Of a stretch of 64,000 bases of DNA, positions 1 through 64,000 are shown piece by piece. The number at the start of each line of letters is the position of its first letter. Positions within the stretch are counted from its first letter, which is position 1. The DNA comes from Mesorhizobium shangrilense (GTDB lineage Bacteria; Pseudomonadota; Alphaproteobacteria; Rhizobiales; Rhizobiaceae): positions 4,030,001 through 4,094,000 of the forward strand of contig NZ_JBEWSZ010000001.1 in the NCBI RefSeq assembly GCF_040537815.1. Reading direction: 5' to 3'. The position numbers were made by a program, and so were the translations under genes. The notes under the pieces are model-generated. The model did not search any database, had not been told where the DNA came from, and saw only the letters and a program-made list of their open reading frames with translations.

Positions 1-63
1 CCCGGTGTTCCTTTCCAGGCGACCGGGGTCCGACTTCAACCTGGGAACGAAAACGAGAAAACA

Positions 64-906
64 ATGGCCTCAAGATCATCGCTGGCAGCCGCGCTTGCCA
101 TCATTGCATTGCCTCTGCTGGGCGGTGTCGCCACCGCAAAGGACTGGAAATCGGTTACCGTTGGCGTCGAAGGCGCCTTCCCGCCCTTCAACTCCGTGAA
201 CGCCAGCGGCGAGGTCGAAGGGCTCGATCTCGACGTCATGAAGGAAGTCTGCAAACGCGCCGCGCTCGATTGCAAGATCGTGGTGCAGGATTGGGATAGC
301 CAGATCCCGTCGCTGCTGGCCGGCAAGTTCGACGTGGTCCTGACCATGGGTCCCAACCCAGAGCGCCGCAAGGTCATCGACTTCTCCAATCCCTACGTCA
401 TCACCCCAAACACGTTCCTCGTGCCCGCCGATGGCCCGCTCGCCAACCTGCCCCACACAGGGGAAAGATTGTCGACCGATACGCCGGAAGGCCAGAAGGC
501 CGTGGCCGATCTCAAGGAAGCACTGACGGGCAAGACGCTTGGCGCCTCGCTGTCCACGAGCCAGTTGCAGTTCGTCGAGGAGAATTTTGCCGGCGCTGTC
601 GAAGTCCGGACCTACAAATCAGCCGAACAAAGCCATCTCGATCTCGAAGGCGGCCGCATCGATGCGCAGTTCGACAATGTTGTGTTCGTCAATGATCGCG
701 CCAAGGGCAGCAATGGCGCGCTGAAGGCCAGCGGCCCGTTGCTGACGGGTGGCATCATGGCCACCAACGTCTGCCTGGGCATCCGCAAGGAAGAGCCTGA
801 GCTCAAGGCAATCCTCGACAAGGCTATCGAGGGCATGCGCGCCGACGGCAGCTTGGCCAAAATCTCCGAAAAGTGGTTCGCGATGGATTTGAGCCCGCAG
901 AAATAA
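64..906 (+). CDS. Amino-acid ABC transporter substrate-binding protein (family 3)
   Basis: A 280-residue periplasmic binding protein of the family 3 (polar amino acid/opine) type. Residues 1-25 form a signal peptide ending near ATA-KDW. The mature protein begins with the family pattern GVEGAFPPFNSVN, then GLDLDVMKEVCKR and DVVLTMGPNPERRKVIDFSNPY, the usual lobe-1 ligand-binding stretch. The end, GSLAKISEKWF, is the standard family tail. No permease or ATPase gene follows in the window, so partners, if cotranscribed, lie to the left of base 1. The ATG has an A-rich leader (ACGAGAAAACA) but no strong Shine-Dalgarno. The exact ligand cannot be read from sequence. Confidence 0.9.
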   Translation: MASRSSLAAALAIIALPLLGGVATAKDWKSVTVGVEGAFPPFNSVNASGEVEGLDLDVMKEVCKRAALDCKIVVQDWDSQIPSLLAGKFDVVLTMGPNPERRKVIDFSNPYVITPNTFLVPADGPLANLPHTGERLSTDTPEGQKAVADLKEALTGKTLGASLSTSQLQFVEENFAGAVEVRTYKSAEQSHLDLEGGRIDAQFDNVVFVNDRAKGSNGALKASGPLLTGGIMATNVCLGIRKEEPELKAILDKAIEGMRADGSLAKISEKWFAMDLSPQK

Positions 907-912
907 GACTGG

Positions 913-947
913 GGGCGCGGTGCACGTGCCTACGTCGCACCGCGCCC
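913..947 (+). terminator. Stem-loop after the binding-protein gene
   Basis: A perfect 11-bp inverted repeat, GGGCGCGGTGC at 913-923 and GCACCGCGCCC at 937-947, lies seven bases past the stop codon and is followed by AATTT. The U-tract is weak, so it may work as a 3'-end stabiliser or a poor intrinsic terminator. Confidence 0.6.
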
Positions 948-1027
948 AATTTATGAGTGCATGTCACCCACCCAAGGGAGAAATCGCCGTCCGGAAGGAC
1001 GGGCAACCTCCCTGCAAGACCGTCCGA

Positions 1028-1261
1028 TCAGTCCGCCTTTTGGGATCGAACCGCGGAATCTCCGTGAGGATAGGCATACGGCGGCATCGGAATATCGCCT
1101 CGCCTTGCATCCAGAAGATTCAGGAGAACCGCCAGATCTCCGGCCTGCCAGACAGTGAGGCCGATTGCGCTCTTCGTTGACGCAGGCTCGCCCGTGGAGG
1201 TGTCGAATACAGTCCACGTCCCGTCCTGTTCCTTCCTGAGATTGAACTTTTGATTAGCCAC
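1028..1261 (-). CDS. Small conserved-looking hypothetical protein
   Basis: A 77-residue reading frame starting at GTG 1261, preceded by AAAAGGGGTAGGGCGA, which contains a good Shine-Dalgarno. An in-frame GTG at 1285 would add eight residues but has less support. The protein is soluble, begins VANQKFNLRKEQDGTWTVFD and continues with STGEPA and TVWQAGDLAVLLNLLD. This resembles short rhizobial proteins that start with a strand-rich 'W-V-F-D' segment. No function is known to me. It lies alone, convergent with the binding-protein gene. Confidence 0.6.
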   Translation of the reverse strand: MANQKFNLRKEQDGTWTVFDTSTGEPASTKSAIGLTVWQAGDLAVLLNLLDARRGDIPMPPYAYPHGDSAVRSQKAD

Positions 1262-1504
1262 TCGCCCTACCCCTTTTACCCGCACCGTCGAGATCGACGG
1301 TGATGCCCAACCCTTTCACTTCCGTCCGAAACAACATCCCCCGATTGCGGTATGGTGCTTCGGTCGATGCGAACAATCGCTCTGTTTGTCGCTTCGATCT
1401 GTGATGTGGTTCACAGGCGGTAACCCGATTTCCGAACAATTGCCCGACGCGAAAACCGGCTCGCCAGCGCCCCAAAGCCATGCGTATGTGGACGACCCTC
1501 CCAA

Positions 1505-1528
1505 TTCGTGCTGCTATATTAGCACGAA
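1505..1528. promoter_or_regulatory. Palindrome upstream of the Crp/Fnr-type gene
   Basis: Perfect 8-bp arms TTCGTGCT (1505-1512) and AGCACGAA (1521-1528) flank an AT-rich centre that itself contains GCTATATTAGC. It lies about 67 bases before the ATG at 1595, so it is placed to be an operator, possibly autoregulatory. It does not match the usual FNR or CRP consensus. The rest of 1262-1594 shows no gene. Confidence 0.4.
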
Positions 1529-1594
1529 ATTGACCTTCGATACCGGTAACATTCCAGAGAGCAGTCACGTCCCTTGGATCAACGGAACCTGATC

Positions 1595-2275
1595 ATGCCC
1601 AGCGCAAACGACAGCGATGACCTGCCGCGCCTAGCCCGGATCGATCCGAGCCTGTTTGATCTGCTGTTCAGCGGCTGCAAGATCGAACGTTATGCAGCGG
1701 GCCAGCATCTCTTCGTCCAGGAAGACGTCGCCGACCGCATCTATGGCGTGATGAGCGGCACGGTGGAGATTTCGATATACTCGCCAGGCGGCCAGAAACT
1801 GGTGGCCAACATCGAACTGTCGCGCAGCCTGGTCGGAGAGATCGGCGCGCTCGACGGGCGCCCGCGCACGGCGACCGCGATCTGCCTGACCGCTTGCGGG
1901 CTGGTCTCGCTCAGCCGGACACAGCTCTTCGATCGCATCGAGAAGAATCCGCCATTGGCGCGCGCCATGATCGAATTGTTGTGCACGAGATTGCGCTGGG
2001 TCAGCGGCGAACTCGGAGACCAGGCCTTTTTCGGCATCGAGGCCAGGCTGGCGAAACGGCTGATCTTCCTTGCCGGCGTGATGGCGGATGCCGGCGGCTG
2101 GATACCGATCTCGCAGTCGGAACTCGGCGAATTCCTCGGAGCAACCCGCGAGTCCGTCAACAAGACGCTCAATGACTGGCGCACAAGGCAGATCATCGAC
2201 ATCAAACGCGGCGGGTTGCGCATGGTCGATGCCAGTGCTCTTCGCCACCTGGCCGAGTCGCGCGACGACGACTGA
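1595..2275 (+). CDS. Crp/Fnr family transcriptional regulator
   Basis: 226 residues from ATG 1595; an in-frame TTG at 1574 is possible but has no better ribosome site. The N-terminal half is a cyclic-nucleotide-binding beta-roll: RYAAGQHLFVQEDVADRIYGVMSGTVEIS and LVGEIGALDGRPRTATAI. The C-terminal half is a Crp-type winged helix with ISQSELGEFLGATRESVNKTLNDWR as the helix-turn-helix. There is no N-terminal cysteine cluster, so it is not an iron-sulfur FNR. It is convergent with the P450/peroxidase gene, the stop codons being only about 30 bases apart. Many rhizobial members of this class pair with class III adenylate cyclases, one of which lies at 6651-8420. That pairing is an inference. Confidence 0.9.
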   Translation: MPSANDSDDLPRLARIDPSLFDLLFSGCKIERYAAGQHLFVQEDVADRIYGVMSGTVEISIYSPGGQKLVANIELSRSLVGEIGALDGRPRTATAICLTACGLVSLSRTQLFDRIEKNPPLARAMIELLCTRLRWVSGELGDQAFFGIEARLAKRLIFLAGVMADAGGWIPISQSELGEFLGATRESVNKTLNDWRTRQIIDIKRGGLRMVDASALRHLAESRDDD

Positions 2276-2305
2276 CGAAGGACCGCTCATGGAAATGTTG
2301 GCCGC

Positions 2306-5300
2306 TCAGAGCCGCGATATCAGATAGCGCAGCGCGGACCGGCTCGGCATGAAGAAATATCCGCCACCCCGCGTGGTGATGAATTTCGGAATGCCTTTCA
2401 GCACGGTGGCCTTTTCCCATGACGGGATGGTGAAACTGCCGCCGCGATGCTTGCCGATCATCGGGTCCCTTTCGTCGACGAGGCCCTGGAACGAAGACGA
2501 CGACACCCAGGTCTGCTGGATGAATTCGTACTGGCGCTCGATGTCGGCGTTCATGCACATGAAGAGCAGGCCCTTTTCGACCGCGCCCTTCTCGTCCTGC
2601 TTCTCATAGCTGCGGCCCGCCCGGATGATCCGGTGGCGCTTGCCGATCTGGATCTGCGTCTCATGGTCTTCGCCCAGTGAATCGCGCGGATTCGACCGAC
2701 GGACATGGGCACCCAGCGGACAGCGATGCCCTTGTGGATCCTCGACGCCAAAGGCGTAGTCATTGTCGACGCTGCGACCCGGGCGACCGTCGGGATTGCG
2801 CACCAGCGAGCTGCCGTCGGGCCAGCGGCCAAGCATCTTGGCGGCAACCCAGCGCGGGGTAACAGCCGGGTTGCCGGTATCACTTGCCACCTGCGTGGCC
2901 GCGGTCTTGCAATAGTCATGGAAGGCTTCGACGTGCTGCTCGAGCTGGCGCAGCACGATGAAAGTGCCGTTGCGACCGAAATCATGTGGCGATGGCGGCT
3001 GGCCGGGGATGATGCGGTTGTGGCGCACCGCCGGCAGGATGCCGTCGCGATCTTGCGACGCCTGGACCCAAGGCGATGCCGGATAGAAGCCATGTTCATC
3101 GCGATAGCCGAACAGAAACTCGCCCGGCGCCACCAGGTGCATCGGCGCGGTACTGGCCTTGGCGCGCGTGGTTCCGATGACGATCGGCTGCGAAACGCCG
3201 TCGACAAAGCCAAAATGCTCGAGCGACTTCTTGCCGTCGCGTATTACCATCAAAGGCAGTTGCGCGACCACGGTCATGCCCGCATTCACGACCCTTTGCT
3301 TGATGGCAGCGATCTCGGCCTGCAGCATCTCCTGGCTTTCGGCATAGCAAACGACCGCCAGGTCCACAGGGTTTCTGTGCGAGCCCCATTCCCATTTGTC
3401 TGGCGCGCTGTCGCCGAGATCATTGAGAATGCGGCTGCGCTGGGGGTTGCCCATGCCATGGCGGAACGCTGCCGGAAATGAATCCAGGGGATCGGCACCG
3501 ACGCCGCCATCCAGCCCCAAATGCTTGAGGCCATTGGGACCGAGCGCCACTGTCATGGCGCGCGCCGACGGGACGCCATCGCCGAAGCTCGTTCGCTCGA
3601 CGACAAACTCCAGCCACGCTTTTCGGCTGACGCTGGAGAGATTGTCGGGAACAGCGATGCCCAGCATGTGGGCATGGCCCAGCGAGCCGAACGGACCAAA
3701 GAAAATGGACTGGATTTCACCGGTTTCCAATTGCTCCACGGCTGGCGGAGCAGGCGTGAGGAGGCTGATCGCCGCCCCGGTTTGCTGCGTGCTCGGACGC
3801 GGCAAGGATCCGAACAGGCTCAGCCAGTCACGCGCTTCGCTGCCGGTCGCCCCGGCGATGCCTCGCCTTATCTGGGAATTGACGCGGATACCGACCGTAT
3901 TGAGATCGTGATAGGCCGAATACCAGAACAGGGTCGGCACCTGCTGCCGCCGCGCCCAGCGCTTGAAGCGATCAGCATCGCGCGCGCCGTCGAGAAACAG
4001 CCAGCGGGTACGCGGATATCCTTGAGTGTTGCTCCATACGCCGGTCAGGCCGGCAGCCGCCTTGGCGATGAAATCCTCGAGATAGCTCTCCCAGCTGCCG
4101 CCGTAGTTGGAAAAGAACACAAGCTTGTTGGTGCCAGGCACCAGCACCCAGCGGGCGAAGTGAATGGTGTTGATGTTGGCGAGGAAGCCCGGCTTGAAGA
4201 CTTTCTTGGCCGAGATGGAGATAAGGTAGAACGAAAGCCTGAGCGCCAGCCACCGCAAGGTTCCAGGCTTCATCGTCGAGATCGCCGTCAAATGGTTCTG
4301 GGCGAAGTGATCCTCGTGGGCGAGGATCTTGTTCAGGGCGATGAGGTCGATCGCGGTGTTGTCAGGACGGTCGCTGTTTTCGAGCCGCCTCAGGGCAAGG
4401 AAACAGGCACCGAGGAATAGCCCCGTCAAAGCCAGAAGCCCGAGCGCGGCCAACAGCAGCGCAACGCCGGCAATGATGACGGTGGCCAAAGTGACACCGG
4501 CCGGATCACCGAACACGTGCACATAGATCGCCCATGTAAAGACGAGCACGGTCACGAAGACGGCGGCCAGCATTGGCGGCGCCAGCAGCGTCGTGGTTAT
4601 GGCTTGCCACCACTTTCCTGGCGGGTCTTCGAGCAGGCTCTCGGCCGGCTCGAACGCCCATGCGAATTTTCCCGATGACCGCACATGACGCCGGGCTTCC
4701 TCAAGCACTGCGGCGGCACTGACGCTGGCGGGCCGAGGTTTCTCGACAAGGGCGCGAATGGAGTCGGCGAGTTCGGCTTCAGCCAGGATACGCTGGACCG
4801 AATGCCCCGGCGTCCCCGAAAACACCAGACCGGCATTGCTGCCGAACGAAGGCGAGATATCGACATTGTGCTTGCGCAGGAAGTCGTGCAGCGGCGCGCC
4901 ATCTCCCAGGTCGCAGGCGTCCTTGAAAACCGGCCGTAGCCGATGTCCGATGGCCTGCGTCACGGCATTGATGACGTCATCGATGCTGCCGTCGCCGGAG
5001 ATTTCGAGAACAAGCGCCCCTGCCTGACGGCCCGACCCATCGTCCGCCTCGTCAGCGGGGACCACAGCCAGGCTGGTGAAATGAATGATGCCGGCTGCGT
5101 TCAACTCGGCGCGGATCTCGTCGTCGGCCGGGTTGCCGAGCTGGCCGACCCGGCGGTTGACGTCATCCAGCGATGCACTTCGAGCGATCGGGCAGACCAC
5201 CGTCACCATCGACTGGTCGACCGTCCGGCAAAGGGCCGGCCGGTCGAAATCGACCGCGAGGCTGTCCGGATAGGCGCCGACATTCGTCATTCGTCCGACC

Positions 5301-6532
5301 TTGCCGGGGGACCGGCGCAGGTTAGGCTTCTGGAACAGGGCACGCAGACTTTCGCCGATCTGGATCCTGGCGATTTCGGCGCCTATGCACAGATGGATGC
5401 CATGTCCAAAGACCATGTAATCGCGATCCGGACGCGTGATATCGAAGACATTCGGGTTCTGCACGGCATCGGGATCGAACATCGCCGACAGCGTTGCCGG
5501 CATGACCACCGTTCCCGCCTTCACCACGCGCTCGCGGCGCGTTCCCCTGGCGATGGTCGTATCGCGGCTGGTGTAGCGCCACGGACCAACCCAGATCGGC
5601 TTGAACCGCATGGCTTCCCGAATGGCCTTGTCCAGCCTGTCGGTGTCTTCGTCGGCCAGTGCCGCATCGATGGCCTGTCGGGCGTCCGGCCGCGACAGGA
5701 TGACGTCGAGGCAATTGCTGCCGGCAAGCAGGTTGGTCGGAACGAAGCCGGTGATCATGCCCAGCATGATCGAATGAAGATCGGGCAATGACAGGCGCCC
5801 CTGATCGAGCAAGGCGACCAGCCGGGGCAGAGGCTTCTCGTCCTTCGCACCCTTGTCCCTGATCGCCGCGATAGAGCGGTCGATGACCTTGATCAGCCGA
5901 TCTCCGGCCACCACGGCAAGCTGGCGCACGGTCGGGTTCGCGGTCGGATCGGAGAAGAACAACGCACTCAAGCCCAGGGACCAGTTCGCGAACTCGGTCT
6001 CGTCGTCAATCTCGAGGCCGAAGTAATCGCGGCAGATGCGCACCGGGACGATCTTCATCAGATCGGCGACCGCATCGAAACCGGGCGTGGCGCCAGTCAT
6101 GATTTCGCGCGACTGCTGCGCGGCGATCGGCCTGACAACGGCTTCGACCTCCGACGGCGGAAAGGCGCTCAGCACCGATGATTTCATTCGCCGGTAGGCG
6201 GCGCCATCCTGCATGCCGAGGATGAAGTTCGATCCCCGCGCGAGCTCGGTCATCTCCGGCCCGTAAGGCGTCTCGAATTCGTCGCCGCGCTCCAATATGT
6301 CGCGAACGTCGGCATTTCTGGTGACGAGCAGGAAATTGCCTATGGCAAGGTTGGGCCAGAACCTGCGCAAAAGCGCCAGGAGCCAGCGAGGATCGCTGAA
6401 CAGGAAGCCGGCGAGGCGCGCCGCAAAACCCTTTGAACGGAGCCGTTCGATGTCGAAGGGCGGCATTTGCGACAGCGGACGCTGGCTTTTCTGGGCCGCG
6501 CGAATGGCGTCGAAGTATTTGATCCTGATCAT
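2306..6532 (-). CDS. Cytochrome P450 / DyP-type peroxidase fusion protein
   Basis: One uninterrupted 1,408-residue frame carrying two haem enzymes. Residues about 1-430 are a bacterial cytochrome P450, with the haem-ligand loop FGHGIHLCIGAEIAR (Cys at about 382) and an EAMRFKP helix-K region. Residues about 440-640 are of unknown type. About 650-725 are two strongly hydrophobic segments, so the protein is probably membrane-anchored. Residues about 860-1408 are a dye-decolourising peroxidase: GFVDG (the GxxDG catalytic Asp at about 1111) and CPLGAHVRRSNPRD with the proximal His at about 1276. A linker HFARWVLVPGTNKLVFFSNY precedes the peroxidase part. No ferredoxin or reductase gene is nearby. 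The start ATG at 6532 is the only one giving a full P450 N-terminus. The physiological substrate is unknown; coupling of peroxide chemistry with P450 oxidation is an inference. Confidence 0.88.
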   Translation of the reverse strand: MIRIKYFDAIRAAQKSQRPLSQMPPFDIERLRSKGFAARLAGFLFSDPRWLLALLRRFWPNLAIGNFLLVTRNADVRDILERGDEFETPYGPEMTELARGSNFILGMQDGAAYRRMKSSVLSAFPPSEVEAVVRPIAAQQSREIMTGATPGFDAVADLMKIVPVRICRDYFGLEIDDETEFANWSLGLSALFFSDPTANPTVRQLAVVAGDRLIKVIDRSIAAIRDKGAKDEKPLPRLVALLDQGRLSLPDLHSIMLGMITGFVPTNLLAGSNCLDVILSRPDARQAIDAALADEDTDRLDKAIREAMRFKPIWVGPWRYTSRDTTIARGTRRERVVKAGTVVMPATLSAMFDPDAVQNPNVFDITRPDRDYMVFGHGIHLCIGAEIARIQIGESLRALFQKPNLRRSPGKVGRMTNVGAYPDSLAVDFDRPALCRTVDQSMVTVVCPIARSASLDDVNRRVGQLGNPADDEIRAELNAAGIIHFTSLAVVPADEADDGSGRQAGALVLEISGDGSIDDVINAVTQAIGHRLRPVFKDACDLGDGAPLHDFLRKHNVDISPSFGSNAGLVFSGTPGHSVQRILAEAELADSIRALVEKPRPASVSAAAVLEEARRHVRSSGKFAWAFEPAESLLEDPPGKWWQAITTTLLAPPMLAAVFVTVLVFTWAIYVHVFGDPAGVTLATVIIAGVALLLAALGLLALTGLFLGACFLALRRLENSDRPDNTAIDLIALNKILAHEDHFAQNHLTAISTMKPGTLRWLALRLSFYLISISAKKVFKPGFLANINTIHFARWVLVPGTNKLVFFSNYGGSWESYLEDFIAKAAAGLTGVWSNTQGYPRTRWLFLDGARDADRFKRWARRQQVPTLFWYSAYHDLNTVGIRVNSQIRRGIAGATGSEARDWLSLFGSLPRPSTQQTGAAISLLTPAPPAVEQLETGEIQSIFFGPFGSLGHAHMLGIAVPDNLSSVSRKAWLEFVVERTSFGDGVPSARAMTVALGPNGLKHLGLDGGVGADPLDSFPAAFRHGMGNPQRSRILNDLGDSAPDKWEWGSHRNPVDLAVVCYAESQEMLQAEIAAIKQRVVNAGMTVVAQLPLMVIRDGKKSLEHFGFVDGVSQPIVIGTTRAKASTAPMHLVAPGEFLFGYRDEHGFYPASPWVQASQDRDGILPAVRHNRIIPGQPPSPHDFGRNGTFIVLRQLEQHVEAFHDYCKTAATQVASDTGNPAVTPRWVAAKMLGRWPDGSSLVRNPDGRPGRSVDNDYAFGVEDPQGHRCPLGAHVRRSNPRDSLGEDHETQIQIGKRHRIIRAGRSYEKQDEKGAVEKGLLFMCMNADIERQYEFIQQTWVSSSSFQGLVDERDPMIGKHRGGSFTIPSWEKATVLKGIPKFITTRGGGYFFMPSRSALRYLISRL

Positions 6533-6650
6533 GCGCGTTCAAGCCCCCCGGCTATCCACGTCATTGCGATGCCGGCTCCCCAAGGCCTAGGTTTGCAACG
6601 GTTCCGCGTATGTGAAATTTCTCACAGTTCCCCGGACTCCGCCATCTCGA

Positions 6651-8420
6651 TCATGCGGTTGATTTGGCCAGTTCGACATTGGCGATGAGAAACTCGTTTG
6701 CGGCCTTGTCCGCGAATGGTATCCAGCGAACCCGCTGCTCGGAGAAATCGGGATGCCGTGCCATGAAGATGGCCAGTTCCCGCTTGGCATCGTCGTTACG
6801 GCCGCTTCTCGCCAAGGCCCCGACCTTGACGAACCTGGCATAGAAATAGCCGGGCGACAGATTGAGCGAGCGGTCGGCGGTGGCGATCGCGGATGGCCAG
6901 TCTTCGACGAAATTGTAGGCTGAGGCCAGTTCGCCAAGATTGTGGAACCGATAGAGGTCGAAGGGGCTCAATCGCTCGGCATCGAGAAAGAACGGTATCG
7001 CACCCGCGGCGTCGCCCTCCAGCAGACGCGCGCTGCCCATTGCCGAACGCGCGAAGGCAAAGCTCGGATTGATGCGGATCGCCTCCTCCAGGTGGTCGAT
7101 CGCGGCCCCGGGCTTTCCCCTCATGATCTCGATGACGCCAAGGTGGGCGTGCGGGCGCGGATCCTGGCTATCCATCAGCAAGGCCTTGCGGGCGTATCGC
7201 TCGACCTTGTCCAGATCGTCGCTGTCGCCGAAATGCAGCCACGCCCGCCAGAAATACCACCATGCCAGTTCATTCAGGACGGTGCTCGAATTCGGATCCT
7301 CCTGATAGGCCTTCTCGAAGAATTCCAGCGCCATTTCCGTATCGCCGCGCGTGCGCCGGTTCATGTGCCAGCGACCGCGCCGCACCAATTGCCAACTCTC
7401 CAGGCTTTCCCAAGGCACCTGGAACGTCCGCACCTGCTCGGCGCGGTCGACTTCCTTGTCCAGTATCGAGACGATCTCGCTGCCAATCTGGTCGCGCAAC
7501 TTGAAGATATCGACCAGATCGCGGTCGAACCGTTGTGACCAGACCAGTCGGCCGTTCGATGCATCGGCAAGCGACGTGTCCAGACGGATCTTCCCGTTGT
7601 TGCGTATCAACGTGCCGCTGACGACGTAGCGCGCGCCCAGCGCGTTGCCGATCACCCGCGTGCCCAGCGTATCGTCGCGAAACTGGAAGCTGGAACTCTT
7701 GGCGATGACCGAGAGCCATCTGGTGTTGGAAAGGCCGTAGATGATGTCCTCGGCAATACCATCGGCCATGTAGCCGATGTCGCGCTCGCCGCCCTCGCCC
7801 CTGAAGGGCAGGACGGCTATGGCCGGCGGGCCTTTGGAGAACCTCTGCTGGTTATTCTGGGGAACGGCTGGGACGATGGGAGACGCGCCGTTTCCGTTGC
7901 GGCCGGCGATCAGGACGCGCACCGGCAGCACGATGTTCTTCAGCGTGAATTCGCCGAGATCGGTGAACTCGGCCGCGGTCTTGTCCTTCACATGGTGCCA
8001 GGTCGTCTCCGAAACGGCGAGGCCGTCATGCGGTGCGAATTCCTGGATTCTGGCGGCGATATTGACGTCGTCGCCATAGAGCCGCCCCTCACGGACGATG
8101 ACATCGCCGGTGTTGATACCGGCGCGAAAGGGCATGCGCATGTGTTTGTCGACGGATGCATTGAGCGTGCCGATGCGCTCCTGGAAATCGAAAGCCGCGC
8201 GCAGGGCCTCGATCGGATTGCCGAACTCGGCCATGATGCTGTCGCCGGCTTCGCCGAAGGTGCGCCCGCCGAATGCGCCGCAGCGATCGACGATGATGTC
8301 ACGCCTGGCCTCGAATGCGGCAACGGCGGATTCATCGTCTATGCCCATCAGGCGCGAGAATTCCACCGCGTCGATCGAAACGATCGTCGCCAACTGACGC
8401 GTGTAATGCCGCTCAGCCAT
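6651..8420 (-). CDS. Class III adenylate/guanylate cyclase with TolB-like and TPR region
   Basis: 589 residues from ATG 8420 (MAERHYTRQLATIVSID), the usual start for this rhizobial family; an ATG at 8456 is an alternative. Residues 8-180 are a class III cyclase homology domain: metal-binding Asp at 17 (SIDAVEFSRLM) and 60 (GEAGDSIMAEF), and the GINTGDVIVREGRLYGDDVN / NIAARIQ catalytic strand. A linker with AIAVLPFRGEGGERDIGYMADGIAEDI follows, the TolB-N-like segment common in these proteins. The C-terminal half is helical TPR repeats, such as ALEFFEKAYQEDPNSS and AIDHLEEAIRINPSF. There is no transmembrane segment, so it should be a soluble cyclase regulated through the repeat region. It lies in the same direction as the P450 fusion but about 120 bases upstream of it. 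Confidence 0.9.
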   Translation of the reverse strand: MAERHYTRQLATIVSIDAVEFSRLMGIDDESAVAAFEARRDIIVDRCGAFGGRTFGEAGDSIMAEFGNPIEALRAAFDFQERIGTLNASVDKHMRMPFRAGINTGDVIVREGRLYGDDVNIAARIQEFAPHDGLAVSETTWHHVKDKTAAEFTDLGEFTLKNIVLPVRVLIAGRNGNGASPIVPAVPQNNQQRFSKGPPAIAVLPFRGEGGERDIGYMADGIAEDIIYGLSNTRWLSVIAKSSSFQFRDDTLGTRVIGNALGARYVVSGTLIRNNGKIRLDTSLADASNGRLVWSQRFDRDLVDIFKLRDQIGSEIVSILDKEVDRAEQVRTFQVPWESLESWQLVRRGRWHMNRRTRGDTEMALEFFEKAYQEDPNSSTVLNELAWWYFWRAWLHFGDSDDLDKVERYARKALLMDSQDPRPHAHLGVIEIMRGKPGAAIDHLEEAIRINPSFAFARSAMGSARLLEGDAAGAIPFFLDAERLSPFDLYRFHNLGELASAYNFVEDWPSAIATADRSLNLSPGYFYARFVKVGALARSGRNDDAKRELAIFMARHPDFSEQRVRWIPFADKAANEFLIANVELAKSTA

Positions 8421-9090
8421 GCCTGAGCCTAGTCGCCCCTTCTGGCTCTCGTCCATCGCAAGCAAGCCCCGCAGCGGAACGCAGTCCGCCGCTTCCACCG
8501 GAAGATCACCAACCTCTGCAGGATTGGCCCGCCGTTGCCCTCCTGTCAGGCTTCGAGGTGTAGCAGGGTCCTCGCAAAAGCTCCACCATGATCCGCATCC
8601 CCGAGGCGAAGGGTGCAGGTCAGGGCAGAAACTGAAATCGACTCATGGTTATTGAAAGGTATCCAAGACACCTTCTGCTCCGCCTTCAGCGGATTCTCCC
8701 GCTCCATATGAACGGGCGGTGTGGCGGATCGATCGCGGCTTCGCCATCCAGGGAAACAATCTCTGGCCAGTCTGTCTGACCGTGCGACGGACGATCCGTT
8801 CGTTCAATGAAGCCCGCCCACGGCCGGCGCCGAAGGGGGCGGGGGGGCTTGGGGTTACCTTTGGCACCGGCCAGGCGGGATTAAAGCGCCGCGGGCAGAA
8901 CGTAGCACGTCTCCCGCGAGCGGTAATTCCGTGATCGCGGAAGGTCCTGCATGAATGCTTGGCTTGAAATTGTTCACTGGGGGTGCTCATGCGGGTTCGA
9001 GGGCGCCCGGGACCTCTATCCGACAAGCCGGGGCGACGCGCTCGCCATCGATGGTGAACGCACCCAGTTCTTGACCAAGACCGGCGGCAA
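8421..9090. other. Intergenic stretch without a recognisable gene
   Basis: About 670 bases between the cyclase start and the end of the membrane-protein gene. Open frames here have atypical composition and no family resemblance. A run of G (8837-8849) and a mixed, lower-quality codon pattern suggest non-coding or decayed sequence. The cyclase promoter should lie in the first 100-150 bases. Confidence 0.5.
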
Positions 9091-9744
9091 TCAGTCAGCC
9101 GGGCGGAAGCCTCGATGGAGGAGCAGAAGCGATCCCAGGCAAAACCCAACCGCCACGAGCCCGGCTATCATCAGCCACCGCATGAAAATCGCCTGTTCGT
9201 CGTGGCCGACGATGCGATAAAGATTGTTGATCTCGATCATTTCGGCATTTGACAGCCGCTTTTTGGGCAACGCTCGGTCGGTATAGAAATATTTGGTCAT
9301 CGCATTGAACTCGAGTTCATCCCCGATGAACATTTCAGTGGGGTTCAGATCCGACGTGACATGATCGCTGCTGGTATACGGGAACTCCTGCGTGGCGCGG
9401 ATATCGACATTGCTGAAGTCCGGTTTTATGGCGCCTGGGTGAAACCAGCCTGGTGAATACTCCATCCACTGCCCAGAGCGAGGCATATGCGTGACCGGCT
9501 GGTTCACGATCTGGATTACCCGCTGCTCCGCCCGCGCGGTTTCGGCATTCAGCTTTTGAATCGCCGGCAGGGCCCAGAAGACAGCAACGGCCACAACCAG
9601 CACAAGGCTCGTCAAACCAACCAGGCGCAGGATATGGCCGACAGGGCGCGCCGGTTTCACCATGCGGCCGGCGAGCACAGGCTGGGCGCGACTCTCGCGG
9701 CCTCTTCGGCCGAAAGCGACGCCCTGCTGATTGTCGACGTTCAT
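9091..9744 (-). CDS. Hypothetical membrane protein with two transmembrane segments
   Basis: 217 residues from ATG 9744, preceded by AAGGTGGCCGG; longer starts upstream lack a ribosome site. A basic cytoplasmic N-terminus is followed by a hydrophobic helix at about 40-60 (LRLVGLTSLVLVVAVAVFWA), a roughly 120-residue periplasmic region with PTEMFIGDELEFNAMTKYFY, and a second helix near the end (WLMIAGLVAVGFCLGSLLLL). I do not recognise the family. The two-helix topology with a periplasmic domain suggests a small envelope protein. It stands alone. Confidence 0.65.
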   Translation of the reverse strand: MNVDNQQGVAFGRRGRESRAQPVLAGRMVKPARPVGHILRLVGLTSLVLVVAVAVFWALPAIQKLNAETARAEQRVIQIVNQPVTHMPRSGQWMEYSPGWFHPGAIKPDFSNVDIRATQEFPYTSSDHVTSDLNPTEMFIGDELEFNAMTKYFYTDRALPKKRLSNAEMIEINNLYRIVGHDEQAIFMRWLMIAGLVAVGFCLGSLLLLHRGFRPAD

Positions 9745-10179
9745 CCGGCCACCTTGAACAAGTGGGGCTAACGCTGCGTTAAAGGCACTCGGTACTGGTT
9801 CAGAAGCCCGGTGCGGGTCGAATCTCGTCAAAAAGGGGTTCGGCAAGCAGTGCGAAACGCCCACTGCCTCGCCAGCCAGGCCCGCATGATCCCCTTGCGA
9901 TCCAACGAACAAGGCGCGAGGCAATTCCCTCGGGCACCAGATGCCGCGTTGAACTTCCGCGATCACGCCATGCCGCATCTCAGCGACTCAACTAGTCTTG
10001 TCGCGCGGCGGACCTGATACCCGCCTGGCCGGCGCCATCGCGAACTCCCAAGCGGCGCCGGCCATCTTAACCATGGATCAACGGATACGATCGAAGGGCC
10101 GAATATGTCCGATGATGGCGTTGCATCCCCGCCGCTGCCTCAATAGAAATCCTGAAATCGATGTTACAAGGACCGCGAG

Positions 10180-10623
10180 ATGACAGAAGAGACCGACCGT
10201 CGCTCGGCAGAACTAATCGGACTGACAACAGAAATTGTCGCCGCATATGTGCAAAATAATTCCATACCCTCGGCTAACCTGCCGGATCTGATTGCTTCGG
10301 TTTATCTCTCGATTTCAAATCTTGGTCCGCCTGCAATCGTCGAACGGCCCGTGCAGACGCCTGCCGTCAACCCGAAGCGGTCGGTGTTTCCCGACTACAT
10401 CGTGTCGCTGGAGGACGGTCGCAAGTTCAAGTCAATGAAGCGCCATCTCAGCCTGCTTGGGATGACGCCCGACGAGTACCGCCAGAAATGGAATCTGCCG
10501 CCTGATTATCCCATCGTTTCGGCCGATTATGCAGCTCAGCGGTCCGCTCTCGCAAAGGCGGCGGGCCTCGGTAGAAAAGCGGCGCCCGTGAAAGCACCTT
10601 CCAAGCGAAAGTCAAAAGCCTAG
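10180..10623 (+). CDS. MucR/Ros family transcriptional regulator lacking the zinc cysteines
   Basis: 147 residues. ATG 10180 follows AAGGACCGCGAG, a clear Shine-Dalgarno. The N-terminal helix LTTEIVAAYVQNNSIPSANLPDLIASVY and the DNA-binding core DYIVSLEDGRKFKSMKRHL, MTPDEYRQKWNLPPDYPIVSADYAAQRS are diagnostic of MucR/Ros. In classical Ros the core starts with a zinc-ligand Cys (VCLEDGK); here it is Ser. This matches the zinc-independent Ros-like 'Ml' proteins described in Mesorhizobium loti. The tail is Lys/Arg-rich (PSKRKSKA). These H-NS-like global regulators usually control surface polysaccharide, motility and cell-cycle genes. No target is obvious next door. Confidence 0.9.
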   Translation: MTEETDRRSAELIGLTTEIVAAYVQNNSIPSANLPDLIASVYLSISNLGPPAIVERPVQTPAVNPKRSVFPDYIVSLEDGRKFKSMKRHLSLLGMTPDEYRQKWNLPPDYPIVSADYAAQRSALAKAAGLGRKAAPVKAPSKRKSKA

Positions 10624-10646
10624 AGGGCAATAATCTGCGCAACCAG

Positions 10647-10913
10647 TCAGAAAAGGGGCTCTGCGATGGCTGCCAAGTATGTTTGCTGGGGCGGTCGTAG
10701 CGCCGGCTGCCCGCTCCCCAGCAACCGGAACACCTTGACCCAGAAGCGGAAATCACGCTCCCGACCGTCAAAATTCGCGCTCAGACCGCAATGAGCGGCG
10801 GCCGTCAGCGCATCGGCGCCGTAGAGTTCAATGGCCTTTTGGGCAACGAGATCCGGATCGGCTCCATCCCAGACCGAAACATCGTCTAAACCGTCGATGC
10901 GAGTTTCTGACAT
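10647..10913 (-). CDS. Small hypothetical protein
   Basis: 88 residues from ATG 10913 (MSETRIDGLDDVSVWDGADP). The segment DPDLVAQKAIELYGADALTAAAHCGLSANFDGRERDFRFWVKVFRLL is well-formed helix. Ile-Glu-Leu-Tyr-Gly and a terminal F-W-V are typical of short alphaproteobacterial proteins that annotate as unknown. It is convergent with the mucR-like gene (stops 24 bases apart). Function unknown. Confidence 0.6.
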   Translation of the reverse strand: MSETRIDGLDDVSVWDGADPDLVAQKAIELYGADALTAAAHCGLSANFDGRERDFRFWVKVFRLLGSGQPALRPPQQTYLAAIAEPLF

Positions 10914-11177
10914 GTAATGACCTCGCCGGGTCGCGCGTCGTAAGCGCGTAGGCGTTCCCACGTAGCGTGGTTGTTGCGGAAGTATCAGGTTCTCCTGGGT
11001 GATTTGTACCACGAATGGGGCTGGGATGCGCTCAATTGGCTGGTATTCCCGGTGGCCGCACCCAGCCTTGCCGGACCCGCGGCGCTCCCGCCTGGTCGCG
11101 AAACGCGAGCGCCTGGCGTCCGGCGCGCTGACCGGGACGCCGAATTGGCGCGTTGAACCGGCGGCCATCCGCCGCTG

Positions 11178-11741
11178 CTACTGCGGCGCGAACTCGCCCA
11201 GATGCTGCCAGTGAATGGTATTCTTCAGGTGGCGCCGCAGGGTGCTCGGCCAAGTATGCTTTCCGTCCAGGTCGATGAACAGGCGGTGGCGGTCGTTCTC
11301 CCATGCCAGCTGGTAGCAGAGGATGACCAGTTCCGAGCAATAGACGTGCTTGACGACGCCTTGATGGTTCTTCAGCCGCTCGCGGTACTTGTCGAGCCGC
11401 TTCTGCAGGCCGGCACCCGCAGTATGCGTGCTGAACGTGCTCTTGAAGACGGCGCGACCTATTCCGTAGACGGCGGAATTCTTGATTTCGTTGGCGATCG
11501 AGTCGACTCTGTCGACCTCGTCACCGGTGAGGTCGACCGTCGGCCTGAATATGTCCGCCTCATTGCCCCAGAGGTCGATGTCGTCGACCTTGATTCCTTT
11601 GCCCGTGGCATGAATGACATCGAGCCCCTTCACGACTATTCCGCAATGGGCCGGTTTGAATGTGCTTGTGTTGACGAGTATGTCCCCCGGTTTCATCAAA
11701 CCGCGTTTCATGCCCGAATTGGGCCTGTAATAAGGTGCCAT
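11178..11741 (-). CDS. Permuted papain-fold (NlpC/P60 superfamily, YiiX-like) hydrolase
   Basis: 187 residues from ATG 11741, which sits behind GGGGGACAATC. The order of active residues is permuted relative to classical NlpC/P60. His32 lies in the early motif KPGDILVNTSTFKPAHCGIVV, and the nucleophile Cys135 in HVYCSELVILCYQLA. GDILV...HCGIV...VYCSEL is the signature of YiiX/YebB/LRAT-like amidases. No signal peptide is evident, so it may act in the cytoplasm on an amide, peptide or acyl bond. It lies about 330 bases downstream of a RiPP-like peptide gene on the same strand, but a strong terminator separates them, so a functional link is speculative. The 11742-12069 stretch between holds no other clear gene. 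Confidence 0.75.
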   Translation of the reverse strand: MAPYYRPNSGMKRGLMKPGDILVNTSTFKPAHCGIVVKGLDVIHATGKGIKVDDIDLWGNEADIFRPTVDLTGDEVDRVDSIANEIKNSAVYGIGRAVFKSTFSTHTAGAGLQKRLDKYRERLKNHQGVVKHVYCSELVILCYQLAWENDRHRLFIDLDGKHTWPSTLRRHLKNTIHWQHLGEFAPQ

Positions 11742-12012
11742 GATTGTCCCCCGGGGTGCGTTGCATGCCGAGGGCCCCAATCCCCGACGATTCGTCGATC
11801 TGACGGCGGCTGCTATTCTTATCCATACCTGTGGCGCCGGCAATTGGTCTGCCCGTCCATTTTCGGGAGTATTTGATTCTCGCCGGCGTGCGCCGTCGCC
11901 TCGATCAGGGGTCGTTTCGCAATGCCTGCACCGTCAGCTCGGCCAGCGAGTATCCAAGCAGCATGTTTGAATCGATCTTGGCTCCGGGGTGGCATCTCCG
12001 CATGAGCTCACA

Positions 12013-12046
12013 GAAAAAGCCCGCCCCGGCGTGAACCGAGGCGGGC
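12013..12046 (-). terminator. Rho-independent terminator of the short peptide gene
   Basis: Read on the minus strand, a GC-rich hairpin (arms GCCCGCC and GGCGGGC, extended by CGG/CCG after one mismatch, at 12019-12046) is followed directly by TTTTTCTG. It begins about 24 bases after the peptide stop codon. The plus strand has no T-run, so its direction is clear. Confidence 0.85.
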
Positions 12047-12069
12047 GAACAAATCGCTATGTCGAGAGA

Positions 12070-12162
12070 TCAGACCGGCTTGCAGTTGCTGATGCATTTA
12101 CTCGCGGTCACCGCCGAAAGCGTCTCACGCTTTTCGAGTGTTGGCTTCACATACTTCTTCAT
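12070..12162 (-). CDS. 30-residue RiPP-like precursor peptide with lasso-type leader
   Basis: ATG 12162 follows GGGGGAAG at six bases, a very strong ribosome site, and a canonical terminator follows the stop. The peptide opens MKKYVKPTL: Tyr4, Pro7 and Leu9 fit the Y-x-x-P-x-L leader motif recognised by RRE (B1) proteins of lasso systems. The motif is followed by a Thr at 19 near the expected leader end (LSAVTA). The putative core, residues 21-30, is SKCISNCKPV. It has two Cys spaced C-x3-C and no Asp/Glu at core positions 7-9, so a standard lasso macrolactam cannot form. No B, C or D maturation genes are visible nearby, so it is an orphan. A weak promoter-like pair lies at 12317-12322 (TTGACG) and 12295-12300 (TGAATA), minus strand. 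Function and processing are unknown. Confidence 0.7.
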   Translation of the reverse strand: MKKYVKPTLEKRETLSAVTASKCISNCKPV

Positions 12163-12680
12163 GAAAAACTTCCCCCGTTGTGGCTTCCCTCCGTGGGGCG
12201 GAAATTTCATTGTGTAAAGCAAGCCTGCGAACCCACCCAAAAAAGGTCCGCCACCTTCGGGTAGGGTGAAACGATATGGCTTTCTGCAGTTTGCTATTCA
12301 GCCTATTGCGAGCGACCGTCAAATCGCTTGCCGCAGTCCAAAAGCCTTTCATGGACATTAGATCGGTCGTTCTGTTGACAGCGTCCGTCATAGTCAGAAT
12401 CTTCGTTTTGTAATCCGCCGCGTCCACCCGGTGCGTATTTCAGGCATTCCCGGACACCTATAAAAGCGAGACCCAGTCGCCCTAAGCCTGAAGGCTTCGG
12501 TGAGGTCATAGCGGGTCGGCAAAATAAACTTTCAGAGCCGACATTCGCTCCGGGGGTGCCCCGGCAATGCGCCGAGCCGACCAGAGAGACGGAGCCCAAA
12601 AAGCCGGCCTCTAAGGTCTTGGAAATATTAAGAGAAACTTGGTGGTGGTGGCAGTCAGGAGCGAACTAGTCTCTGCCTCA

Positions 12681-12812
12681 ATATTCCCTGATACCAGGCT
12701 AAATACAGGGTATTTTCGTCATTTGCAGGGAATTCAGATTCGAGTCGATCGGAATGTCTCTGAAATTTCCGTGGTTTGCGACTAAATTCCCTATTTGAAA
12801 TAACAGGGAATT
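12681..12812. repeat. Cluster of GGGAATT/AATTCCC repeats next to the IS66 insertion
   Basis: The motif CAGGGAATT or its complement recurs at about 12683, 12706, 12726, 12785 and 12804. The last two form a near-palindrome with arms AATTCCCT (12785-12792) and AGGGAATT (12805-12812). Similar AATTCCCTG...CAGGGAATT blocks occur repeatedly in mesorhizobial genomes as I recall, but their role is unknown to me. The rest of 12163-12680 shows no convincing gene. Confidence 0.45.
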
Positions 12813-12839
12813 AGCCGCCATTTATCTGGTGCTCGATGG

Positions 12840-12847
12840 GACTTATC
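12840..12847. repeat. Left copy of 8-bp target-site duplication
   Basis: GACTTATC directly precedes the left end of the IS66 element and is repeated exactly at 15595-15602 after its right end. Eight bases is the normal duplication length for IS66. Confidence 0.92.
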
Positions 12848-12935
12848 GTAAGCGTCCAGGGAATGCACACTTGTTAGCAGCGTAAGGGTCCCGATCTCTT
12901 TTGCACGGCGAATTTTGCCGCAAAGGAGAAGAGGC

Positions 12936-13598
12936 ATGCCCCGATTGAAGGCCACCAAAGCCGCGGAACTGGAGGCTTTCTGGCGAGCGCATTTGGCCAG
13001 CTGGCGCGCAAGCGATTTGAATCAAAGAGAATACTGCGAGGCCCATGGGCTGCCGTTAAAGCGGTTCGGGAACTGGCGTGCCAAGTTCAAACACGAGGAT
13101 CGCGCCCTCCCCCGCAAGGTGCTCTATCGGCGCAATGGAGGGCTTAGTCCTATGACTAGTCCTAGGACTAAGGAAATTTCCGCTGCGCCGTCGAGCTACA
13201 TCCCATCGGCCCGATCGAGCGGTGCTGGCTCGAGACGCAACTTTAGTGAGGCTGACAAGCGGCGGATCGTCGAGGAAGCCTGTCGTGAAGAAGTCTCAGT
13301 ATCCAGCATCGCCAAAAAATACGGGATTGCAGCTAGAGTCTTATTCCGCTGGCGGAAGGAGTTAGTCCCGCCAGTCGGGTCGACCATCGTTCCCGTCGTG
13401 ATCAGCGATGCACCAGAGCAATCAACGCTTGCGTCTTGCTCAGAGCCTACCATGCCGATGCCTGCACCGATCATCGTCGAGCGCGCCTCAGGAATCGAGG
13501 TTGAGCTGATCGGCGGGCGGCGGGTTCGCTTCGAGCGCGATGTCGACCCCGAGACGGTTCGGCGATTGGTTGCCGTTCTTGAGGGAGACGCGCGATGA
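12936..13598 (+). CDS. tnpA: IS66 family accessory protein TnpA
   Basis: 220 residues from ATG 12936 behind AAAGGAGAAGAGGC. The N-terminal part, AELEAFWRAHLASWRASDLNQREYCEAHGLPLKRFGNWRAKFK, is the variant N-domain of the longer IS66 TnpA proteins. The middle carries a helix-turn-helix, FSEADKRRIVEEACREEVSVSSIAKKYGIAARVLFRWRKEL, and the end is IEVELIGGRRVRFERDVDPETVRRLVAVLE. The protein probably binds the IS ends. It overlaps tnpB by four bases. Confidence 0.92.
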   Translation: MPRLKATKAAELEAFWRAHLASWRASDLNQREYCEAHGLPLKRFGNWRAKFKHEDRALPRKVLYRRNGGLSPMTSPRTKEISAAPSSYIPSARSSGAGSRRNFSEADKRRIVEEACREEVSVSSIAKKYGIAARVLFRWRKELVPPVGSTIVPVVISDAPEQSTLASCSEPTMPMPAPIIVERASGIEVELIGGRRVRFERDVDPETVRRLVAVLEGDAR

Positions 13599-13948
13599 TG
13601 TTGGCTTCCTCAGGCGTAAAGGTTCACATCGCGCTCGGCGTCACGGATATGCGCAAGGGCATCGACGGCCTGGCCATGCTCGTCCAGGGTGTCCTGAAGC
13701 AGGACCCGTTCTCGGGCCATCTGTTTGCCTTCCGCGGCCGCAAGGCGAACCTCATCAAAATCCTGTTCTGGGATGGCACTGGTCTGTGCCTGTTCACGAA
13801 ACGGCTGGAGCATGGCCACTTTGACTGGCCCGCCGCAGGACACGCAGGAGGCACTGTGAGCCTGACCTCGACGCAGTTGTCGATGCTCATTGAGGGCATC
13901 GACTGGCGTGCGCCCGAACGCCGGTGGAAACCGGCCGTGGCGGGGTAA
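13595..13948 (+). CDS. tnpB: IS66 family protein TnpB (Orf2)
   Basis: 117 residues with the standard TnpB opening VKVHIALGVTDMRKGIDGLAMLVQ and the core FAFRGRKANLIKILFWDGTGLCLFTKRLE. The start ATG overlaps the tnpA stop, implying translational coupling. It is required for IS66 transposition in studied relatives although its biochemical role is unsettled. Confidence 0.95.
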   Translation: MMLASSGVKVHIALGVTDMRKGIDGLAMLVQGVLKQDPFSGHLFAFRGRKANLIKILFWDGTGLCLFTKRLEHGHFDWPAAGHAGGTVSLTSTQLSMLIEGIDWRAPERRWKPAVAG

Positions 13949-14024
13949 TCCGCGGCTGCGACGGATTGACTCACAGCTCAAAAAGCCTTCGGTTCCGGAC
14001 GCAGACAGGCGTAAAATCCAGTGC

Positions 14025-15569
14025 ATGACCATCGATCTCGCGGCCCTGCCGGATGACATCGATACGCTGCATCGAATGATCAGCGACCTGGTAACGGCAC
14101 GCGACCATGATCGCACCGAGGCGCAAGCCGAGATCGATCGGCTGCGGAACATCGTAAAGGCACTGCAACGTATTCAGTTCGGACGGCGCTCCGAGCGTCT
14201 CGACAATGACCAATTGCAGCTTGGCCTTGAGGATCTCGATGCCGACGTCGCTCGGGCAGAGACAGGGCTGCCGGAGAGGCCGGACAAGAAAGTGGCACCT
14301 GCACGACCAGCCGAGCGTCTGAGCCTACCTGATCATCTGGAACGTGAGGACAGGCATCTCGACATCGACAGCCAGGTCTGCCCTGGCTGTGGCGGACCGA
14401 TCCATGAGATCGGCGAGAGTGTTAGCGAGATGCTGGACTATGTGCCGGCGCGCTTGCGCGTGCTGCGCATACGGCGCCCCAAATATGGTTGTCGCGCCTG
14501 CGGAAAGATCCATCAAGCACCGGCACCCGAGCGCCCAATTGCAAAGGGATTGGCAAGCGCAGGCCTTCTTGCCCATGTGCTGGTCAGCAAATACTGCGAC
14601 CATCTTCCGCTCTATCGTCAGTCCCAGATCTTTGCCCGTCATGGGGTCGAACTCAACCGCTCGACGCTCGCGAACTGGGTCGGTGGCGCCGCATGGTGGC
14701 TCGAGCCACTGCGAGCACGGCTTGCCGAACAGGTCTTGGCGTCTTCCAAGCTGTTTGCGGACGACACACCGATCCCGGTCCTCGATCCCGGTCGAGGTCG
14801 GACACGAACCGGACGGCTATGGGTCTATGCCCGGGATGATCGACCGTGGGGCGGATCAGATCCGCCGGCGGCAATCTACTTCTACAGCCAGGACCGCCGA
14901 GCCGAGCGGCCAGCCGTTCATCTGGCTCGCTTCCGAGGTATCTTGCAGGTCGACGGCTATGCCGGTTTTGAACAGCTGACGGCGCGCGGCGATATTGTGC
15001 TGGCGGCCTGCTGGGCTCATGCACGCAGGAAGTTCTACGACGTCCATCAGGCAATCGCATCGCCGATTGCCGAGGAGGTCCTGCGCCGCATCGGCGAACT
15101 CTACGCAATTGAGCAGGACGCTCGCGGGCAACCTGCTGGCGACCGACAGCGTATCCGCCTAGCCCGGTCTCGCACACTGGTTGACGCCATGAAGCCATGG
15201 CTGGAAAGCCAGCTCATCCGTGTCCCAACGCGCAGCGCTCTCGCCGAGGCAATCCGGTACACGCTTGCTCGCTGGCCCGCGCTATGCCGCTTCCTCGACG
15301 ATGGCAGGATCGAACTCGACAACAACACGGTAGAGCGAGCGATCCGTCCAGTCGCACTCGGTCGCAAGAACCATCTATTCGCGGGCTCTGATGGCGGTGC
15401 CGACCGGTGGGCCATCGTCGCATCGCTTCTCACCACCGCCAAGCTGAATGAGGTCGAGCCTTTCAGCTATCTCAGGGACGTGCTCGAGCGCATGTCCAAC
15501 GGCCATCCAATGAGCCGTCTCGACGATCTTCTGCCCTGGAATTGGAAAGATCCAAACGCTCGATTCTGA
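14025..15569 (+). CDS. tnpC: IS66 family DDE transposase TnpC
   Basis: 514 residues from ATG 14025 (MTIDLAALPDDIDTLHRM). Features in order: an N-terminal coiled coil (DRTEAQAEIDRLRNIVKALQ), FGRRSERLD, a zinc-binding segment CPGCGGPIHEIGE...CRACGKIHQAP, and the catalytic core with ADDTPIPVLDPGRG, VDGYAGFEQL, CWAHARRKFYDVH and GRIELDNNTVERAIRPVALGRKNHLFAGSDGG. All DDE motifs are present and no stop interrupts the frame. The end lies 25 bases from the right inverted repeat. Confidence 0.95.
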   Translation: MTIDLAALPDDIDTLHRMISDLVTARDHDRTEAQAEIDRLRNIVKALQRIQFGRRSERLDNDQLQLGLEDLDADVARAETGLPERPDKKVAPARPAERLSLPDHLEREDRHLDIDSQVCPGCGGPIHEIGESVSEMLDYVPARLRVLRIRRPKYGCRACGKIHQAPAPERPIAKGLASAGLLAHVLVSKYCDHLPLYRQSQIFARHGVELNRSTLANWVGGAAWWLEPLRARLAEQVLASSKLFADDTPIPVLDPGRGRTRTGRLWVYARDDRPWGGSDPPAAIYFYSQDRRAERPAVHLARFRGILQVDGYAGFEQLTARGDIVLAACWAHARRKFYDVHQAIASPIAEEVLRRIGELYAIEQDARGQPAGDRQRIRLARSRTLVDAMKPWLESQLIRVPTRSALAEAIRYTLARWPALCRFLDDGRIELDNNTVERAIRPVALGRKNHLFAGSDGGADRWAIVASLLTTAKLNEVEPFSYLRDVLERMSNGHPMSRLDDLLPWNWKDPNARF

Positions 15570-15594
15570 TTTGGTGTCAGAATTGAACGCTTAC

Positions 15595-15602
15595 GACTTA
15601 TC
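15595..15602. repeat. Right copy of 8-bp target-site duplication
   Basis: GACTTATC, identical to 12840-12847, follows the right IS66 end. A third GACTTATC occurs about 20 bases further on (GCGACTTATCAG), but it belongs to the original flank and is not part of the duplication. Confidence 0.92.
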
Positions 15603-16011
15603 ACCTATCAGGGTCAGCGACTTATCAGTAACCGTCTCCTATCGACCTCGGCAACAATGTCTGGCGCGGCCCTGTCAAGGGCATCGCGCCGCAGTTGCGG
15701 CACGAGCAGAACGTCACTGCCTTTTCGGCCAAATCGAGCGCCAGCCGCCGCCCCTTCGTTTGGCACGCACCCACCTTCGCCGTCTCGCTCAGGGCACGCA
15801 AACAGCGAAGGGCACGCCTTAGCGGCAAGGCTGTAGAATGCAAACGCCAAGAATGCGACCTTGCCCGCCGATTTATAGGTAGGCCATAACCGTAGGAATC
15901 CTGGTGGCACTGGCCAATCGGAAGACCGTCTCGTGGGGACCATAGTAGTAAACACCACAAGAAGGTCGATAAGAGCTCAACCCCATAAAATCCTGGGAGC
16001 GGCTAGCTAGG
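15603..16011. other. Flank of the IS66 element, no recognisable gene
   Basis: About 400 bases between the insertion and the end of the amino-acid ABC operon. Both strands hold short open frames without family resemblance. The plus-strand frame beginning PIDLGNNVWRGPVKGIAPQLRHEQ is the longest plausible remnant, but I could not assign it. Confidence 0.5.
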
Positions 16012-16755
16012 TCAGTGTTTCAAAATCTGGCTGAGAAACAGCCTGGTCCGGGCGTGCTGAGGGCTCCCGAAGAAGCTGTCCGGCTTGCCTTCCTCGACGA
16101 TCTGGCCTGCATCCATGAAGATCACGCGGTCGGCAACCGCGCGGGCAAAACCCATTTCATGAGTAACGCAAACCATGGTCATGCCGTCGCGCGCGAGGCC
16201 GGTCATAGTGTCCAGCACTTCCGACACCATTTCGGGATCGAGTGCCGACGTCGGCTCGTCGAAGAGCATCACCGCCGGCTTCATGCACAGGCTCCGTGCA
16301 ATCGCGACGCGCTGCTGCTGGCCGCCGGACAGTTGCACCGGGAATTTGTTGGCCTGTTCGGGGATGCGCACGCGCTCCAGGAACTGGAGGGCGGTCTTGC
16401 GTGCTTCCGCCGCCGAGACGCCTTTGACCCACATCGGACCGGCCATGCAGTTCATCAGCACAGTCATATGCGGAAACAGGTTAAAGTGCTGGAAGACCAT
16501 GCCGACATTGCTGCGCACTTCGGCGACGTTCTTCATCCTTGGATGGAGATGGATGCCGTTTACGCGGATGTCGCCAGCCTGATGCGCTTCGAGGCGATTG
16601 AAGCAGCGGATCAGGGTGGACTTGCCCGAACCGGACGGCCCGCAGATGACGATGCGTTCGCCCTTGTGGACCGTCAGGTTGATGTCCTTCAGCGCATGGA
16701 ATTGACCGTACCATTTGGAAACGGCCTTGGCTTCAATGATCGGTTGCGCGCTCAT
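16012..16755 (-). CDS. Amino-acid ABC transporter ATP-binding protein (GlnQ type)
   Basis: 247 residues. Walker [14 protein letters not shown], signature [16 protein letters not shown] and Walker [17 protein letters not shown] are intact, followed by the [21 protein letters not shown]-loop region typical of the polar amino-acid family. It overlaps the permease gene by four bases (ATGA type), so the two are translationally coupled. It energises import by the permease and binding protein encoded just upstream in the same operon. Confidence 0.95.
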
Positions 16756-17726
16756 CGCACCTTGCTCCTGGCATAGTGCCGTTCGATGCGAGACTGGATC
16801 AGCTCGAGGCAGATCGACAGCATCCAGTAGATGACCGAAGCCGAAATAAGCATTTCCATGTGCTGGAAGGTTTTCTGACCGAGCGTGCGGGCAAGGAACA
16901 TCAATTCCCAGACGCCGATGACCGATACCAGCGAACTGTCCTTGAGCATTGAGATGAACTGGTTACCTGTCGGCGGAATGATCACGGGAAGCGCCTGCGG
17001 CAGGATGATCCTGCGCATGGTCAGCGAAAAGCCAAAGCCCATGGAGCGCGACGCCTCCCATTGACCACGGTCGATGCTCTGGATTCCTGATCGGAAAATC
17101 TCGGTCATGTAGGCTCCGTAGCACAGCGACAGCGCCAGGATGCCGGCCGGGACGGCGCCGACGACGAAGCCCAACTGGGGCAAGCCAAGATAGATCAGAT
17201 AGACCTGCATCAGGAGCGGCAGCCCGCGAAAGAACGATGTGTAGAAGCTGGCGATGGCATAGGCGAAGCCGTTGGTGGACAGTTTGGCGACGGCACCCAG
17301 TATGGCGATCAGGGAGGCGATGATGATGGAGATCGCCGAGACGTAAAGGGTGGTCACGACGCCCTGGGAAATCAGAAACGGCAGCTTTTCCCAGATGAAG
17401 GGCAGGCTGAGATGAAAGGTCTCGAAGAAGGCCAGGAAGAGCAGCAGGAGTTCGAACCAGACGATGGCGATCTGGATGCGCAGCGAGGCGAAGCCGATCA
17501 GGACGACATTGAAGACGAACAGAAGTGCGATGACGAACGCAATGGCAAACCTGCCATAGAGACCGCTCTGGGATGGTTCGCCGATAACCGGGCGCATCAA
17601 TTCGCCAAAGCCCGTCGAGGCCAGGTTGAAGGCAAGGAAGATCGCGAAGACGACGCTGAACATCGTCGCGACAAACCATGGCTTGTGCACGAGAATGTCT
17701 GCTTCGACGGTATCCGGGTAAAGCAT
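16752..17726 (-). CDS. Amino-acid ABC transporter permease (HisM/GlnP type)
   Basis: 324 residues, longer than the usual 220-250 because of an N-terminal extension of about 110 residues with three hydrophobic helices. The conserved permease domain starts near [25 protein letters not shown]. The EAA loop [31 protein letters not shown], which contacts the ATPase, is intact. A single permease gene implies a homodimer. The start ATG at 17726 has GAGGGGAC upstream. Confidence 0.93.
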
Positions 17727-17786
17727 CGTCTGTCCCCTCGGATGGTTCGGCGGCCCGCTTCAGCGGACCACCAACGAAAGTTGAGA

Positions 17787-18620
17787 CTATTTCACGACCG
17801 AATAGTCCACCCCGTACCATTTCTTGGACAACGTGCTGAGCGTGCCGTCTCCTTTCATGGCCTTCACCGCATCGGCGATCTTGGCCGAGAATTCAGGATC
17901 GCCGTGTTCGATGGCGACGGCCAGCGGTTCATAAAACACCGGTTCGCCAATCTGCTTGATCGGATAGCCGGCCTTCACGGCATCAAGGATGCTGGGCAGG
18001 GACGAAACGACGGCGTCGAGCCGAACGCCATCCCCGATCCGCAGGTCGTCGAATGCCGTGGTGGAGTTCTCGTAGGAATGCACGGTTTTCGGATTGAGCT
18101 TGTACTCAAATGGCGGAGCGCCGGCCGCGTCGAGCGTCAGATCCTTCTTGGCATAGGCTTCGAAGGTCGATGTCGTCGTCGCGCCGACAACCTTGCCATC
18201 CAGATCACTCAACGACGTGGCCTTGCTGTCCTTGTGAACGGCAACGGCGGCTGGAGTGTAGTAGTAAACGGCAGGAAAATCGAAAATCTCGGCCCGCTTC
18301 TTGGTGGGTGTCATCGAGCCGACATGCATGTCCCAGCGGCCGACCCAGTTGCCGGCGGTGATGATGTCCCAGCCCGGCGTCAGGAATTCAACCTTGACCC
18401 CGATGCGCTTGCCAATCTCCTTGGCCACGTCGACATCGAAGCCGTCCAGTTCATTGTTCGCATTGAGGAAGGACTGCGGCGCCCAATTGGCGTCGGTGGC
18501 GACCTTCAGCGTGCCGGCCGCCACGACGCGGTCGAGCACGGCTCCGGCGTAGGCCGGAAGCGTCGCCAAGGCAAAAGCCAGCGAAGCCGCCAGCGTAGTC
18601 AGTTTAGCTGATGTTTTCAT
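17787..18620 (-). CDS. Amino-acid ABC transporter substrate-binding protein (family 3)
   Basis: 277 residues with a signal peptide of about 25 residues ending AYA-GAV. The mature start VAAGTLKVATDANWAPQSFLN, then DVDVAKEIGKRIGVKVEFL and MHVGSMTPTKKRAEIFDFPAVYY mark family 3. It is the first gene of a three-gene operon with the permease and ATPase. The ligand is unknown. The operon lies directly downstream of an oxidative catabolic gene set (18782-23602, same strand), which may degrade what it imports. Confidence 0.93.
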   Translation of the reverse strand: MKTSAKLTTLAASLAFALATLPAYAGAVLDRVVAAGTLKVATDANWAPQSFLNANNELDGFDVDVAKEIGKRIGVKVEFLTPGWDIITAGNWVGRWDMHVGSMTPTKKRAEIFDFPAVYYYTPAAVAVHKDSKATSLSDLDGKVVGATTTSTFEAYAKKDLTLDAAGAPPFEYKLNPKTVHSYENSTTAFDDLRIGDGVRLDAVVSSLPSILDAVKAGYPIKQIGEPVFYEPLAVAIEHGDPEFSAKIADAVKAMKGDGTLSTLSKKWYGVDYSVVK

Positions 18621-18781
18621 ATGTTCCGTTCCCTTTGTTGTTATTTGCTAAATTAGAGATGAGCCACCTACCGCCGTCTTCCCGCGAGGCAGAGGAGGTT
18701 TGTCGCACCGGTTGCTCGGAAGAATGCTAAGTGCACGTAGCGGAGACCCATGCCGTCGTGGCCAGCGATGCGACCTACTCG

Positions 18782-19168
18782 TCATCCCGGTTCGGCCTTC
18801 ATCTCGTCGCGAACCGCGCGCGCGATACGAAAGCTCTCGACGCCGGCCGGAATGCCGCAATAGACGGCGATCTGGATCAACGCGGCACGGAGCTCCTCGT
18901 CGCTCAGACCGTTGCGCATCGCACCGCGGAAATGCACGCCGAATTCATGCATCCGCCCCAAAGCCGCCAGCATGCCGAGATTGAGCAGGCTGCGCTGCTT
19001 GAGGTCGAGCGCCTCGTCCGTCCAGCATGTGCCCCAGCAATACTCGTTGAGGATATCCTGGAAGGGCCGTGAGAAGTCGTCGGCGTTGCCGATTGCGCGA
19101 TCGACATAATCGTCGCCGAGAACAGCACGCCGAACTGCTTCGCCGGCTTTCTGCAGCTCGTTATCCAT
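18782..19168 (-). CDS. Carboxymuconolactone decarboxylase (CMD/AhpD-like) family protein
   Basis: 128 residues. The core DILNEYCWGTCWTDEALDLKQRSLLNLGMLAALGRMHEFGVHFRGAMRNGLSDEELRAALIQIAVYCGIPAG matches PcaC-type CMD proteins, with the conserved E/H of the MHEFGVHF helix. Members either decarboxylate 4-carboxymuconolactone or serve as AhpD-like redox proteins; the C-x-x-x-C arrangement of AhpD is absent, favouring the former. The gene overlaps the hydrolase gene by eight bases and is the last of its operon. Confidence 0.88.
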   Translation of the reverse strand: MDNELQKAGEAVRRAVLGDDYVDRAIGNADDFSRPFQDILNEYCWGTCWTDEALDLKQRSLLNLGMLAALGRMHEFGVHFRGAMRNGLSDEELRAALIQIAVYCGIPAGVESFRIARAVRDEMKAEPG

Positions 19169-19985
19169 GGCTGGTCGCCTCCACCCGTTGCGCGTGTTCG
19201 ATCAGAAAGTCCGCCATGAGGCCGGCAACCCATTCGGGCGCCTCGACAAGGATCGAATGCCGCAATCTCGGCAGGATCTCCAGCCGCGAACCACGGATCT
19301 GATGGTGCATGTGGCGCGCCATGCGCGGGTTGGATCCCTGGTCGTCCTCGCCGGTGATAACAAGCGTCGGCGCCCTGATCTGGTCTAGAACGCCGCCGAA
19401 ATCGGTCTCGGCCAGCACCCGATACGCGGCGGCGTAGCATGCCGGATCGTTTTCGGCGTCGCGGCGGCGCAGCTCGGCAATCACATCCGGATTGCGCTCC
19501 TGAAAATCCTCCGTCAGCCAGCGCGACAGCGATGCGGCATGATGGGCGCTCGGCTGGCTGGCGGTCAGGGCGGCAAGACGGCCGAGAACCGCCTGGCGTT
19601 CCTCCGATGAACGTCCGGCAACGGTCGCCAGCAGCACGAGCCGGCGGAGCCGATCGGGATGGGTAAGCGCTAGGCGCTGGGCGATCAGGCCACCCAGCGA
19701 GAAGCCGGCCAAGTGAAAGCTTGCGAAGCCGACATGGTCGGCCAAGGCCAGCGTGTCATTGACGAAATCGTCGATTTCGTAACGACCCTTGATACGCGCC
19801 GACCGGCCGTGACCACGAAGATCGAATGTCAGCACCGTGAATTGCCCCGGCAAGCGAGCCACGACCCCGTTCCACGCTTCCAGATAAGAACCGACACCGT
19901 GAATACAGAACAGCTGCTGTGGCCCGTTCCCGTCGACACGATAGTTGAGCGTGACGTCGCCGTTGACGAAGGAACCGGCCGCCAT
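19161..19985 (-). CDS. Alpha/beta-hydrolase (PcaD/RutD-like)
   Basis: 274 residues from ATG 19985, six bases after the preceding stop; an upstream TTG is less likely. The fold is shown by FCIHGVGSYLEAW (oxyanion region), the nucleophile elbow GFSLGG (Ser96), an acid near ITGEDDQGSN and a His in LRHSILVEAP. It resembles 3-oxoadipate enol-lactonases. In this operon it probably hydrolyses an ester or lactone formed by the LLM monooxygenase. Confidence 0.88.
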   Translation of the reverse strand: MAAGSFVNGDVTLNYRVDGNGPQQLFCIHGVGSYLEAWNGVVARLPGQFTVLTFDLRGHGRSARIKGRYEIDDFVNDTLALADHVGFASFHLAGFSLGGLIAQRLALTHPDRLRRLVLLATVAGRSSEERQAVLGRLAALTASQPSAHHAASLSRWLTEDFQERNPDVIAELRRRDAENDPACYAAAYRVLAETDFGGVLDQIRAPTLVITGEDDQGSNPRMARHMHHQIRGSRLEILPRLRHSILVEAPEWVAGLMADFLIEHAQRVEATSHG

Positions 19986-19990
19986 CGCCC

Positions 19991-21064
19991 TCAACGCCCC
20001 ACCGCGACAGCCTTGGCGCGATCCCGCTCGGCGAAGTGCGGCATGACCTCGTCAACGAACAGTTTGATCGTCTTTTTCTGCAGCTCGAACGGCAGATTGA
20101 AAGTGAGCCCAAGGCAGTATTGATCGACGCCCGCCGCCTCGTAGTCCTCAAGCTTCTCGATGATCTCGTCGGGCGTGCCGAACATCAGGTTCTTGCGGAT
20201 GCTCTCTGGGTTGTAGTTGTCTTTGCCCTTGACGCTTTCGTAAGGGACAGCTTCGGGGAAACCGTTCTCCACCGTGCCTATGTTCTGGAACAAGTTCTCG
20301 AAGGCGCGCCCATAGTCGATGGCGTGCCGGACCGCGACTTCCCATTCATCCGGCCTGTCGTAGATGCAGGTGCGGCGCTGCATCATCAGGCGTGGGCGCG
20401 GCACTTCCGGGTGATCGGCGGCCGCCTTGCGGAATTTTTCGCCGAGCACGGCAATCTCGGCGGCCGGTGCTGAAAGCGGTGTCGACAGAATGTTCGCGCC
20501 GATGCCGACGGCCCAGTCGAATGTGCCGGGGTCACGAGCCGCGACCCAGATCGGCGGATGCGGCGTCTGCAAGGGCTTGGGTACGCCGGCAGCGAGCGGA
20601 AATTTCCAGTAGTGGCCGTCATGCGCATAGTCCTCGGCCCACAGTTTTTTCACCGCCGGCACCAACTCCTTCAGATAGGCAACGCCCTCCTGCTGCTGCA
20701 TGCCGCCGGCCATGCGGTCGAACTCGTACTGGTAGGAGCCGCGGGCAATGCCGAACTCCAACCGGCCGCCGGTCAGATGGTCGCAAAGCGCCGCCTCGCC
20801 GGCCAACCGGATCGGGCTCCAGTAAGGCGCTACCAGTGTCGAGGTGCCGAGCCGGATCTGCTGGGTGTGCTGCGCCAGCCAGGTCAGAGTCATCAGCGGA
20901 TTGGGCGAGATGGTGCATTCGATCGTGTGATGCTCGGCGGTCCACAGCGTCTCGAAGCCACCCTCGTCAGCCATTTGAGCCAGTTCGAGCAGATTGCTCT
21001 TCACCTTCGACATCGGCATGTCGGGCGAGAAGCGCTCCATAGTCAGCGACACTGCAAATTTCAT
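19991..21064 (-). CDS. LLM-class flavin-dependent monooxygenase
   Basis: 357 residues of the luciferase-like (bacterial luciferase/alkanesulfonate monooxygenase) superfamily. Landmarks: FETLWTAEHHTIECTISPNPLMTLTWLAQHT, IRLGTSTLVAPYWSPIRLAGEAALCDHLTGGRLEFGIARGSYQYEF and PIWVAARDPGTFDWAVGIGANIL. It needs reduced FMN, which the flavin reductase of the same operon should supply. The TAEHH segment groups it with broad LLM oxidoreductases and does not fix the substrate. The context (reductase, aldehyde dehydrogenase, hydrolase) suggests oxygenation of a small N- or ketone-containing molecule. Confidence 0.9.
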   Translation of the reverse strand: MKFAVSLTMERFSPDMPMSKVKSNLLELAQMADEGGFETLWTAEHHTIECTISPNPLMTLTWLAQHTQQIRLGTSTLVAPYWSPIRLAGEAALCDHLTGGRLEFGIARGSYQYEFDRMAGGMQQQEGVAYLKELVPAVKKLWAEDYAHDGHYWKFPLAAGVPKPLQTPHPPIWVAARDPGTFDWAVGIGANILSTPLSAPAAEIAVLGEKFRKAAADHPEVPRPRLMMQRRTCIYDRPDEWEVAVRHAIDYGRAFENLFQNIGTVENGFPEAVPYESVKGKDNYNPESIRKNLMFGTPDEIIEKLEDYEAAGVDQYCLGLTFNLPFELQKKTIKLFVDEVMPHFAERDRAKAVAVGR

Positions 21065-21101
21065 TGTCTTGTCCCGTACTGTTTGGTCGGCCTGGATGGT
21101 G

Positions 21102-22613
21102 TCAGCGCAGGCGAATGACGAACGGGTCCTGCATGGCCCCGGAATAATCGATCATGATGTTCTTCAGGCGCGAGAACTCCTCCATCACGTCGAGCCCACC
21201 GCGGCGGCCATAGCCGCTTTCCTTGAAGCCGCCATTGGCCGACATGAAGGAGGAGGCGCGATAGGTGTTGATCCAGACCGTTCCGGCATCGACATTGCGG
21301 GCAAAGCGCAGCGCGCAGTCGATGTCCTTGGTCCAGATGCCGGACGACAGGCCGTAGCGCGTGTCATTGGCGAGCGCGGTCATCTCCTCTTCCGAAGAGA
21401 AAGGTATGACGCCGACGACGGGTCCAAAGATCTCCTCCTGCATGAAGTCCATGTCGTTGCTGGCATCGACCATGACGGTCGGCTCGAAATACCAGCCATC
21501 CGCGAGCTCGGCGGATTGCGGCCTGCGGCCACCGGCCGCGATCCTTGCCCCCTGATGGACACCGGAGGCTACGTAGCTTTCGACCTTGGCAAGCTGCGCC
21601 GAAAGCGCCAGCGGGCCCATATCGGTATCGTCGTTCAAGGGATGGCCGACCCTGATTCGTTTGGTCCGCTCGACCAGGGCGTCGACGAACCGGGTATAGA
21701 CACTGGCCTCGACGAAACAGCGTGATCCGGCAACGCAGCTCTGACCCGCGGCGGCAAATATGCCGGAGACCACGCCATTGACGGCATGGTCCATGTCGAC
21801 GTCGGCAAAGACGACATGGGGCGATTTTCCGCCGAGCTCCATCTGGCACGAAACCAGGTTGGCGGCCGCATTGGTGGCGATGCGCCGGCCAGTGGCCGTG
21901 CTGCCGGTGAAGACGATCTTGGCGATACCGGGATGACGGGTCAGCGCGTCGCCCGCACTGGCGCCGGTGCCGGTCACGACATTGACGACGCCGGCCGGGA
22001 ACCCGGCTTCCATGACCAGTTCGGCGAGCGCCAGCGTCGAGGCGGTGGCGTGCTCGGATGGCTTGATGACGACGGTGTTGCCGATCGCAAGGCAGGGCGC
22101 TAGGGTGCCGGTGAGCAGCATCAGCGGCGAATTCCATGGCGTGATCATGCCGACGACGCCAAGCGGCTCGCGCATGTTGAAGTTGAGCATGTCGAGCTTG
22201 TTGACGGGGATGGTGTCGCCCAGAAGCTTGTCGGCCATCCCAGCGAAATAGGTGTAGGAATCCGGCATGGCGCGCATTTGCGCCCGCATCTCCTTGAGGA
22301 GCTTGCCATTGTCGCGGGTCTCGATCAGCGCCAGTTCATCGGCATGTTCCAGCACGAGTTGCGCCAGGCGATAGACGAGTTTGCCGCGGTCGGTCTGGGT
22401 CATCCGGCGCCATGCGGGATCGGCGAAGGCCGTCCGCGCGGATGCCACGGCGGCGTCGACATCGGAGGCGTCCGCCTCGGCCAGCTCATACCACGGCTTG
22501 GCTGTCGTCGGATCATAGCTGGGAATATACAGGCCACCTTTCGGGGCGACAAAGCCGCCGCCGATGAAAAGCTGCTGGCGAGAATTCTCGAGCGATTTGA
22601 CTGAAGTCTTCAT
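21102..22613 (-). CDS. NAD(P)-dependent aldehyde dehydrogenase
   Basis: 503 residues from ATG 22613 (MKTSVKSLENSRQQLFIGGG), which overlaps the flavin reductase stop by four bases. All family motifs are present: NFMREPLGVVGMITPWNSPL, the catalytic Glu in MELGGKSPHVVF, catalytic Cys in AAGQSCVAGSRCFV, and the EEIFGPVVGVIPF and GTVWINTYR stretches. It should oxidise an aldehyde released in the pathway to the acid. ALDHs of the betaine/2-hydroxymuconic semialdehyde type look closest. Confidence 0.93.
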   Translation of the reverse strand: MKTSVKSLENSRQQLFIGGGFVAPKGGLYIPSYDPTTAKPWYELAEADASDVDAAVASARTAFADPAWRRMTQTDRGKLVYRLAQLVLEHADELALIETRDNGKLLKEMRAQMRAMPDSYTYFAGMADKLLGDTIPVNKLDMLNFNMREPLGVVGMITPWNSPLMLLTGTLAPCLAIGNTVVIKPSEHATASTLALAELVMEAGFPAGVVNVVTGTGASAGDALTRHPGIAKIVFTGSTATGRRIATNAAANLVSCQMELGGKSPHVVFADVDMDHAVNGVVSGIFAAAGQSCVAGSRCFVEASVYTRFVDALVERTKRIRVGHPLNDDTDMGPLALSAQLAKVESYVASGVHQGARIAAGGRRPQSAELADGWYFEPTVMVDASNDMDFMQEEIFGPVVGVIPFSSEEEMTALANDTRYGLSSGIWTKDIDCALRFARNVDAGTVWINTYRASSFMSANGGFKESGYGRRGGLDVMEEFSRLKNIMIDYSGAMQDPFVIRLR

Positions 22614-23602
22614 GGCTTTTCCTGTTCGGCGTCCTGGGGGCCTTGTGTCCATGGCTGCGAGCCGCCATCGATGCGGGCGAGACGCCCGCCATCGCCAGAA
22701 TCCATGTAGATGCTGAAGCGCTCGTCGTGCCGCTCGTGGCTGTAGCGGCGCAGCAGCGCGCGAATCTCACGCGCCGGAATGTCCTCATAGGGAAGGTCCG
22801 CCAGAGGAAAAAACTTGAACCCAGCGGGCACGGTGAACGCGGCCGATGCGCCCGAAAGACGGGCGCGGTAGATAAGGAAGCCGGGATCGCTGTCGGCGAC
22901 ATCGAAGACGGAATAGAGGAACGTCTCGTCCGGCAGCAGTGTCAGCGCATCGCCACCTTCGAGCTTGAGTTCGTTTTCCGCCTTCCGGCTCTTGGCGCTG
23001 GGAAGTACCCAGCCGCCCTTGCCGTCGGCGCGCAAAAGGATGTTTCCGTCCGCCTCGATCAGGTAGCCGACGATCATCGAGTGCGAGGCAAGCCAGCCCG
23101 GCGGCAGCGGATCCTTCACCGAGGCATAGCGACCTCGGCAAAAGCCGAGCGGCGCCGAAGGACTGGTGCCGAAGGCCTGCACCGCTCCGATCAATACGAC
23201 ATGATCACCGGCATCGACGCGGTTGTGCACGGTGCAGTCGAACCAGGTCAGGCACTCGTTGAGGATTGGCGCGCCGGTGTGGACGCGGTCATGGCTGACC
23301 GATCCGAATTTGTCATGAGCCTTCGAGGCGAAGACCGCCGAGACATCGGTCTGCCCCTCATGCAGCAGGTTGACCGCGAAGGAATCGGAGGCGTTGAACG
23401 CCGCATAGCTGGCAGCCGCCTTGCCGACGCAAACCAGGAGAAGCGGCGGATCGAGCGAGACCGAGGTGAAGGAGTTCGCCGTCATGCCGCGCGGCGTGCC
23501 ATCGGCGTCGCGGGTGGTGATGACCGTGACGCCGGTTACGAAGGTTCCGAATGCCCTTCTCAGCGCAATCGGATCGATCGTCGGCTGCGGGGTCGTCAGC
23601 AT
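22610..23602 (-). CDS. Flavin reductase with Nudix-like C-terminal extension
   Basis: 330 residues from ATG 23602; any upstream start would run through non-coding-like sequence. Residues 1-165 are a HpaC/RutF-type flavin reductase: LRRAFGTFVTGVTVITTRDADGTPRGMTANSFTSVSLDPPLLLVCV and LGFCRGRY. Residues about 175-330, GYLIEADGNILLRADGKGGWVLPSAKS...DETFLYSVFDVADSDPGFLIYRARL, read like a Nudix fold without a functional GX5EX7REUXEEXGU box. The extension roughly doubles the normal length and may sense a ligand. It provides FMNH2 to the LLM monooxygenase. Confidence 0.85.
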   Translation of the reverse strand: MLTTPQPTIDPIALRRAFGTFVTGVTVITTRDADGTPRGMTANSFTSVSLDPPLLLVCVGKAAASYAAFNASDSFAVNLLHEGQTDVSAVFASKAHDKFGSVSHDRVHTGAPILNECLTWFDCTVHNRVDAGDHVVLIGAVQAFGTSPSAPLGFCRGRYASVKDPLPPGWLASHSMIVGYLIEADGNILLRADGKGGWVLPSAKSRKAENELKLEGGDALTLLPDETFLYSVFDVADSDPGFLIYRARLSGASAAFTVPAGFKFFPLADLPYEDIPAREIRALLRRYSHERHDERFSIYMDSGDGGRLARIDGGSQPWTQGPQDAEQEKP

Positions 23603-23801
23603 CTGGCCTCGTGTTCCCTTCTTCGGATTGCACGAGACGTTAGCCGCTGACCTGCCGCCGTTCTTCCTCCTGTTGATAGGAACAGGTCCGGCGATCGCTG
23701 CTGTGTTTGTGAGCAAGAAGGCAAAGCGCGAACTGGTCAGCGACGGTCGTGTTCCCAAAGCCGGAAACTGTCTGCTCAGCCGAGACTGGACGGAGTTGTT
23801 T

Positions 23802-25601
23802 TTATGGGGAGCCGCGGTTGTCGATGACCTCGCGCAAGCGGATGGCGAGTTCAAAAGCAAAGCGCCGTTCGGGCGTATCGAGATCGACGCCGAACAGTTC
23901 CTGGATGCGCGCCAGCCGGTATCGCAATGTGGTCACGTGCAGGCCCATCGCGTCGGCGCAGGCCTGGCTGCGGCAACCTTCGCGCAGATAGGAAAACAGC
24001 GTTTCCATGTACGGCGTGCCGTGCTGGCGATCATGGTCGGCGATCGCGCCGACACTGTCTTGCACGAAGCCGCGCACATCCTCGACATCGGCGGCCGCGA
24101 CCAGCATCGGCAACGGACCGAAATCCTGGCTGGCAAACACGCCGGTGCGGCCAAACGAGCGGCCAATGCGGATCATCCGCCGGCAGCGATCCCACGCCGC
24201 CGGATAGTCTGAAAGCTTCGTACAGAGACCCGAAAGAACGACGAACGGCTCCTGGCCGAAATAGCGTCCCAGTTCCTCGGCGATCTTGCGCAGCAGTTTG
24301 GCGATACGCTCCTTGTCGTCGCCCAGTTCGGGCGGGATCAGACAGACGAGGCCGTTGTCGACAACGATGATGCCGGCCGCGACCGAATTCTGCTGCAGCA
24401 GCCGGATCACGGCGTGATGCGGATCGACAGAACGTCCGGCGCTGCCCTGCGCTGCTTCAGGCAGGTCGACGACGATCATCTGGCGTGGTGACGCCAGCCC
24501 GATACCAAGCCGCTGAGCTCGCTGCATCACATCGGTGGCATCATGCCAGCGGTTCTCGACGACCTCCATGAACAGGTCCGTCAGCGTGCGCGTTTCGAAC
24601 CGGAAGCGGATGAAGCTGCGCATCATCTGGACGCTGAGCGCGAATTTGGCGCTGTCCAGCAAGAGCAGGTCCAACTGGCTGAACGGTTCTTGCATGGCGA
24701 AGACGACCAAGGCGCCAACGGCTTCCGCGTCCACGCTCAAAGGTTCGATCTTCGCGCTGACGCGAAGCCGGCGCGTACCGTCGTCTAGGAAGAACGTGTG
24801 AGCCTCGTTTTGCGGTCGATCCACAGCCGATCGCGCGACCTTCATGATCTGCCGGTGCAAGGTCGTGTTTGCAGCAAGCTGCCAGGCCGCGTCGTCGAAA
24901 TGCTTTTCGCTTGGCGTGCGGCTGGCGACGATCAGGTTGGCGGTGAAATCGACAACCACCACAGGGTTGGGAACCAGCGCGCTGATCTTTTCGGCAAGCG
25001 AAGGCACCGAGCTTTCCGCCAGGGCCTGCTGCAGAAGCGACGTATGCGCCTGCAAGGCTTTCTGCAGCCGTTCCGCCGCGCGCTTTTCGTCGCGCAGCTT
25101 GTGCTGTTTCTCGACCGCGATCTCACCGAGATGGACGATCATGCCGATGAAAGCGATATCGTCTGCCGTAACGTCCATGATCTCGCGGGAGACGACGCTG
25201 AGCACCATCGGCCGTCCCGCCTCGTCGACGCAATTCATCGGCATGACCAGGACGCTGCGGTAATCGCGTTCGAACGCCTCCTTGCGATAGCCGGAGAACT
25301 CCTCTGAAACCCGGGCGTCGCGGATGTAGACCGGCTCGTTCCGTTTCAGGGCGATGATCGACGGGCTGGTGGCGAGTTCCCAACGATCGGGCAATGGACG
25401 CTGGATCAAGGTCGGGTCATGCCGGACGATGACGTAGGCATGGCCGTGTGACGCGTCGATGCTCATGATCGAGCCCATCGTCCATTTGGCGTGCCGGCAG
25501 GCGGCCAACACAAGATCGCGCAGCACCGTGCCAAGGTCGCCTCCCGAGTTGATCAGGCTGGCTGCATCCCGCAAGGAGAGGATTTGCGACGGTTGGTTCA
25601 C
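23802..25601 (-). CDS. PucR/CdaR-type transcriptional regulator with GAF domain
   Basis: 599 residues from GTG 25601. The N-terminus is GAF-like (SLRDAASLINSGGDLGTVLRDLVLAACRH...GSIMSID). The C-terminus has the PucR helix-turn-helix: METLFSYLREGCRSQACADAMGLHVTTLRYRLARIQELFGVDLDTPERRFAFELAIRL. This architecture activates aromatic and purine catabolism genes in response to a substrate. It lies immediately upstream of, and parallel to, the flavin reductase-ALDH-LLM operon and divergent from the 25783 gene, so it most likely controls both. Confidence 0.9.
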   Translation of the reverse strand: MNQPSQILSLRDAASLINSGGDLGTVLRDLVLAACRHAKWTMGSIMSIDASHGHAYVIVRHDPTLIQRPLPDRWELATSPSIIALKRNEPVYIRDARVSEEFSGYRKEAFERDYRSVLVMPMNCVDEAGRPMVLSVVSREIMDVTADDIAFIGMIVHLGEIAVEKQHKLRDEKRAAERLQKALQAHTSLLQQALAESSVPSLAEKISALVPNPVVVVDFTANLIVASRTPSEKHFDDAAWQLAANTTLHRQIMKVARSAVDRPQNEAHTFFLDDGTRRLRVSAKIEPLSVDAEAVGALVVFAMQEPFSQLDLLLLDSAKFALSVQMMRSFIRFRFETRTLTDLFMEVVENRWHDATDVMQRAQRLGIGLASPRQMIVVDLPEAAQGSAGRSVDPHHAVIRLLQQNSVAAGIIVVDNGLVCLIPPELGDDKERIAKLLRKIAEELGRYFGQEPFVVLSGLCTKLSDYPAAWDRCRRMIRIGRSFGRTGVFASQDFGPLPMLVAAADVEDVRGFVQDSVGAIADHDRQHGTPYMETLFSYLREGCRSQACADAMGLHVTTLRYRLARIQELFGVDLDTPERRFAFELAIRLREVIDNRGSP

Positions 25602-25782
25602 GTTCCGATTTGTTCCTGCCAGGACGTTGAGAGCCGAATATAAGCAATTCGGGACCTTCCGAAGCTACACGTCTTCCGAGCGCGAGACATCCGGATTTTC
25701 CTCCGAAGCAGAGGAAGACGCGTGACCAACCCCTCCCCTAGCCTGATCGCCGAATTCTGCGCAGGAAAGGCCGTTGGAACGA

Positions 25783-26370
25783 ATGGAAATCAGGAAAATC
25801 TGCACCTTCATTGAGGAGGTTCTTGTCGAAGGCGGAAAGGTGGCCGGCAAGCCAGTCACCACAATCGTTGTTGCGGCGGTGTTGAAGAACCCATGGGCAG
25901 GTCGAGGCTTCGTCGAGAACCTTCGGCCCGATATCCTGGACATCGCCCCCAAGGTCGGCGCCGAGCTCACGAGGCGGTTGATCGCCCTGATGCCGTCGAC
26001 CGAGATTGAATCCTACGGTAAGGCCGCATCGGTAGGCGTGAACGGCGAGATCGAGCATGCCTCGGCGCTGATCCACACGCTGCGCTTCGGCAATCTGTTT
26101 CGCGATGCGGTTGGCGGCACGACCTATCTTGAGTTCTGCAACACGCGCAACGCGCCTGGCGCATTACTGTCGCTGCCTATGATGCACAAGAGCGAAAACG
26201 GCAGGCGCTCGCACTTCCTGACTGCGAACTTCCAAATCGCGGACGCTCCCGCTCCCGACGAAGTGATGGTTGCCATCGGCGGGGCCAATGGCGGGCGGGT
26301 GCACGCCCGAATCGCCGATCGCTTTCAGGACATCGCGGAGATCGAAGCAGAGAATGGGTCCACACAATAA
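25783..26370 (+). CDS. Amino acid synthesis (DUF1185/AA_synth) family protein
   Basis: 195 residues from ATG 25783 (MEIRKICTFIEEVLVEGGK); an in-frame TTG at 25774 is weaker. The opening RKICTFIEEVLVEGGK, KNPWAGRGFVENLRP and GVNGEIEHASALIHTLRFGNLFRDAVGG are hallmarks of the AA_synth family, whose precise reaction is not established. The gene is divergent from the PucR-type regulator with a 180-base shared control region, and family members often lie beside LLM oxidoreductases and amino-acid transporters. It belongs functionally with the 18.8-25.6 kb set. Confidence 0.85.
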   Translation: MEIRKICTFIEEVLVEGGKVAGKPVTTIVVAAVLKNPWAGRGFVENLRPDILDIAPKVGAELTRRLIALMPSTEIESYGKAASVGVNGEIEHASALIHTLRFGNLFRDAVGGTTYLEFCNTRNAPGALLSLPMMHKSENGRRSHFLTANFQIADAPAPDEVMVAIGGANGGRVHARIADRFQDIAEIEAENGSTQ

Positions 26371-26495
26371 GTGGTTGTTCGGGCAGAGCTCAGATTGTTC
26401 TGCCAGGCTCCAAGAAGTTAAGTCGAGTTCGATCTCAAGAGGCCGGCACGAGATCGCGGGCTATATGTTCGGGGACCCTGAACTGATCGGCTGCG

Positions 26496-26550
26496 GGGTG
26501 ATCCTTGTTTTTGGCTCGCTCAACGTGGACATGATCCCAATGAGAATCTG
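26496..26550 (+). pseudogene. Relic of a PfkB/ribokinase N-terminus
   Basis: The frame reads GVILVFGSLNVDMIP, matching the first strand and motif of PfkB sugar kinases (VFGSxNxD). It is cut off by the end of an IS66 relic at about 26556. Nothing else of the gene remains. Confidence 0.45.
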
Positions 26551-26555
26551 ACCAC

Positions 26556-26735
26556 GTGTCAGAATTGGACGCTGACGACTTAACAGGGCAGCTTTGTAGC
26601 GTTCGGGAATGCACACTTGTTAGCAGCGTAAGGGTCCCTATCTCTTTTGCCGCAGAGGAAAAGAGGCATGCCCCGATTGGAGGCGCTGTAAGTTTGACCT
26701 CGGTGCAACTGTGCAGCCCTGTCGGCCCTTCGCGA
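26556..26735 (+). mobile_element. Decayed IS66 ends with internal deletion
   Basis: At 26556-26583 the sequence GTGTCAGAATTGGACGCTGA mirrors the right end of the intact IS66 (15574-15594). At 26596-26680 it matches the left end, including AATGCACACTTGTTAGCAGC and the tnpA start ATGCCCCGATTGGAGG. After only about five tnpA codons it jumps to tnpB sequence (GACCTCGGTGCAACTGT). It is a non-coding deletion derivative of a close relative of the 12.8 kb copy. Confidence 0.75.
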
Positions 26736-26739
26736 GGGC

Positions 26740-27258
26740 GGCTTCATCCGGACGGTGCGAGGGTGCAACGGTGGCAATTTTGTTGCCGAGGATGTCGGCG
26801 TGCTTCTGGTGGAGGCCGCCAAAAGCACTCGGCTGACGCGCAACGAGATTCGTGACCTTACAGACTGGAGGAGAGCGATTTCTGGCGAGGCAGTTATCTG
26901 GCCGCCGAGCGCGGCGCCGAAGACGACTTCAGGCAGATCGCTCAATTGGCGCTGGATTTCGACAACTGTGTGCACAGCCTGCCGAACTTGCGCATGGCTG
27001 ATGCGCGCTTTCATCGACGGATCGCCGAGGCTTCGAGGTCAACGCGCCTCATACAAAGAGAGGGAAATCCAGATGGAAATGAACAGGCTCATTTTGTCAA
27101 AACGGCTGCTAAAAACCATTGAGAAGCTTCTGGGCAAGAGTCATGAACCGATCGTCGCGGCCATCACAAGTCGCAATGGCGAACTCGCCCGCCAGGAAAT
27201 GGTTGCGCATGCAGAGGTCACGTTCAACTGGCTCGTCGGTCTGGCCAAGTCGGAATGA
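26740..27258 (+). pseudogene. GntR-family (FCD domain) regulator pseudogene
   Basis: Pieces of a FadR/FCD-type regulator are spread over shifting frames: GGNFVAEDVGVLLVEAAKS and RNEIRDLTDWRRAISGEAVIW, then LAAERGAEDDFRQIAQLALDFDNC and ADARFHRRIAEAS in another frame, then SHEPIVAAITSRNGELARQEMVAHAEVT in the first. FHRRIAEAS and the H-x3-VAAI-x-SRN ending are FCD landmarks. The DNA-binding N-terminus is missing, replaced by the IS66 relic. At least two frameshifts make it non-functional. Confidence 0.7.
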
Positions 27259-27360
27259 CGATGCCGTTTGTTGCGCGGACTTCTCACCCAGAAGGAGCCA
27301 CCTGTCGTGATCTACTGCGCGCATGATCGGTAGACGAAATGCATTACAGGCCTTGGGGCA

Positions 27361-28146
27361 TCAGTCATAGTAGGCACCAGGCGCAAGCTTCACACTAGTG
27401 CGGAATGCCGTGTCATGCGTGCAGATGACTAGCGCACCATTTTCATCCCTAATTCGCCGCAGAGACAGCCGGCTCTCAATCATCGCATCTGGAGACCATG
27501 TTAGAGCTGCGGCAGGTAGACGAGTAATGTCTTCGAGATCGGGCTCATAGGCGGCATCTGCCACCAACAGGTACGATCGACTGGCGCCTTTCACCAGCAT
27601 CGATTGATGTCCCTTTGTGTGCCCTGGCGTAAGAACCAGATGGATCGAACCGTCTCCAAACATGTCTTCGTGGCCGTTCACGAACCGAATGCGTTCGACA
27701 GGCACGTCGAACTCACTTTGAATGTAGATGCTCTCCTGGTAAACAGGCGGGTTTCTGGCGAACTCCCATTCTGCCGACTGAATCCAGTACCGAGCATTGG
27801 GAAAGGACGTCATCGCACCAGCATGATCGTAATGCAGGTGCGACAACACAACATGATGGACGTCCTCTGGCTGAACCCCAACTGTCCTGAGAAGCGCTCG
27901 AGCGTCATCGGCGGGGCGGACGTCGATACCCCAGTTTTCCGCTTCTGGCCCGAGATAGGCCTTGATGTCTTCGATTAACCCAGGGTTGGCCCCTGTATCA
28001 AAAAGCACCAAGCCGCTGCTGTGCTCGACGAGATAGAAGAAATAGGGAGTTTCCCTCGTTCCGGCTGGGTTGGAAGAAAACGGATCGAAAATCGCGTTGG
28101 GGAATCGTTCAAACCCGCAGTGGAAGGCATGTAGCTTCTTGAACAT
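27361..28146 (-). CDS. Metallo-beta-lactamase fold hydrolase, N-acyl-homoserine lactonase family
   Basis: 261 residues. The zinc motif SHLHYDHAG (HxHxDH), LTPGHTKGHQSMLV, VADAAYEP and CTHD place it with AttM/AiiB-type lactonases that open homoserine lactones or gamma-butyrolactones. Early FLVEHSSGLVLFDTGANPG is the family's first zinc-fold strand. No signal peptide. It starts 30 bases after the APC permease stop, so the two form one operon under the LacI-type operator at 29625. In this setting a catabolic lactonase is as likely as quorum quenching. Confidence 0.88.
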   Translation of the reverse strand: MFKKLHAFHCGFERFPNAIFDPFSSNPAGTRETPYFFYLVEHSSGLVLFDTGANPGLIEDIKAYLGPEAENWGIDVRPADDARALLRTVGVQPEDVHHVVLSHLHYDHAGAMTSFPNARYWIQSAEWEFARNPPVYQESIYIQSEFDVPVERIRFVNGHEDMFGDGSIHLVLTPGHTKGHQSMLVKGASRSYLLVADAAYEPDLEDITRLPAAALTWSPDAMIESRLSLRRIRDENGALVICTHDTAFRTSVKLAPGAYYD

Positions 28147-28176
28147 GTGTGGCTCCGCGTTCTCGGTATCGGAAGA

Positions 28177-29580
28177 TCAATCGGCGAGTGTCTTGGCGAT
28201 CTTGCCAAGGCGGTCTGGATTGCGCGCCTGAATTGTCCTCGCAAACGCCCAAGCCAGGACGACGGCCAAAATTGCCACATATACAAAATAGCCGAGAGGC
28301 GCCGGAGGAAACGGATAGACGTTGCCGTAGGCAACCAGCAACACGCCGGCCATCGCGACTGCGGGGACGACACCATGTTCGACTATGCGGAAATCGCGGG
28401 GGTAGCGGCGCCTAATAAAGATCGGCAAGCCGAAAATCAGCATCGCGTAGCAGATGATGAAAAACAGCGTGGCCAAAAACGACGTCCAGCCTGCAACATT
28501 TTCGGGGGAGTAGGCTGCTCCCAGCAGGAAGCAGATGATGGCCGCCGCCACCCCAAGCGACACCGCAGCATTGCCAGGAGCTTCGGCCTTGTTGAGCTGA
28601 GCGAGCCACCGGGGTGCATACCCGTCCCGTCCAAGCGCCGAAATCAACCGTGACGCCGCGCTGAAGGTCACCAGATTCAAGGCCAGCAGGCTGAAGCCGG
28701 TTGCCGACACGATAAGCACCTGCAGCCACGGGCCGCCAAACCGTAGCGCCAATTCAGCGAACGGGCTCGGGTTCGTGGTGAGCTCCTTCAGGCCTGCATC
28801 TGTCATCCCAAAGCCGATGACTTCGCAATAGGTAACCAGGACGAAGAAGGCCCCTAGTGCGATGGTGGTGGCCATCACTGCGAAAGGGATGGTTCTCGCA
28901 GGATTTCGAACTTCGCCGCTCAGCGTCGTGGCTGATTCAAAGCCGACAAATGCGAAGATGGTGAAGACGTTGCCAAGCAACAATCCGGAGAGACCCTGCA
29001 CGCTCGAGGAAGGGAGGAAAGGCGCGATGCTCAATCCATTTGCTCCTGACTTCACAAGGATTGCCACGGCCAACACCATGAAGGCGGTGACTTCAATTGC
29101 CAGCAGAACGAGTCCAGCCCGAAGTGAAGGTTTCACGCCGGAGACTGTTAGTGCGACACTAAACGCGCAGATGGCGCATGCCCACAGTCCCCAATGCCCT
29201 CCCAGGGCCGGAAACGTTCCAGTCATGAAAATGGCAAAGAACAGTGGCTGAAAAATCAGAAGGATAAGATATGCACCCAACTGCATCGCGCCACTGATGA
29301 AGCCTGCGACGGGACCGAACGTCTGGGTGAGGTAGATGTAAAAGGATCCGGCGGTAGTTATTCGGGATGCATACCCGCGGATCACGATCGCGATCGCCAC
29401 GCAAATGATGAACGCGCTCACAAACGCCAGCGGCGACGCAAAACCGGCGTACTGCGCAACGTAAATATTACCCGCTGTCACACCGACAGCCGGACTTACC
29501 AATGCTGCCGACTGCGCGACGGCTTCCCAAAACCCGACCGGGCGTGAAACCGCGTTTTCAGCATAATCTGGATTGCTCAT
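28177..29580 (-). CDS. APC-superfamily amino acid/amine permease
   Basis: 467 residues from ATG 29580, with AGGAGGGGTCCT just upstream as a strong ribosome site. About twelve hydrophobic segments. The opening RPVGFWEAVAQSAALVSPAVGVTAGN, the central NVFTIFAFVGFESATTLSGEVRNPARTIPFAVMAT and the APC proline/glycine motifs are typical. It should import an amino acid or amine with protons. A LacI-type operator lies 45-58 bases before the start. Confidence 0.92.
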   Translation of the reverse strand: MSNPDYAENAVSRPVGFWEAVAQSAALVSPAVGVTAGNIYVAQYAGFASPLAFVSAFIICVAIAIVIRGYASRITTAGSFYIYLTQTFGPVAGFISGAMQLGAYLILLIFQPLFFAIFMTGTFPALGGHWGLWACAICAFSVALTVSGVKPSLRAGLVLLAIEVTAFMVLAVAILVKSGANGLSIAPFLPSSSVQGLSGLLLGNVFTIFAFVGFESATTLSGEVRNPARTIPFAVMATTIALGAFFVLVTYCEVIGFGMTDAGLKELTTNPSPFAELALRFGGPWLQVLIVSATGFSLLALNLVTFSAASRLISALGRDGYAPRWLAQLNKAEAPGNAAVSLGVAAAIICFLLGAAYSPENVAGWTSFLATLFFIICYAMLIFGLPIFIRRRYPRDFRIVEHGVVPAVAMAGVLLVAYGNVYPFPPAPLGYFVYVAILAVVLAWAFARTIQARNPDRLGKIAKTLAD

Positions 29581-29624
29581 AGGACCCCTCCTTTTCGTCA
29601 ACCAAAGCTTGTTTCGCATTCATG

Positions 29625-29638
29625 TGACTACGTATTCA
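29625..29638. promoter_or_regulatory. LacI-type operator, copy 1
   Basis: TGACTACGTATTCA, a near-palindrome around the hexamer TACGTA. It lies just upstream of the permease/lactonase operon and 44 bases below the regulator's stop codon. A central CpG is the usual base step bound by the LacI hinge helices. Confidence 0.75.
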
Positions 29639-29681
29639 TATACCCGCGAATCAATTAGTCAACTTGCAAGTTTGGAGGATT

Positions 29682-30716
29682 TTAAGCCTTCAATAGGGGT
29701 TCTCGGACAGTACTTCTACGGATCAGCTCGCCGGGGATGGTATGGACTCTGGGTGCCCTTGGATCGGTTGAAGTGATGAACTCCAACGTTTTCTCAACCA
29801 TGAGCTCGAGGGGCTGACGTATCGTCGTCAAATCGTAGGCAGACCAGGCTGCACTCGGTACATCGTCAAATCCAACCACCGAAACGTCCTGTGGAACACG
29901 CTTGCCCAGCTTGAAGCGCAGACAGTCGAGCGCGCCAAACGCAATAACGTCGTCGCCACAGAACACGCCATCGATATCCGGGACGTCGGCGAACAACGCG
30001 GCGGTCGCGTCCATACCCCACCGATAGTCGAATATTTCTTCGATGACGGTAACCGGTGCCAGGCCGGCCTTTTCCACCGCCGAAACGAAGCCGACCCTGC
30101 GATCCGTGTTCGTAGATGAATTCGGCCTGCCCCCAATGTACGCGAGGCGCTTACAACCACCACTGATCATGAGTTGTGCTGCCTGGGTGGCACCGAGCTG
30201 GTTGTCGCACCTGACCACAAAAGATTCAGACCGTTGGGAATGTCGGCTCAGGAGCACAACTGGCACGTTCATCGATTCGCACATTTCTGCCGCTTTGGAT
30301 GAGAGCAAAGCGGTGGTGATAATGATCCCTGCAACCCGGTACTTCAAAACCGCAGGGATAACATCGTCCACTGTCTGATGGTGGGCCGCGTTAAAAAGAA
30401 GAACCTCGCGGCCGCTGCGCTGAATGGCGTCCGTCAGGGCATCTAGAGCTATGGGATAGAAAGGATTGATGATGTCGGCCATCACGACGGCGATAATGTT
30501 GGATTGCCCCTTCGTAAGCCCGCGCGCCAAAGGGTTTGGCCGATATCCCAGTTGTTCGGCGGCGTCCTCGATGCGTTGTCTAACGTCGCTCGCGACGTAG
30601 CCATTGTTCGCGATCACGCGTGAAACAGCTGCCTGAGACGCATTTGCCAGTCGCGCCACATCGTGTTGCGTGATCTGGCTGAATGGCTTGATTTGACCCG
30701 CGTCGTTTTCGCTCAT
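29682..30716 (-). CDS. LacI-family transcriptional regulator, likely master of the local regulon
   Basis: 344 residues. The helix-turn-helix ITQHDVARLANASQAAVSRVIANNGYVASDVRQRIEDAAEQLGYRPNPLARGL is complete, including the hinge. The periplasmic-binding-protein-like core follows with IIAVVMADIINPFYPIALDALTDAI and GVFCGDDVIAFGALDCLR. The gene lies in the centre of a region carrying at least seven matching palindromes, and the only other LacI trace here (42.5 kb) is a relic, so it is the best candidate binder. I see no copy of the palindrome at its own promoter. The effector is unknown. Confidence 0.92.
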   Translation of the reverse strand: MSENDAGQIKPFSQITQHDVARLANASQAAVSRVIANNGYVASDVRQRIEDAAEQLGYRPNPLARGLTKGQSNIIAVVMADIINPFYPIALDALTDAIQRSGREVLLFNAAHHQTVDDVIPAVLKYRVAGIIITTALLSSKAAEMCESMNVPVVLLSRHSQRSESFVVRCDNQLGATQAAQLMISGGCKRLAYIGGRPNSSTNTDRRVGFVSAVEKAGLAPVTVIEEIFDYRWGMDATAALFADVPDIDGVFCGDDVIAFGALDCLRFKLGKRVPQDVSVVGFDDVPSAAWSAYDLTTIRQPLELMVEKTLEFITSTDPRAPRVHTIPGELIRRSTVREPLLKA

Positions 30717-31219
30717 TGCTTACACCAGTTGAAGTCGAAGATGTCCGAACGGCAATCTTCGCAATCTGTTAGCTCTCTGATCCGAGTCGCGTCAATAGAA
30801 CCAGTTTGGCAGTTTGAACCTTGCGTGCACTTGACCGAGACTTATACGCATGGTGACCCGGCTCTCGTCGGCGTTCTGACGAGACCTCACCCTTACCCGA
30901 TGCAGAGACATTGCCTACGCCACCCCTGGCAGGGTCGCCAGAACTGTGGGGCGCAAGAAATCCGCGGCAGAACAGTCCAACTTGATGTGTTGTGGCGCAT
31001 TTTTCTATGAGCCAGGCAGGCGCGATTTGATGTCATCATCGGCGTCGTGCCTGCCGCGATCGGCTTGGCATCCGGCAACAGGGACCCTTTTCAGCTTGGT
31101 TGTGAAATTGGTCTGCAGCAGCTCGGAACCGGCCGGGGCCGCTCACAGAAGGACTCCGGACCGCAGCTGGCATCCATCGTCTGCTCCATCCGCGCCTGGT
31201 AGGTGCGCTTGCTTTGGTC
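30717..31219. other. Intergenic region between the LacI gene and IS630
   Basis: About 500 bases with no gene I can support. Short minus-strand frames near 31080-31200 might be a decayed tail of whatever followed the permease gene before IS630 inserted. No similarity is recognised. The LacI-gene promoter must lie in the first part. Confidence 0.5.
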
Positions 31220-31228
31220 TAGAGCATT

Positions 31229-31840
31229 TCATGTTTTGACGGAAGCGTATCCTGCGTTTTCGAAGTAGTTCTTGCATTCGGCTGCCTCGATGGTTTCGAC
31301 AAGGTGGCCGATGTGACGCCATGTGTCCTCGACGGTGCGCTTCTGGGCCTGGCGCATCCAGTGTTTGATCTTGGCGAAGGCCTGCTCGATCGGATTGAGA
31401 TCCGGCGAGTAGGGCGCCAGGTACCAGAGCCTGGCGCCGGCAGCCTTGATCATCTGCCTAATGGCCGCCGACTTATGGCTTCCCAGATTATCCATGACGA
31501 CGATATCGCCGGGCTTCAGCACGGCGATGAGCTGCTGCTCGACATAGGCGCGGAAGCATTGGCCGTTGATCGGGCCGTCGAAGACGCAAGGCGCCGCGAG
31601 CCGATCCCAGCGCAGCGCGCCGAGGAAGGTCATCGTGCGCCAGTGGCCGTGCGGAGCAAAGCCGCGCAGCCGCTTGCCCTTCGGCCCCCAACCTCGCAGC
31701 GGAGCCATGTTGGTCTTGATCCAGGTCTCGTCGATGAAGACCAGGCACTGCGGATCGAGGCCGGTTTGCCAAGACCGCCATCGCTGACGCCTGCGGGCAA
31801 TATCAGCACGCGCCTGCTCAATGGCGAACAGCGTTTTTTT
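31229..31840 (-). CDS. IS630 transposase, catalytic part (frame B)
   Basis: About 204 residues in the second frame, entered at the A8 run (31834-31841). The DDE triad motifs are all visible: CLVFIDETWIKTN, DIVVMDNLGSHKS and LAPYSPDLNPIEQAFAKIKHW. An internal ATG at 31708 exists but would lose the first Asp. Seven A's instead of eight would fuse it to frame A, so transcriptional slippage or programmed frameshifting probably makes the full enzyme. Confidence 0.88.
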   Translation of the reverse strand, partial: KKTLFAIEQARADIARRRQRWRSWQTGLDPQCLVFIDETWIKTNMAPLRGWGPKGKRLRGFAPHGHWRTMTFLGALRWDRLAAPCVFDGPINGQCFRAYVEQQLIAVLKPGDIVVMDNLGSHKSAAIRQMIKAAGARLWYLAPYSPDLNPIEQAFAKIKHWMRQAQKRTVEDTWRHIGHLVETIEAAECKNYFENAGYASVKT

Positions 31841-32177
31841 TGAAGCTCAGGCCCTCGCGGCGCAGGAACAGCCAGACCGTATTGTGCGAGACCTTGACCC
31901 CGCGCGCATCCAACTCGTCCTTCAGCCGATGCAGCGTCAGTTCAGAGGTCTGATTGATCCGCTCCACGATGAAGGCCCGATACGGCTCCAGAACGCGCTT
32001 GCGGTGTCCGCCCATCTTGCCCGGCGCCACCGAGCCGGTCGCACGGTAACGCTGCGACCACTTCACTACAAAGGAAACTGCAACGCCAAAGCGCGATGCA
32101 ACCGCACGGCAGTTCTCGCCGGCGCCAACTGCCTCAACAACACGCTCACGAAGATCGTTTGAAAGGGCTCGCGTCAT
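31818..32177 (-). CDS. IS630 transposase, DNA-binding part (frame A)
   Basis: 119 residues with two helix-turn-helix units: LSNDLRERVVEAVGAGENCRAVASRFGVAVSFVVKWSQR and ELTLHRLKDELDARGVKVSHNTVWLFLRREGLSFKK. It ends shortly after the A8 slippery run. The combined A+B product is the usual length of about 315 residues. Confidence 0.88.
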   Translation of the reverse strand: MTRALSNDLRERVVEAVGAGENCRAVASRFGVAVSFVVKWSQRYRATGSVAPGKMGGHRKRVLEPYRAFIVERINQTSELTLHRLKDELDARGVKVSHNTVWLFLRREGLSFKKNAVRH

Positions 32178-32264
32178 CAGATGCTGGCCTCCACCCAGCC
32201 AGCATCTTGAATCACAAACAACCTTCTTTGAGAGTCCTACGATTCTCTCAAAACAGGAAAGGCT

Positions 32265-34274
32265 CTAGCTTCGCCCTCGCCCGATCACCACCGCGACGAG
32301 CATCACCGCACCGAAGATGATATCGCGTAGCGCAACAGGCAGGTTCGCACCTGTCACCAAAGTCCCTAGCGCGACCAGCATCAGGCAGCCCCCGAGAATG
32401 CCGAAATAATGCCCGCGTCCACCGCTGGCGAGTGTGCCGCCGATGAGTACCGCAGCGATCGAAGGCAGCAAGAATGGTGCGCCCATATTGAGCGTAGCGT
32501 GGCGACTGAAGCCCAGCAACAAGACGCCGGCCAATGCAGCGCAGACGCCGCTGAGCACATATACAAATGTTACAGAACGCTTAACAGCAACGCCGGAAAG
32601 ATGCGCGACGCGTGGATTGCTCCCGACGAGCACGATCTGCCTGCCAAAAACGCTGTAATTCAAAAGCCAAGTTGCGACAAACGTAAGCAAAAGCAGCAGC
32701 CAGCTGGCCGGCGCAAGGCCCAGAACGCGGCCCTCGAACAGCGAGACCGCAATGCCCGGCGCCTGTCCCTGAGCGAAACCGCCACTGTAGAGCAGGCCGG
32801 CGCTCTGCATCACGCCATTCATCGCCAAGGTCACTATTATTGCTGGAATGCCGAGTACGCTGATCAATAATCCGTTGAAGAGTCCGACCAGCGCGCCGAT
32901 ACCTATCGCCGCCGGTATTGCCCACAGAGCGACCACATCGGAACCGTTGGTCATGGTAGCCACGAAGACTCCCGTGAAGGTCAGAGTGTAGGGTACGGAG
33001 AGGTCGAGGCCGCCCGTCATCAAGACCGCACCCTGTCCGATTGCCAAAACGGCAAGGAAGACCGTGAGCACGAGCAGTGAATTCAGGTAGTTCAAACTGA
33101 AGCTGGAGGCTCCTACCACAATGAGCAGAGAGGCATAGACGAGAGCCAACAGTACCCAAGGCGGCAGCCAGCAACGAACGTCGACCTCGTTGCGGCGGAG
33201 CCAGCTCCGCAAGCCGCCTGTTTGAAGCTCTGGGATAGGTCTAGAGGGCGATATTGTGACGGATCGGCCGCGAGCTACACGAGGGGAGCGCGATACTAAC
33301 TCGGACAGGGATGAATATAGCGAGTGGCGCTGGCCGATCGAACCGCCGATCACCGCCGCGATAAGCAAGCCGGCCTCGACAATCGACGTCCAGTCGGAAA
33401 CAACACCGAGGTTAAGGAGGGCTGAGGAGATAATCATGAGACTCGTTGCAGCGAAGACCGCGCCGACGCAATCCCCTTTACCGCCGCCCAAGGCGACACC
33501 GCCTAGGACGGCGGCGGTGAAAATGCGCAGCAGCATGCCGCTGCCGATAAGCGGGTCACCCGTATTGGTCAGCGCGGCGAGGAAAATCCCCGCGACCCCG
33601 TAGAAAGCGCCCGCAAGCACATAACCCATGAATTTCGTGCGCTGGGTGTGAATACCGTTGGCAAATGCGGCCGCCTCGTCCGAACCCGTGGCGTAGAGGG
33701 CGGTTCCGAAACGGCTCGACTTCGCGAAGAACCAGACCAACAGGCCAGCCAAGATCACCGCGGCACTGCCGGGCACCGTGTTTACTATGAGGTCACCGGT
33801 GAAGACGCTGACAAGGCCGCTAGGAACGGTTCCGCCGGGGCTTGGCATCAGCAGAAGGTTTAGCCCCATGATCATGAACATGGTCGCAAGTGTAGCGACA
33901 ACTGATTGAATGCGAAGAACGGCCACCAGATAACCATTCAAAGCACCTGCAATCGCGCCAACTGCGATACCGCCAATGCAAAGTAGAACCTGTCCCGTGA
34001 AACTATCTGTCGCATTGAGTACGACGACCACGTTCACTAGCGCCACGACTGCGCCGCAGGACATGTCGAGGCCGCGGAGGATAAACACGATGGTGAGTCC
34101 CATGGCGGCAAAGGCGAGCGGCCCGGCATTGGTTACAATGGAACTCCATTCGAAATAGGAAAAGGGCTCGAACAGAAGTGTCTGCTGCCAGAGGAAAACG
34201 AGAATACAGAAGACGATCGGCACCAGAAGGTTCTGCTGACGAGAGACAAACCTGCGCACAGCAACAGCTGTCAT
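32265..34274 (-). CDS. Sugar-type ABC permease with two RbsC domains fused
   Basis: 669 residues from ATG 34274, one base after the ATPase stop. Two RbsC/MglC-like permease domains lie in tandem: residues about 10-310 (GPLAFAAMGLTIVFILRGLDMSCGAVVALVNVV) and about 360-669 (VLAIGQGAVLMTGGLDLSVPYTLTFTGVFVATM), each with about nine hydrophobic helices. A linker rich in Ser/Arg joins them. Normally each half is a separate protein that dimerises, so this one may form the whole channel alone. The stop codon TAG overlaps the right end of IS630; the pre-insertion sequence would also have read TAG, so the protein is intact. Confidence 0.9.
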   Translation of the reverse strand: MTAVAVRRFVSRQQNLLVPIVFCILVFLWQQTLLFEPFSYFEWSSIVTNAGPLAFAAMGLTIVFILRGLDMSCGAVVALVNVVVVLNATDSFTGQVLLCIGGIAVGAIAGALNGYLVAVLRIQSVVATLATMFMIMGLNLLLMPSPGGTVPSGLVSVFTGDLIVNTVPGSAAVILAGLLVWFFAKSSRFGTALYATGSDEAAAFANGIHTQRTKFMGYVLAGAFYGVAGIFLAALTNTGDPLIGSGMLLRIFTAAVLGGVALGGGKGDCVGAVFAATSLMIISSALLNLGVVSDWTSIVEAGLLIAAVIGGSIGQRHSLYSSLSELVSRSPRVARGRSVTISPSRPIPELQTGGLRSWLRRNEVDVRCWLPPWVLLALVYASLLIVVGASSFSLNYLNSLLVLTVFLAVLAIGQGAVLMTGGLDLSVPYTLTFTGVFVATMTNGSDVVALWAIPAAIGIGALVGLFNGLLISVLGIPAIIVTLAMNGVMQSAGLLYSGGFAQGQAPGIAVSLFEGRVLGLAPASWLLLLLTFVATWLLNYSVFGRQIVLVGSNPRVAHLSGVAVKRSVTFVYVLSGVCAALAGVLLLGFSRHATLNMGAPFLLPSIAAVLIGGTLASGGRGHYFGILGGCLMLVALGTLVTGANLPVALRDIIFGAVMLVAVVIGRGRS

Positions 34275-34275
34275 T

Positions 34276-35814
34276 TTAAGATTTCCATGCGGAAGAGGCA
34301 GTCGTGGGTGTTCGTTCCCGGTTGCCCATGGCAGCCGAAACAATGCGGTTTTCACTCAGCTGTTCCCGGTCTAGCTCCAATGCGATCCGCCCTTCGTACA
34401 TAACGAGTACCCGGTCGCAGAGGTGTACAAGCTCTGCCGTCTCTGTCGAATAGAGCAGTACCGAACGGCCCTCGGCGGCGAACTCCCTGATCAACATATA
34501 GATCTGGTGCTTCGCACCGATATCGACGCCTCGCGTCGGATCGAACATGAGCAGGATGCGGCTTCCCGCAACCAGCCACTTGCTCATCACGATTTTTTGC
34601 TGGTTTCCGCCGCTGAAGGCTTTGCCCGGTAAGAAATCTGCGCGGGGCGGCACATTGAGTCGGGCGAAAGCAGCGTCGACCAGAGCACGTTCGTGCGTCC
34701 GGTTGAGATGGCCCCAATGCGAGAGGCTTCCAATGCTGGGCATAGAAGCAGTCTCACGGGCCGGGCGCTCAAGCAACAGGCCCTCTCTTGCGCGATCCTC
34801 TGGAATGAGACCCATGTCAATGCCGTTCGCGATGGCGTCGCGCGGCGATGACAGCCGCACGGCGCGGCCGTCGATCTCGATGGTGCCCGACGACACCGGC
34901 GCGTCGCCGAAGAGGGCGCGAAAAAGATCGAACTGGCCCATACCTTGGAGGGCCGCTAGCCCGAGCACTTCCCCCGCCCTCAGGGTGAACGACACCTCGC
35001 GCACCTTCGATCCCGTCGATACTCTCTGCGCTGCGAGCGGTGGGGTCGCGCTGCTTGCGCGACAATCGATCCATGCCGGAAAAATGGTGCCTAGGGAACG
35101 CCCGATGACATGTTCGACCACCTCTTCATCGGAAACATCGGTGGCGGCGAACGTGCCTACATGACGGCCGTTGCGAAGGAGCGTCATGCTGCTGCAGAAG
35201 CGGCGGACCTCTTCCATACGGTGCGAGACGAATGCGACTGTGACCCCCTTGGCCGAGAGCCGCTCGACTATTTCATGCAGCCAATCGACATCGTCGGCCG
35301 AAAGGGCTGATGTGGGCTCGTCGAGCAGAAGCAGCTTGGGGTCGCGCGATATCGCCTTGGCGATCTCAATCTTTTGGCGGGTGGCGAGATCGAGGTCGGT
35401 TGTCAACGATTGTGGGTCTATAAAGGATAGGCCAAGTGCAGCAAGAGCTTCCTCCGCCTTTTGACAGGTCAGACGATTTGATACGACCCCGAAACGGATT
35501 GGCTGATAGGGGATCAGCAGGTTCTCAGCGACCGTGAGATGTGGAACAAGTGTCATCTCTTGGAACGCAGTCTGAACGCCCAGTTTATGGGAGGTCTTTG
35601 GGGAGGCTGTCGCTATAGCGCGACCAAAGATGGAAAAGCTGCCGCTATCTGGAGCGACGAGACCACTGAGGATTTTCACGATGGTGGATTTTCCTGCGCC
35701 ATTTTCGCCAATCAAGGCGCGAACCTCTCCCGAACCAATGCTGAATGATACGTCGTCGAGCGCTACGGTCGCTCCATAGCGCTTGGTTAGGTTGGCGATC
35801 TCGACTGCATGCAT
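34276..35814 (-). CDS. Sugar ABC transporter ATP-binding protein (RbsA/MglA type)
   Basis: 512 residues from ATG 35814 (MHAVEIANLTKRYGATVAL). Two ABC domains: the first with GENGAGKSTIVKILSG, LATRQKIEIAKAIS and LLLLDEPTSAL; the second with a divergent Walker A (VLGLAALQGMGQFDLFRALFG) and FSGGNQQKIVMSKWL, as is usual for CUT2 carbohydrate transporters. It pairs with the fused permease and the binding protein. CUT2 systems carry ribose, xylose, polyols and autoinducer-2, and more rarely purines or lactones. Confidence 0.93.
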   Translation of the reverse strand: MHAVEIANLTKRYGATVALDDVSFSIGSGEVRALIGENGAGKSTIVKILSGLVAPDSGSFSIFGRAIATASPKTSHKLGVQTAFQEMTLVPHLTVAENLLIPYQPIRFGVVSNRLTCQKAEEALAALGLSFIDPQSLTTDLDLATRQKIEIAKAISRDPKLLLLDEPTSALSADDVDWLHEIVERLSAKGVTVAFVSHRMEEVRRFCSSMTLLRNGRHVGTFAATDVSDEEVVEHVIGRSLGTIFPAWIDCRASSATPPLAAQRVSTGSKVREVSFTLRAGEVLGLAALQGMGQFDLFRALFGDAPVSSGTIEIDGRAVRLSSPRDAIANGIDMGLIPEDRAREGLLLERPARETASMPSIGSLSHWGHLNRTHERALVDAAFARLNVPPRADFLPGKAFSGGNQQKIVMSKWLVAGSRILLMFDPTRGVDIGAKHQIYMLIREFAAEGRSVLLYSTETAELVHLCDRVLVMYEGRIALELDREQLSENRIVSAAMGNRERTPTTASSAWKS

Positions 35815-35849
35815 GGCTGGCACCCCGCAAAGGCCCTCCATACGATGGC

Positions 35850-35880
35850 GCCGGCAAGCGAAGGGCCTTCGCTTGCCGGC
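35850..35880. other. Intercistronic stem-loop between binding-protein and ATPase genes
   Basis: A 31-base perfect inverted repeat around a single centre base, with 15-bp arms beginning GCCGGCAAGCGAAGG. It lies in the 84-base gap after the binding-protein gene. Read on the minus strand it is not followed by T's. The position is typical for a 3'-end-stabilising hairpin that raises binding-protein levels above those of permease and ATPase. Confidence 0.75.
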
Positions 35881-35898
35881 TTTTCCGGCACCATGCTG

Positions 35899-37032
35899 CT
35901 ACGGATTGCCGGTTAGCGCCTGCTGAATGCCGATTTCGGCCGTCTCCGGCGTCCAGAAGTCGATAACGTAGTCGTTCGGCACCAGTGCAGGCGGCAGTGT
36001 GTTGCAGCCTTGGCCAAACTCCTGGGCGCTACCGGTTTGGCAGAGCTTAACGTTGGCGGTAATAACCTGGACAGGATCGTAGGTGATGGTTCGCGGGTGC
36101 TTTTTGCCGTCGAGAACGTCCTTTACGATCTTCAACGCGTAGGGGACGCCTGAGAGTCCGGATCCGACAGACAGGCCGCGCGCGCCAAGCGCGCCTTCGA
36201 TGCCCGATTCCTTCGGGAGCATCTGGATTCGCGCGCCATTCTCGGCCTCGCCTGAACAGGGTATGATCGGATTTTTGGGATACCAGCCGTCCTCTACCTG
36301 CATTTCCGTGAGGGTGTCGCAGCCCAATTGTGCGACAATGCCATTGACATCCTCCCAGCTGTGCGTGGCCAGGAACTCACGCATCTTGAGCCTGGTTTCC
36401 TGCGCACTCCACATGCCGACTAGCTGCGCTGTCACCTTCATTTCAGGATGATCTGCAAGCGCGTCGACCAATCCCCTGTGATGGTCTTCGTTGTAGGACA
36501 CGCCGGGGACGCCAAGGAACTCAATGATATTGCCCTTCCCGCCTAAGGCGTCGATGATAAACTGGGTGCGTATCTTGCCTAGCTTCACGCCGTCCGCCTT
36601 GAGCGTATAGGCACATGGCTCAGTCACACCGTTGATCACAGCCACTACGATTCCGCGGTCGCAGGCACGCTTTATGACGCCATTCAACGCGGTGGGCGAA
36701 ATGGGATATGCGATTATGCCGTCGGCACCGGCACTTATCATCGATGTAATCTGTTGGATTTGGCGCTGCGCGTCAGCCCCCGAGGCCTGTACCCGAAGCT
36801 CGACTTTATCGGCGAAGCCCGGCATCTTCGACAGCGCTATAATGGCATTCATGGCTTCCGTCTGCCAAGTATTACCAAGATAGCTCATGCTGTAGTAAAT
36901 CAGGTACTTGCCGTCAGCCGTTTTTGCTTCCGCTTGTCCCCACGAGCCCGTGAGGCTCAGCGCGGCCAAAAGCGCGAGACTCGTTACACGCGGCGACAAT
37001 ATTCTGCGTAAACTCATCAAATACTGAAACAT
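35899..37032 (-). CDS. Sugar-type ABC transporter substrate-binding protein
   Basis: 377 residues from ATG 37032 behind AGAGGAGAACGATA. Signal peptide of about 37 residues ending AEA-KTA. The fold is the periplasmic-binding-like type I domain of CUT2 systems: YLIYYSMSYLGNTWQTEAMNAIIALSK, MISAGADGIIAYPISPTALNGVIKRACDRGIVVAVING and the late QLGCDTLTEMQVEDGWYP. It carries more Cys than usual. The ligand is unknown. Confidence 0.9.
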   Translation of the reverse strand: MFQYLMSLRRILSPRVTSLALLAALSLTGSWGQAEAKTADGKYLIYYSMSYLGNTWQTEAMNAIIALSKMPGFADKVELRVQASGADAQRQIQQITSMISAGADGIIAYPISPTALNGVIKRACDRGIVVAVINGVTEPCAYTLKADGVKLGKIRTQFIIDALGGKGNIIEFLGVPGVSYNEDHHRGLVDALADHPEMKVTAQLVGMWSAQETRLKMREFLATHSWEDVNGIVAQLGCDTLTEMQVEDGWYPKNPIIPCSGEAENGARIQMLPKESGIEGALGARGLSVGSGLSGVPYALKIVKDVLDGKKHPRTITYDPVQVITANVKLCQTGSAQEFGQGCNTLPPALVPNDYVIDFWTPETAEIGIQQALTGNP

Positions 37033-37119
37033 TATCGTTCTCCTCTGGTTTTATTGCATCTGGAAGTCGAAGGGCCGTTACCCTTGGATGCGGACGACGA
37101 GTTGCAGCGGGGCTTCCGG

Positions 37120-38049
37120 TTACCGAGCGCCGCAACGATTGACGTAAACCGACCACAAGCTGGTCAGGCCTGTGAGATAAAGGCGGTCGCCACGTGGGCC
37201 GCCGAATACGAGATTGGTGATCGCTTCCGGAACGAGGATGCGGCCGACCAGATCGCCATTTGGCGCAAGGCACTGAACGCCGTCACCAGCGCTCGTCCAG
37301 ATGAAGCCCTCCGTATCCAAGCGAAAGCCATCCGGAAGCCCCGGATTGACCTCGGCGAAAATTTGGCTCGGCCCAAGGCGCTTATCGTCCCGTACGTCGA
37401 AGACACGGAAATGATGTGCGCCGTCTGGAAATTCGGTGCAGCCAGTATCGGTCACGTACAGCTTCTGCTCATCGAGACTGAAAGCCAGCCCATTCGGCAT
37501 CTGGCAATCATCGGCAACCATGGTAACGGCGCCGCTGTGGGGATCGACACGATAGATGTTGCAGGTGGCCTGTTCGCGTTCGCCGTGTACGCCTTCCCAA
37601 TTCTCCCGGATGCCATAACTTGGATCGGTGAACCAGATCGACCCGTCGCTTTTGACGACAACGTCGTTAGGTGAGTTGAGGCGTCGTCCCTCGAACCGGT
37701 CAGCAAGCACGGTCAACGAGCCGTCATATTCCGTTCTGACAACCCGCCTGCCACTGTGCTCGCAAGTCAGGAGCCTGCCTTGGTTATCGCGAGTGCTTCC
37801 GTTAGCATGGTTGCTTGGACTGCGGAAAATTGTGGTGCCCTGACCCTCCACATACCGAAGCATCCGATTGTTCGGAATGTCGCTCCATATGAAGACGTCG
37901 AGATCAGCGAAATACACCGGACCTTCACCAAGGCGCGTCCCCCGAAACAGGCGCTCTAGGCGAGGCCCGCCGAAAACGCATTGCTTAAACACCGGCTCGA
38001 CGAAGTCGAACGTGAGGTCGAATGTATCCACCGAATGCCACCCCAGCAT
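37120..38049 (-). CDS. SMP-30/gluconolactonase/LRE family protein
   Basis: 309 residues forming a six-bladed propeller lactonase: GPVYFADLDVFIWSDIPNNRMLRYVEGQ, HANGSTRDNQGRLLTCEHSGRRVVRTEYDG, LNSPNDVVVKSDGSIWFTDPSYGI and PNGLAFSLDEQKLYVTDTG. The metal-binding Glu, Asn and Asp of these motifs are present. It is the first gene of the operon with the CUT2 transporter and has LacI-type operator copy 2 about 63 bases upstream. It probably hydrolyses a lactone of an imported sugar acid or a related compound. Confidence 0.92.
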   Translation of the reverse strand: MLGWHSVDTFDLTFDFVEPVFKQCVFGGPRLERLFRGTRLGEGPVYFADLDVFIWSDIPNNRMLRYVEGQGTTIFRSPSNHANGSTRDNQGRLLTCEHSGRRVVRTEYDGSLTVLADRFEGRRLNSPNDVVVKSDGSIWFTDPSYGIRENWEGVHGEREQATCNIYRVDPHSGAVTMVADDCQMPNGLAFSLDEQKLYVTDTGCTEFPDGAHHFRVFDVRDDKRLGPSQIFAEVNPGLPDGFRLDTEGFIWTSAGDGVQCLAPNGDLVGRILVPEAITNLVFGGPRGDRLYLTGLTSLWSVYVNRCGAR

Positions 38050-38111
38050 GCTCGACTCCCGTTATGCGGCCTATCATGGCGTCAGGTTGATTCATGGGCC
38101 GCAGCCATATG

Positions 38112-38125
38112 TGAATACGTAACCA
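38112..38125. promoter_or_regulatory. LacI-type operator, copy 2
   Basis: TGAATACGTAACCA, in front of the SMP-30/CUT2 operon. It is 93 bases from copy 3, which serves the divergent gene, a distance that would allow one tetramer to bridge both. Confidence 0.75.
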
Positions 38126-38202
38126 TAATAAATGCTGGATAGCTGTCAAGGCGGAATTTTTACATGGTCGCTGTTGACGGAAGATAAAGCTCCGTCCAGG
38201 AT

Positions 38203-38220
38203 TATGGATACGTATCCATA
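38203..38220. promoter_or_regulatory. LacI-type operator, copy 3 (perfect 18-bp palindrome)
   Basis: TATGGATACGTATCCATA is a perfect palindrome. It ends 11 bases before the ATG at 38232, and just before the ribosome site GGAG, so a bound regulator would block transcription of the DMFase-like gene. Confidence 0.85.
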
Positions 38221-38231
38221 TGGAGCCTCTG

Positions 38232-40418
38232 ATGAAATCCGATCCGCTTCTCCCAATCATAGGATATTGCGATCCATGGAGCGTCCGCCCTGGGGAGGAA
38301 CTTCACTTCATGATCTCATCCGCGGGCGGCAGGCCATTCCGCTCGCGTGTGGTGCGGGTCCGGCACGCCGATCCAAACCCTAGTGGGCCGGGCATGAAGC
38401 TGATCGACATGCCCAGCTTTGGTGAGCGGACTGTCGACGGTATCGAGCAGGAAACGCGCGTCGGCTCGTTCGGCCGTGCGCCCGCGCCTGACTGCCGATC
38501 AAACTTCTTCCTTGCGCTTAATATGCGCACCCTTCGCACTATCGAGCGCAAGCAATGTCTCTTCGGACTGCTCGATAAAAGTCAAGACAACCACGTTACC
38601 CTGTGCTTGTCCGGCAACGAGCTGGTCGTGGACGCCGGCGGCTACGCAATATCCACAGGGGTCGCCATCACACCGCTTTCTTGGTGGTCGGTCGGCCTTG
38701 GTATCGACATGGAGCGGCATCAAGCGGTTCTCGAACTGGTCGCTTTACATCCGCGGCTCGGCCCGTCACGCAAGGTGCGCAAGTCGTTCGATCTTGGCCG
38801 GCTCGTGACGATGCCACAGGATGGGTGGGCGAATGTCAGCTTCGGCGCGCTCGACGCTTCGGGCGACAGGCTGCATTTCGACGGTCAACTTGAGGCGCCG
38901 GCGATCGGCGCCGGAGAGCTTCCAGACCTTGCGGCGATCGGAGGTTCGCTGAAACTGCCGCGCGACCGCTGTCTGGCGGCGTGGGATTTTTCTGGTGACA
39001 TGACAACTCAGTCCTTCCCCGATCGTGGACCCAGTCGACTGGGCGGGGAATTCGTCAACTTGCCGACACGCGCGATGCGCGGCTCTAATTGGAGCGGCCA
39101 CGCCATGGCCTGGATGGCCGCGCAAGGCGAGTATGGCGCCGTACATTTCCATTCGGACGACGTAGGTGATGCCGGTTGGACTAAGAGCTGTGTCGTCAAG
39201 GTTCCAGAGGGCGCTCCCAGCGGCGTCTACGCGCTTGTGGCCGAGAACGATCTTGGCCAGGACTTGATCCCTTTTTACGTATTGCCGGACCGGAACCGCA
39301 CGACGGATCGGCGCATCGTCTTCCTGGCATCGACCATGACTTACCTTGCCTATGCAAACCATGCGCGCAGCAACTGGAAAGGGCAGTTGGAAGAACGGGC
39401 GAGCCGCTGGAAAGCCTATCCGCACAATCCAGATACTGTTACCAATTGGGGTTTCTCGACGTATAATTATCATCCGGATGGATCAGGTGTGGCGCTATCG
39501 TCGCGGCGCCGGCCGATCCTGACGATGCGCCCTGGCTACCTTACGTTTCCCGATGCAAAGGGTTCCGGCTTACGCCATTTCCCTGCGGATACGCACTTGC
39601 TTGACTGGCTGGAAGAGAAGGGACATGCCTTTGACGTCATAACAGACGAGGACCTGGACGAGCATGGTGTCGACATCCTGCGACCCTATTCCGTGGTCAT
39701 TACCGGTTCGCACCCCGAATACCATACCGAAGCAATGCTCGACGGTCTGGAGCAATTCCGCGCTGAAGGCGGCAGGATTTGCTACATGGGCGGCAACGGA
39801 TTCTATTGGCGCATCGCGCGATCGCCGGACCTACCTTGGGTACTGGAGATCCGGCGCGCCGAAAGTGGCATCCGCGCTTGGGCGAGCGAGCCGGGGGAAT
39901 ACTACAACCAGCTTGATGGCAGTTATGGCGGCCTTTGGCGCCGCAATGGCCGTCCGCCACAGAAACTCGTGGAAATAGGCTTCGCGGTGCAGGGTTTGTT
40001 TGAGGGGTGCCCCTACTACCGGACTGCCGAATCCTACGCCCCCGAGGTTTCGTGGATATTTGACGGCGTGTCGGAAAACGTGTTTGGCGATTTTGGCCTA
40101 TCTGGCGGAGGCGCAGCCGGATTCGAGCTGGATCAGGTTTCACCTTCGCTCGGCACGTCGCCAGGTACAGTCGTGCTGGCTCGTTCCGCGGGTCACGGTC
40201 CAAGCTTTCTGGGGGTGCCGGAAGACATCCTGACGCATACCTTGGCCGCTGGGGGAAAAGTCGAGGTGGAAGCGCATCTCGTCTACAGCGACAAGGACGG
40301 CGAGGTGTTTGCCACAGGCTCGATAACTTTCTTGGGCAGCCTATCTCATAACGGCTACGACAACTCAGTATCGAGACTTTTTGACAACGTCCTTCGACGA
40401 TTTAGCCAGCCTAGATAA
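38232..40418 (+). CDS. N,N-dimethylformamidase large-subunit-like amidohydrolase
   Basis: 728 residues from ATG 38232 (MKSDPLLPIIGYCDPWSVRPGEELHF), with GGAG six bases before; the in-frame ATG at 38220 lies inside the operator. The N-terminal part is a beta-sandwich with a LamG-like domain. The catalytic part from about 355 contains TMTYLAYANHA (Tyr374), YNYHPDG (Tyr411/413), SHPEYHTEAM (His494, Glu496) and GGNGFYW (Asn522). As I recall the enzyme structure, Tyr399, Tyr440, Glu521, His519 and Asn547 form the mononuclear-iron site of DMFase; a constant shift of 25 aligns four of the five. No small-subunit gene is nearby. It should hydrolyse an N-alkyl amide; dimethylformamide itself is not proven. 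Confidence 0.85.
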   Translation: MKSDPLLPIIGYCDPWSVRPGEELHFMISSAGGRPFRSRVVRVRHADPNPSGPGMKLIDMPSFGERTVDGIEQETRVGSFGRAPAPDCRSNFFLALNMRTLRTIERKQCLFGLLDKSQDNHVTLCLSGNELVVDAGGYAISTGVAITPLSWWSVGLGIDMERHQAVLELVALHPRLGPSRKVRKSFDLGRLVTMPQDGWANVSFGALDASGDRLHFDGQLEAPAIGAGELPDLAAIGGSLKLPRDRCLAAWDFSGDMTTQSFPDRGPSRLGGEFVNLPTRAMRGSNWSGHAMAWMAAQGEYGAVHFHSDDVGDAGWTKSCVVKVPEGAPSGVYALVAENDLGQDLIPFYVLPDRNRTTDRRIVFLASTMTYLAYANHARSNWKGQLEERASRWKAYPHNPDTVTNWGFSTYNYHPDGSGVALSSRRRPILTMRPGYLTFPDAKGSGLRHFPADTHLLDWLEEKGHAFDVITDEDLDEHGVDILRPYSVVITGSHPEYHTEAMLDGLEQFRAEGGRICYMGGNGFYWRIARSPDLPWVLEIRRAESGIRAWASEPGEYYNQLDGSYGGLWRRNGRPPQKLVEIGFAVQGLFEGCPYYRTAESYAPEVSWIFDGVSENVFGDFGLSGGGAAGFELDQVSPSLGTSPGTVVLARSAGHGPSFLGVPEDILTHTLAAGGKVEVEAHLVYSDKDGEVFATGSITFLGSLSHNGYDNSVSRLFDNVLRRFSQPR

Positions 40419-40445
40419 GATTTTGGACCACGATCCTCGACCCTA

Positions 40446-40671
40446 GGGTGCACCGTGCACCCAATGCAGTGGCGCGACAGATATTCCGATCGTTGGTGAA
40501 ATCCACCCCAGATATTCGGTTGGACCCTTTGCCGCGAAGCTGCCTCATCGGGATCATGCTGTGGTCGCACGACTAGCCGCCCGGATGACACATCCGCTGC
40601 TGATAGAGATGGCGGGCCTGACATTTCAGGAGCCGATGTCACTGTTGACACCCGATGTGCCAAAGACATAA
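40446..40671 (+). other. Inverted repeat and unassigned open frame after the DMFase-like gene
   Basis: GGGTGCACCGTGCACCC at 40446-40462 is a perfect inverted repeat without a T-run. From about 40449 a 74-codon frame stays open to TAA at 40671, including IPIVGEIHPRYSVGPFAAKLPH and ARLAARMTHPLLIEMAGLTF. It has no clear start and I do not recognise it; it may be the tail of a deleted gene. Confidence 0.35.
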
Positions 40672-40672
40672 A

Positions 40673-40686
40673 TGCATACGTATCCA
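40673..40686. promoter_or_regulatory. LacI-type operator, copy 4
   Basis: TGCATACGTATCCA, 88 bases centre-to-centre from copy 5. Both lie upstream of the DMFase relic and M20 peptidase gene. Confidence 0.75.
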
Positions 40687-40760
40687 TACGAATAACCGCA
40701 CTCGAGAACGACAGGAGGCAGGATGACACCCCCAAGGTTGACAACTGCGCACTCGAAGCA

Positions 40761-40774
40761 TGGATACGTATCCA
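40761..40774. promoter_or_regulatory. LacI-type operator, copy 5 (perfect palindrome)
   Basis: TGGATACGTATCCA, identical to the core of copy 3. The ribosome site GGAG and an ATG (40789) follow as they do at the DMFase-like gene, so this promoter region is a duplicate of that one. Confidence 0.82.
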
Positions 40775-40788
40775 CGTCGGAGCTTTCT

Positions 40789-40982
40789 ATGACCCCTGAC
40801 CATCCCCTATCCTTGGCTATTGCGACCCTTGGAGCGCGCGTCCAGGTGAGACGCTCGCCTTCATGGTTTCTTCGGCTGCCGGCCGACCGTTCCGATCAAA
40901 GGTTGTTCGAGTCCCCTCCGGAGATCCCGGCTCGGCTTTGGTCTATCGTCCGACCAGTCTCCATGTAAGGGGTCGGATATGA
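40789..40982 (+). pseudogene. N-terminal relic of a second DMFase-like gene
   Basis: After ATG 40789 and one frameshift, the sequence reads PILGYCDPWSARPGETLAFM then VSSAAGRPFRSKVVRV, about 80% identical over 37 positions to the N-terminus of the 38232 gene (PIIGYCDPWSVRPGEELHFM and on). Similarity fades after about 45 codons. The frame then stops in the ATGA that opens the M20 peptidase gene. It is a truncated paralogue that now serves only as leader for the peptidase. Confidence 0.8.
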
Positions 40983-42367
40983 CCGATGTATCGCCCGTTC
41001 TCGACCGCGCCGATCAGAACCTTCCATCCAGCCTCGATAATCTCTTCGAACTGCTTCGAATCAAATCCATCTCGACCGATCCAGCCTTTAAGGCGGAGTG
41101 CCGTAAGGCAGCGGAATGGCTGGTCGCCTACCTGAGCACGCTCGGCTTCACGGCCTCCGTGCGTGATACACCGGGCCATCCGATGGTCGTTGCCCATCAC
41201 GACTCGGCAAGCGCCGGTGCGCCGCATATTCTTTTCTATGGCCACTACGACGTGCAGCCGGTCGATCCGATCGAGCTTTGGGAGAGCGATCCTTTCGCAC
41301 CTGCCATCAAGGACATGGGCAACGGCCGCAAGATCCTGACAGGCCGCGGCACCTCCGATGATAAGGGCCAGTTGATGACCTTTGTCGAAGCCGTCCGCGC
41401 CTATAAGGAAATCGAGGGTGCGCTTCCGGTTCGCATCACCATCCTGTTCGAAGGCGAAGAGGAATCCGGCTCACTGTCGCTAAAGCCCTTCCTCGAAGCC
41501 AATGCCGCCGAGCTGAAAGCGGACTTTGCTCTGGTCTGCGACACCGGCATGTGGGATGGCGATACGCCGGCGATCTCAGCCGGTTTGCGCGGCCTCGTCG
41601 GTGAAGAGGTCACGATCAATGCCGCCGACCGCGACCTGCATTCAGGCATGTTCGGGGGCGCCGCCGCCAATCCGATCCATATCCTCACCGACATTCTCGA
41701 CGGCCTGCACGATGAGACCGGCCGCATTACGCTCGATGGCTTCTATGATGGCGTCCAGGAAACGCCGAGCAACATCAAGGCCTCATGGGAATCGCTCGGC
41801 TTGACGACGGAGAAATTCCTTGGCGAAGTGGGCCTTTCCATTCCCTCGGGCGAGAAGGGCCGTTCGGTTATGGAGCTCATATGGGCGCGGCCAACGGCTG
41901 AGGTAAACGGTATCTCCGGCGGCTATACCGGCGCCGGCTTCAAGACCGTGATTGCCGCCAAGGCGTCAGCGAAGGTATCGTTCCGTCTCGTCGGGCAGCA
42001 GAACCCGGCGGCAATCCGCGAGAGTTTCCGTGCTTATGTCCGCTCGAAGGTTCCGGCCGACTGCTCGGTGGAGTTCCATGCGCACAGCGCCTCGCCCGCG
42101 ATCCAATTGTCCTACGACTCGCCGGTGGTGACCAAGGCGAAGAACGCCCTTTCCAACGAGTGGCCAAAGCCGGCTATCGTTATCGGCATGGGCGGATCGA
42201 TCCCGATCGTCGGCGACTTCCAGAAGATGCTCGGCATGGAATCCCTGCTCGTCGGCTTTGGCCTCGCCGACGACCGCATCCATTCACCGAATGAGAAATA
42301 CGAGCTGAGGTCCTATCACAAGGGCATCCGCTCTTGGATCCGCATCCTCGACGCGCTCATCGCCTAG
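40979..42367 (+). CDS. M20 family metallopeptidase/amidohydrolase (dipeptidase-like)
   Basis: 462 residues. Zinc-site motifs are complete: ILFYGHYDVQPVDPIELWESDPF, GRGTSDDKGQLMTFVEA, LFEGEEESGS and CDTGMWDGDTPA, with the dimerisation domain GGYTGAGFKTVIAAKASAKVSFRLV and a closing HSPNEKYEL. It acts in the cytoplasm on a dipeptide or N-acyl amino acid. Two LacI-type operators lie 200-300 bases upstream, beyond the DMFase relic whose stop overlaps this start. Confidence 0.92.
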   Translation: MTDVSPVLDRADQNLPSSLDNLFELLRIKSISTDPAFKAECRKAAEWLVAYLSTLGFTASVRDTPGHPMVVAHHDSASAGAPHILFYGHYDVQPVDPIELWESDPFAPAIKDMGNGRKILTGRGTSDDKGQLMTFVEAVRAYKEIEGALPVRITILFEGEEESGSLSLKPFLEANAAELKADFALVCDTGMWDGDTPAISAGLRGLVGEEVTINAADRDLHSGMFGGAAANPIHILTDILDGLHDETGRITLDGFYDGVQETPSNIKASWESLGLTTEKFLGEVGLSIPSGEKGRSVMELIWARPTAEVNGISGGYTGAGFKTVIAAKASAKVSFRLVGQQNPAAIRESFRAYVRSKVPADCSVEFHAHSASPAIQLSYDSPVVTKAKNALSNEWPKPAIVIGMGGSIPIVGDFQKMLGMESLLVGFGLADDRIHSPNEKYELRSYHKGIRSWIRILDALIA

Positions 42368-42529
42368 ACTAAGTTGTCGAACGGGGACGCGTGACCAAGA
42401 TTACGCGTCCTCTCACTGTTTTCCTCTTCATTGCTGCATGGTACCATTCGCTGTGGCCAGCAATGTTTGCACCCGTATCAATTTCGATTCGACAATCGTT
42501 GGTTTAACGACCAGATGGCATCCACGCGC

Positions 42530-43143
42530 GCCGGACCAATCTTAGCAGGATTGCAGCCCGCTCGGCGTCTCAGTCGCCACCGTATCCAATGCCCTTTCCG
42601 GCAAGGCTGCCTTTCGGCGCAGCTGGTGCCGCGCTTCGCGCAATGGGGCGAGGTGGAAGCAGATGTGGTGCACGGGTTTGTCGTGCCGCCAGCCGGGACC
42701 ACCATGATCGCCATCGCCTACCGCCATGGTAAGGCGGAAGGATGATCGCGCGTCGGCTTTCTGACCGGCTGGGGAGAATGGCACGGCAGCCACAATCTCA
42801 CAGTTTTCGGCGCAATATCAGGGACATAACGGTTGCCGCCAACGCCGTCATCGCCGTCGGCGGCGGCGTGGCCGTTGCTTCCAACGGTCAAATCGACATG
42901 CTGCTGCCCGTGCCCCTCTCCGGACCGGTGGCGACGGCACCGCTCGAAGAAACCGCCCAAGTCTTCCGCTCTATCCGTAAGGGGGCTGAAAAAATTGTCG
43001 GCTGGCGGCCGCCTTACCTCGTCATCAAGGCCTGCTTCGGCGCGACGCTGGCGTGCAACATCGGGCCGCATCAGACCGATCGCGGGATTGCCGATGTGGT
43101 GGCAGGACGCGTGCTGGAGAGGCCGGTGCTTGGGGAGGTTTAG
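42530..43143 (+). pseudogene. Chimaeric relic: LacI-type HTH scrap and adenine deaminase C-terminus
   Basis: At about 42548-42600 the frame reads GVSVATVSNALSGK, the classic LacI recognition helix, with a frameshift before it. From about 42630 come adenine deaminase pieces in changing frames: RFAQWGEVEADVV, GFVVPPAGTTMIAIAYRHGKAE, VGFLTGWGEW, SHNLTVFGA, then AANAVIAVGGGVAVASNGQI, PLEETAQVFRSIRKGAEKIV and KACFGATLACNIGPHQTDRGIADVV to the stop. Three or more frameshifts and a missing catalytic N-terminal domain make it dead. Confidence 0.75.
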
Positions 43144-43363
43144 GAAATTTGCCTGGTGTTGGCTACGCGTTCGTAGCGCGCGCGCACCCCCCTCTGTCAC
43201 TATCGTGACATCTCGTTTCCAGATCGGTCGGCTTTGAACTGAGGCGCTGTCATCACGCAACAGCGGCTTTTAAGACCTTCGCGAACCCTTAGTCATTCCC
43301 TCACGCTAACAGGGAAACTCGAGAACCAGCTCACTGTACACCGGTCGCGATGCGACGGCCACA

Positions 43364-43735
43364 TCATGCGACTCCATCCAACACTGGCTCAACCTTCAAC
43401 AGGTCGTTCGGTAGAGGCCGCTGCAACGATTTGGCTTGCTGCCAGGGAGCGCTAAACCACGTCTCCACTTCTTCCCTCGTTGTCAGGGTCACAGGCATGG
43501 CTTGCTGATGAATCGGTGCGACGATGGCATTCGGCTCGGTCGTCAGGAGCGCGAACAGGTCGATGGTGACGAGGCCATCCTTGACCTTGCGCACGCTGGT
43601 CCAGTCCTTGTCCCAGAGTGCGGAGAAGAACATCGGTGGGTCGTCGCCTGTATGCTCGAAAAGCACGGCGCGCGAATCCTTGAATTCAACTTGCTGACGG
43701 CGAACGGCGTCGCAGGTTCGGGCGGCCACTTCCAA
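43364..43735 (-). pseudogene. Truncated SOS-response-associated peptidase (SRAP/YedK) relic
   Basis: The frame matches the C-terminal half of SRAP proteins: WTSVRKVKDGLVTIDLFALLTTEPNAIVAPIHQQAMPVTLTTREEVETWFSAPWQQAKSLQRPLPND. The catalytic N-terminal Cys2 and the first half are absent; residues upstream of ALWDKDW are unrelated. It cannot form the DNA-protein crosslink of the family. Confidence 0.75.
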
Positions 43736-44065
43736 AACGCCTCTAATAGAACAGGCCTACTCACGGAATGCGACTCAATTCTCTGGAAGAATCATACCCT
43801 GCCAACTAGGTCGTCGGCATTTAGCGCATCTGCAAACTGCCAGCCTCTGCGACAGACAGATCGTTCAATTTCCACCCCTGCCAGACGGTCGGCGAACCCG
43901 TAAAAACGTCGATCACCGAGCAGCAGAAATCATCGATAGTTGTGCGGAAGAGCACCGGCCTTCGAGGTCTCGTTTGGTTTTAGGAAATAAGCGGCACGCA
44001 CTCATTGTGACTAAGCAAACGGCTCGGTTTCCCCAGCCATTTTCTGAAGTCTTGCCGCGAAAACC
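43736..44065. other. Intergenic region without recognisable gene
   Basis: About 330 bases between the SRAP relic and the end of gap. Codon-like structure is weak on both strands. No terminator hairpin for gap was identified. Confidence 0.45.
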
Positions 44066-45076
44066 TTAGATAGTCTTGGCGAAAGCGACAGCCGTGTCAG
44101 ACATGCGGCTGGAGAAGCCCCACTCGTTGTCGTACCAGGACAGGACGCGCACGAAGTTGCCTTCCATGACCTTGGTCTGGTCGGTCGCGAAGATCGAGGA
44201 ATGGCTGTTGTGGTTGAAATCGCGCGAAACCAGCGGCTCGTCGGTGTAACCGAGGATGCCCATGAGCTTGCCGTTTGCGGCAGTCTTGATCGCTTCGTTG
44301 ATTTCGGCAACCGAAGTGGCCTTCTTGGCAACGAACTTGAAGTCGACGACCGAGACGTTCGGGGTTGGGACGCGGATCGAGGTACCGTCGAGCTTGCCCT
44401 TCAGGTGCGGCAGAACGAGGCCAACAGCCTTGGCAGCGCCCGTCGACGTCGGGATCATGGACAGGGCTGCGGCGCGGGCGCGGTACAGGTCCTTGTGCAT
44501 GGTGTCGAGCGTCGGCTGGTCGCCGGTGTAGCAGTGGATCGTGGTCATGAAGCCGTGGTCGATGCCGACCGCGTCATCGAGAACCTTCACAACAGGCACG
44601 AGGCAGTTCGTCGTGCAGGATGCGTTGGAGATGACCAGGTGTTCCTTGGTCAGCTGGTCATGGTTGACACCGAAGACGACGGTCAGGTCGGCACCGTCAG
44701 CAGGAGCCGAAACGATGACGCGCTTGGCGCCGGCGGCCAGGTGCAGAGCAGCCTTGTCGCGGGCGGTGAAGATGCCGGTGCATTCCATGGCGATGTCAAC
44801 GCCGAGATCGCGATGCGGCAGGGTGGCCGGATCCTTGATGGCGGTGGCCTTGATCGGCTTGCCGCTGCCGACGATGATCGTGTCGCCGTCGACCTTCACG
44901 TCGGTCGGGAACTTGCCGTGGATAGAATCGTAGCGTAGCAGGTGGGCGTTGGTCTCGATGGGACCGAGATCGTTGACGGCGACGACTTCGATGTCGGTGC
45001 GGCCGGATTCGACGATGGCGCGCAGTACGTTGCGGCCGATGCGGCCGAAGCCGTTGATGGCAACCTTTACAGTCAT
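44066..45076 (-). CDS. gap: Glyceraldehyde-3-phosphate dehydrogenase, type I
   Basis: 336 residues from ATG 45076 ([21 protein letters not shown]). NAD-binding GFGRIGR, active-site [19 protein letters not shown] with the nucleophilic Cys, and [13 protein letters not shown] at the end are intact. It oxidises glyceraldehyde 3-phosphate in the cytoplasm. Its surroundings (pyruvate carboxylase relic, catabolic operons) are unusual for a housekeeping gap, which in rhizobia normally sits with pgk. It may be an accessory second copy. Confidence 0.95.
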
Positions 45077-45239
45077 GTACATTCACTCTCAAACTGGCAA
45101 CGTTTTGGTTGATGGCGCAGAACGCCAAAGCGGCCTGCAAATGGATGATATTTCTCCCTATTCGCAACACTGTGAATCCGAACACTTTTGACTACAAGCA
45201 TTTGGCTTTAACTTGTTCGAAACACCGGTAACGCTGGAC

Positions 45240-46100
45240 AGATTAATGTAGCTCAGCAGCCAATGGTTCTCTGCGTGAGCTCTCGGAGATCGCCGGTACC
45301 GACTTCGGTGACGGTGTGCTCGATCTGCCGCCTCGGCGATTCTAAGCGAATAGGCGGCTAGCTCTCTCCTTTGCTCCCACGTCAAGTAGGGCGCCGGCGT
45401 GCGCTCGACGACTTTCTGGTTGCGCCGCTGGATGGAGCATTCGCGTTCGAAGAGGTGCACGACATTGCCATGCGTATCGCCGAGGATTTGGCTTTCGTCG
45501 TGACGGGCACGCTCGACCAGCTTTTCGATAAAAACCTCGTCTTTGCCGAAAACAGCCATCGCCTCTCGTTTGGCTTTCGGTGACTTCCTTGGCGAGGTCC
45601 TTGGGATCGCGGATGGCGCGCATGCCGCGCCCGCCGCCGCCCCAGGAGGCCTTGAGCATAACGGGATAAACGATCTCTTCGGCTATGCGTGCCACTTCCG
45701 CCATGTCGTCGGGCAAAGGCTCGGTCGCTGACACGACCGGCACGCCGACCGAGATCGCCAGATTGCGGACCGCGACCTTGTTGCCGAGCTGGCGCAACGT
45801 ATCGGCCCTGGGACCGATGAAGATGATGCCGGCCGCGTCGCAGGCATCCACGAACTCTGGGCTTTCCGACAGCAGGCCGTAGCCGGGATGGATGGCGTCA
45901 GCGCCGGAGAGCTTGGCGACGTGGCTGATTTCCTCGATGGAATGGTAGCTTTCGTCAGCCTTGAAGCGATGCGGGGAGAGCTTGTCCTCCTCCGCCCAGA
46001 TCGTCAGTGTCTTTATGCCCAGCTCATTGGCGGCGCGGAAAACGCGGATCTCAATTTCTGAGCGGTTGGCACAAAGGATTTTCGATATCCGCAATCTCAT
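45240..46100 (-). pseudogene. Pyruvate carboxylase N-terminal relic (biotin carboxylase part)
   Basis: From ATG 46100 the frame reads ISKILCANRSEIEIRVFRAANELGIKT, DAIHPGYGLLSESPEFVDACDAAGIIFIGP and [28 protein letters not shown], the ATP-grasp domain of pyruvate carboxylase. After residue about 175 it shifts frame ([49 protein letters not shown]), shifts again near [12 protein letters not shown], and ends. The carboxyltransferase and biotin domains are gone. A complete gene elsewhere is likely. Confidence 0.85.
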
Positions 46101-46247
46101 CTCCCAGATTCAGCGATAGGTCGCGGGCTCCCGCCCGTCTCAGCGCGATGAACTCGTTCAGTCTTTTTTGGCGGCGTAATAAAGCGCTCCCGTACCTCTG
46201 TGCGGAAAGCAAATCCCGACGGTGAGGTCCGGATCGCGCCTGTTAAG

Positions 46248-47429
46248 TCACATGGCTTCAAGACACATGGCTATCCCCATGCCGCCACCGATGCAGAGGG
46301 TTGCCAGACCCTTCTTGGCGTTACGGCGCCTCATCTCGAAGACAAGCGTGTTGAGAATGCGAGCGCCGGATGCACCGATCGGATGACCAATTGCGATAGC
46401 ACCGCCATTGACGTTGACGATCGAAGGATCGAAACCAAGGTCCTTGGTCACGGCGCAAGACTGCGCGGCAAATGCTTCGTTCGCCTCGATGAGATCGAGA
46501 TCGCCGACCTTCCAGCCGGCCTTCTCCAGCGCCTTGCGGGAGGCCGGGATCGGGCCGGTACCCATGATCTGCGGATCGACGCCTACTGTCGCCCATGAGG
46601 CGATGCGAACCATCGAGGTGATTCCGCGACGGGCAGCTTCCTCTTCCGTCATCAACACGGCCGCAGCAGCGCCATCATTGAGACCCGACGCATTACCGGC
46701 GGTGACCGTGCCTTCCTTATCGAAGGCCGGCCGCAGCTTGGCTATCGCGTCCAATGTTGCGCCGGCACGAATATATTCGTCGTTCTCGACGGTCACGTCG
46801 CCCTTCCTGGTTTGGATGAGGAAGGGAATGATTTCATCCTTGAAGCGGCCAGCACTCTGTGCGGCCTCCGCCTTGTTCTGGGATGCAACGGCGAACTGAT
46901 CCTGTTCGTCACGCGAAAGCTGCCACTGGCGGGCAATATTCTCCGCCGTGATACCCATATGGTAGCCGAAGAAGGCGTCCATCAGGCCATCCTTAATCAT
47001 CGTGTCAACCATCTTGAAGTCGCCCATTTTTACGCCACTGCGCAGGTGCGCACAGTGCGGAGCCATGGACATGGACTCCTGACCGCCGGCGACGATGATC
47101 TTCGCATCTCCGAGCGCGATCTGCTGCATACCGAGTGCAACGGCGCGCAAGCCGGAGCCGCAAAGCTGGTTGACACCCAAGGCAGTTGCCTGCTTCGGCA
47201 CACCGGCCTTCATGGCTGCCTGACGAGCGGGGTTCTGACCTTCACCGGCCGGGAGGACCTGACCGAGGATAACTTCGTCCACCTCCGCTGCATCGACGCC
47301 GGCCCGCGCCAGCGCCCCCTTGACGACCGCCGCACCCAGTTCGTGCGCCGGAGTATTTGCGAAAGCGCCGTTGAACGAGCCTACTGCGGTACGTGCCGCG
47401 GACGCGATAACGATGGATGTCAAAGTCAT
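46248..47429 (-). CDS. Acetyl-CoA C-acetyltransferase (thiolase)
   Basis: 393 residues, full family length. The first active Cys lies in [16 protein letters not shown], the His in [21 protein letters not shown], and the second Cys in [15 protein letters not shown]. It cleaves acetoacetyl-CoA to two acetyl-CoA or runs in reverse for polyhydroxybutyrate. Placed after the CoA-transferase genes with a gap of only three bases, it is most likely degradative here, finishing the breakdown of acetoacetate. Confidence 0.95.
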
Positions 47430-47432
47430 GAT

Positions 47433-48083
47433 CTACTCACTTCCCATCAAGATGTCGAAATCGGCGCCTGTCTTGGCTTTGATTTCATCCAAAGAAACGC
47501 CGTCAGCCAGTTCGGTTAGTGTCAACTTTACGTCGCCATAACGGGAAATCTCGAACACACCGAGATCAGTAATGACGAGATCGACCACACGTTTCCCGGT
47601 GAGCGGCAAGTTGCATTCCTTCAGAAGTTTCGGTTCGCCTTTTGCCTCATGCTCCATGACTGCCACAACGCGTTTGACCCCTGCGACGAGGTCCATCGCA
47701 CCGCCCATGCCCTTCACCATTTTTCCGGGGATCATCCAATTCGCCAGGTCGCCACTTTGTGATACCTGCATGGCGCCAAGGATCGACAAATCGATATGGC
47801 CGCCGCGGATCATCGCGAAACTGTCGGCAGACGAAAAATAGCTGGTCTTCGGCAAAGCGGTAATCGTCTGCTTGCCGGCGTTAATGAGGTCTGCATCCTC
47901 TTCGCATTCGTAGGGGAAGGGACCCATGCCGAGCATGCCGTTCTCGCTTTGCAGCGTTACTTCCATGCCGTGGGGAATGAAGTTTGCGACCAGTGTGGGA
48001 ATGCCGATCCCGAGGTTGACGTAAAAACCATCCTGCAATTCCTTGGCAGCGCGCGCCGCCATTTGTTCGCGTGTCCAGGCCAT
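47433..48083 (-). CDS. scoB: 3-oxoacid CoA-transferase subunit B
   Basis: 216 residues. [42 protein letters not shown], the catalytic Glu in [14 protein letters not shown] and [42 protein letters not shown] are diagnostic of the beta subunit. It activates acetoacetate with CoA from succinyl-CoA or another donor. It begins one base after the subunit A gene. AtoA or PcaJ are alternative names; the residues do not separate them. Confidence 0.93.
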
Positions 48084-48084
48084 A

Positions 48085-48792
48085 TCAGGCGATCTCCACT
48101 TTCCTTACGGTGCGCTGCTCGATCCGCTTTTCCGAATTCGGCGCATGCACGATCTTCCGCACGAAAATCCCTGGCGTATGGACTTGATCGGGATCGATCT
48201 GTCCGGCCGGCACGAGGTGCTCGACCTCGGCAACTGTCGTTTTAGCGGCTGTCGCCATCATGGGATTGAAGTTGCGCGCTGTCTTGCGATATACGAGGTT
48301 GCCTTCGTGGTCCCCCTTCCAGGCATGAACGAGGGCAATATCGGCAAAGAGGCCTGTTTCCATGACGTAATCGTCGTCTCCGAAACGGCGAACTTCTTTC
48401 CCTTCGGCAATCAGCGTATCAACCCCCGTTTTGGTGAAGAAAGCAGGTATGCCTGCGCCCCCTGCCCGAATGCGCTCTGCCAGCGTGCCTTGAGGATTGA
48501 ATTCCAGCTCCAAAGTGCCCGACAAAAACTGTTCGGCAAACAATTTGTTCTCACCAACATACGACGAGATCATCTTCTTGATCTGCCGGCTCTCAAGCAG
48601 GATGCCGAGACCGAAGCCGTCTACCCCAGCATTGTTGGAAATGACGGTCAGATCCTTGACTCCGGAGAGACGGATCGCTTCGATCAGACTTGTCGGTATG
48701 CCGCACAGCCCGAAGCCTCCGGACATAACCGTCATGCCGTCGGTCAATAAATTTGCCAACGCTTCGGAGGCCGAAGGGATCACTTTTCTCAT
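48085..48792 (-). CDS. scoA: 3-oxoacid CoA-transferase subunit A
   Basis: 235 residues from ATG 48792 ([19 protein letters not shown]). Family motif [17 protein letters not shown] (the CoA-binding GGFGxxGxP loop), [19 protein letters not shown] and [23 protein letters not shown] are all present. With subunit B it forms the transferase; acetoacetate produced by the BKACE enzyme at 54.3 kb would be a natural substrate. Confidence 0.93.
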
Positions 48793-48871
48793 GATTTCCT
48801 CGTGGATCAATCTAAGCCACAGGTGGCTCTCGCGGTAAGATTAGGACTTGATTGTTACGGCGGGGCGGGGA

Positions 48872-50050
48872 TTACGAAATCCGTTGCCCGGCCTCGTCGA
48901 GTAAGACACAGCCTTGCGGATCAAATCCGACATCGATGGTCTCGCCTTCGCGGATGATTTGGCCGTTGATCGGAGCGTTGGCGCGGATGCTCGTCCTGCC
49001 GCCGATGGCGATTTCGTAGATGGCGCTGCCGCCAAGATACGAGCTTGAGATCACCCGGCCGGACAGCCGATTGCCGGCTGTGGTTCCGACCGATAGTTTC
49101 TGGGGCCGAACGACCACCGTCACCTTACTGCCAGGCGCGATAGGTCTAGGCGAGATCACGTTGATCGTCGGGCCGGCGTCAAGCGTAACCACGGTCTGTC
49201 CGGCGGATACGCTCGCGGTGCCTGCCAGCATGTTTGCCTTGCCGAGGAAATCGGCGACAAAGGCAGTGGCCGGCGTCTCGTAGACCTCCTCCGGAGTACC
49301 TATTTGCTCCATCGCGCCTCTGTTCATGACCACGATGCGGTCCGACATCGAAAGCGCTTCTTCCTGGTCGTGGGTGACGAAGATGGCGGTGATGCCGGTC
49401 TCCTTCTGGATCTTTTTGATCTCGACGCGCATCTCCTCGCGCATGTTGGCGTCGAGCGCCGACAGCGGCTCGTCGAGCAGCAGCACCTGCGGCTCGAAGA
49501 CGATGGCGCGGGCAAGCGCGATACGCTGCTGTTGGCCGCCCGACAGTTGCGAGGGCAGCTTCTTCTCGCTCCCCGGCAGCCGCACCATGGCCAGCGCCTG
49601 GCTGACCCTGCGCGTGATCTCGGGCTTCGGCACGTTGCGGTATTTCAGCCCGAAGGCAACATTGTCGAACACGGTCTTGTGCGGAAACAGCGCATAGCTC
49701 TGGAAAACCAGCCCGATATTGCGCTTGTAGATCGGCACGTCGTCGACGCGCCGCCCGCCGATCATGATCTGGCCACCGGAAATATCGACCAGCCCGGCGA
49801 TGGAGCGCAGGATCGTCGTCTTGCCGCAGCCCGAAGGCCCGAGCAGCGTGACGAAGCTTCCCTTGGTGATCGACAGCGAGAAATCCCGCACCGCGACGAA
49901 CTTGCCGTAGGCGATGTCGATGTTGCGGAATTCGACCGCCGGCTGGCCCATCCCGGCGGCTTTGCCGGATTGAGCTTCGCCAGCGCCGGCTTTCGCCACC
50001 CCGGCCATTGCCGGCCGGGGTGCTTCGGAGAGGTCTTGACTATCAGTCAC
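48872..50050 (-). CDS. Pot-type ABC transporter ATP-binding protein
   Basis: 392 residues from GTG 50050, overlapping the binding-protein gene's end by eight bases. Walker A LLGPSGCGKTTILRSIAG, signature [19 protein letters not shown], Walker B VLLLDEPLSALDANMREEMR and the C-terminal TOBE-2 domain (ISPRPIAPGSKVTVVVRPQKLSVG) identify a PotA/CysA-like importer ATPase. The first about 38 residues are an Ala/Gly/Pro-rich extension not seen in PotA, so an internal start near MGQPAVEF is possible. Confidence 0.92.
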   Translation of the reverse strand: MTDSQDLSEAPRPAMAGVAKAGAGEAQSGKAAGMGQPAVEFRNIDIAYGKFVAVRDFSLSITKGSFVTLLGPSGCGKTTILRSIAGLVDISGGQIMIGGRRVDDVPIYKRNIGLVFQSYALFPHKTVFDNVAFGLKYRNVPKPEITRRVSQALAMVRLPGSEKKLPSQLSGGQQQRIALARAIVFEPQVLLLDEPLSALDANMREEMRVEIKKIQKETGITAIFVTHDQEEALSMSDRIVVMNRGAMEQIGTPEEVYETPATAFVADFLGKANMLAGTASVSAGQTVVTLDAGPTINVISPRPIAPGSKVTVVVRPQKLSVGTTAGNRLSGRVISSSYLGGSAIYEIAIGGRTSIRANAPINGQIIREGETIDVGFDPQGCVLLDEAGQRIS

Positions 50051-51185
50051 CTTTCGCGATCCTGTCCCACTGCTTGGTCCAAGCGTCCTCGTTGGTCGCC
50101 CAGTAGACCGGATCGGCGAAGGTCAGCGCCTTCATCGTGCCCGTATTGTCGAAGGCCGGCAGCTTCTCGATCTTCTCGGTGAGCTTGACCTTGGTCGGAT
50201 CGAGCGAGGGCGGATAGCTCTGGCCCTCGGCCACCGCGATCGAGGTCGCGGGATCGAGCATGAAGTTGATCAGTTCCTCGCATTCGGCCATCGGCGAACC
50301 CTTGAGGATCAGCATGTCCTCCATCCAGGCATAGGAGCTGGCCGGATCGAGATAGCCGATCGGCTGGCCCTGGTCCTGCAGTGCCGCGACGCGGCCCGAC
50401 CAGGCATCGGTCACCACGATCTCGCCCTTGGAGAGGAGGTCCATCAGCTCGGCGCCGGAGCTCCAGAACTTCTTGGCGAGGTCGCGCGTCTCGCGCACCT
50501 TGGCCCAGATCGCATCCATGTCCTTGATGTTGTTCGGGTCCTGCCCGGTGGCAAGAGCAGCGTACCAGACGCGCGTGGTCATGTCGGCATAGCCACCGAC
50601 CTTGCCGGCATATTTCTTGTCGAGCAGCAGCGCCGCGCCCTTTTCCTTCGCTTCCTCCGGCGAGATCACCTTGGTGTTGTAGGCGATGCCGCTGGTGCCG
50701 TAGTCGTAAGGCACGGCCGACAGTTTTGGCGTCAGCTTGCGGAACGGCTCGATCATGGCGGTCAGCACATTCGCCATGTTGGGAATGTTGGCCTCGTTGA
50801 TCTCCGAGTTGAAACCGGCATTGACGTATTTGATGTAGTAGTTGACGCCGGAGGAATGGATGACCTGGAAGTCGCCGGGCTTCGAGGTCTTGATCTTGGT
50901 GATGATCTCGTCCTCGTCGCCGAACGTGCCCTGCACGACCTTGATGCCGGATTTCGCCGTATAGGGCTGGAAGGCGTATTTATCGATCGCTTCCTGCACC
51001 ACGCCGCCCCAGCCGTCGAAGCGCACTTCCGAGACGGCGGCCAGCGCGCGTCCCATCCAGGGCATCGACAATCCGGTGGCGGCGGCAGCCGCTGCCGTCA
51101 GGCTCAGGAACGAGCGTCGGCTGATATCGCCGTTCGCGTAGCGGTTGCTCAGCCGCTCAAGCCGTTTGGTGTTGGTCAGTTTCAT
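50043..51185 (-). CDS. Pot-type ABC transporter substrate-binding protein (PotD-like)
   Basis: 380 residues from ATG 51185 behind GGGAGAACTGCA. A twin-arginine-like signal (SRRSFLSLTAAAAAATGLSMP) leads the protein out. VRFDGWGGVVQEAIDKYAFQPYTAKSGIKVVQGTFGDEDEIITKIKTS is the PotD-like opening; FMLDPATSIAVAEGQSYPPS and WDRIAKG are the usual late features. Together with the ATPase it appears to descend from a different operon than the permease pair upstream (see 51201). Ligand probably a polyamine-like or amino-acid derivative. Confidence 0.92.
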   Translation of the reverse strand: MKLTNTKRLERLSNRYANGDISRRSFLSLTAAAAAATGLSMPWMGRALAAVSEVRFDGWGGVVQEAIDKYAFQPYTAKSGIKVVQGTFGDEDEIITKIKTSKPGDFQVIHSSGVNYYIKYVNAGFNSEINEANIPNMANVLTAMIEPFRKLTPKLSAVPYDYGTSGIAYNTKVISPEEAKEKGAALLLDKKYAGKVGGYADMTTRVWYAALATGQDPNNIKDMDAIWAKVRETRDLAKKFWSSGAELMDLLSKGEIVVTDAWSGRVAALQDQGQPIGYLDPASSYAWMEDMLILKGSPMAECEELINFMLDPATSIAVAEGQSYPPSLDPTKVKLTEKIEKLPAFDNTGTMKALTFADPVYWATNEDAWTKQWDRIAKGD

Positions 51186-51200
51186 TGCAGTTCTCCCATT

Positions 51201-51332
51201 TCACGTTGCTTTTTTTCTGAACCGAGTGAGGCTTTGCAGGATGAGCCCGCCTATCAAGGGAATGCCGACCGTCACCAGGATCATGACGGTGCCCAATGCA
51301 TTCACTTCGGGGCTGATCGAGATCTTCAGCAT
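51201..51332 (-). pseudogene. C-terminal relic of a Pot-type permease
   Basis: 43 codons, MLKISISPEVNALGTVMILV onward to FRKKAT and a stop. They match the last part of the intact PotC-like protein (52248) closely but with clear differences (ISPEV for ISPEI, QSLTRFRKKAT for ESLTKLKRRGEPKGEA). It is therefore from a paralogous operon and not a tandem copy. Confidence 0.85.
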
Positions 51333-51588
51333 AGACCGCGGCCGACCGGGTGCCGGTTTCGAAATTGTCCGACATCACGATGCCGGGACTTCCAGGCTGG
51401 TCGAGATGGACATGGCTGTCGATCCCGCCCGGCATGACTAGAAGGCCGGACGCGTCGATGATCTCGGGCGCGCCGTCCAGGTTCCTAGCAAGGATGACGA
51501 TACGGCCGTCCTCTATTCCGATGTCGGACGGGAACCGGTCAGTCGCGATGGCGACGGTTCCGCCCTTGATAATCGTATCCAATGGCAT
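51333..51588 (-). pseudogene. N-terminal relic of a hydantoinase/dihydropyrimidinase
   Basis: From ATG 51588: DTIIKGGTVAIATDRFPSDIGIEDGRIVILARNLDGAPEIIDASGLLVMPGGIDSHVHLDQPGSPGIVMSDNFETGTRSAA. The zinc-binding HVH of the amidohydrolase fold is present, then the frame runs into the permease relic at about 51333. The remaining about 380 residues are lost. It starts 24 bases after the DUF3830 gene, so it was once part of that operon. Confidence 0.8.
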
Positions 51589-51611
51589 TTCGAGGCGTCC
51601 TGGTTCATCGA

Positions 51612-52022
51612 CTACAGAGAGAACTCGATGTTCTGCGCACCGTGCCAAAGGACCTTCTTGCCCAGCTCGGCCAAATTCTCCTGGCCTTCGGTGATGGTCA
51701 GGAAATGATTTCCGGCAAGCTGGCCCATCTTGCTGGTGAAATTGACGCCGCCATAGGCCAGCAGGATCTCCGTCTCGCTAAAGCCGCCCGGATAGAGGAT
51801 GAACTGGCCCGGCGCCGGATAGCTGGTCGCGTTCTCGTAGCTGACGCCGAAATCCGTCTCGCCCAATGGAATCCAGCAGCCTTCGCCGCTCCATTTGACA
51901 TGGATGATGCGCTCCTTGTAAGGCAGCAGAGAGAGGAAAAGCGCGCAGGTCTTGGGTGCAAGCTCTTCTTCCAGCCTCGCCTTCAAGCTGAAGTCGCCTG
52001 CCTTGATGTTGATCGTTTTCAC
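51612..52022 (-). CDS. DUF3830 family protein (cyclophilin-like fold)
   Basis: 136 residues from GTG 52022, preceded by CGGAGAATCGGCAA. INIKAGDFSLKARLEEELAPKTCALFLSLLPYKERIIHVKWSGEGCWIPLG and SYPAPGQFILYPGGFSETEILLAYGGVNFTSKMGQLAGNHFLTITEG match DUF3830, usually found beside transporters and hydantoinases. Molecular function unproven; peptidyl-prolyl isomerase activity is not expected since the residues differ. It joins the permease genes to the hydantoinase relic. Confidence 0.85.
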   Translation of the reverse strand: MKTINIKAGDFSLKARLEEELAPKTCALFLSLLPYKERIIHVKWSGEGCWIPLGETDFGVSYENATSYPAPGQFILYPGGFSETEILLAYGGVNFTSKMGQLAGNHFLTITEGQENLAELGKKVLWHGAQNIEFSL

Positions 52023-52247
52023 TTGCCGATTCTCCGTAGTGTCAGAGTTTGAACGGCGTTGTCCCGCCGCGTCGAGGAATTGAGGTGGTCGCCCGATCAG
52101 GGCGGCCGGGCACCGGACCCCGGCGGCAGGCCGGATCGATTCAATGCCCAGGCTTTTCATGCCTGTCTTGTCGCGGCGCTCAGTTCGGCACCGGTATCGG
52201 CTTTAAGTAGTGCAGCCGTTCCAGCCGCTTGCCGTTCGATAGTTTCA

Positions 52248-53084
52248 TCATGCTTCTCCCTTTGGTTCACCTCGTCTCTTCAACTTCGTCAGGCTCTCCA
52301 GGATCAGGCCGCCGATCAACGGGATCCCGACGGTCACCAGGATCATCACGGTGCCGAGCGCGTTGATCTCCGGACTGATCGAGATCTTGAGCATCGACAG
52401 GATCTGGGTGGGCATGGTCTCCACGCCCGCCGGTCGCCAGAACAGGCTGGCCGAGGTATTGTCGAACGAGATGGTGAAGGCGAGCAGCGCACCACCCACG
52501 ACCGCCGGGATGAGAAGCGGCAGCGTGATCTCGCGGAAGGACGAGAAGCGCGAGGCGCCCAGCGAAAGCGCCGCCTCCTCATAGACGCGCCTTATCCCGA
52601 CCATGCGCGCCTGCGCGATCAGCACCACATAGGGCACGGCCAGCATGATGTGGCCGAGCACCAGCAGGAGCATGGTGCGCGGCTGGTCGACCGCCTTGAT
52701 CAGCACCAAGAGGCCGACGCCGAGGATGGTTTCCGGCACCAGCGCCGGCAGGATCACCAGCGTGCTCAGCGCCTGCTTGCCGGGAAACTCGAAGCGCACC
52801 AGCGCGAAGGCCGTGACGACGCCGACTGCCGTGGCGACGGCGGCTGTGACCACCGCGATCCACAACGAGGTGCGGAAGGCGGACAGCACGGCATCGTTGT
52901 TCATCAGCTTGGCGTACCATTGCAGGGAAAAGCCGGTCATCGGGAAGCCGCCGAACATCGAGGCGTTGAACGACAGGATGACGGTCGCCACGATCGGGGC
53001 GAACATGAAGATGTAGACGCAGAGCGTGACGAAGCCGGTCAGCCGCCACGCCCACCGGCCTTCTTCCTTACGTCGCGCCGTCAT
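52248..53084 (-). CDS. Pot-type ABC transporter permease (PotC-like)
   Basis: 278 residues from ATG 53084, overlapping the upstream permease by four bases. About six transmembrane helices (LTGFVTLCVYIFMFAPIVATVILSF first). The EAA loop YEEAALSLGASRFSSFREITLPLLIPAVVGG is intact. It forms the channel together with the 53081 gene product. Confidence 0.93.
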   Translation of the reverse strand: MTARRKEEGRWAWRLTGFVTLCVYIFMFAPIVATVILSFNASMFGGFPMTGFSLQWYAKLMNNDAVLSAFRTSLWIAVVTAAVATAVGVVTAFALVRFEFPGKQALSTLVILPALVPETILGVGLLVLIKAVDQPRTMLLLVLGHIMLAVPYVVLIAQARMVGIRRVYEEAALSLGASRFSSFREITLPLLIPAVVGGALLAFTISFDNTSASLFWRPAGVETMPTQILSMLKISISPEINALGTVMILVTVGIPLIGGLILESLTKLKRRGEPKGEA

Positions 53085-54043
53085 CCGCCCAACCCTTTCA
53101 CGATCTGCGACATGCCCATGTAGCGGGTGTAGATGGCGGCGAAGAAGCCGAGCACGATGAACAGCACGATGGAGAGCGTGGCGCCCATCGGCCAGTTTAG
53201 TTCGCCCAGGATGGTGTCGTAGATCAGGTTGCCGAACAGCGCGTCGCGTCCGGAACCGAGCAACTGCGGCGTCACATAGCTGCCGGCGGCCAGCACGAAG
53301 CAGAGCAGCAAGCCGGCAGCCAGCCCCGGCAGCGACAGCGGCAGCGTGACCTCCCGGAACGCCTGCGCGCTGGTGCAGCCCATCGAGCGGGCCGCCGAGA
53401 TCAGCGTGCGGTCGATGCCTTCGAGGCTGACATAGACGTTGAGGATCATGTAGGGCAGCAGGAAGTGCAAAAGCCCCAGGATCACCGCGCCCCCGTTGTA
53501 GAGCATCGGCAGCGGCTCGCTGATGATGCCCATCTTCAGCAGCGCGACGTTGATGACGCCCTGTTCGCCGAGGATGTTGATCCACGAGAAGGTGCGGATG
53601 GTGAAGCTGATCCAGAACGGCACGATGAGCAGGAGCAGCAGCACCCACTTGTGCCTAAAGGTGGTGGCCCAGATGAAATAGGCCGGGAAATAACCGAGCA
53701 CCCCGCAAAGCAGCGCGGTGATGGCGCCGACCCTCAGCGTTTTCAACAGGAAGCCTGAATAATAGCTGTCGGTCAGGAATTCATGCCAGTTCGCCGTCGT
53801 CAGCGCGCTGGTTTCGACGCCCGCCGTGACGAAGGTGAAGAAGGTGTAGGCCGCCATCATGGCGATCGGCAGTACCAGCAGGAAGATAAGCAGCAAGAGC
53901 ACCGGCGCGACCAGCATCCAGGCCAGCCGTGGATCATACAAAGTCCATCGCTTGTTCATGTTCGCCGTAACCATCTTATCGAAACCGGCAGGGGGCGTAG
54001 GGCTTGGGTCGTTGAACGGTGTCGACTGAAGCCACTCCTGCAT
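53081..54043 (-). CDS. Pot-type ABC transporter permease (PotB-like)
   Basis: 320 residues from ATG 54043 with AGAGGGAC upstream. PRLAWMLVAPVLLLLIFLLVLPIAMMAAYTFF starts the membrane part; the EAA loop ISAARSMGCTSAQAFREVTLPLSLPGLAAG is intact. It is the first gene of a mosaic operon (PotB-like, PotC-like, DUF3830, hydantoinase relic, PotD-like, PotA-like) and has LacI-type operator copy 6 about 60 bases upstream. Confidence 0.93.
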   Translation of the reverse strand: MQEWLQSTPFNDPSPTPPAGFDKMVTANMNKRWTLYDPRLAWMLVAPVLLLLIFLLVLPIAMMAAYTFFTFVTAGVETSALTTANWHEFLTDSYYSGFLLKTLRVGAITALLCGVLGYFPAYFIWATTFRHKWVLLLLLIVPFWISFTIRTFSWINILGEQGVINVALLKMGIISEPLPMLYNGGAVILGLLHFLLPYMILNVYVSLEGIDRTLISAARSMGCTSAQAFREVTLPLSLPGLAAGLLLCFVLAAGSYVTPQLLGSGRDALFGNLIYDTILGELNWPMGATLSIVLFIVLGFFAAIYTRYMGMSQIVKGLGG

Positions 54044-54104
54044 AGCCAGAGTCCCTCTCGTTCGCCTTCCCGGGCACCATAATTACAGGTCTCGGCGGCA
54101 GATG

Positions 54105-54118
54105 TGTATACGTAACCA
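54105..54118. promoter_or_regulatory. LacI-type operator, copy 6
   Basis: TGTATACGTAACCA in front of the Pot-type operon, matching copy 2 at 12 of 14 positions. Confidence 0.75.
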
Positions 54119-54239
54119 TACTACGACCTTTGCCTCTGTCAAGCGCGATTCAGGCGCGGAATTTGGGGAAGACAACGCAGGTTCAGGCTTCGTCTGCGGC
54201 GCGCCTGACTTCTTCAACAGCCTGCTAGAGGTCGTTGCA

Positions 54240-54315
54240 GGTCAGCTGGATCCGCAATGCCTTGTCTTCGTCGACGAGCCCGAAATTAAGACCGACATGG
54301 CTCGTTGCGCCGAAG
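54240..54315 (+). pseudogene. IS630 transposase scrap
   Basis: The frame reads LDPQCLVFVDEPEIKTDMARC, matching LDPQCLVFIDETWIKTNMAPL of the intact IS630 transposase at 31.2-32.2 kb. Only about 25 codons around the first catalytic Asp survive. Confidence 0.75.
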
Positions 54316-54320
54316 GGTCT

Positions 54321-55250
54321 CTAGAAGGAGACCTTATCACTCCCCTTTAACTGAAGCATTTTTCTGGCTTCCGCCGGGGTTGCGATTGAGAGACCGAGTC
54401 CCTCGATAATACCACGCACTTTCGTGACCTGTTCGGCGTTGGTGGTCGCCAATTGGCCCGGCCCTGACCAAAGTGAATCTTCCAGGCCGACCCGAACATT
54501 GCCGCCCATCGCGGCGCCTTGCGCAGCAATCCGCATCTGATTTGCGCCCGCTCCTAACACCGACCAAGAATATTCTGTACCGAAAAGCCTGTCGGCAGTA
54601 CGCTTCATATGCATCACGTCTTCCGGATGGGCACCAATGCCGCCCAAGAGGCCGAATACGCTCTGGACGAAGAAAGGGGGTTTGACGAGAGCACGGTCCA
54701 CAAAATGAGCCAGGGTGTACAGGTGTCCAATGTCGTAACACTCTATTTCAAAACGGGTTGCGTTTTCTACACAGGTCGTCAGGATATGCTCGATGTCGGC
54801 GAAGGTGTTTTTGAAGACGCGATCACGGGAGCCTTCGAGATAGGGCTTCTCCCAATCATGCTTGAACTCTTTGAAGCGCTTCAGCATCGGATAGAGGCCG
54901 AAATTCATCGATCCCATGTTGAGTGAAGCGACCTCAGGCTTGAAGATTACGACTGGCCTCAGCCGCTCTTCAACGGTCATCGTCGGAGCCCCGCCAGTGG
55001 TGATGTTCACTACGCAGTCGGAGCGTTGCTTTATGATCTTCAGGAAAGGCTCGAACGCTTGTGGCGACTGGTCGGGCAAGCCATTGATCGGATTGCGTGC
55101 GTGAAGATGGACAACAGCAGCGCCGGCTTCGGCCGCTCCAATCGCCGCAGCGGCGATTTCGGACGCCGTTACAGGCAGATGGGACGACATCGAGGGCGTA
55201 TGGATCGATCCCGTAACGGCACAGGTAATGATAACTTTTCTTGTAGGCAT
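54321..55250 (-). CDS. BKACE (DUF849) beta-keto acid cleavage enzyme
   Basis: 309 residues from ATG 55250 behind GAGGGACAGCCGC. KVIITCAVTGSIHTPSMSSHLPVTASEIAAAAIGAAEAGAAVVHLHARNP carries the HLHAR zinc motif; NITTGGAP, VASLNMGSMNFG and ECYDIGHLYTL are typical, and the late VRVGLEDSLW is the usual Glu-Asp stretch. These enzymes condense a beta-keto acid with acetyl-CoA to give a new CoA ester and acetoacetate (3-keto-5-aminohexanoate in Kce). It shares strand and region with an aminotransferase upstream and CoA-transferase and thiolase downstream. Confidence 0.93.
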   Translation of the reverse strand: MPTRKVIITCAVTGSIHTPSMSSHLPVTASEIAAAAIGAAEAGAAVVHLHARNPINGLPDQSPQAFEPFLKIIKQRSDCVVNITTGGAPTMTVEERLRPVVIFKPEVASLNMGSMNFGLYPMLKRFKEFKHDWEKPYLEGSRDRVFKNTFADIEHILTTCVENATRFEIECYDIGHLYTLAHFVDRALVKPPFFVQSVFGLLGGIGAHPEDVMHMKRTADRLFGTEYSWSVLGAGANQMRIAAQGAAMGGNVRVGLEDSLWSGPGQLATTNAEQVTKVRGIIEGLGLSIATPAEARKMLQLKGSDKVSF

Positions 55251-55271
55251 GCGGCTGTCCCTCATCATAGT

Positions 55272-55515
55272 TTATAGTTTGCCGCCGGATCCAGAGTTTG
55301 CGCCATACTTGACGCCATCGGCGACGAACTTGTTCGCCACCGAGATGCCTTGCTTCGGATCTGAGACGTCATCGCCGATCTCCAATTTCAACTTCTCACC
55401 GTTCACTCCGCCAGACGCATTGATATCAGCGGCAGCCTGTTCGGCTCCCTTCTGAACCTGGGCTCCGAAGGCCGCGTTCGGGCCCGTAATCGGACCTGCG
55501 ACGCCGATCCCCTTG
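55272..55515 (-). pseudogene. Branched-chain amino-acid binding protein (LivJ-type) relic
   Basis: [20 protein letters not shown], then [50 protein letters not shown], is the N-terminal third of a LivJ-type protein without its signal peptide. It is cut after about 75 codons and lies between the BKACE and aminotransferase genes. Confidence 0.85.
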
Positions 55516-55530
55516 CGGCGTGTCAGGCGC

Positions 55531-56877
55531 CTATTGGACCTCCTCGCGGACCCATCCGTCGATCCGCCCGTCCATGGTGGCCAGCGCCGTATCGAGGCGG
55601 CGAAGCAGTTCCTGCACTTCGTCACCGGATATGATTAGCGGAGGCGAAATGATCACGGCGTTGTTGAGTGGAGGGACGCCCGCCGGATAGACGATCAGAC
55701 CATTATCGAAACAATCTGCCACGAAGGTCGCCGACGTGTTTCTACTCTCGTCAGGAGCCCGGCGCGATGCGCGGTCCATGACGAATTCGAAGCCCCACAA
55801 CAGACCGCGGCCACGCACATCGACCATATGGCTGTAGCGCTGAGAAAATGCTTCCAGACCTGCCTTGAGCTCTTCTCCGCGCAGATTTGCATTTTCAAGC
55901 AATTTCTCCCGCTCGACATAGTTCAATACGGCCAACGAGACGGCTGCGCCGACCGGATTTCCGGAAAACGTATGGCCGTATGGAGGTGCGGCGGAATTCT
56001 GCCGCAACGTCTCAATGATATGTTCGTGCACGATTATCGCTGCCATCGGCGCGTATCCGGCGCTGGTGCCTTTGCCGGTGGTAATGATGTCGGGCACAAT
56101 ACCTTCGCCGATGGAAGCAAACCAGGCGCCCGTGCGACCCAATCCCGTAATGACTTCGTCCATGATCAGGAGAACGCCGAGCCGGTCGCATATCTCGCGG
56201 AGCATTGTGAAATAACCCGCAGGGGGCATCAACACCCCGCCGGCCGCGCCCACTATCGGCTCTACTATAACAGCCGCAACCGTATCGATCCCTTCCCGGA
56301 GAAGGGCGTCTTCCCAATCTTGAGCACACTTTCTGGCGTAGTCAGCCTCACTGAGATCGCCGGCATAGCGATAGGCATAAGCCGGAGGCACAACCGGAAA
56401 CGGGTGGAGCAACGGGCCGTAATCCGCACGCCGGGTAGCATGGCCGGACATCGAAACCGCGCCCATAGTCACGCCGTGATAGCTGGTGTGTCTACCGAGT
56501 ATCTTTACCTTGCGCGACAGACCTTTGGAGCGCCAATAGTTTAGAACCAGCCGGATGGCGTATTCGGAAGCCTCCGATCCACTGTTCACAAAAGAAACCC
56601 AGTTGAGATTTCCAGGGGCCAGAGAGGCAAGTTTGGTGGCAAGATCCTCAGCCGGCTTATTGGAGAACTGATTGAAAAAGGCAAAGGCGACTTCGCTCGC
56701 CTGCTTACGCATGACATCGGCAATCTCTTCGACGCCATGCCCGATATTAGCTGTCATCGCGCCGCTTGAGCCATCGATGTAGTCCTTTCCCTCGACATCG
56801 TAGAGAAAGACGCCTTTGCCATGGGAAACAATAGGGTATGTCTTCCCGATAGGATGCTTGAGAAGTGCGGTTGTCAT
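55531..56877 (-). CDS. Class III (omega-amino acid) aminotransferase
   Basis: 448 residues from ATG 56877 ([24 protein letters not shown]). PLP-site landmarks: [54 protein letters not shown] (Asp of the PLP pyridine), and the Lys in [20 protein letters not shown]. It moves an amino group from an omega-amino acid or amine to a keto acid, which would yield the aldehyde or beta-keto acid used by the BKACE enzyme. Operator copy 7 lies 37-50 bases upstream. Confidence 0.94.
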
Positions 56878-56913
56878 TGTCCCCTCCGACGTCAGAATAG
56901 GAGATTTCAAATG

Positions 56914-56927
56914 TGGATACGTATTCA
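56914..56927. promoter_or_regulatory. LacI-type operator, copy 7
   Basis: TGGATACGTATTCA in front of the aminotransferase gene, one mismatch from the perfect copies 3 and 5. Confidence 0.78.
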
Positions 56928-56949
56928 TCTACGCAGTTGACACGACTCA

Positions 56950-57735
56950 TGTCAATAGGGATAACGGAACCTTCGAGGGGATCGCGTCCCGACGGCTTGT
57001 CTTCTCCCAGTGGTTGCGACGTTCCAATGACCCTCGGGGGCGACCACGACGTCGGCAATGCACGTCACGGACTTCCCATTCACCTCGCTGAGCTTCCAGC
57101 AACGGATTGAAGGCCGCCATGTTGCATTGGTCGGATCGATCAGCAGCACGCGGCCGAAGGGCGATCGCCATCCGACTATCAGCTCCCAGTTCTCGCCCTT
57201 GATATCGTGAACGATGGCCGGCCCGGCCAGGTGAGCAGCGACCGCACGACGAGGCCTACACCCTTGCCGCTCGGGTCCGGGCGAAGCACACCACATGCTC
57301 CGGACCGTCGTGACGTAAATAGCCGCGGTCGAGTTTGCCGAGCACCACGCCATCCGGACTGATCATGCCTTCGGCCGCAATTTCGTCGCGCATCGCCCGG
57401 CGCGCCGAACAATAGGTCGCAGCGTTCTTTGCCGCGCGCGTCATACCGACATTCCGATGGCTGTGGCGGTCGCGATAAAGCTGCCGCTGCCGCGATCAGC
57501 GCGCCCTCGATGAAGACCGTCGGCGCATAGGTATCGTAGAAAAACCACCACCAGAAGAATGCGGGTGGTGGATATACCAACTCACCAGCGAGTTCGAACC
57601 ACGGCGAGCCCAGCTGCGGTTGGAGGCCGAACCGCCATGCCATCCGTTGTGCCGCGCACCAGGTGGTGACGAGAACGATCAGAAGGACGGTAAGGGGCTG
57701 CCCCCCACAATATCTTGGTCGCCGGCACCTCTTCC
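56950..57735 (-). pseudogene. Conjugal transfer coupling protein TraG relic
   Basis: In shifting frames the minus strand reads ILWG, LTVLLIVLVTTWCAAQRMAW, LGSPWFELAGELVYPPPAFFWWWFFYDTYAPTVFIEGALI, AAEGMISPDGVVLGKLDRGYLRHDGPEHVVCFA, GKGVGLVV, AIVHDIKGENWELIVGWRSPFGRVLLIDPTNA, and FNPLLEAQRGEWEVRDV. This is the N-terminal third of a VirD4/TraG ATPase of type IV secretion or conjugation. Walker A survives as a broken fragment. Several frameshifts are present. Confidence 0.85.
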
Positions 57736-58081
57736 CCCCGCAGTCGGACAATCGGAAGAGAATGAGAAACGCCGGTGTTCCAGGTATGCAAGAAGAAAGG
57801 GAAGGGCAGAGCGAAGAGGCGTAGGTGGACGGGGAAGGACTTGCTGAATTCTGATTTGTTTGGGGTGAAACAACAAGCAAGGTCACGGCACCTCCTTACC
57901 CAACGTCAATACACGACAGCGGTTTTTGGCATAGATTTGTATTGATGCGACGTGCAAGGGCTGTAACAGATCACATATGTCGCCCACCACGAGCGTAGAC
58001 GGACGCCCAGCATCGCTCACCCTTTCGCTCGGCCTGCCTAGTTCGCCCGCGCCCTCGAGACTTGGAGCTCACTGCGAACAG
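57736..58081. other. Boundary region before the nad block
   Basis: Between the traG relic and nadQ. No gene recognised. An AT-richer stretch around 57900-57975 may hold the nadQ promoter. Confidence 0.45.
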
Positions 58082-59053
58082 ATGCAAGACAAGGTAGCAT
58101 CGTCGAAGAGGCAGCCCGCAAAGACCGGTCACCGGCATTCTATTGCCGCGGAACTGATTGCGGTGCTGGTCGCGGTGACGATTGGTCAGCCGCGGGTAAT
58201 GACCATCGAGCGAGGTCAATCCTTGCCTTCCGGCCCATTCGAGCTTGGACATCGTTCGCTGCAATCTGGATTGAGGGATTGGGTCGAACAGCAGACAAGA
58301 CACCCTTTGGGCTATATCGAGCAGCTCTATACGTTCGCCGATCGCGACAGGGCGGCAAACGGCAGTGCGCAACGCGTGGTTTCGATCAGCTATCTTGCAT
58401 TGACCCGGGAGGAGCAGGCGGCCTCCGCCGACAAAGCCGCCTGGCGCAACTGGTATGACTATTTCCCGTGGGAAGATCACCGAGCTGGTGTTCCCTCCTC
58501 ACTACGGGACGATATCATTCCGGGATTGAAGGCGTGGGCAGATGCCGCCGACGATCGCCCCATGCATGATGACCGCTGGCAGCGTGCCGCGATCGCCTTC
58601 GGTCTCGATGGCTACGCCTGGAACGAGGAATTGGTGCTGCAACGCTACGAACTGCTATATGAGGCGGCGTTTGTGGAGGAAGCAGACCGCAACCACGGTC
58701 AAGACACTCCGTTGTCGGTCTTCGGCCGAACCATGCAGGCTGATCACCGTCGCATCCTGGCCACTGGCATCGCCAGGCTGCGCGCCAAGATCAAATATCA
58801 CCCTGTTGTCTTCGAATTGATGCAACCGACCTTCACGCTGCTTCAACTCCAGCGCAGCGTCGAGGCGCTGGCTGGCCGGCTCGTGCACAAGCAGAATTTC
58901 CGTCGGTTGGTCGAGCAGCAGGAGCTTGTCGAAGAGACCGGCAGCTCGACGACCGACACTGGCGGCCGACCGGCCAAGCTGTTTCGCTTCCGGCATGGTG
59001 TCCTGGCCGAGCGCGCAGTCGCCGGGACGAAATTGCCGCTTTCGCGTGCTTGA
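58082..59053 (+). CDS. nadQ: NAD biosynthesis regulator, NadQ-type (Nudix-related plus winged helix)
   Basis: 323 residues from ATG 58082; an ATG at 57977 would add 35 poorly conserved residues. The opening IAAELIAVLVAVTIGQPRVMTIERGQSLPSGPFELGHRSLQSGLRDWVEQQT is the Nudix-like effector domain. The C-terminal part has a winged helix with HPVVFELMQPTFTLLQLQRSVEALAGRLVHKQNFRRLVEQQELVEETG. This architecture is the predicted repressor of nadABC in Rhizobiales. It directly precedes nadA, fitting that role. Confidence 0.88.
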   Translation: MQDKVASSKRQPAKTGHRHSIAAELIAVLVAVTIGQPRVMTIERGQSLPSGPFELGHRSLQSGLRDWVEQQTRHPLGYIEQLYTFADRDRAANGSAQRVVSISYLALTREEQAASADKAAWRNWYDYFPWEDHRAGVPSSLRDDIIPGLKAWADAADDRPMHDDRWQRAAIAFGLDGYAWNEELVLQRYELLYEAAFVEEADRNHGQDTPLSVFGRTMQADHRRILATGIARLRAKIKYHPVVFELMQPTFTLLQLQRSVEALAGRLVHKQNFRRLVEQQELVEETGSSTTDTGGRPAKLFRFRHGVLAERAVAGTKLPLSRA

Positions 59054-59060
59054 CATTCCT

Positions 59061-59106
59061 TATACTCTCTATAAGCATATGCCCTATATATACTCTTTTT
59101 GAGTAT
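59061..59106. promoter_or_regulatory. nadABC control region with putative NadQ sites
   Basis: TATACTC occurs at 59061-59067 and 59089-59095, 28 bases apart. The second is half of the perfect inverted repeat ATACTCTTTTTGAGTAT (59090-59106). It ends 15 bases before the nadA ATG. A TTGACA at 59050-59055 could be a -35 box. Spacing and symmetry suit a repressor site. Confidence 0.55.
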
Positions 59107-59121
59107 TAAGGGGACTGAAAA

Positions 59122-60092
<971 letters not shown>

Positions 60093-60096
<4 letters not shown>

Positions 60097-61634
60097 ATGC
60101 GGACGTCCGCAGCTTCTTTGGCAGACCTATTATTATCGGCGGCGGCATTGCCGGGCTGATGACCGCGCTTCATCTGGCACCCGAGCCGGTGCTTCTTGTT
60201 TCCAGGACGCCACTCGGACTTGACGCTTCGAGCACGTGGGCACAGGGCGGCCTGGCCGCCAGCCTCGGCGATGACGACAATCCAGCACTGCATCTCGCCG
60301 ACACGCTCGTCGCCGGCGATGGGTTGTGCGACGCTGAAATGGCGAGCCGCATCCTGCACGCGGCGCCCGGCGCGATTGAGACGCTGGAGGGCTTCGGGGT
60401 CCGCTTCGACCGCACGCCGGAAGGGTCATTGCGCCTCGGACTGGAGGCGGCGCACGGCCGCCGGCGCATTGTCCATGCCGGCGGCGATGGCAGCGGGCGC
60501 GAGGTCATGCGTGCCTTGGCAGCGGCCGTGCGTTCCACGCCGTCGATTGTAGTTGTGGAAGGCGTAGAAGCGCGCCGGCTGGCGGTGAGCGAGAATGCGG
60601 TCCAGGGCGTCTGGGCAAGCTGTTCAATGGGTCCTGTGTTCTTTGGCTCGCGACGGGTTGTCCTCGCCACCGGCGGGATTGGCGGGCTGTTTTTCGACAC
60701 CACCAATCCTTTGAGTAGTTGCGGACAGGGCCTGGCACTTGCAGCGCGCGCGGGTGCTGTCCTTGCCGATATGGAATTCATCCAGTTCCACCCGACCGCG
60801 CTTGACGGGCCGGACCGCCCCATGCAGCTCATCAGTGAGGCTGTTCGCGGCGAAGGCGCGACAGTCGTCGATGAAACAGGCCGGCGCTTTCTCGACGGCC
60901 TACAGGGTGCGGAACTCGCGCCGCGCGACGTTGTGGCGCGAGCCATCTGGGAGCATCTTTCGAAAGGCCATCGCGTCTATCTCGATGCGCGGGACAAGGC
61001 CGGCCCAACATTCGCGCGGCGGTTTCCGACGATTGCTTCGGCCTGTCGCGATGCTGGCATCGATCCGGCGTATGACCTCATTCCCATTCGTCCCGCCCAG
61101 CATTACCATATGGGTGGTGTTGCCGTGGATGGCTCCGGTCGCACCTCCGTTACAGGGCTTTGGGCTTGCGGCGAAGTCGCCTCGACCGGGCTGCACGGCG
61201 CCAACAGGCTCGCCAGCAACTCGTTGACCGAGGCGGTTGTCTGCGCGCGCTGCGTCGCTGAAAGTCTGGCAGGAACTCCTGTCCTGCGAACAAAGCTGGC
61301 GACTGCAAACGATTTCCCTGCGCCCGATCCAAGGACTGTGCGCCCTCTCTTGTCGCGAGCGCTCGGCATCGTGCGGGATAGCGAAGGTTTGAAAGCAACT
61401 GCACGTGCCTTGTTGCCGCTTGCCGAAGGCAAGGACGCGGCATCGGATCCGGCGGCTGTCGGCTTGATGATCGCGATCGCCGCCTTGTCGCGCGAAGAAA
61501 GCCGCGGCGCTCACTACCGCGCCGACTTTCCGCATCGTGCTGCCGTCGCCCGACGCTTTGAACTCACTCTCGTAGATGCCTTGGCGGCAGCGCGGGAGCT
61601 CGCACACTCTCCAAGCCTCGAAGGGGCTAAGTGA
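60093..61634 (+). CDS. nadB: L-aspartate oxidase NadB
   Basis: 513 residues from ATG 60093, overlapping nadA's stop (ATGA). FAD-binding [47 protein letters not shown], and [49 protein letters not shown] are all intact. It supplies iminoaspartate to NadA. Confidence 0.97.
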
Positions 61635-62491
61635 TGATGAAGCTCTCACCGCTTCCCATGGTCATGCTTGAGCCGCTTGTACGAGCAGCTCTTCTCGAAG
61701 ACCTTGGCAGAGCCGGCGACGTGACCACGGAAGCCGTAGTCCCGAAGCAACACTATGCGAGGACCGTGCTGGCGGCGCGCCAGTCCGGCGTTGTCGCCGG
61801 CCTCGATCTGGCGATGCTCGCTTTCCGCCTGATCGATCCTGATGTCGAAATCTCGGTGGGGCGGGCAGACGGCAACAATGTCACGCGGGGAGAGGTCATT
61901 GCATCCGTGGTTGGACCGGCCCGGGCCATTCTCACAGCCGAACGGACAGCACTCAATTTCCTGTGCCATCTGAGCGGAATCGCTACAGCAACGGCATCGA
62001 TCGTCGCCGCGGTTCGCGGACATGGCGCGAAGATCGTCTGCACCCGCAAGACGACGCCTGGATTGCGAGCGCTGGAGAAATACGCAGTACGCGCCGGTGG
62101 CGGATCCAATCACCGCTTCGGCCTCGACGATGCCGTTCTGATCAAGGACAACCACATCGCCATCGCCGGCGGCATTCGTCCCGCGCTTGAGCGGGCACGA
62201 AGCGGTGCCGGTCATCTGGTCAAGATCGAAGTCGAGATCGATACACTGGCTCAGTTGGAGGAGGCACTTGGCTTCGCTCCTGATGCTGTCCTGCTCGACA
62301 ACATGTCCCTCGACGACCTCCGCCGCGCCGTCGCAATCGTTGGCGGTCGCGCGATCACCGAGGCTTCGGGCGGGATCACATCCGACACGGCGCGAGCGAT
62401 TGCCGCGACCGGCGTCGACCTGATTTCCATCGGTCGACTGACCCACAGCGCGCCGATCCTGGATATCGGCCTCGACTATCGGGGCTCATGA
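61631..62491 (+). CDS. nadC: Nicotinate-nucleotide pyrophosphorylase NadC
   Basis: 286 residues, overlapping nadB by four bases. [73 protein letters not shown] and [17 protein letters not shown] are signature stretches. It converts quinolinate to nicotinate mononucleotide, ending the de novo NAD branch. Confidence 0.97.
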
Positions 62492-62582
62492 TCGCCTGAA
62501 GTACGAACGGAGTGAGTCAAAATGTCCTTTCCGATCATCGTCAATCAGACAGCAAAGACCCAGCAAAGCTGGGCAAACCCGG

Positions 62583-62893
62583 ATGACGATGACTGGCGGT
62601 CGCGAGGTGTTCACCAAGGCTGTCGAGATGATGACCGATTGCTCGACAAGCGCGCTTGCCGCTGCAGGAGTGCGACCACAGGATGTTGGCCGGTTCTGCC
62701 GCATCAGGCCAATGCCCGTATTTTCGATGTGGTCGGGAGGAATCTTGGCATAGCGGATCAAGCAATCGTCAAGACGATCACCGGCTACGGCAACTCTTCC
62801 GCCGCGACTCTCCCTATCGCTGATCCACCAGAAAGAGCTGCTGGCGGCGGCAGGTGCCGGTCTCAGCGGCGGTGCGCTGGTGGTCGGAATTTA
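62583..62893 (+). pseudogene. FabH-like ketoacyl-ACP synthase relic, probably bioZ
   Basis: [36 protein letters not shown], then after a frameshift [42 protein letters not shown], then [24 protein letters not shown] in another frame. This is the C-terminal third of a KAS III enzyme, with catalytic His (HQAN) and Asn (GNSS). In Mesorhizobium islands a FabH homologue, BioZ, ends the bio operon beside the nad and pan genes, so this is best read as a bioZ remnant. Frameshifted and truncated. Confidence 0.75.
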
Positions 62894-62952
62894 ACGGGGC
62901 GACTCAGCCGCGCGCAGGACTGATCATGAATGGTGGATAGGACAACAGACCA

Positions 62953-63405
62953 ATGCGAAAACTAGTCGCCGGCAAGTTGCACGGCATCTACGTCACCGAA
63001 GCGAACCTCAACTACCACGGCTCGATAACGCTCGACCCCGACCACTGTGAAGCCGCAGGGATCCTGCCGATGGAATTCGTGGAGATATGGAACAAGAATT
63101 CCGGTGCACGGATTTCGACCTATGTCATTCTGGGCGAGCGTGGCTCACGCTGCTGTATCCTCAACGGCGCGGCCGCTCGCACCTGCCAGCCAGACGACCA
63201 GATCATTGTCTGCAACTCCATCTATTTGGACGAAGCTGAAATCACCTCGCTGAAGCCGCGGATCGTCACGTTCGACCAGGACAACCACATACTCGACCGC
63301 CTGAGCTACTCCGTCGACCTTGACGCAGATGGCCGCTACAGTTTCTCCATCCTTGACGAGGCGAATGAAGCTTTGGCCATTCCTGCCCTGGTCTCCGGGG
63401 CGTGA
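62953..63405 (+). CDS. panD: Aspartate 1-decarboxylase PanD
   Basis: 150 residues, slightly longer than the usual 115-140. MRKLVAGKLHGIYVTEANLNYHGSITLDPDHCEAAGILPMEFVEIWNKNSGARISTYVI shows the self-cleavage Gly-Ser (HGS at 23-25) that makes the pyruvoyl group, and NGAAARTCQPDDQIIVCNS the family's second motif. It makes beta-alanine for pantothenate. Confidence 0.92.
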   Translation: MRKLVAGKLHGIYVTEANLNYHGSITLDPDHCEAAGILPMEFVEIWNKNSGARISTYVILGERGSRCCILNGAAARTCQPDDQIIVCNSIYLDEAEITSLKPRIVTFDQDNHILDRLSYSVDLDADGRYSFSILDEANEALAIPALVSGA

Positions 63406-63516
63406 CTTTCCCCAACGCATTCGTCAGCCTTTCAGCACGACTTGATTGGCTGCCGATCACCGGCGCGGCCAAATGCGCTTGACAAAATAGCGCCGGCCCG
63501 TTCAATTCGGCGCATT

Positions 63517-63609
63517 CACCAGGGGAGTCCCGGCAAGGGGCTGAGATACTGCTAGAGCGCGCAGTGACCCGTTGAACCTGATCCAGTTCATACTGGCGTA
63601 GGGACGGTG
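63517..63609 (+). ncRNA. TPP riboswitch (THI element)
   Basis: The conserved sequences CTGAGA (63541-63546) and ACCCGTTGAACCTGATC (63567-63583) and the closing GCGTAGGGA are in the right order. A P1 helix of CACC (63517-63520) with GGTG (63606-63609) closes it. It lies about 115 bases before thiC, its standard target, and should repress on thiamine pyrophosphate binding. Confidence 0.95.
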
Positions 63610-63613
63610 CAAG

Positions 63614-63668
63614 CGCTTTGCGGGAGTTCACGCCCGAAGTCCTGTTTCCAAACAGGGCAGCCAAAGCG
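63614..63668 (+). promoter_or_regulatory. Expression platform of the TPP riboswitch
   Basis: The stem CGCTTTG/CAAAGCG (63614-63620 with 63662-63668) encloses CCTGTTTCCAAACAGG (63641-63656). No T-run follows, so regulation is more likely at translation or through antitermination than by an intrinsic terminator. Confidence 0.45.
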
Positions 63669-63724
63669 TCTCATCCTTCCGGCACAGAACTGGGTCTCCA
63701 ATGCATGAGCAAAGGAGCCTCAAG

Positions 63725-64000
63725 ATGAATGCCCTCACCCCAGCCGTCTCAACGGGACCGCTGCCTGCCTCACGGAAGATCCACAAGCTCGGTACCATCC
63801 ACCCGCACATCAAAGTGCCGATGCGCGAAATCTCCGTCCATCCGACAGCGGGCGAACCGCCCGTCACCGTCTACGATCCGTCCGGCCCCTATACCGACCC
63901 GACGGTCGAAACCAGCATCGAGAAAGGCCTTGCCCGGCTTCGCCATGAATGGATTACCGCGCGTGCCGATGTCGAAGCCTATGACGGCCGCCATGTCCGG
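63725..64000 (+). CDS. thiC: Phosphomethylpyrimidine synthase ThiC, 5' part (cut by window end)
   Basis: 92 residues are visible from ATG 63725 (AAAGGAGCCTCAAG before it). [70 protein letters not shown] is the ThiC N-terminal domain. The catalytic radical-SAM part lies beyond the right edge. It builds the thiamine pyrimidine. Confidence 0.95.

Follow-up and report, generated by a model that had tools for sequence, protein, structure and literature searches.

A probable seven-operator LacI regulon in 27 kb of the Mesorhizobium shangrilense genome

The window analysed here, a 64-kb stretch of the Mesorhizobium shangrilense genome, carries a series of genes which at first sight look unrelated. 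On the minus strand, a metallo-beta-lactamase-fold hydrolase (27361-28146), resembling the AttM/AiiA lactonases and presenting an HLHYDH motif, lies next to an APC-family amino acid permease (28177-29580), whose start was read as the ATG at 29580, after AGGAGGGG. The LacI-family regulator that the first-pass annotation had placed in the same region is indeed found at 29682-30716 on the minus strand. Its 344 residues comprise an N-terminal LacI helix-turn-helix (PF00356, 51.5 bits for a cut-off of 27), with the recognition helix SQAAVSRVI, and a periplasmic-binding-protein-like sensor domain (PF13377, 84.8 bits for a cut-off of 26.5). Also on the minus strand are a CUT2 importer, made of a permease (32265-34355, two BPD_transp_2 stretches in a single 696-aa frame), an ATPase (34276-35841) and a substrate-binding protein of the Peripla_BP_4 family (35899-37032), and an SMP-30/gluconolactonase-family protein (37120-38049). 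The plus strand encodes an acylase of the DMFA2_C family (38232-40418, read from the ATG at 38232), what is left of a second copy of this gene (40806-40928) and an M20 dipeptidase of the PRK09104 family, above its cut-off (40979-42367). Back on the minus strand come an acetyl-CoA acetyltransferase, or thiolase (46248-47429), the subunits B (47433-48083) and A (48085-48810) of a 3-oxoacid CoA-transferase, and a Pot-type importer with its ATPase (48872-50050), its substrate-binding protein (50043-51185) and two permeases (52248-54043, frames 52248-53648 and 53081-54043), amid which sits a DUF3830 protein (51612-52160). A further listed part (54321-55268, minus strand) and a class III aminotransferase (55531-56877, minus strand, start read as ATG at 56877) complete the set. 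A plasmid search returned short pieces only; the top-ranked one spanned 6% of the query.

Seven 14-bp sites fitting the pattern TGNNTACGTANNCA are distributed among these genes, each at the position given by the first-pass annotation. Operator 1 (29625-29638, minus strand, TGAATACGTAGTCA) has TTGACT starting 24 bp ahead. Operator 2 (38112-38125, minus strand, TGGTTACGTATTCA), with TTGACA 24 bp ahead, fronts the SMP-30/CUT2 genes, and operator 3 (38205-38218, plus strand) fronts the acylase gene. Operators 4 (40673-40686, TGCATACGTATCCA, TTGACA 28 bp ahead) and 5 (40761-40774, TTGACA 23 bp ahead) are both on the plus strand. Operator 6 (54105-54118, minus strand, TGGTTACGTATACA, TTGACA 24 bp ahead) fronts the Pot-type importer genes and operator 7 (56914-56927, minus strand, TGAATACGTATCCA, TTGACA 28 bp ahead) the aminotransferase. 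As announced, two of the seven, at 38205 and 40761, are perfect palindromes, both TGGATACGTATCCA; the promoter regions that hold them are paralogues, identical at 97 of 142 positions, so that the seven sites are not fully independent. All have the anatomy described for LacI-family operators in PMC4052901, namely an even palindrome centred on CG and placed ahead of a start codon. The paired operators are spaced by 93 and 88 bp. Looping between them was considered and set aside: the LacI protein stops seven residues past the matched sensor domain, which leaves no room for a tetramerisation helix.

The sites are confined to this region. A whole-genome scan of the 8.35-Mb genome found exactly seven matches to TGNNTACGTANNCA, 7/7 of them within the 27 kb, against a single match for the pattern written backwards, and dinucleotide-shuffled windows gave a mean of 0.01 matches. 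The palindrome, which the first-pass annotation would have held against a regulon had it been common elsewhere, therefore has no further exact copy in the genome. With one mismatch allowed, 51 places were found (the seven operators and 44 others) versus 73 for the reversed control, so that near-sites show no excess in the genome. A weight matrix, derived from these same seven sites, scored them at 19.0-23.8 bits and the next best place in the 64 kb at 10.2 bits.

The position of the sites relative to the promoters is equally regular. Upstream of the operators, and on the same strand as the gene that follows, TTGACA is matched at 6/6 positions for five of the seven sites, and TTGACT occurs at a sixth. 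Only operator 3 lacks a good -35 within the 18-30 bp that were scored, a range chosen after some sites had been seen; a TTGACG sits at 31 bp. For random window positions and the same range, the rate was 0.0024 for 6/6 matches and 0.046 for 5/6. Because of these hexamers at six sites, the operators are predicted to overlap or abut the -10 position, which, judged from the letters, is repressor geometry. The arrangement was absent from 35 operator-like sites of other genomes (0/35 at 6/6 and 4/35 at 5/6, scored as the best of both strands), which counts against the regulon.

The claim that the operators front six units stands for the six promoter regions, but its gene list needs correction at two places. 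The enzyme at 38232, called DMFase-like, has as its nearest solved relative, over almost the full length, N-acetyl-(R)-beta-phenylalanine acylase (588.7 bits, versus 359.6 for DMFase), and the alignment shows that it retains the shared metal-site motifs YLAYAN, STYN and SHPEY. It is thus predicted to be an N-acyl-beta-amino acid acylase. As for the M20 gene, both operators assigned to it are there, but what they front first is the truncated acylase copy, whose promoter this is. The remnant downstream of operator 5 keeps 41 residues, which match residues 12-52 of the intact enzyme at 76% identity. Its frame mismatches the start codon kept ahead of it, and the distance from that codon to the beginning of the M20 gene is 190 bp.

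The region also includes a beta-keto acid cleavage enzyme (BKACE), which passes the curated cut-off of NF053538 for 3,5-dioxohexanoate-cleaving enzymes (546.2 bits versus 430) and matches BKACE15 (8rip) almost end to end, with 473.5 bits. According to PMC11961710, BKACE15 of Paracoccus denitrificans takes 3,5-dioxohexanoate, beta-ketohexanoate and other substrates, its physiological role being given as unknown. In 20 loci chosen for BKACE orthologues, the gene sits in other contexts and few of the genes found in the window accompany it: SMP-30 lies beside BKACE in L210 and Pot genes occur in L224. Synteny of the acylase provides partial links. Among 27 loci of acylase homologues, drawn from the best matches, three contain a class III aminotransferase (two directly adjacent) and eight PotC-like genes, versus 0/40 and 1/40 comparison loci, respectively; BKACE was found in 1/27.

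Which protein reads the sites was approached through other genomes. A search of 397 genomes from the order placed TGNATACGTATNCA at 43 positions in 26 genomes, four of these positions being in the genome studied here; the reversed control gave six. We examined 21 of these loci, drawn from the 25 other genomes; within the fetched stretch, 17, from seven genera, encode a LacI protein with the helix SQ[SAP][AT]VSR, versus 0/20 loci chosen for BKACE and 3/27 chosen for the acylase. As 8/17 come from a single genus, the independence of this co-occurrence is limited. In the reverse test, where loci were picked by LacI similarity and the window's own protein was left aside, TGNATAnnTATNCA was present within about 1.5 kb in 3/6 SQSAVSR loci and 0/50 others; the SQSAVSR genes of L014 and L016 had no such site within that distance, and the sites of L009 and L010 have a GC centre instead of CG. 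These results support the assignment of the palindromes to a LacI protein and suggest that SQxxVSR is a recognition-helix class with the half-site TGNATA, recurring in several families of the order.

The distribution of the regulator itself was judged from a GTDB r220 scan, 61 genomes, and 146 genomes of the genus. The first, using six peptide words, gave two LacI relatives, the best at 40% identity; the genus scan (E 1e-70, at most 14 candidates scored per genome) gave the protein itself and one 40% match only. None of the other genomes searched has seven sites or an orthologous LacI. In the genome studied here, SQAAVSR is absent from the other LacI matches with a readable helix (21 of 26 readable, its own included), but two of them share part of it (SQTTVSRAL and SQATVSFVL), which counts against the regulon.

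Taken at the sequence level, seven sites with no other copy in the genome, the promoter geometry, the gene families and the co-occurrence of site and helix make it probable that the seven operators are read by one local LacI-type repressor, the 29682 protein. We infer that the protein represses, which genes form operons, that there is an inducer, how the enzyme steps follow one another and what the substrate is. Without inducer, LacI would occupy the operators at sigma-70-type promoters and shut off six promoter regions; a small molecule arriving with the substrate would release it, and that one inducer is shared across the regulon is a fair inference. The regulon apparently controls the breakdown of a compound other than an ordinary sugar. 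The acylase, aminotransferase, BKACE, CoA-transferase and thiolase together suggest that the cell degrades an N-acyl (beta-)amino acid, which would be imported, deacylated and transaminated to a beta-keto acid; cleavage with acetyl-CoA would then give acetoacetate and an acyl-CoA, the acetoacetate being returned to acetyl-CoA. We propose this pathway tentatively, as a possibility well short of probable.

The regulon may be real and serve another substrate. A sugar acid, a deoxy-sugar or some other beta-hydroxy acid is conceivable, if rather doubtful: the CUT2 and SMP-30 genes would suit a lactone or sugar acid, and with the LacI sensor, BKACE, CoA-transferase and thiolase they resemble the oxidative pathway for deoxyribose (lactonase, dehydrogenase, BKACE, acetoacetate recycling), for which PMC6365646 describes a lactonase, an SDR dehydrogenase, BKACE and an acetyl-CoA acetyltransferase in Pseudomonas simiae. 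Acylase and aminotransferase would then act on an N-acylated side group. A short-chain dehydrogenase is common to 8/20 BKACE-orthologue loci (48-69% to the copy of L212, where it directly adjoins BKACE), which points to beta-hydroxy acid oxidation there, not transamination; but none was seen in the regulon frames that the Pfam scan covered, and such a substrate leaves the Pot importer, APC permease, acylase, M20 and aminotransferase unneeded. Degradation of N-(3-oxoacyl)-homoserine lactones by the MBL-fold lactonase, the acylase and then BKACE on the 3-oxo acid is very unlikely. The nearest PDB relatives of the hydrolase are N-acylhomoserine lactonases, and the acceptance of beta-ketohexanoate by BKACE15 would fit, but the hydrolase stays far under the NCBIfam cut-offs for AttM (157.8 of 390 bits) and AiiA (110 of 375), and it is not evident what diffusible signals would need Pot and CUT2 importers for.

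That the palindromes are instead another regulator's sites, a dispersed repeat or a methylation site is also unlikely. The LacI gene has no operator upstream and so does not look autoregulated, which counts against the regulon given that 72% of the LacI regulators covered in PMC4052901 are autoregulated, and no LacI gene accompanies the similar single TGGATACGTATCCA sites in the stretches of L121, L125 and L129. The LacI-type anatomy, the promoter-related position, the zero other genome copies and the SQ-helix LacI genes near such sites elsewhere nevertheless favor reading by the 29682 repressor.

The probable regulon thus unites the DMFA2-family acylase, BKACE and DUF3830, whose physiological roles are poorly known, in one inducible unit; a single inducer screen could therefore give all these enzymes a substrate. 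The SQxxVSR/TGNATA pairing could help find other regulons. In the accessible literature (including PMC6365646, PMC4052901, PMC10470551 and PMC11961710, with subscription papers mostly outside it), we found no such regulon and no such operator letters in a bacterial regulator, nor any paper on the solved N-acetyl-(R)-beta-phenylalanine acylase (PDB 8huy, 8i59, 8i5a). The local LacI regulons of RegPrecise, as presented in PMC4052901, are alike in the palindrome, the sites upstream of starts and the regulator beside its targets; here, the genes are largely non-sugar, seven sites serve one local regulator and autoregulation is lacking. Oxidative deoxyribose catabolism (PMC6365646) shares the lactonase, BKACE and acetoacetate recycling, but no deoxyribonate dehydrogenase was seen here, and uptake occurs there by an MFS transporter and here by ABC importers. 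Finally, the BKACE described here differs from BKACE15 in lying, together with an aminotransferase, in a probable LacI regulon.

The seven-operator regulon proposed in the first-pass annotation is real. The pattern TGNNTACGTANNCA occurs at 29625, 38112, 38205, 40673, 40761, 54105 and 56914, where the seven copies had been placed, and at no further place within the window. Commonness of the palindrome outside these 27 kb, a doubt raised with the original proposal, was checked over the whole genome (8,354,476 bases), which holds exactly these seven places and no exact site elsewhere, compared with one place for the pattern read backwards. The pattern as first proposed, TGnnTACGTAnyCA, gave a mean of 0.01 matches in shuffled windows. 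With one mismatch allowed, 51 places were found genome-wide against 73 for the control, and the operator signal is therefore limited to the 27 kb. A weight matrix built from, and hence fitted to, the same seven sites scored them at 19.0–23.8 bits, the next best in the window reaching 10.2 bits.

In the reading direction of the gene that follows, TTGACA (five sites) or TTGACT (one) starts 23–28 bp ahead of the first operator base, the exception being 38205, with TTGACG at 31 bp, beyond the scored range. At random window positions, using the same range of 18–30 bp, which was chosen after some sites had been inspected, 6/6 matches arose at a rate of 0.0024 and 5/6 matches at 0.046 (20,000 draws). 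The spacing in the PotB (TTGACA-16 nt-TATGGTTACGTATACA) and SMP-30 (TTGACA-16 nt-TATGGTTACGTATTCA) promoters means that the -10 hexamer extends into the operator. For the two sites with 28-bp spacing, its expected position is one abutting the operator or just overlapping its edge. This predicted arrangement is the one expected for a repressor. It is not general, since among 35 operator-like sites from other genomes none matched TTGACA at 6/6 and four did at 5/6, the better strand being taken.

Judging from strand and spacing, the first promoter would serve an APC permease and an MBL-fold hydrolase, the second SMP-30 and a CUT2 importer with two permease stretches in a single frame, the third the acylase (a DMFA2_C-family gene, 38232–40418, plus strand), the fourth, with two sites, an acylase remnant and the M20 dipeptidase (40979–42367, plus strand), the fifth a Pot-type importer with DUF3830, CoA-transferase A and B and thiolase, and the sixth a class III aminotransferase and the beta-keto acid cleavage enzyme (BKACE). 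The sites thus precede the six units originally named, except that 40761 fronts the acylase remnant first and M20 only after it. Because the surroundings of 40761 are a copy of those of 38205 (97 of 142 positions identical), operators 3 and 5 have a common origin. On the 3' side of the copy lie an acylase fragment (residues 12–52, 76% identical), out of frame with the start codon retained ahead of it, and then the M20 gene, which seems to have come under the 40761 promoter via decay of the acylase copy. Three further stretches lie among these genes: gene debris at 42370–43150, including a LacI-type helix stretch LGVSVATVSNALSGKA and one piece that presumably resembles an adenine deaminase end; a complete GAPDH gene and a pyruvate carboxylase-like gene start (252-aa frame) at 44066–46100, without operator; and, amid the Pot importer genes and adjoining DUF3830, a short amidohydrolase-start-like piece at 51157–51648 (Amidohydro_3, 33 residues matched).

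The acylase, initially described as DMFase-like, is indeed a relative of dimethylformamidase (360 bits) but is closer to N-acetyl-(R)-beta-phenylalanine acylase (589 bits). All three retain the YxAYAN, TY and HPEY motifs, which hold metal in DMFase. The BKACE scores above the NCBIfam cut-off for 3,5-dioxohexanoate cleavage and is a close relative of BKACE15, which is reported to accept several beta-keto acids (PMC11961710). A route in the regulon that takes an N-acyl beta-amino acid to acetoacetate by way of a beta-keto acid would be coherent but is unproven, given the neighbourhoods of acylase and BKACE elsewhere. Aminotransferase genes accompany the acylase family in 3/27 acylase loci and 0/40 comparison loci, and PotC-like genes in 8/27 and 1/40, the comparison loci having been picked for BKACE or operator; in one acylase locus (L227) acylase, aminotransferase, PotA and PotC all lie within 8 kb. 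BKACE is present in just 1 of the 27, and its orthologues (73–82%, 20 loci) stand in gene contexts that differ from the window's. Eight of these 20 loci (L205–L224) share, within about 8 kb, a short-chain dehydrogenase 48–69% identical to the L212 copy, which adjoins BKACE; this speaks for the beta-keto acid usually arising, in these other genomes, from a beta-hydroxy acid.

No operator lies upstream of the LacI gene (29682–30716, minus strand, 344 aa). The nearest, 29625, lies about 43 bp past its stop codon and, with C at position 4, misses the stricter pattern TGNATAnnTATNCA. The LacI recognition helix is SQAAVSRVI. In 397 genomes of the order, TGNATACGTATNCA was found at 43 places in 26 genomes, four of these places in the own genome, against six single places for its control. 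We examined 21 of the 25 other genomes (20 as one set plus G041, omitting G197, G126, G159 and G090) in fetched stretches of 3.6 to 39 kb, mostly 20, and 17 of the 21 loci, spanning seven genera with eight from one genus, carry a LacI whose helix has SQS, SQP or SQA at the corresponding positions. At L126, one site lies at the start of the SQ-helix LacI gene and another just ahead of it. The fetched stretches of L121, L125 and L129 (one TGGATACGTATCCA each) and of L127 (a 3.6-kb contig) held no SQ-helix LacI. A LacI above 60 bits was present in none of the 20 comparison loci chosen by BKACE and in 3 of the 27 chosen by acylase.

Conversely, 57 loci, with the window's own among them, were picked by LacI similarity. 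Of the six SQSAVSR loci, three (L009, L010 and L056, the first two apparently one orthologue pair that may count once) have TGNATAnnTATNCA no more than about 1.5 kb away, against none of the 50 others; for 18 of these 50 the search pattern recovered no helix. The site centre is GC in L009 and L010 and AT in L056, so that the half-site is the recurring element. The other SQSAVSR loci, L014, L015 and L016, had no TGNATAnnTATNCA within about 1.5 kb; L015 corresponds to the regulator of G041, with its three sites 2–8 kb distant. The same-genus LacI genes of L009 and L010 each have two identical TGAATAGCTATGCA sites within their 4-kb loci, with the half-site unchanged and the centre different. In the own genome, none of the other LacI matches among the 21 (of 26) with a readable helix has SQAAVSR, the closest being SQTTVSRAL (L157) and SQATVSFVL (L153). 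Taken together, LacI is well supported as the reader of the seven predicted operators. Regulons elsewhere differ in gene content, that of G041 comprising a sugar-type ABC importer and amidase, histidinol-dehydrogenase-like, SDR, cupin and RraA-like genes; what these regulons have in common is, by all appearances, the reading of DNA and not the pathway.

Across the genus (146 genomes), no orthologue of the regulator was found, the best other match standing at 40% with helix SVSTVSRAF. A GTDB r220 word scan, which may omit very near genomes, gave nothing above 40%, and no genome among 60 relatives had more than three sites. An IS630-type transposase element, up to 92% identical to Mesorhizobium plasmid copies, lies at about 31250–32180, between the LacI and CUT2 genes. 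The G+C content is 56–60% across the bulk of the region, with a single bin at 62.5%, and mostly 60–63% in the left flank, where bins of 56–59% are present too, a weak contrast. The region was probably acquired by transfer. Its neighbours at 19161–25601 (a PucR-type regulator, flavin reductase, aldehyde dehydrogenase, luciferase-like monooxygenase and alpha/beta hydrolase) are without such operators. A local LacI regulon is of an already known kind; the gene content of this one is out of the ordinary.
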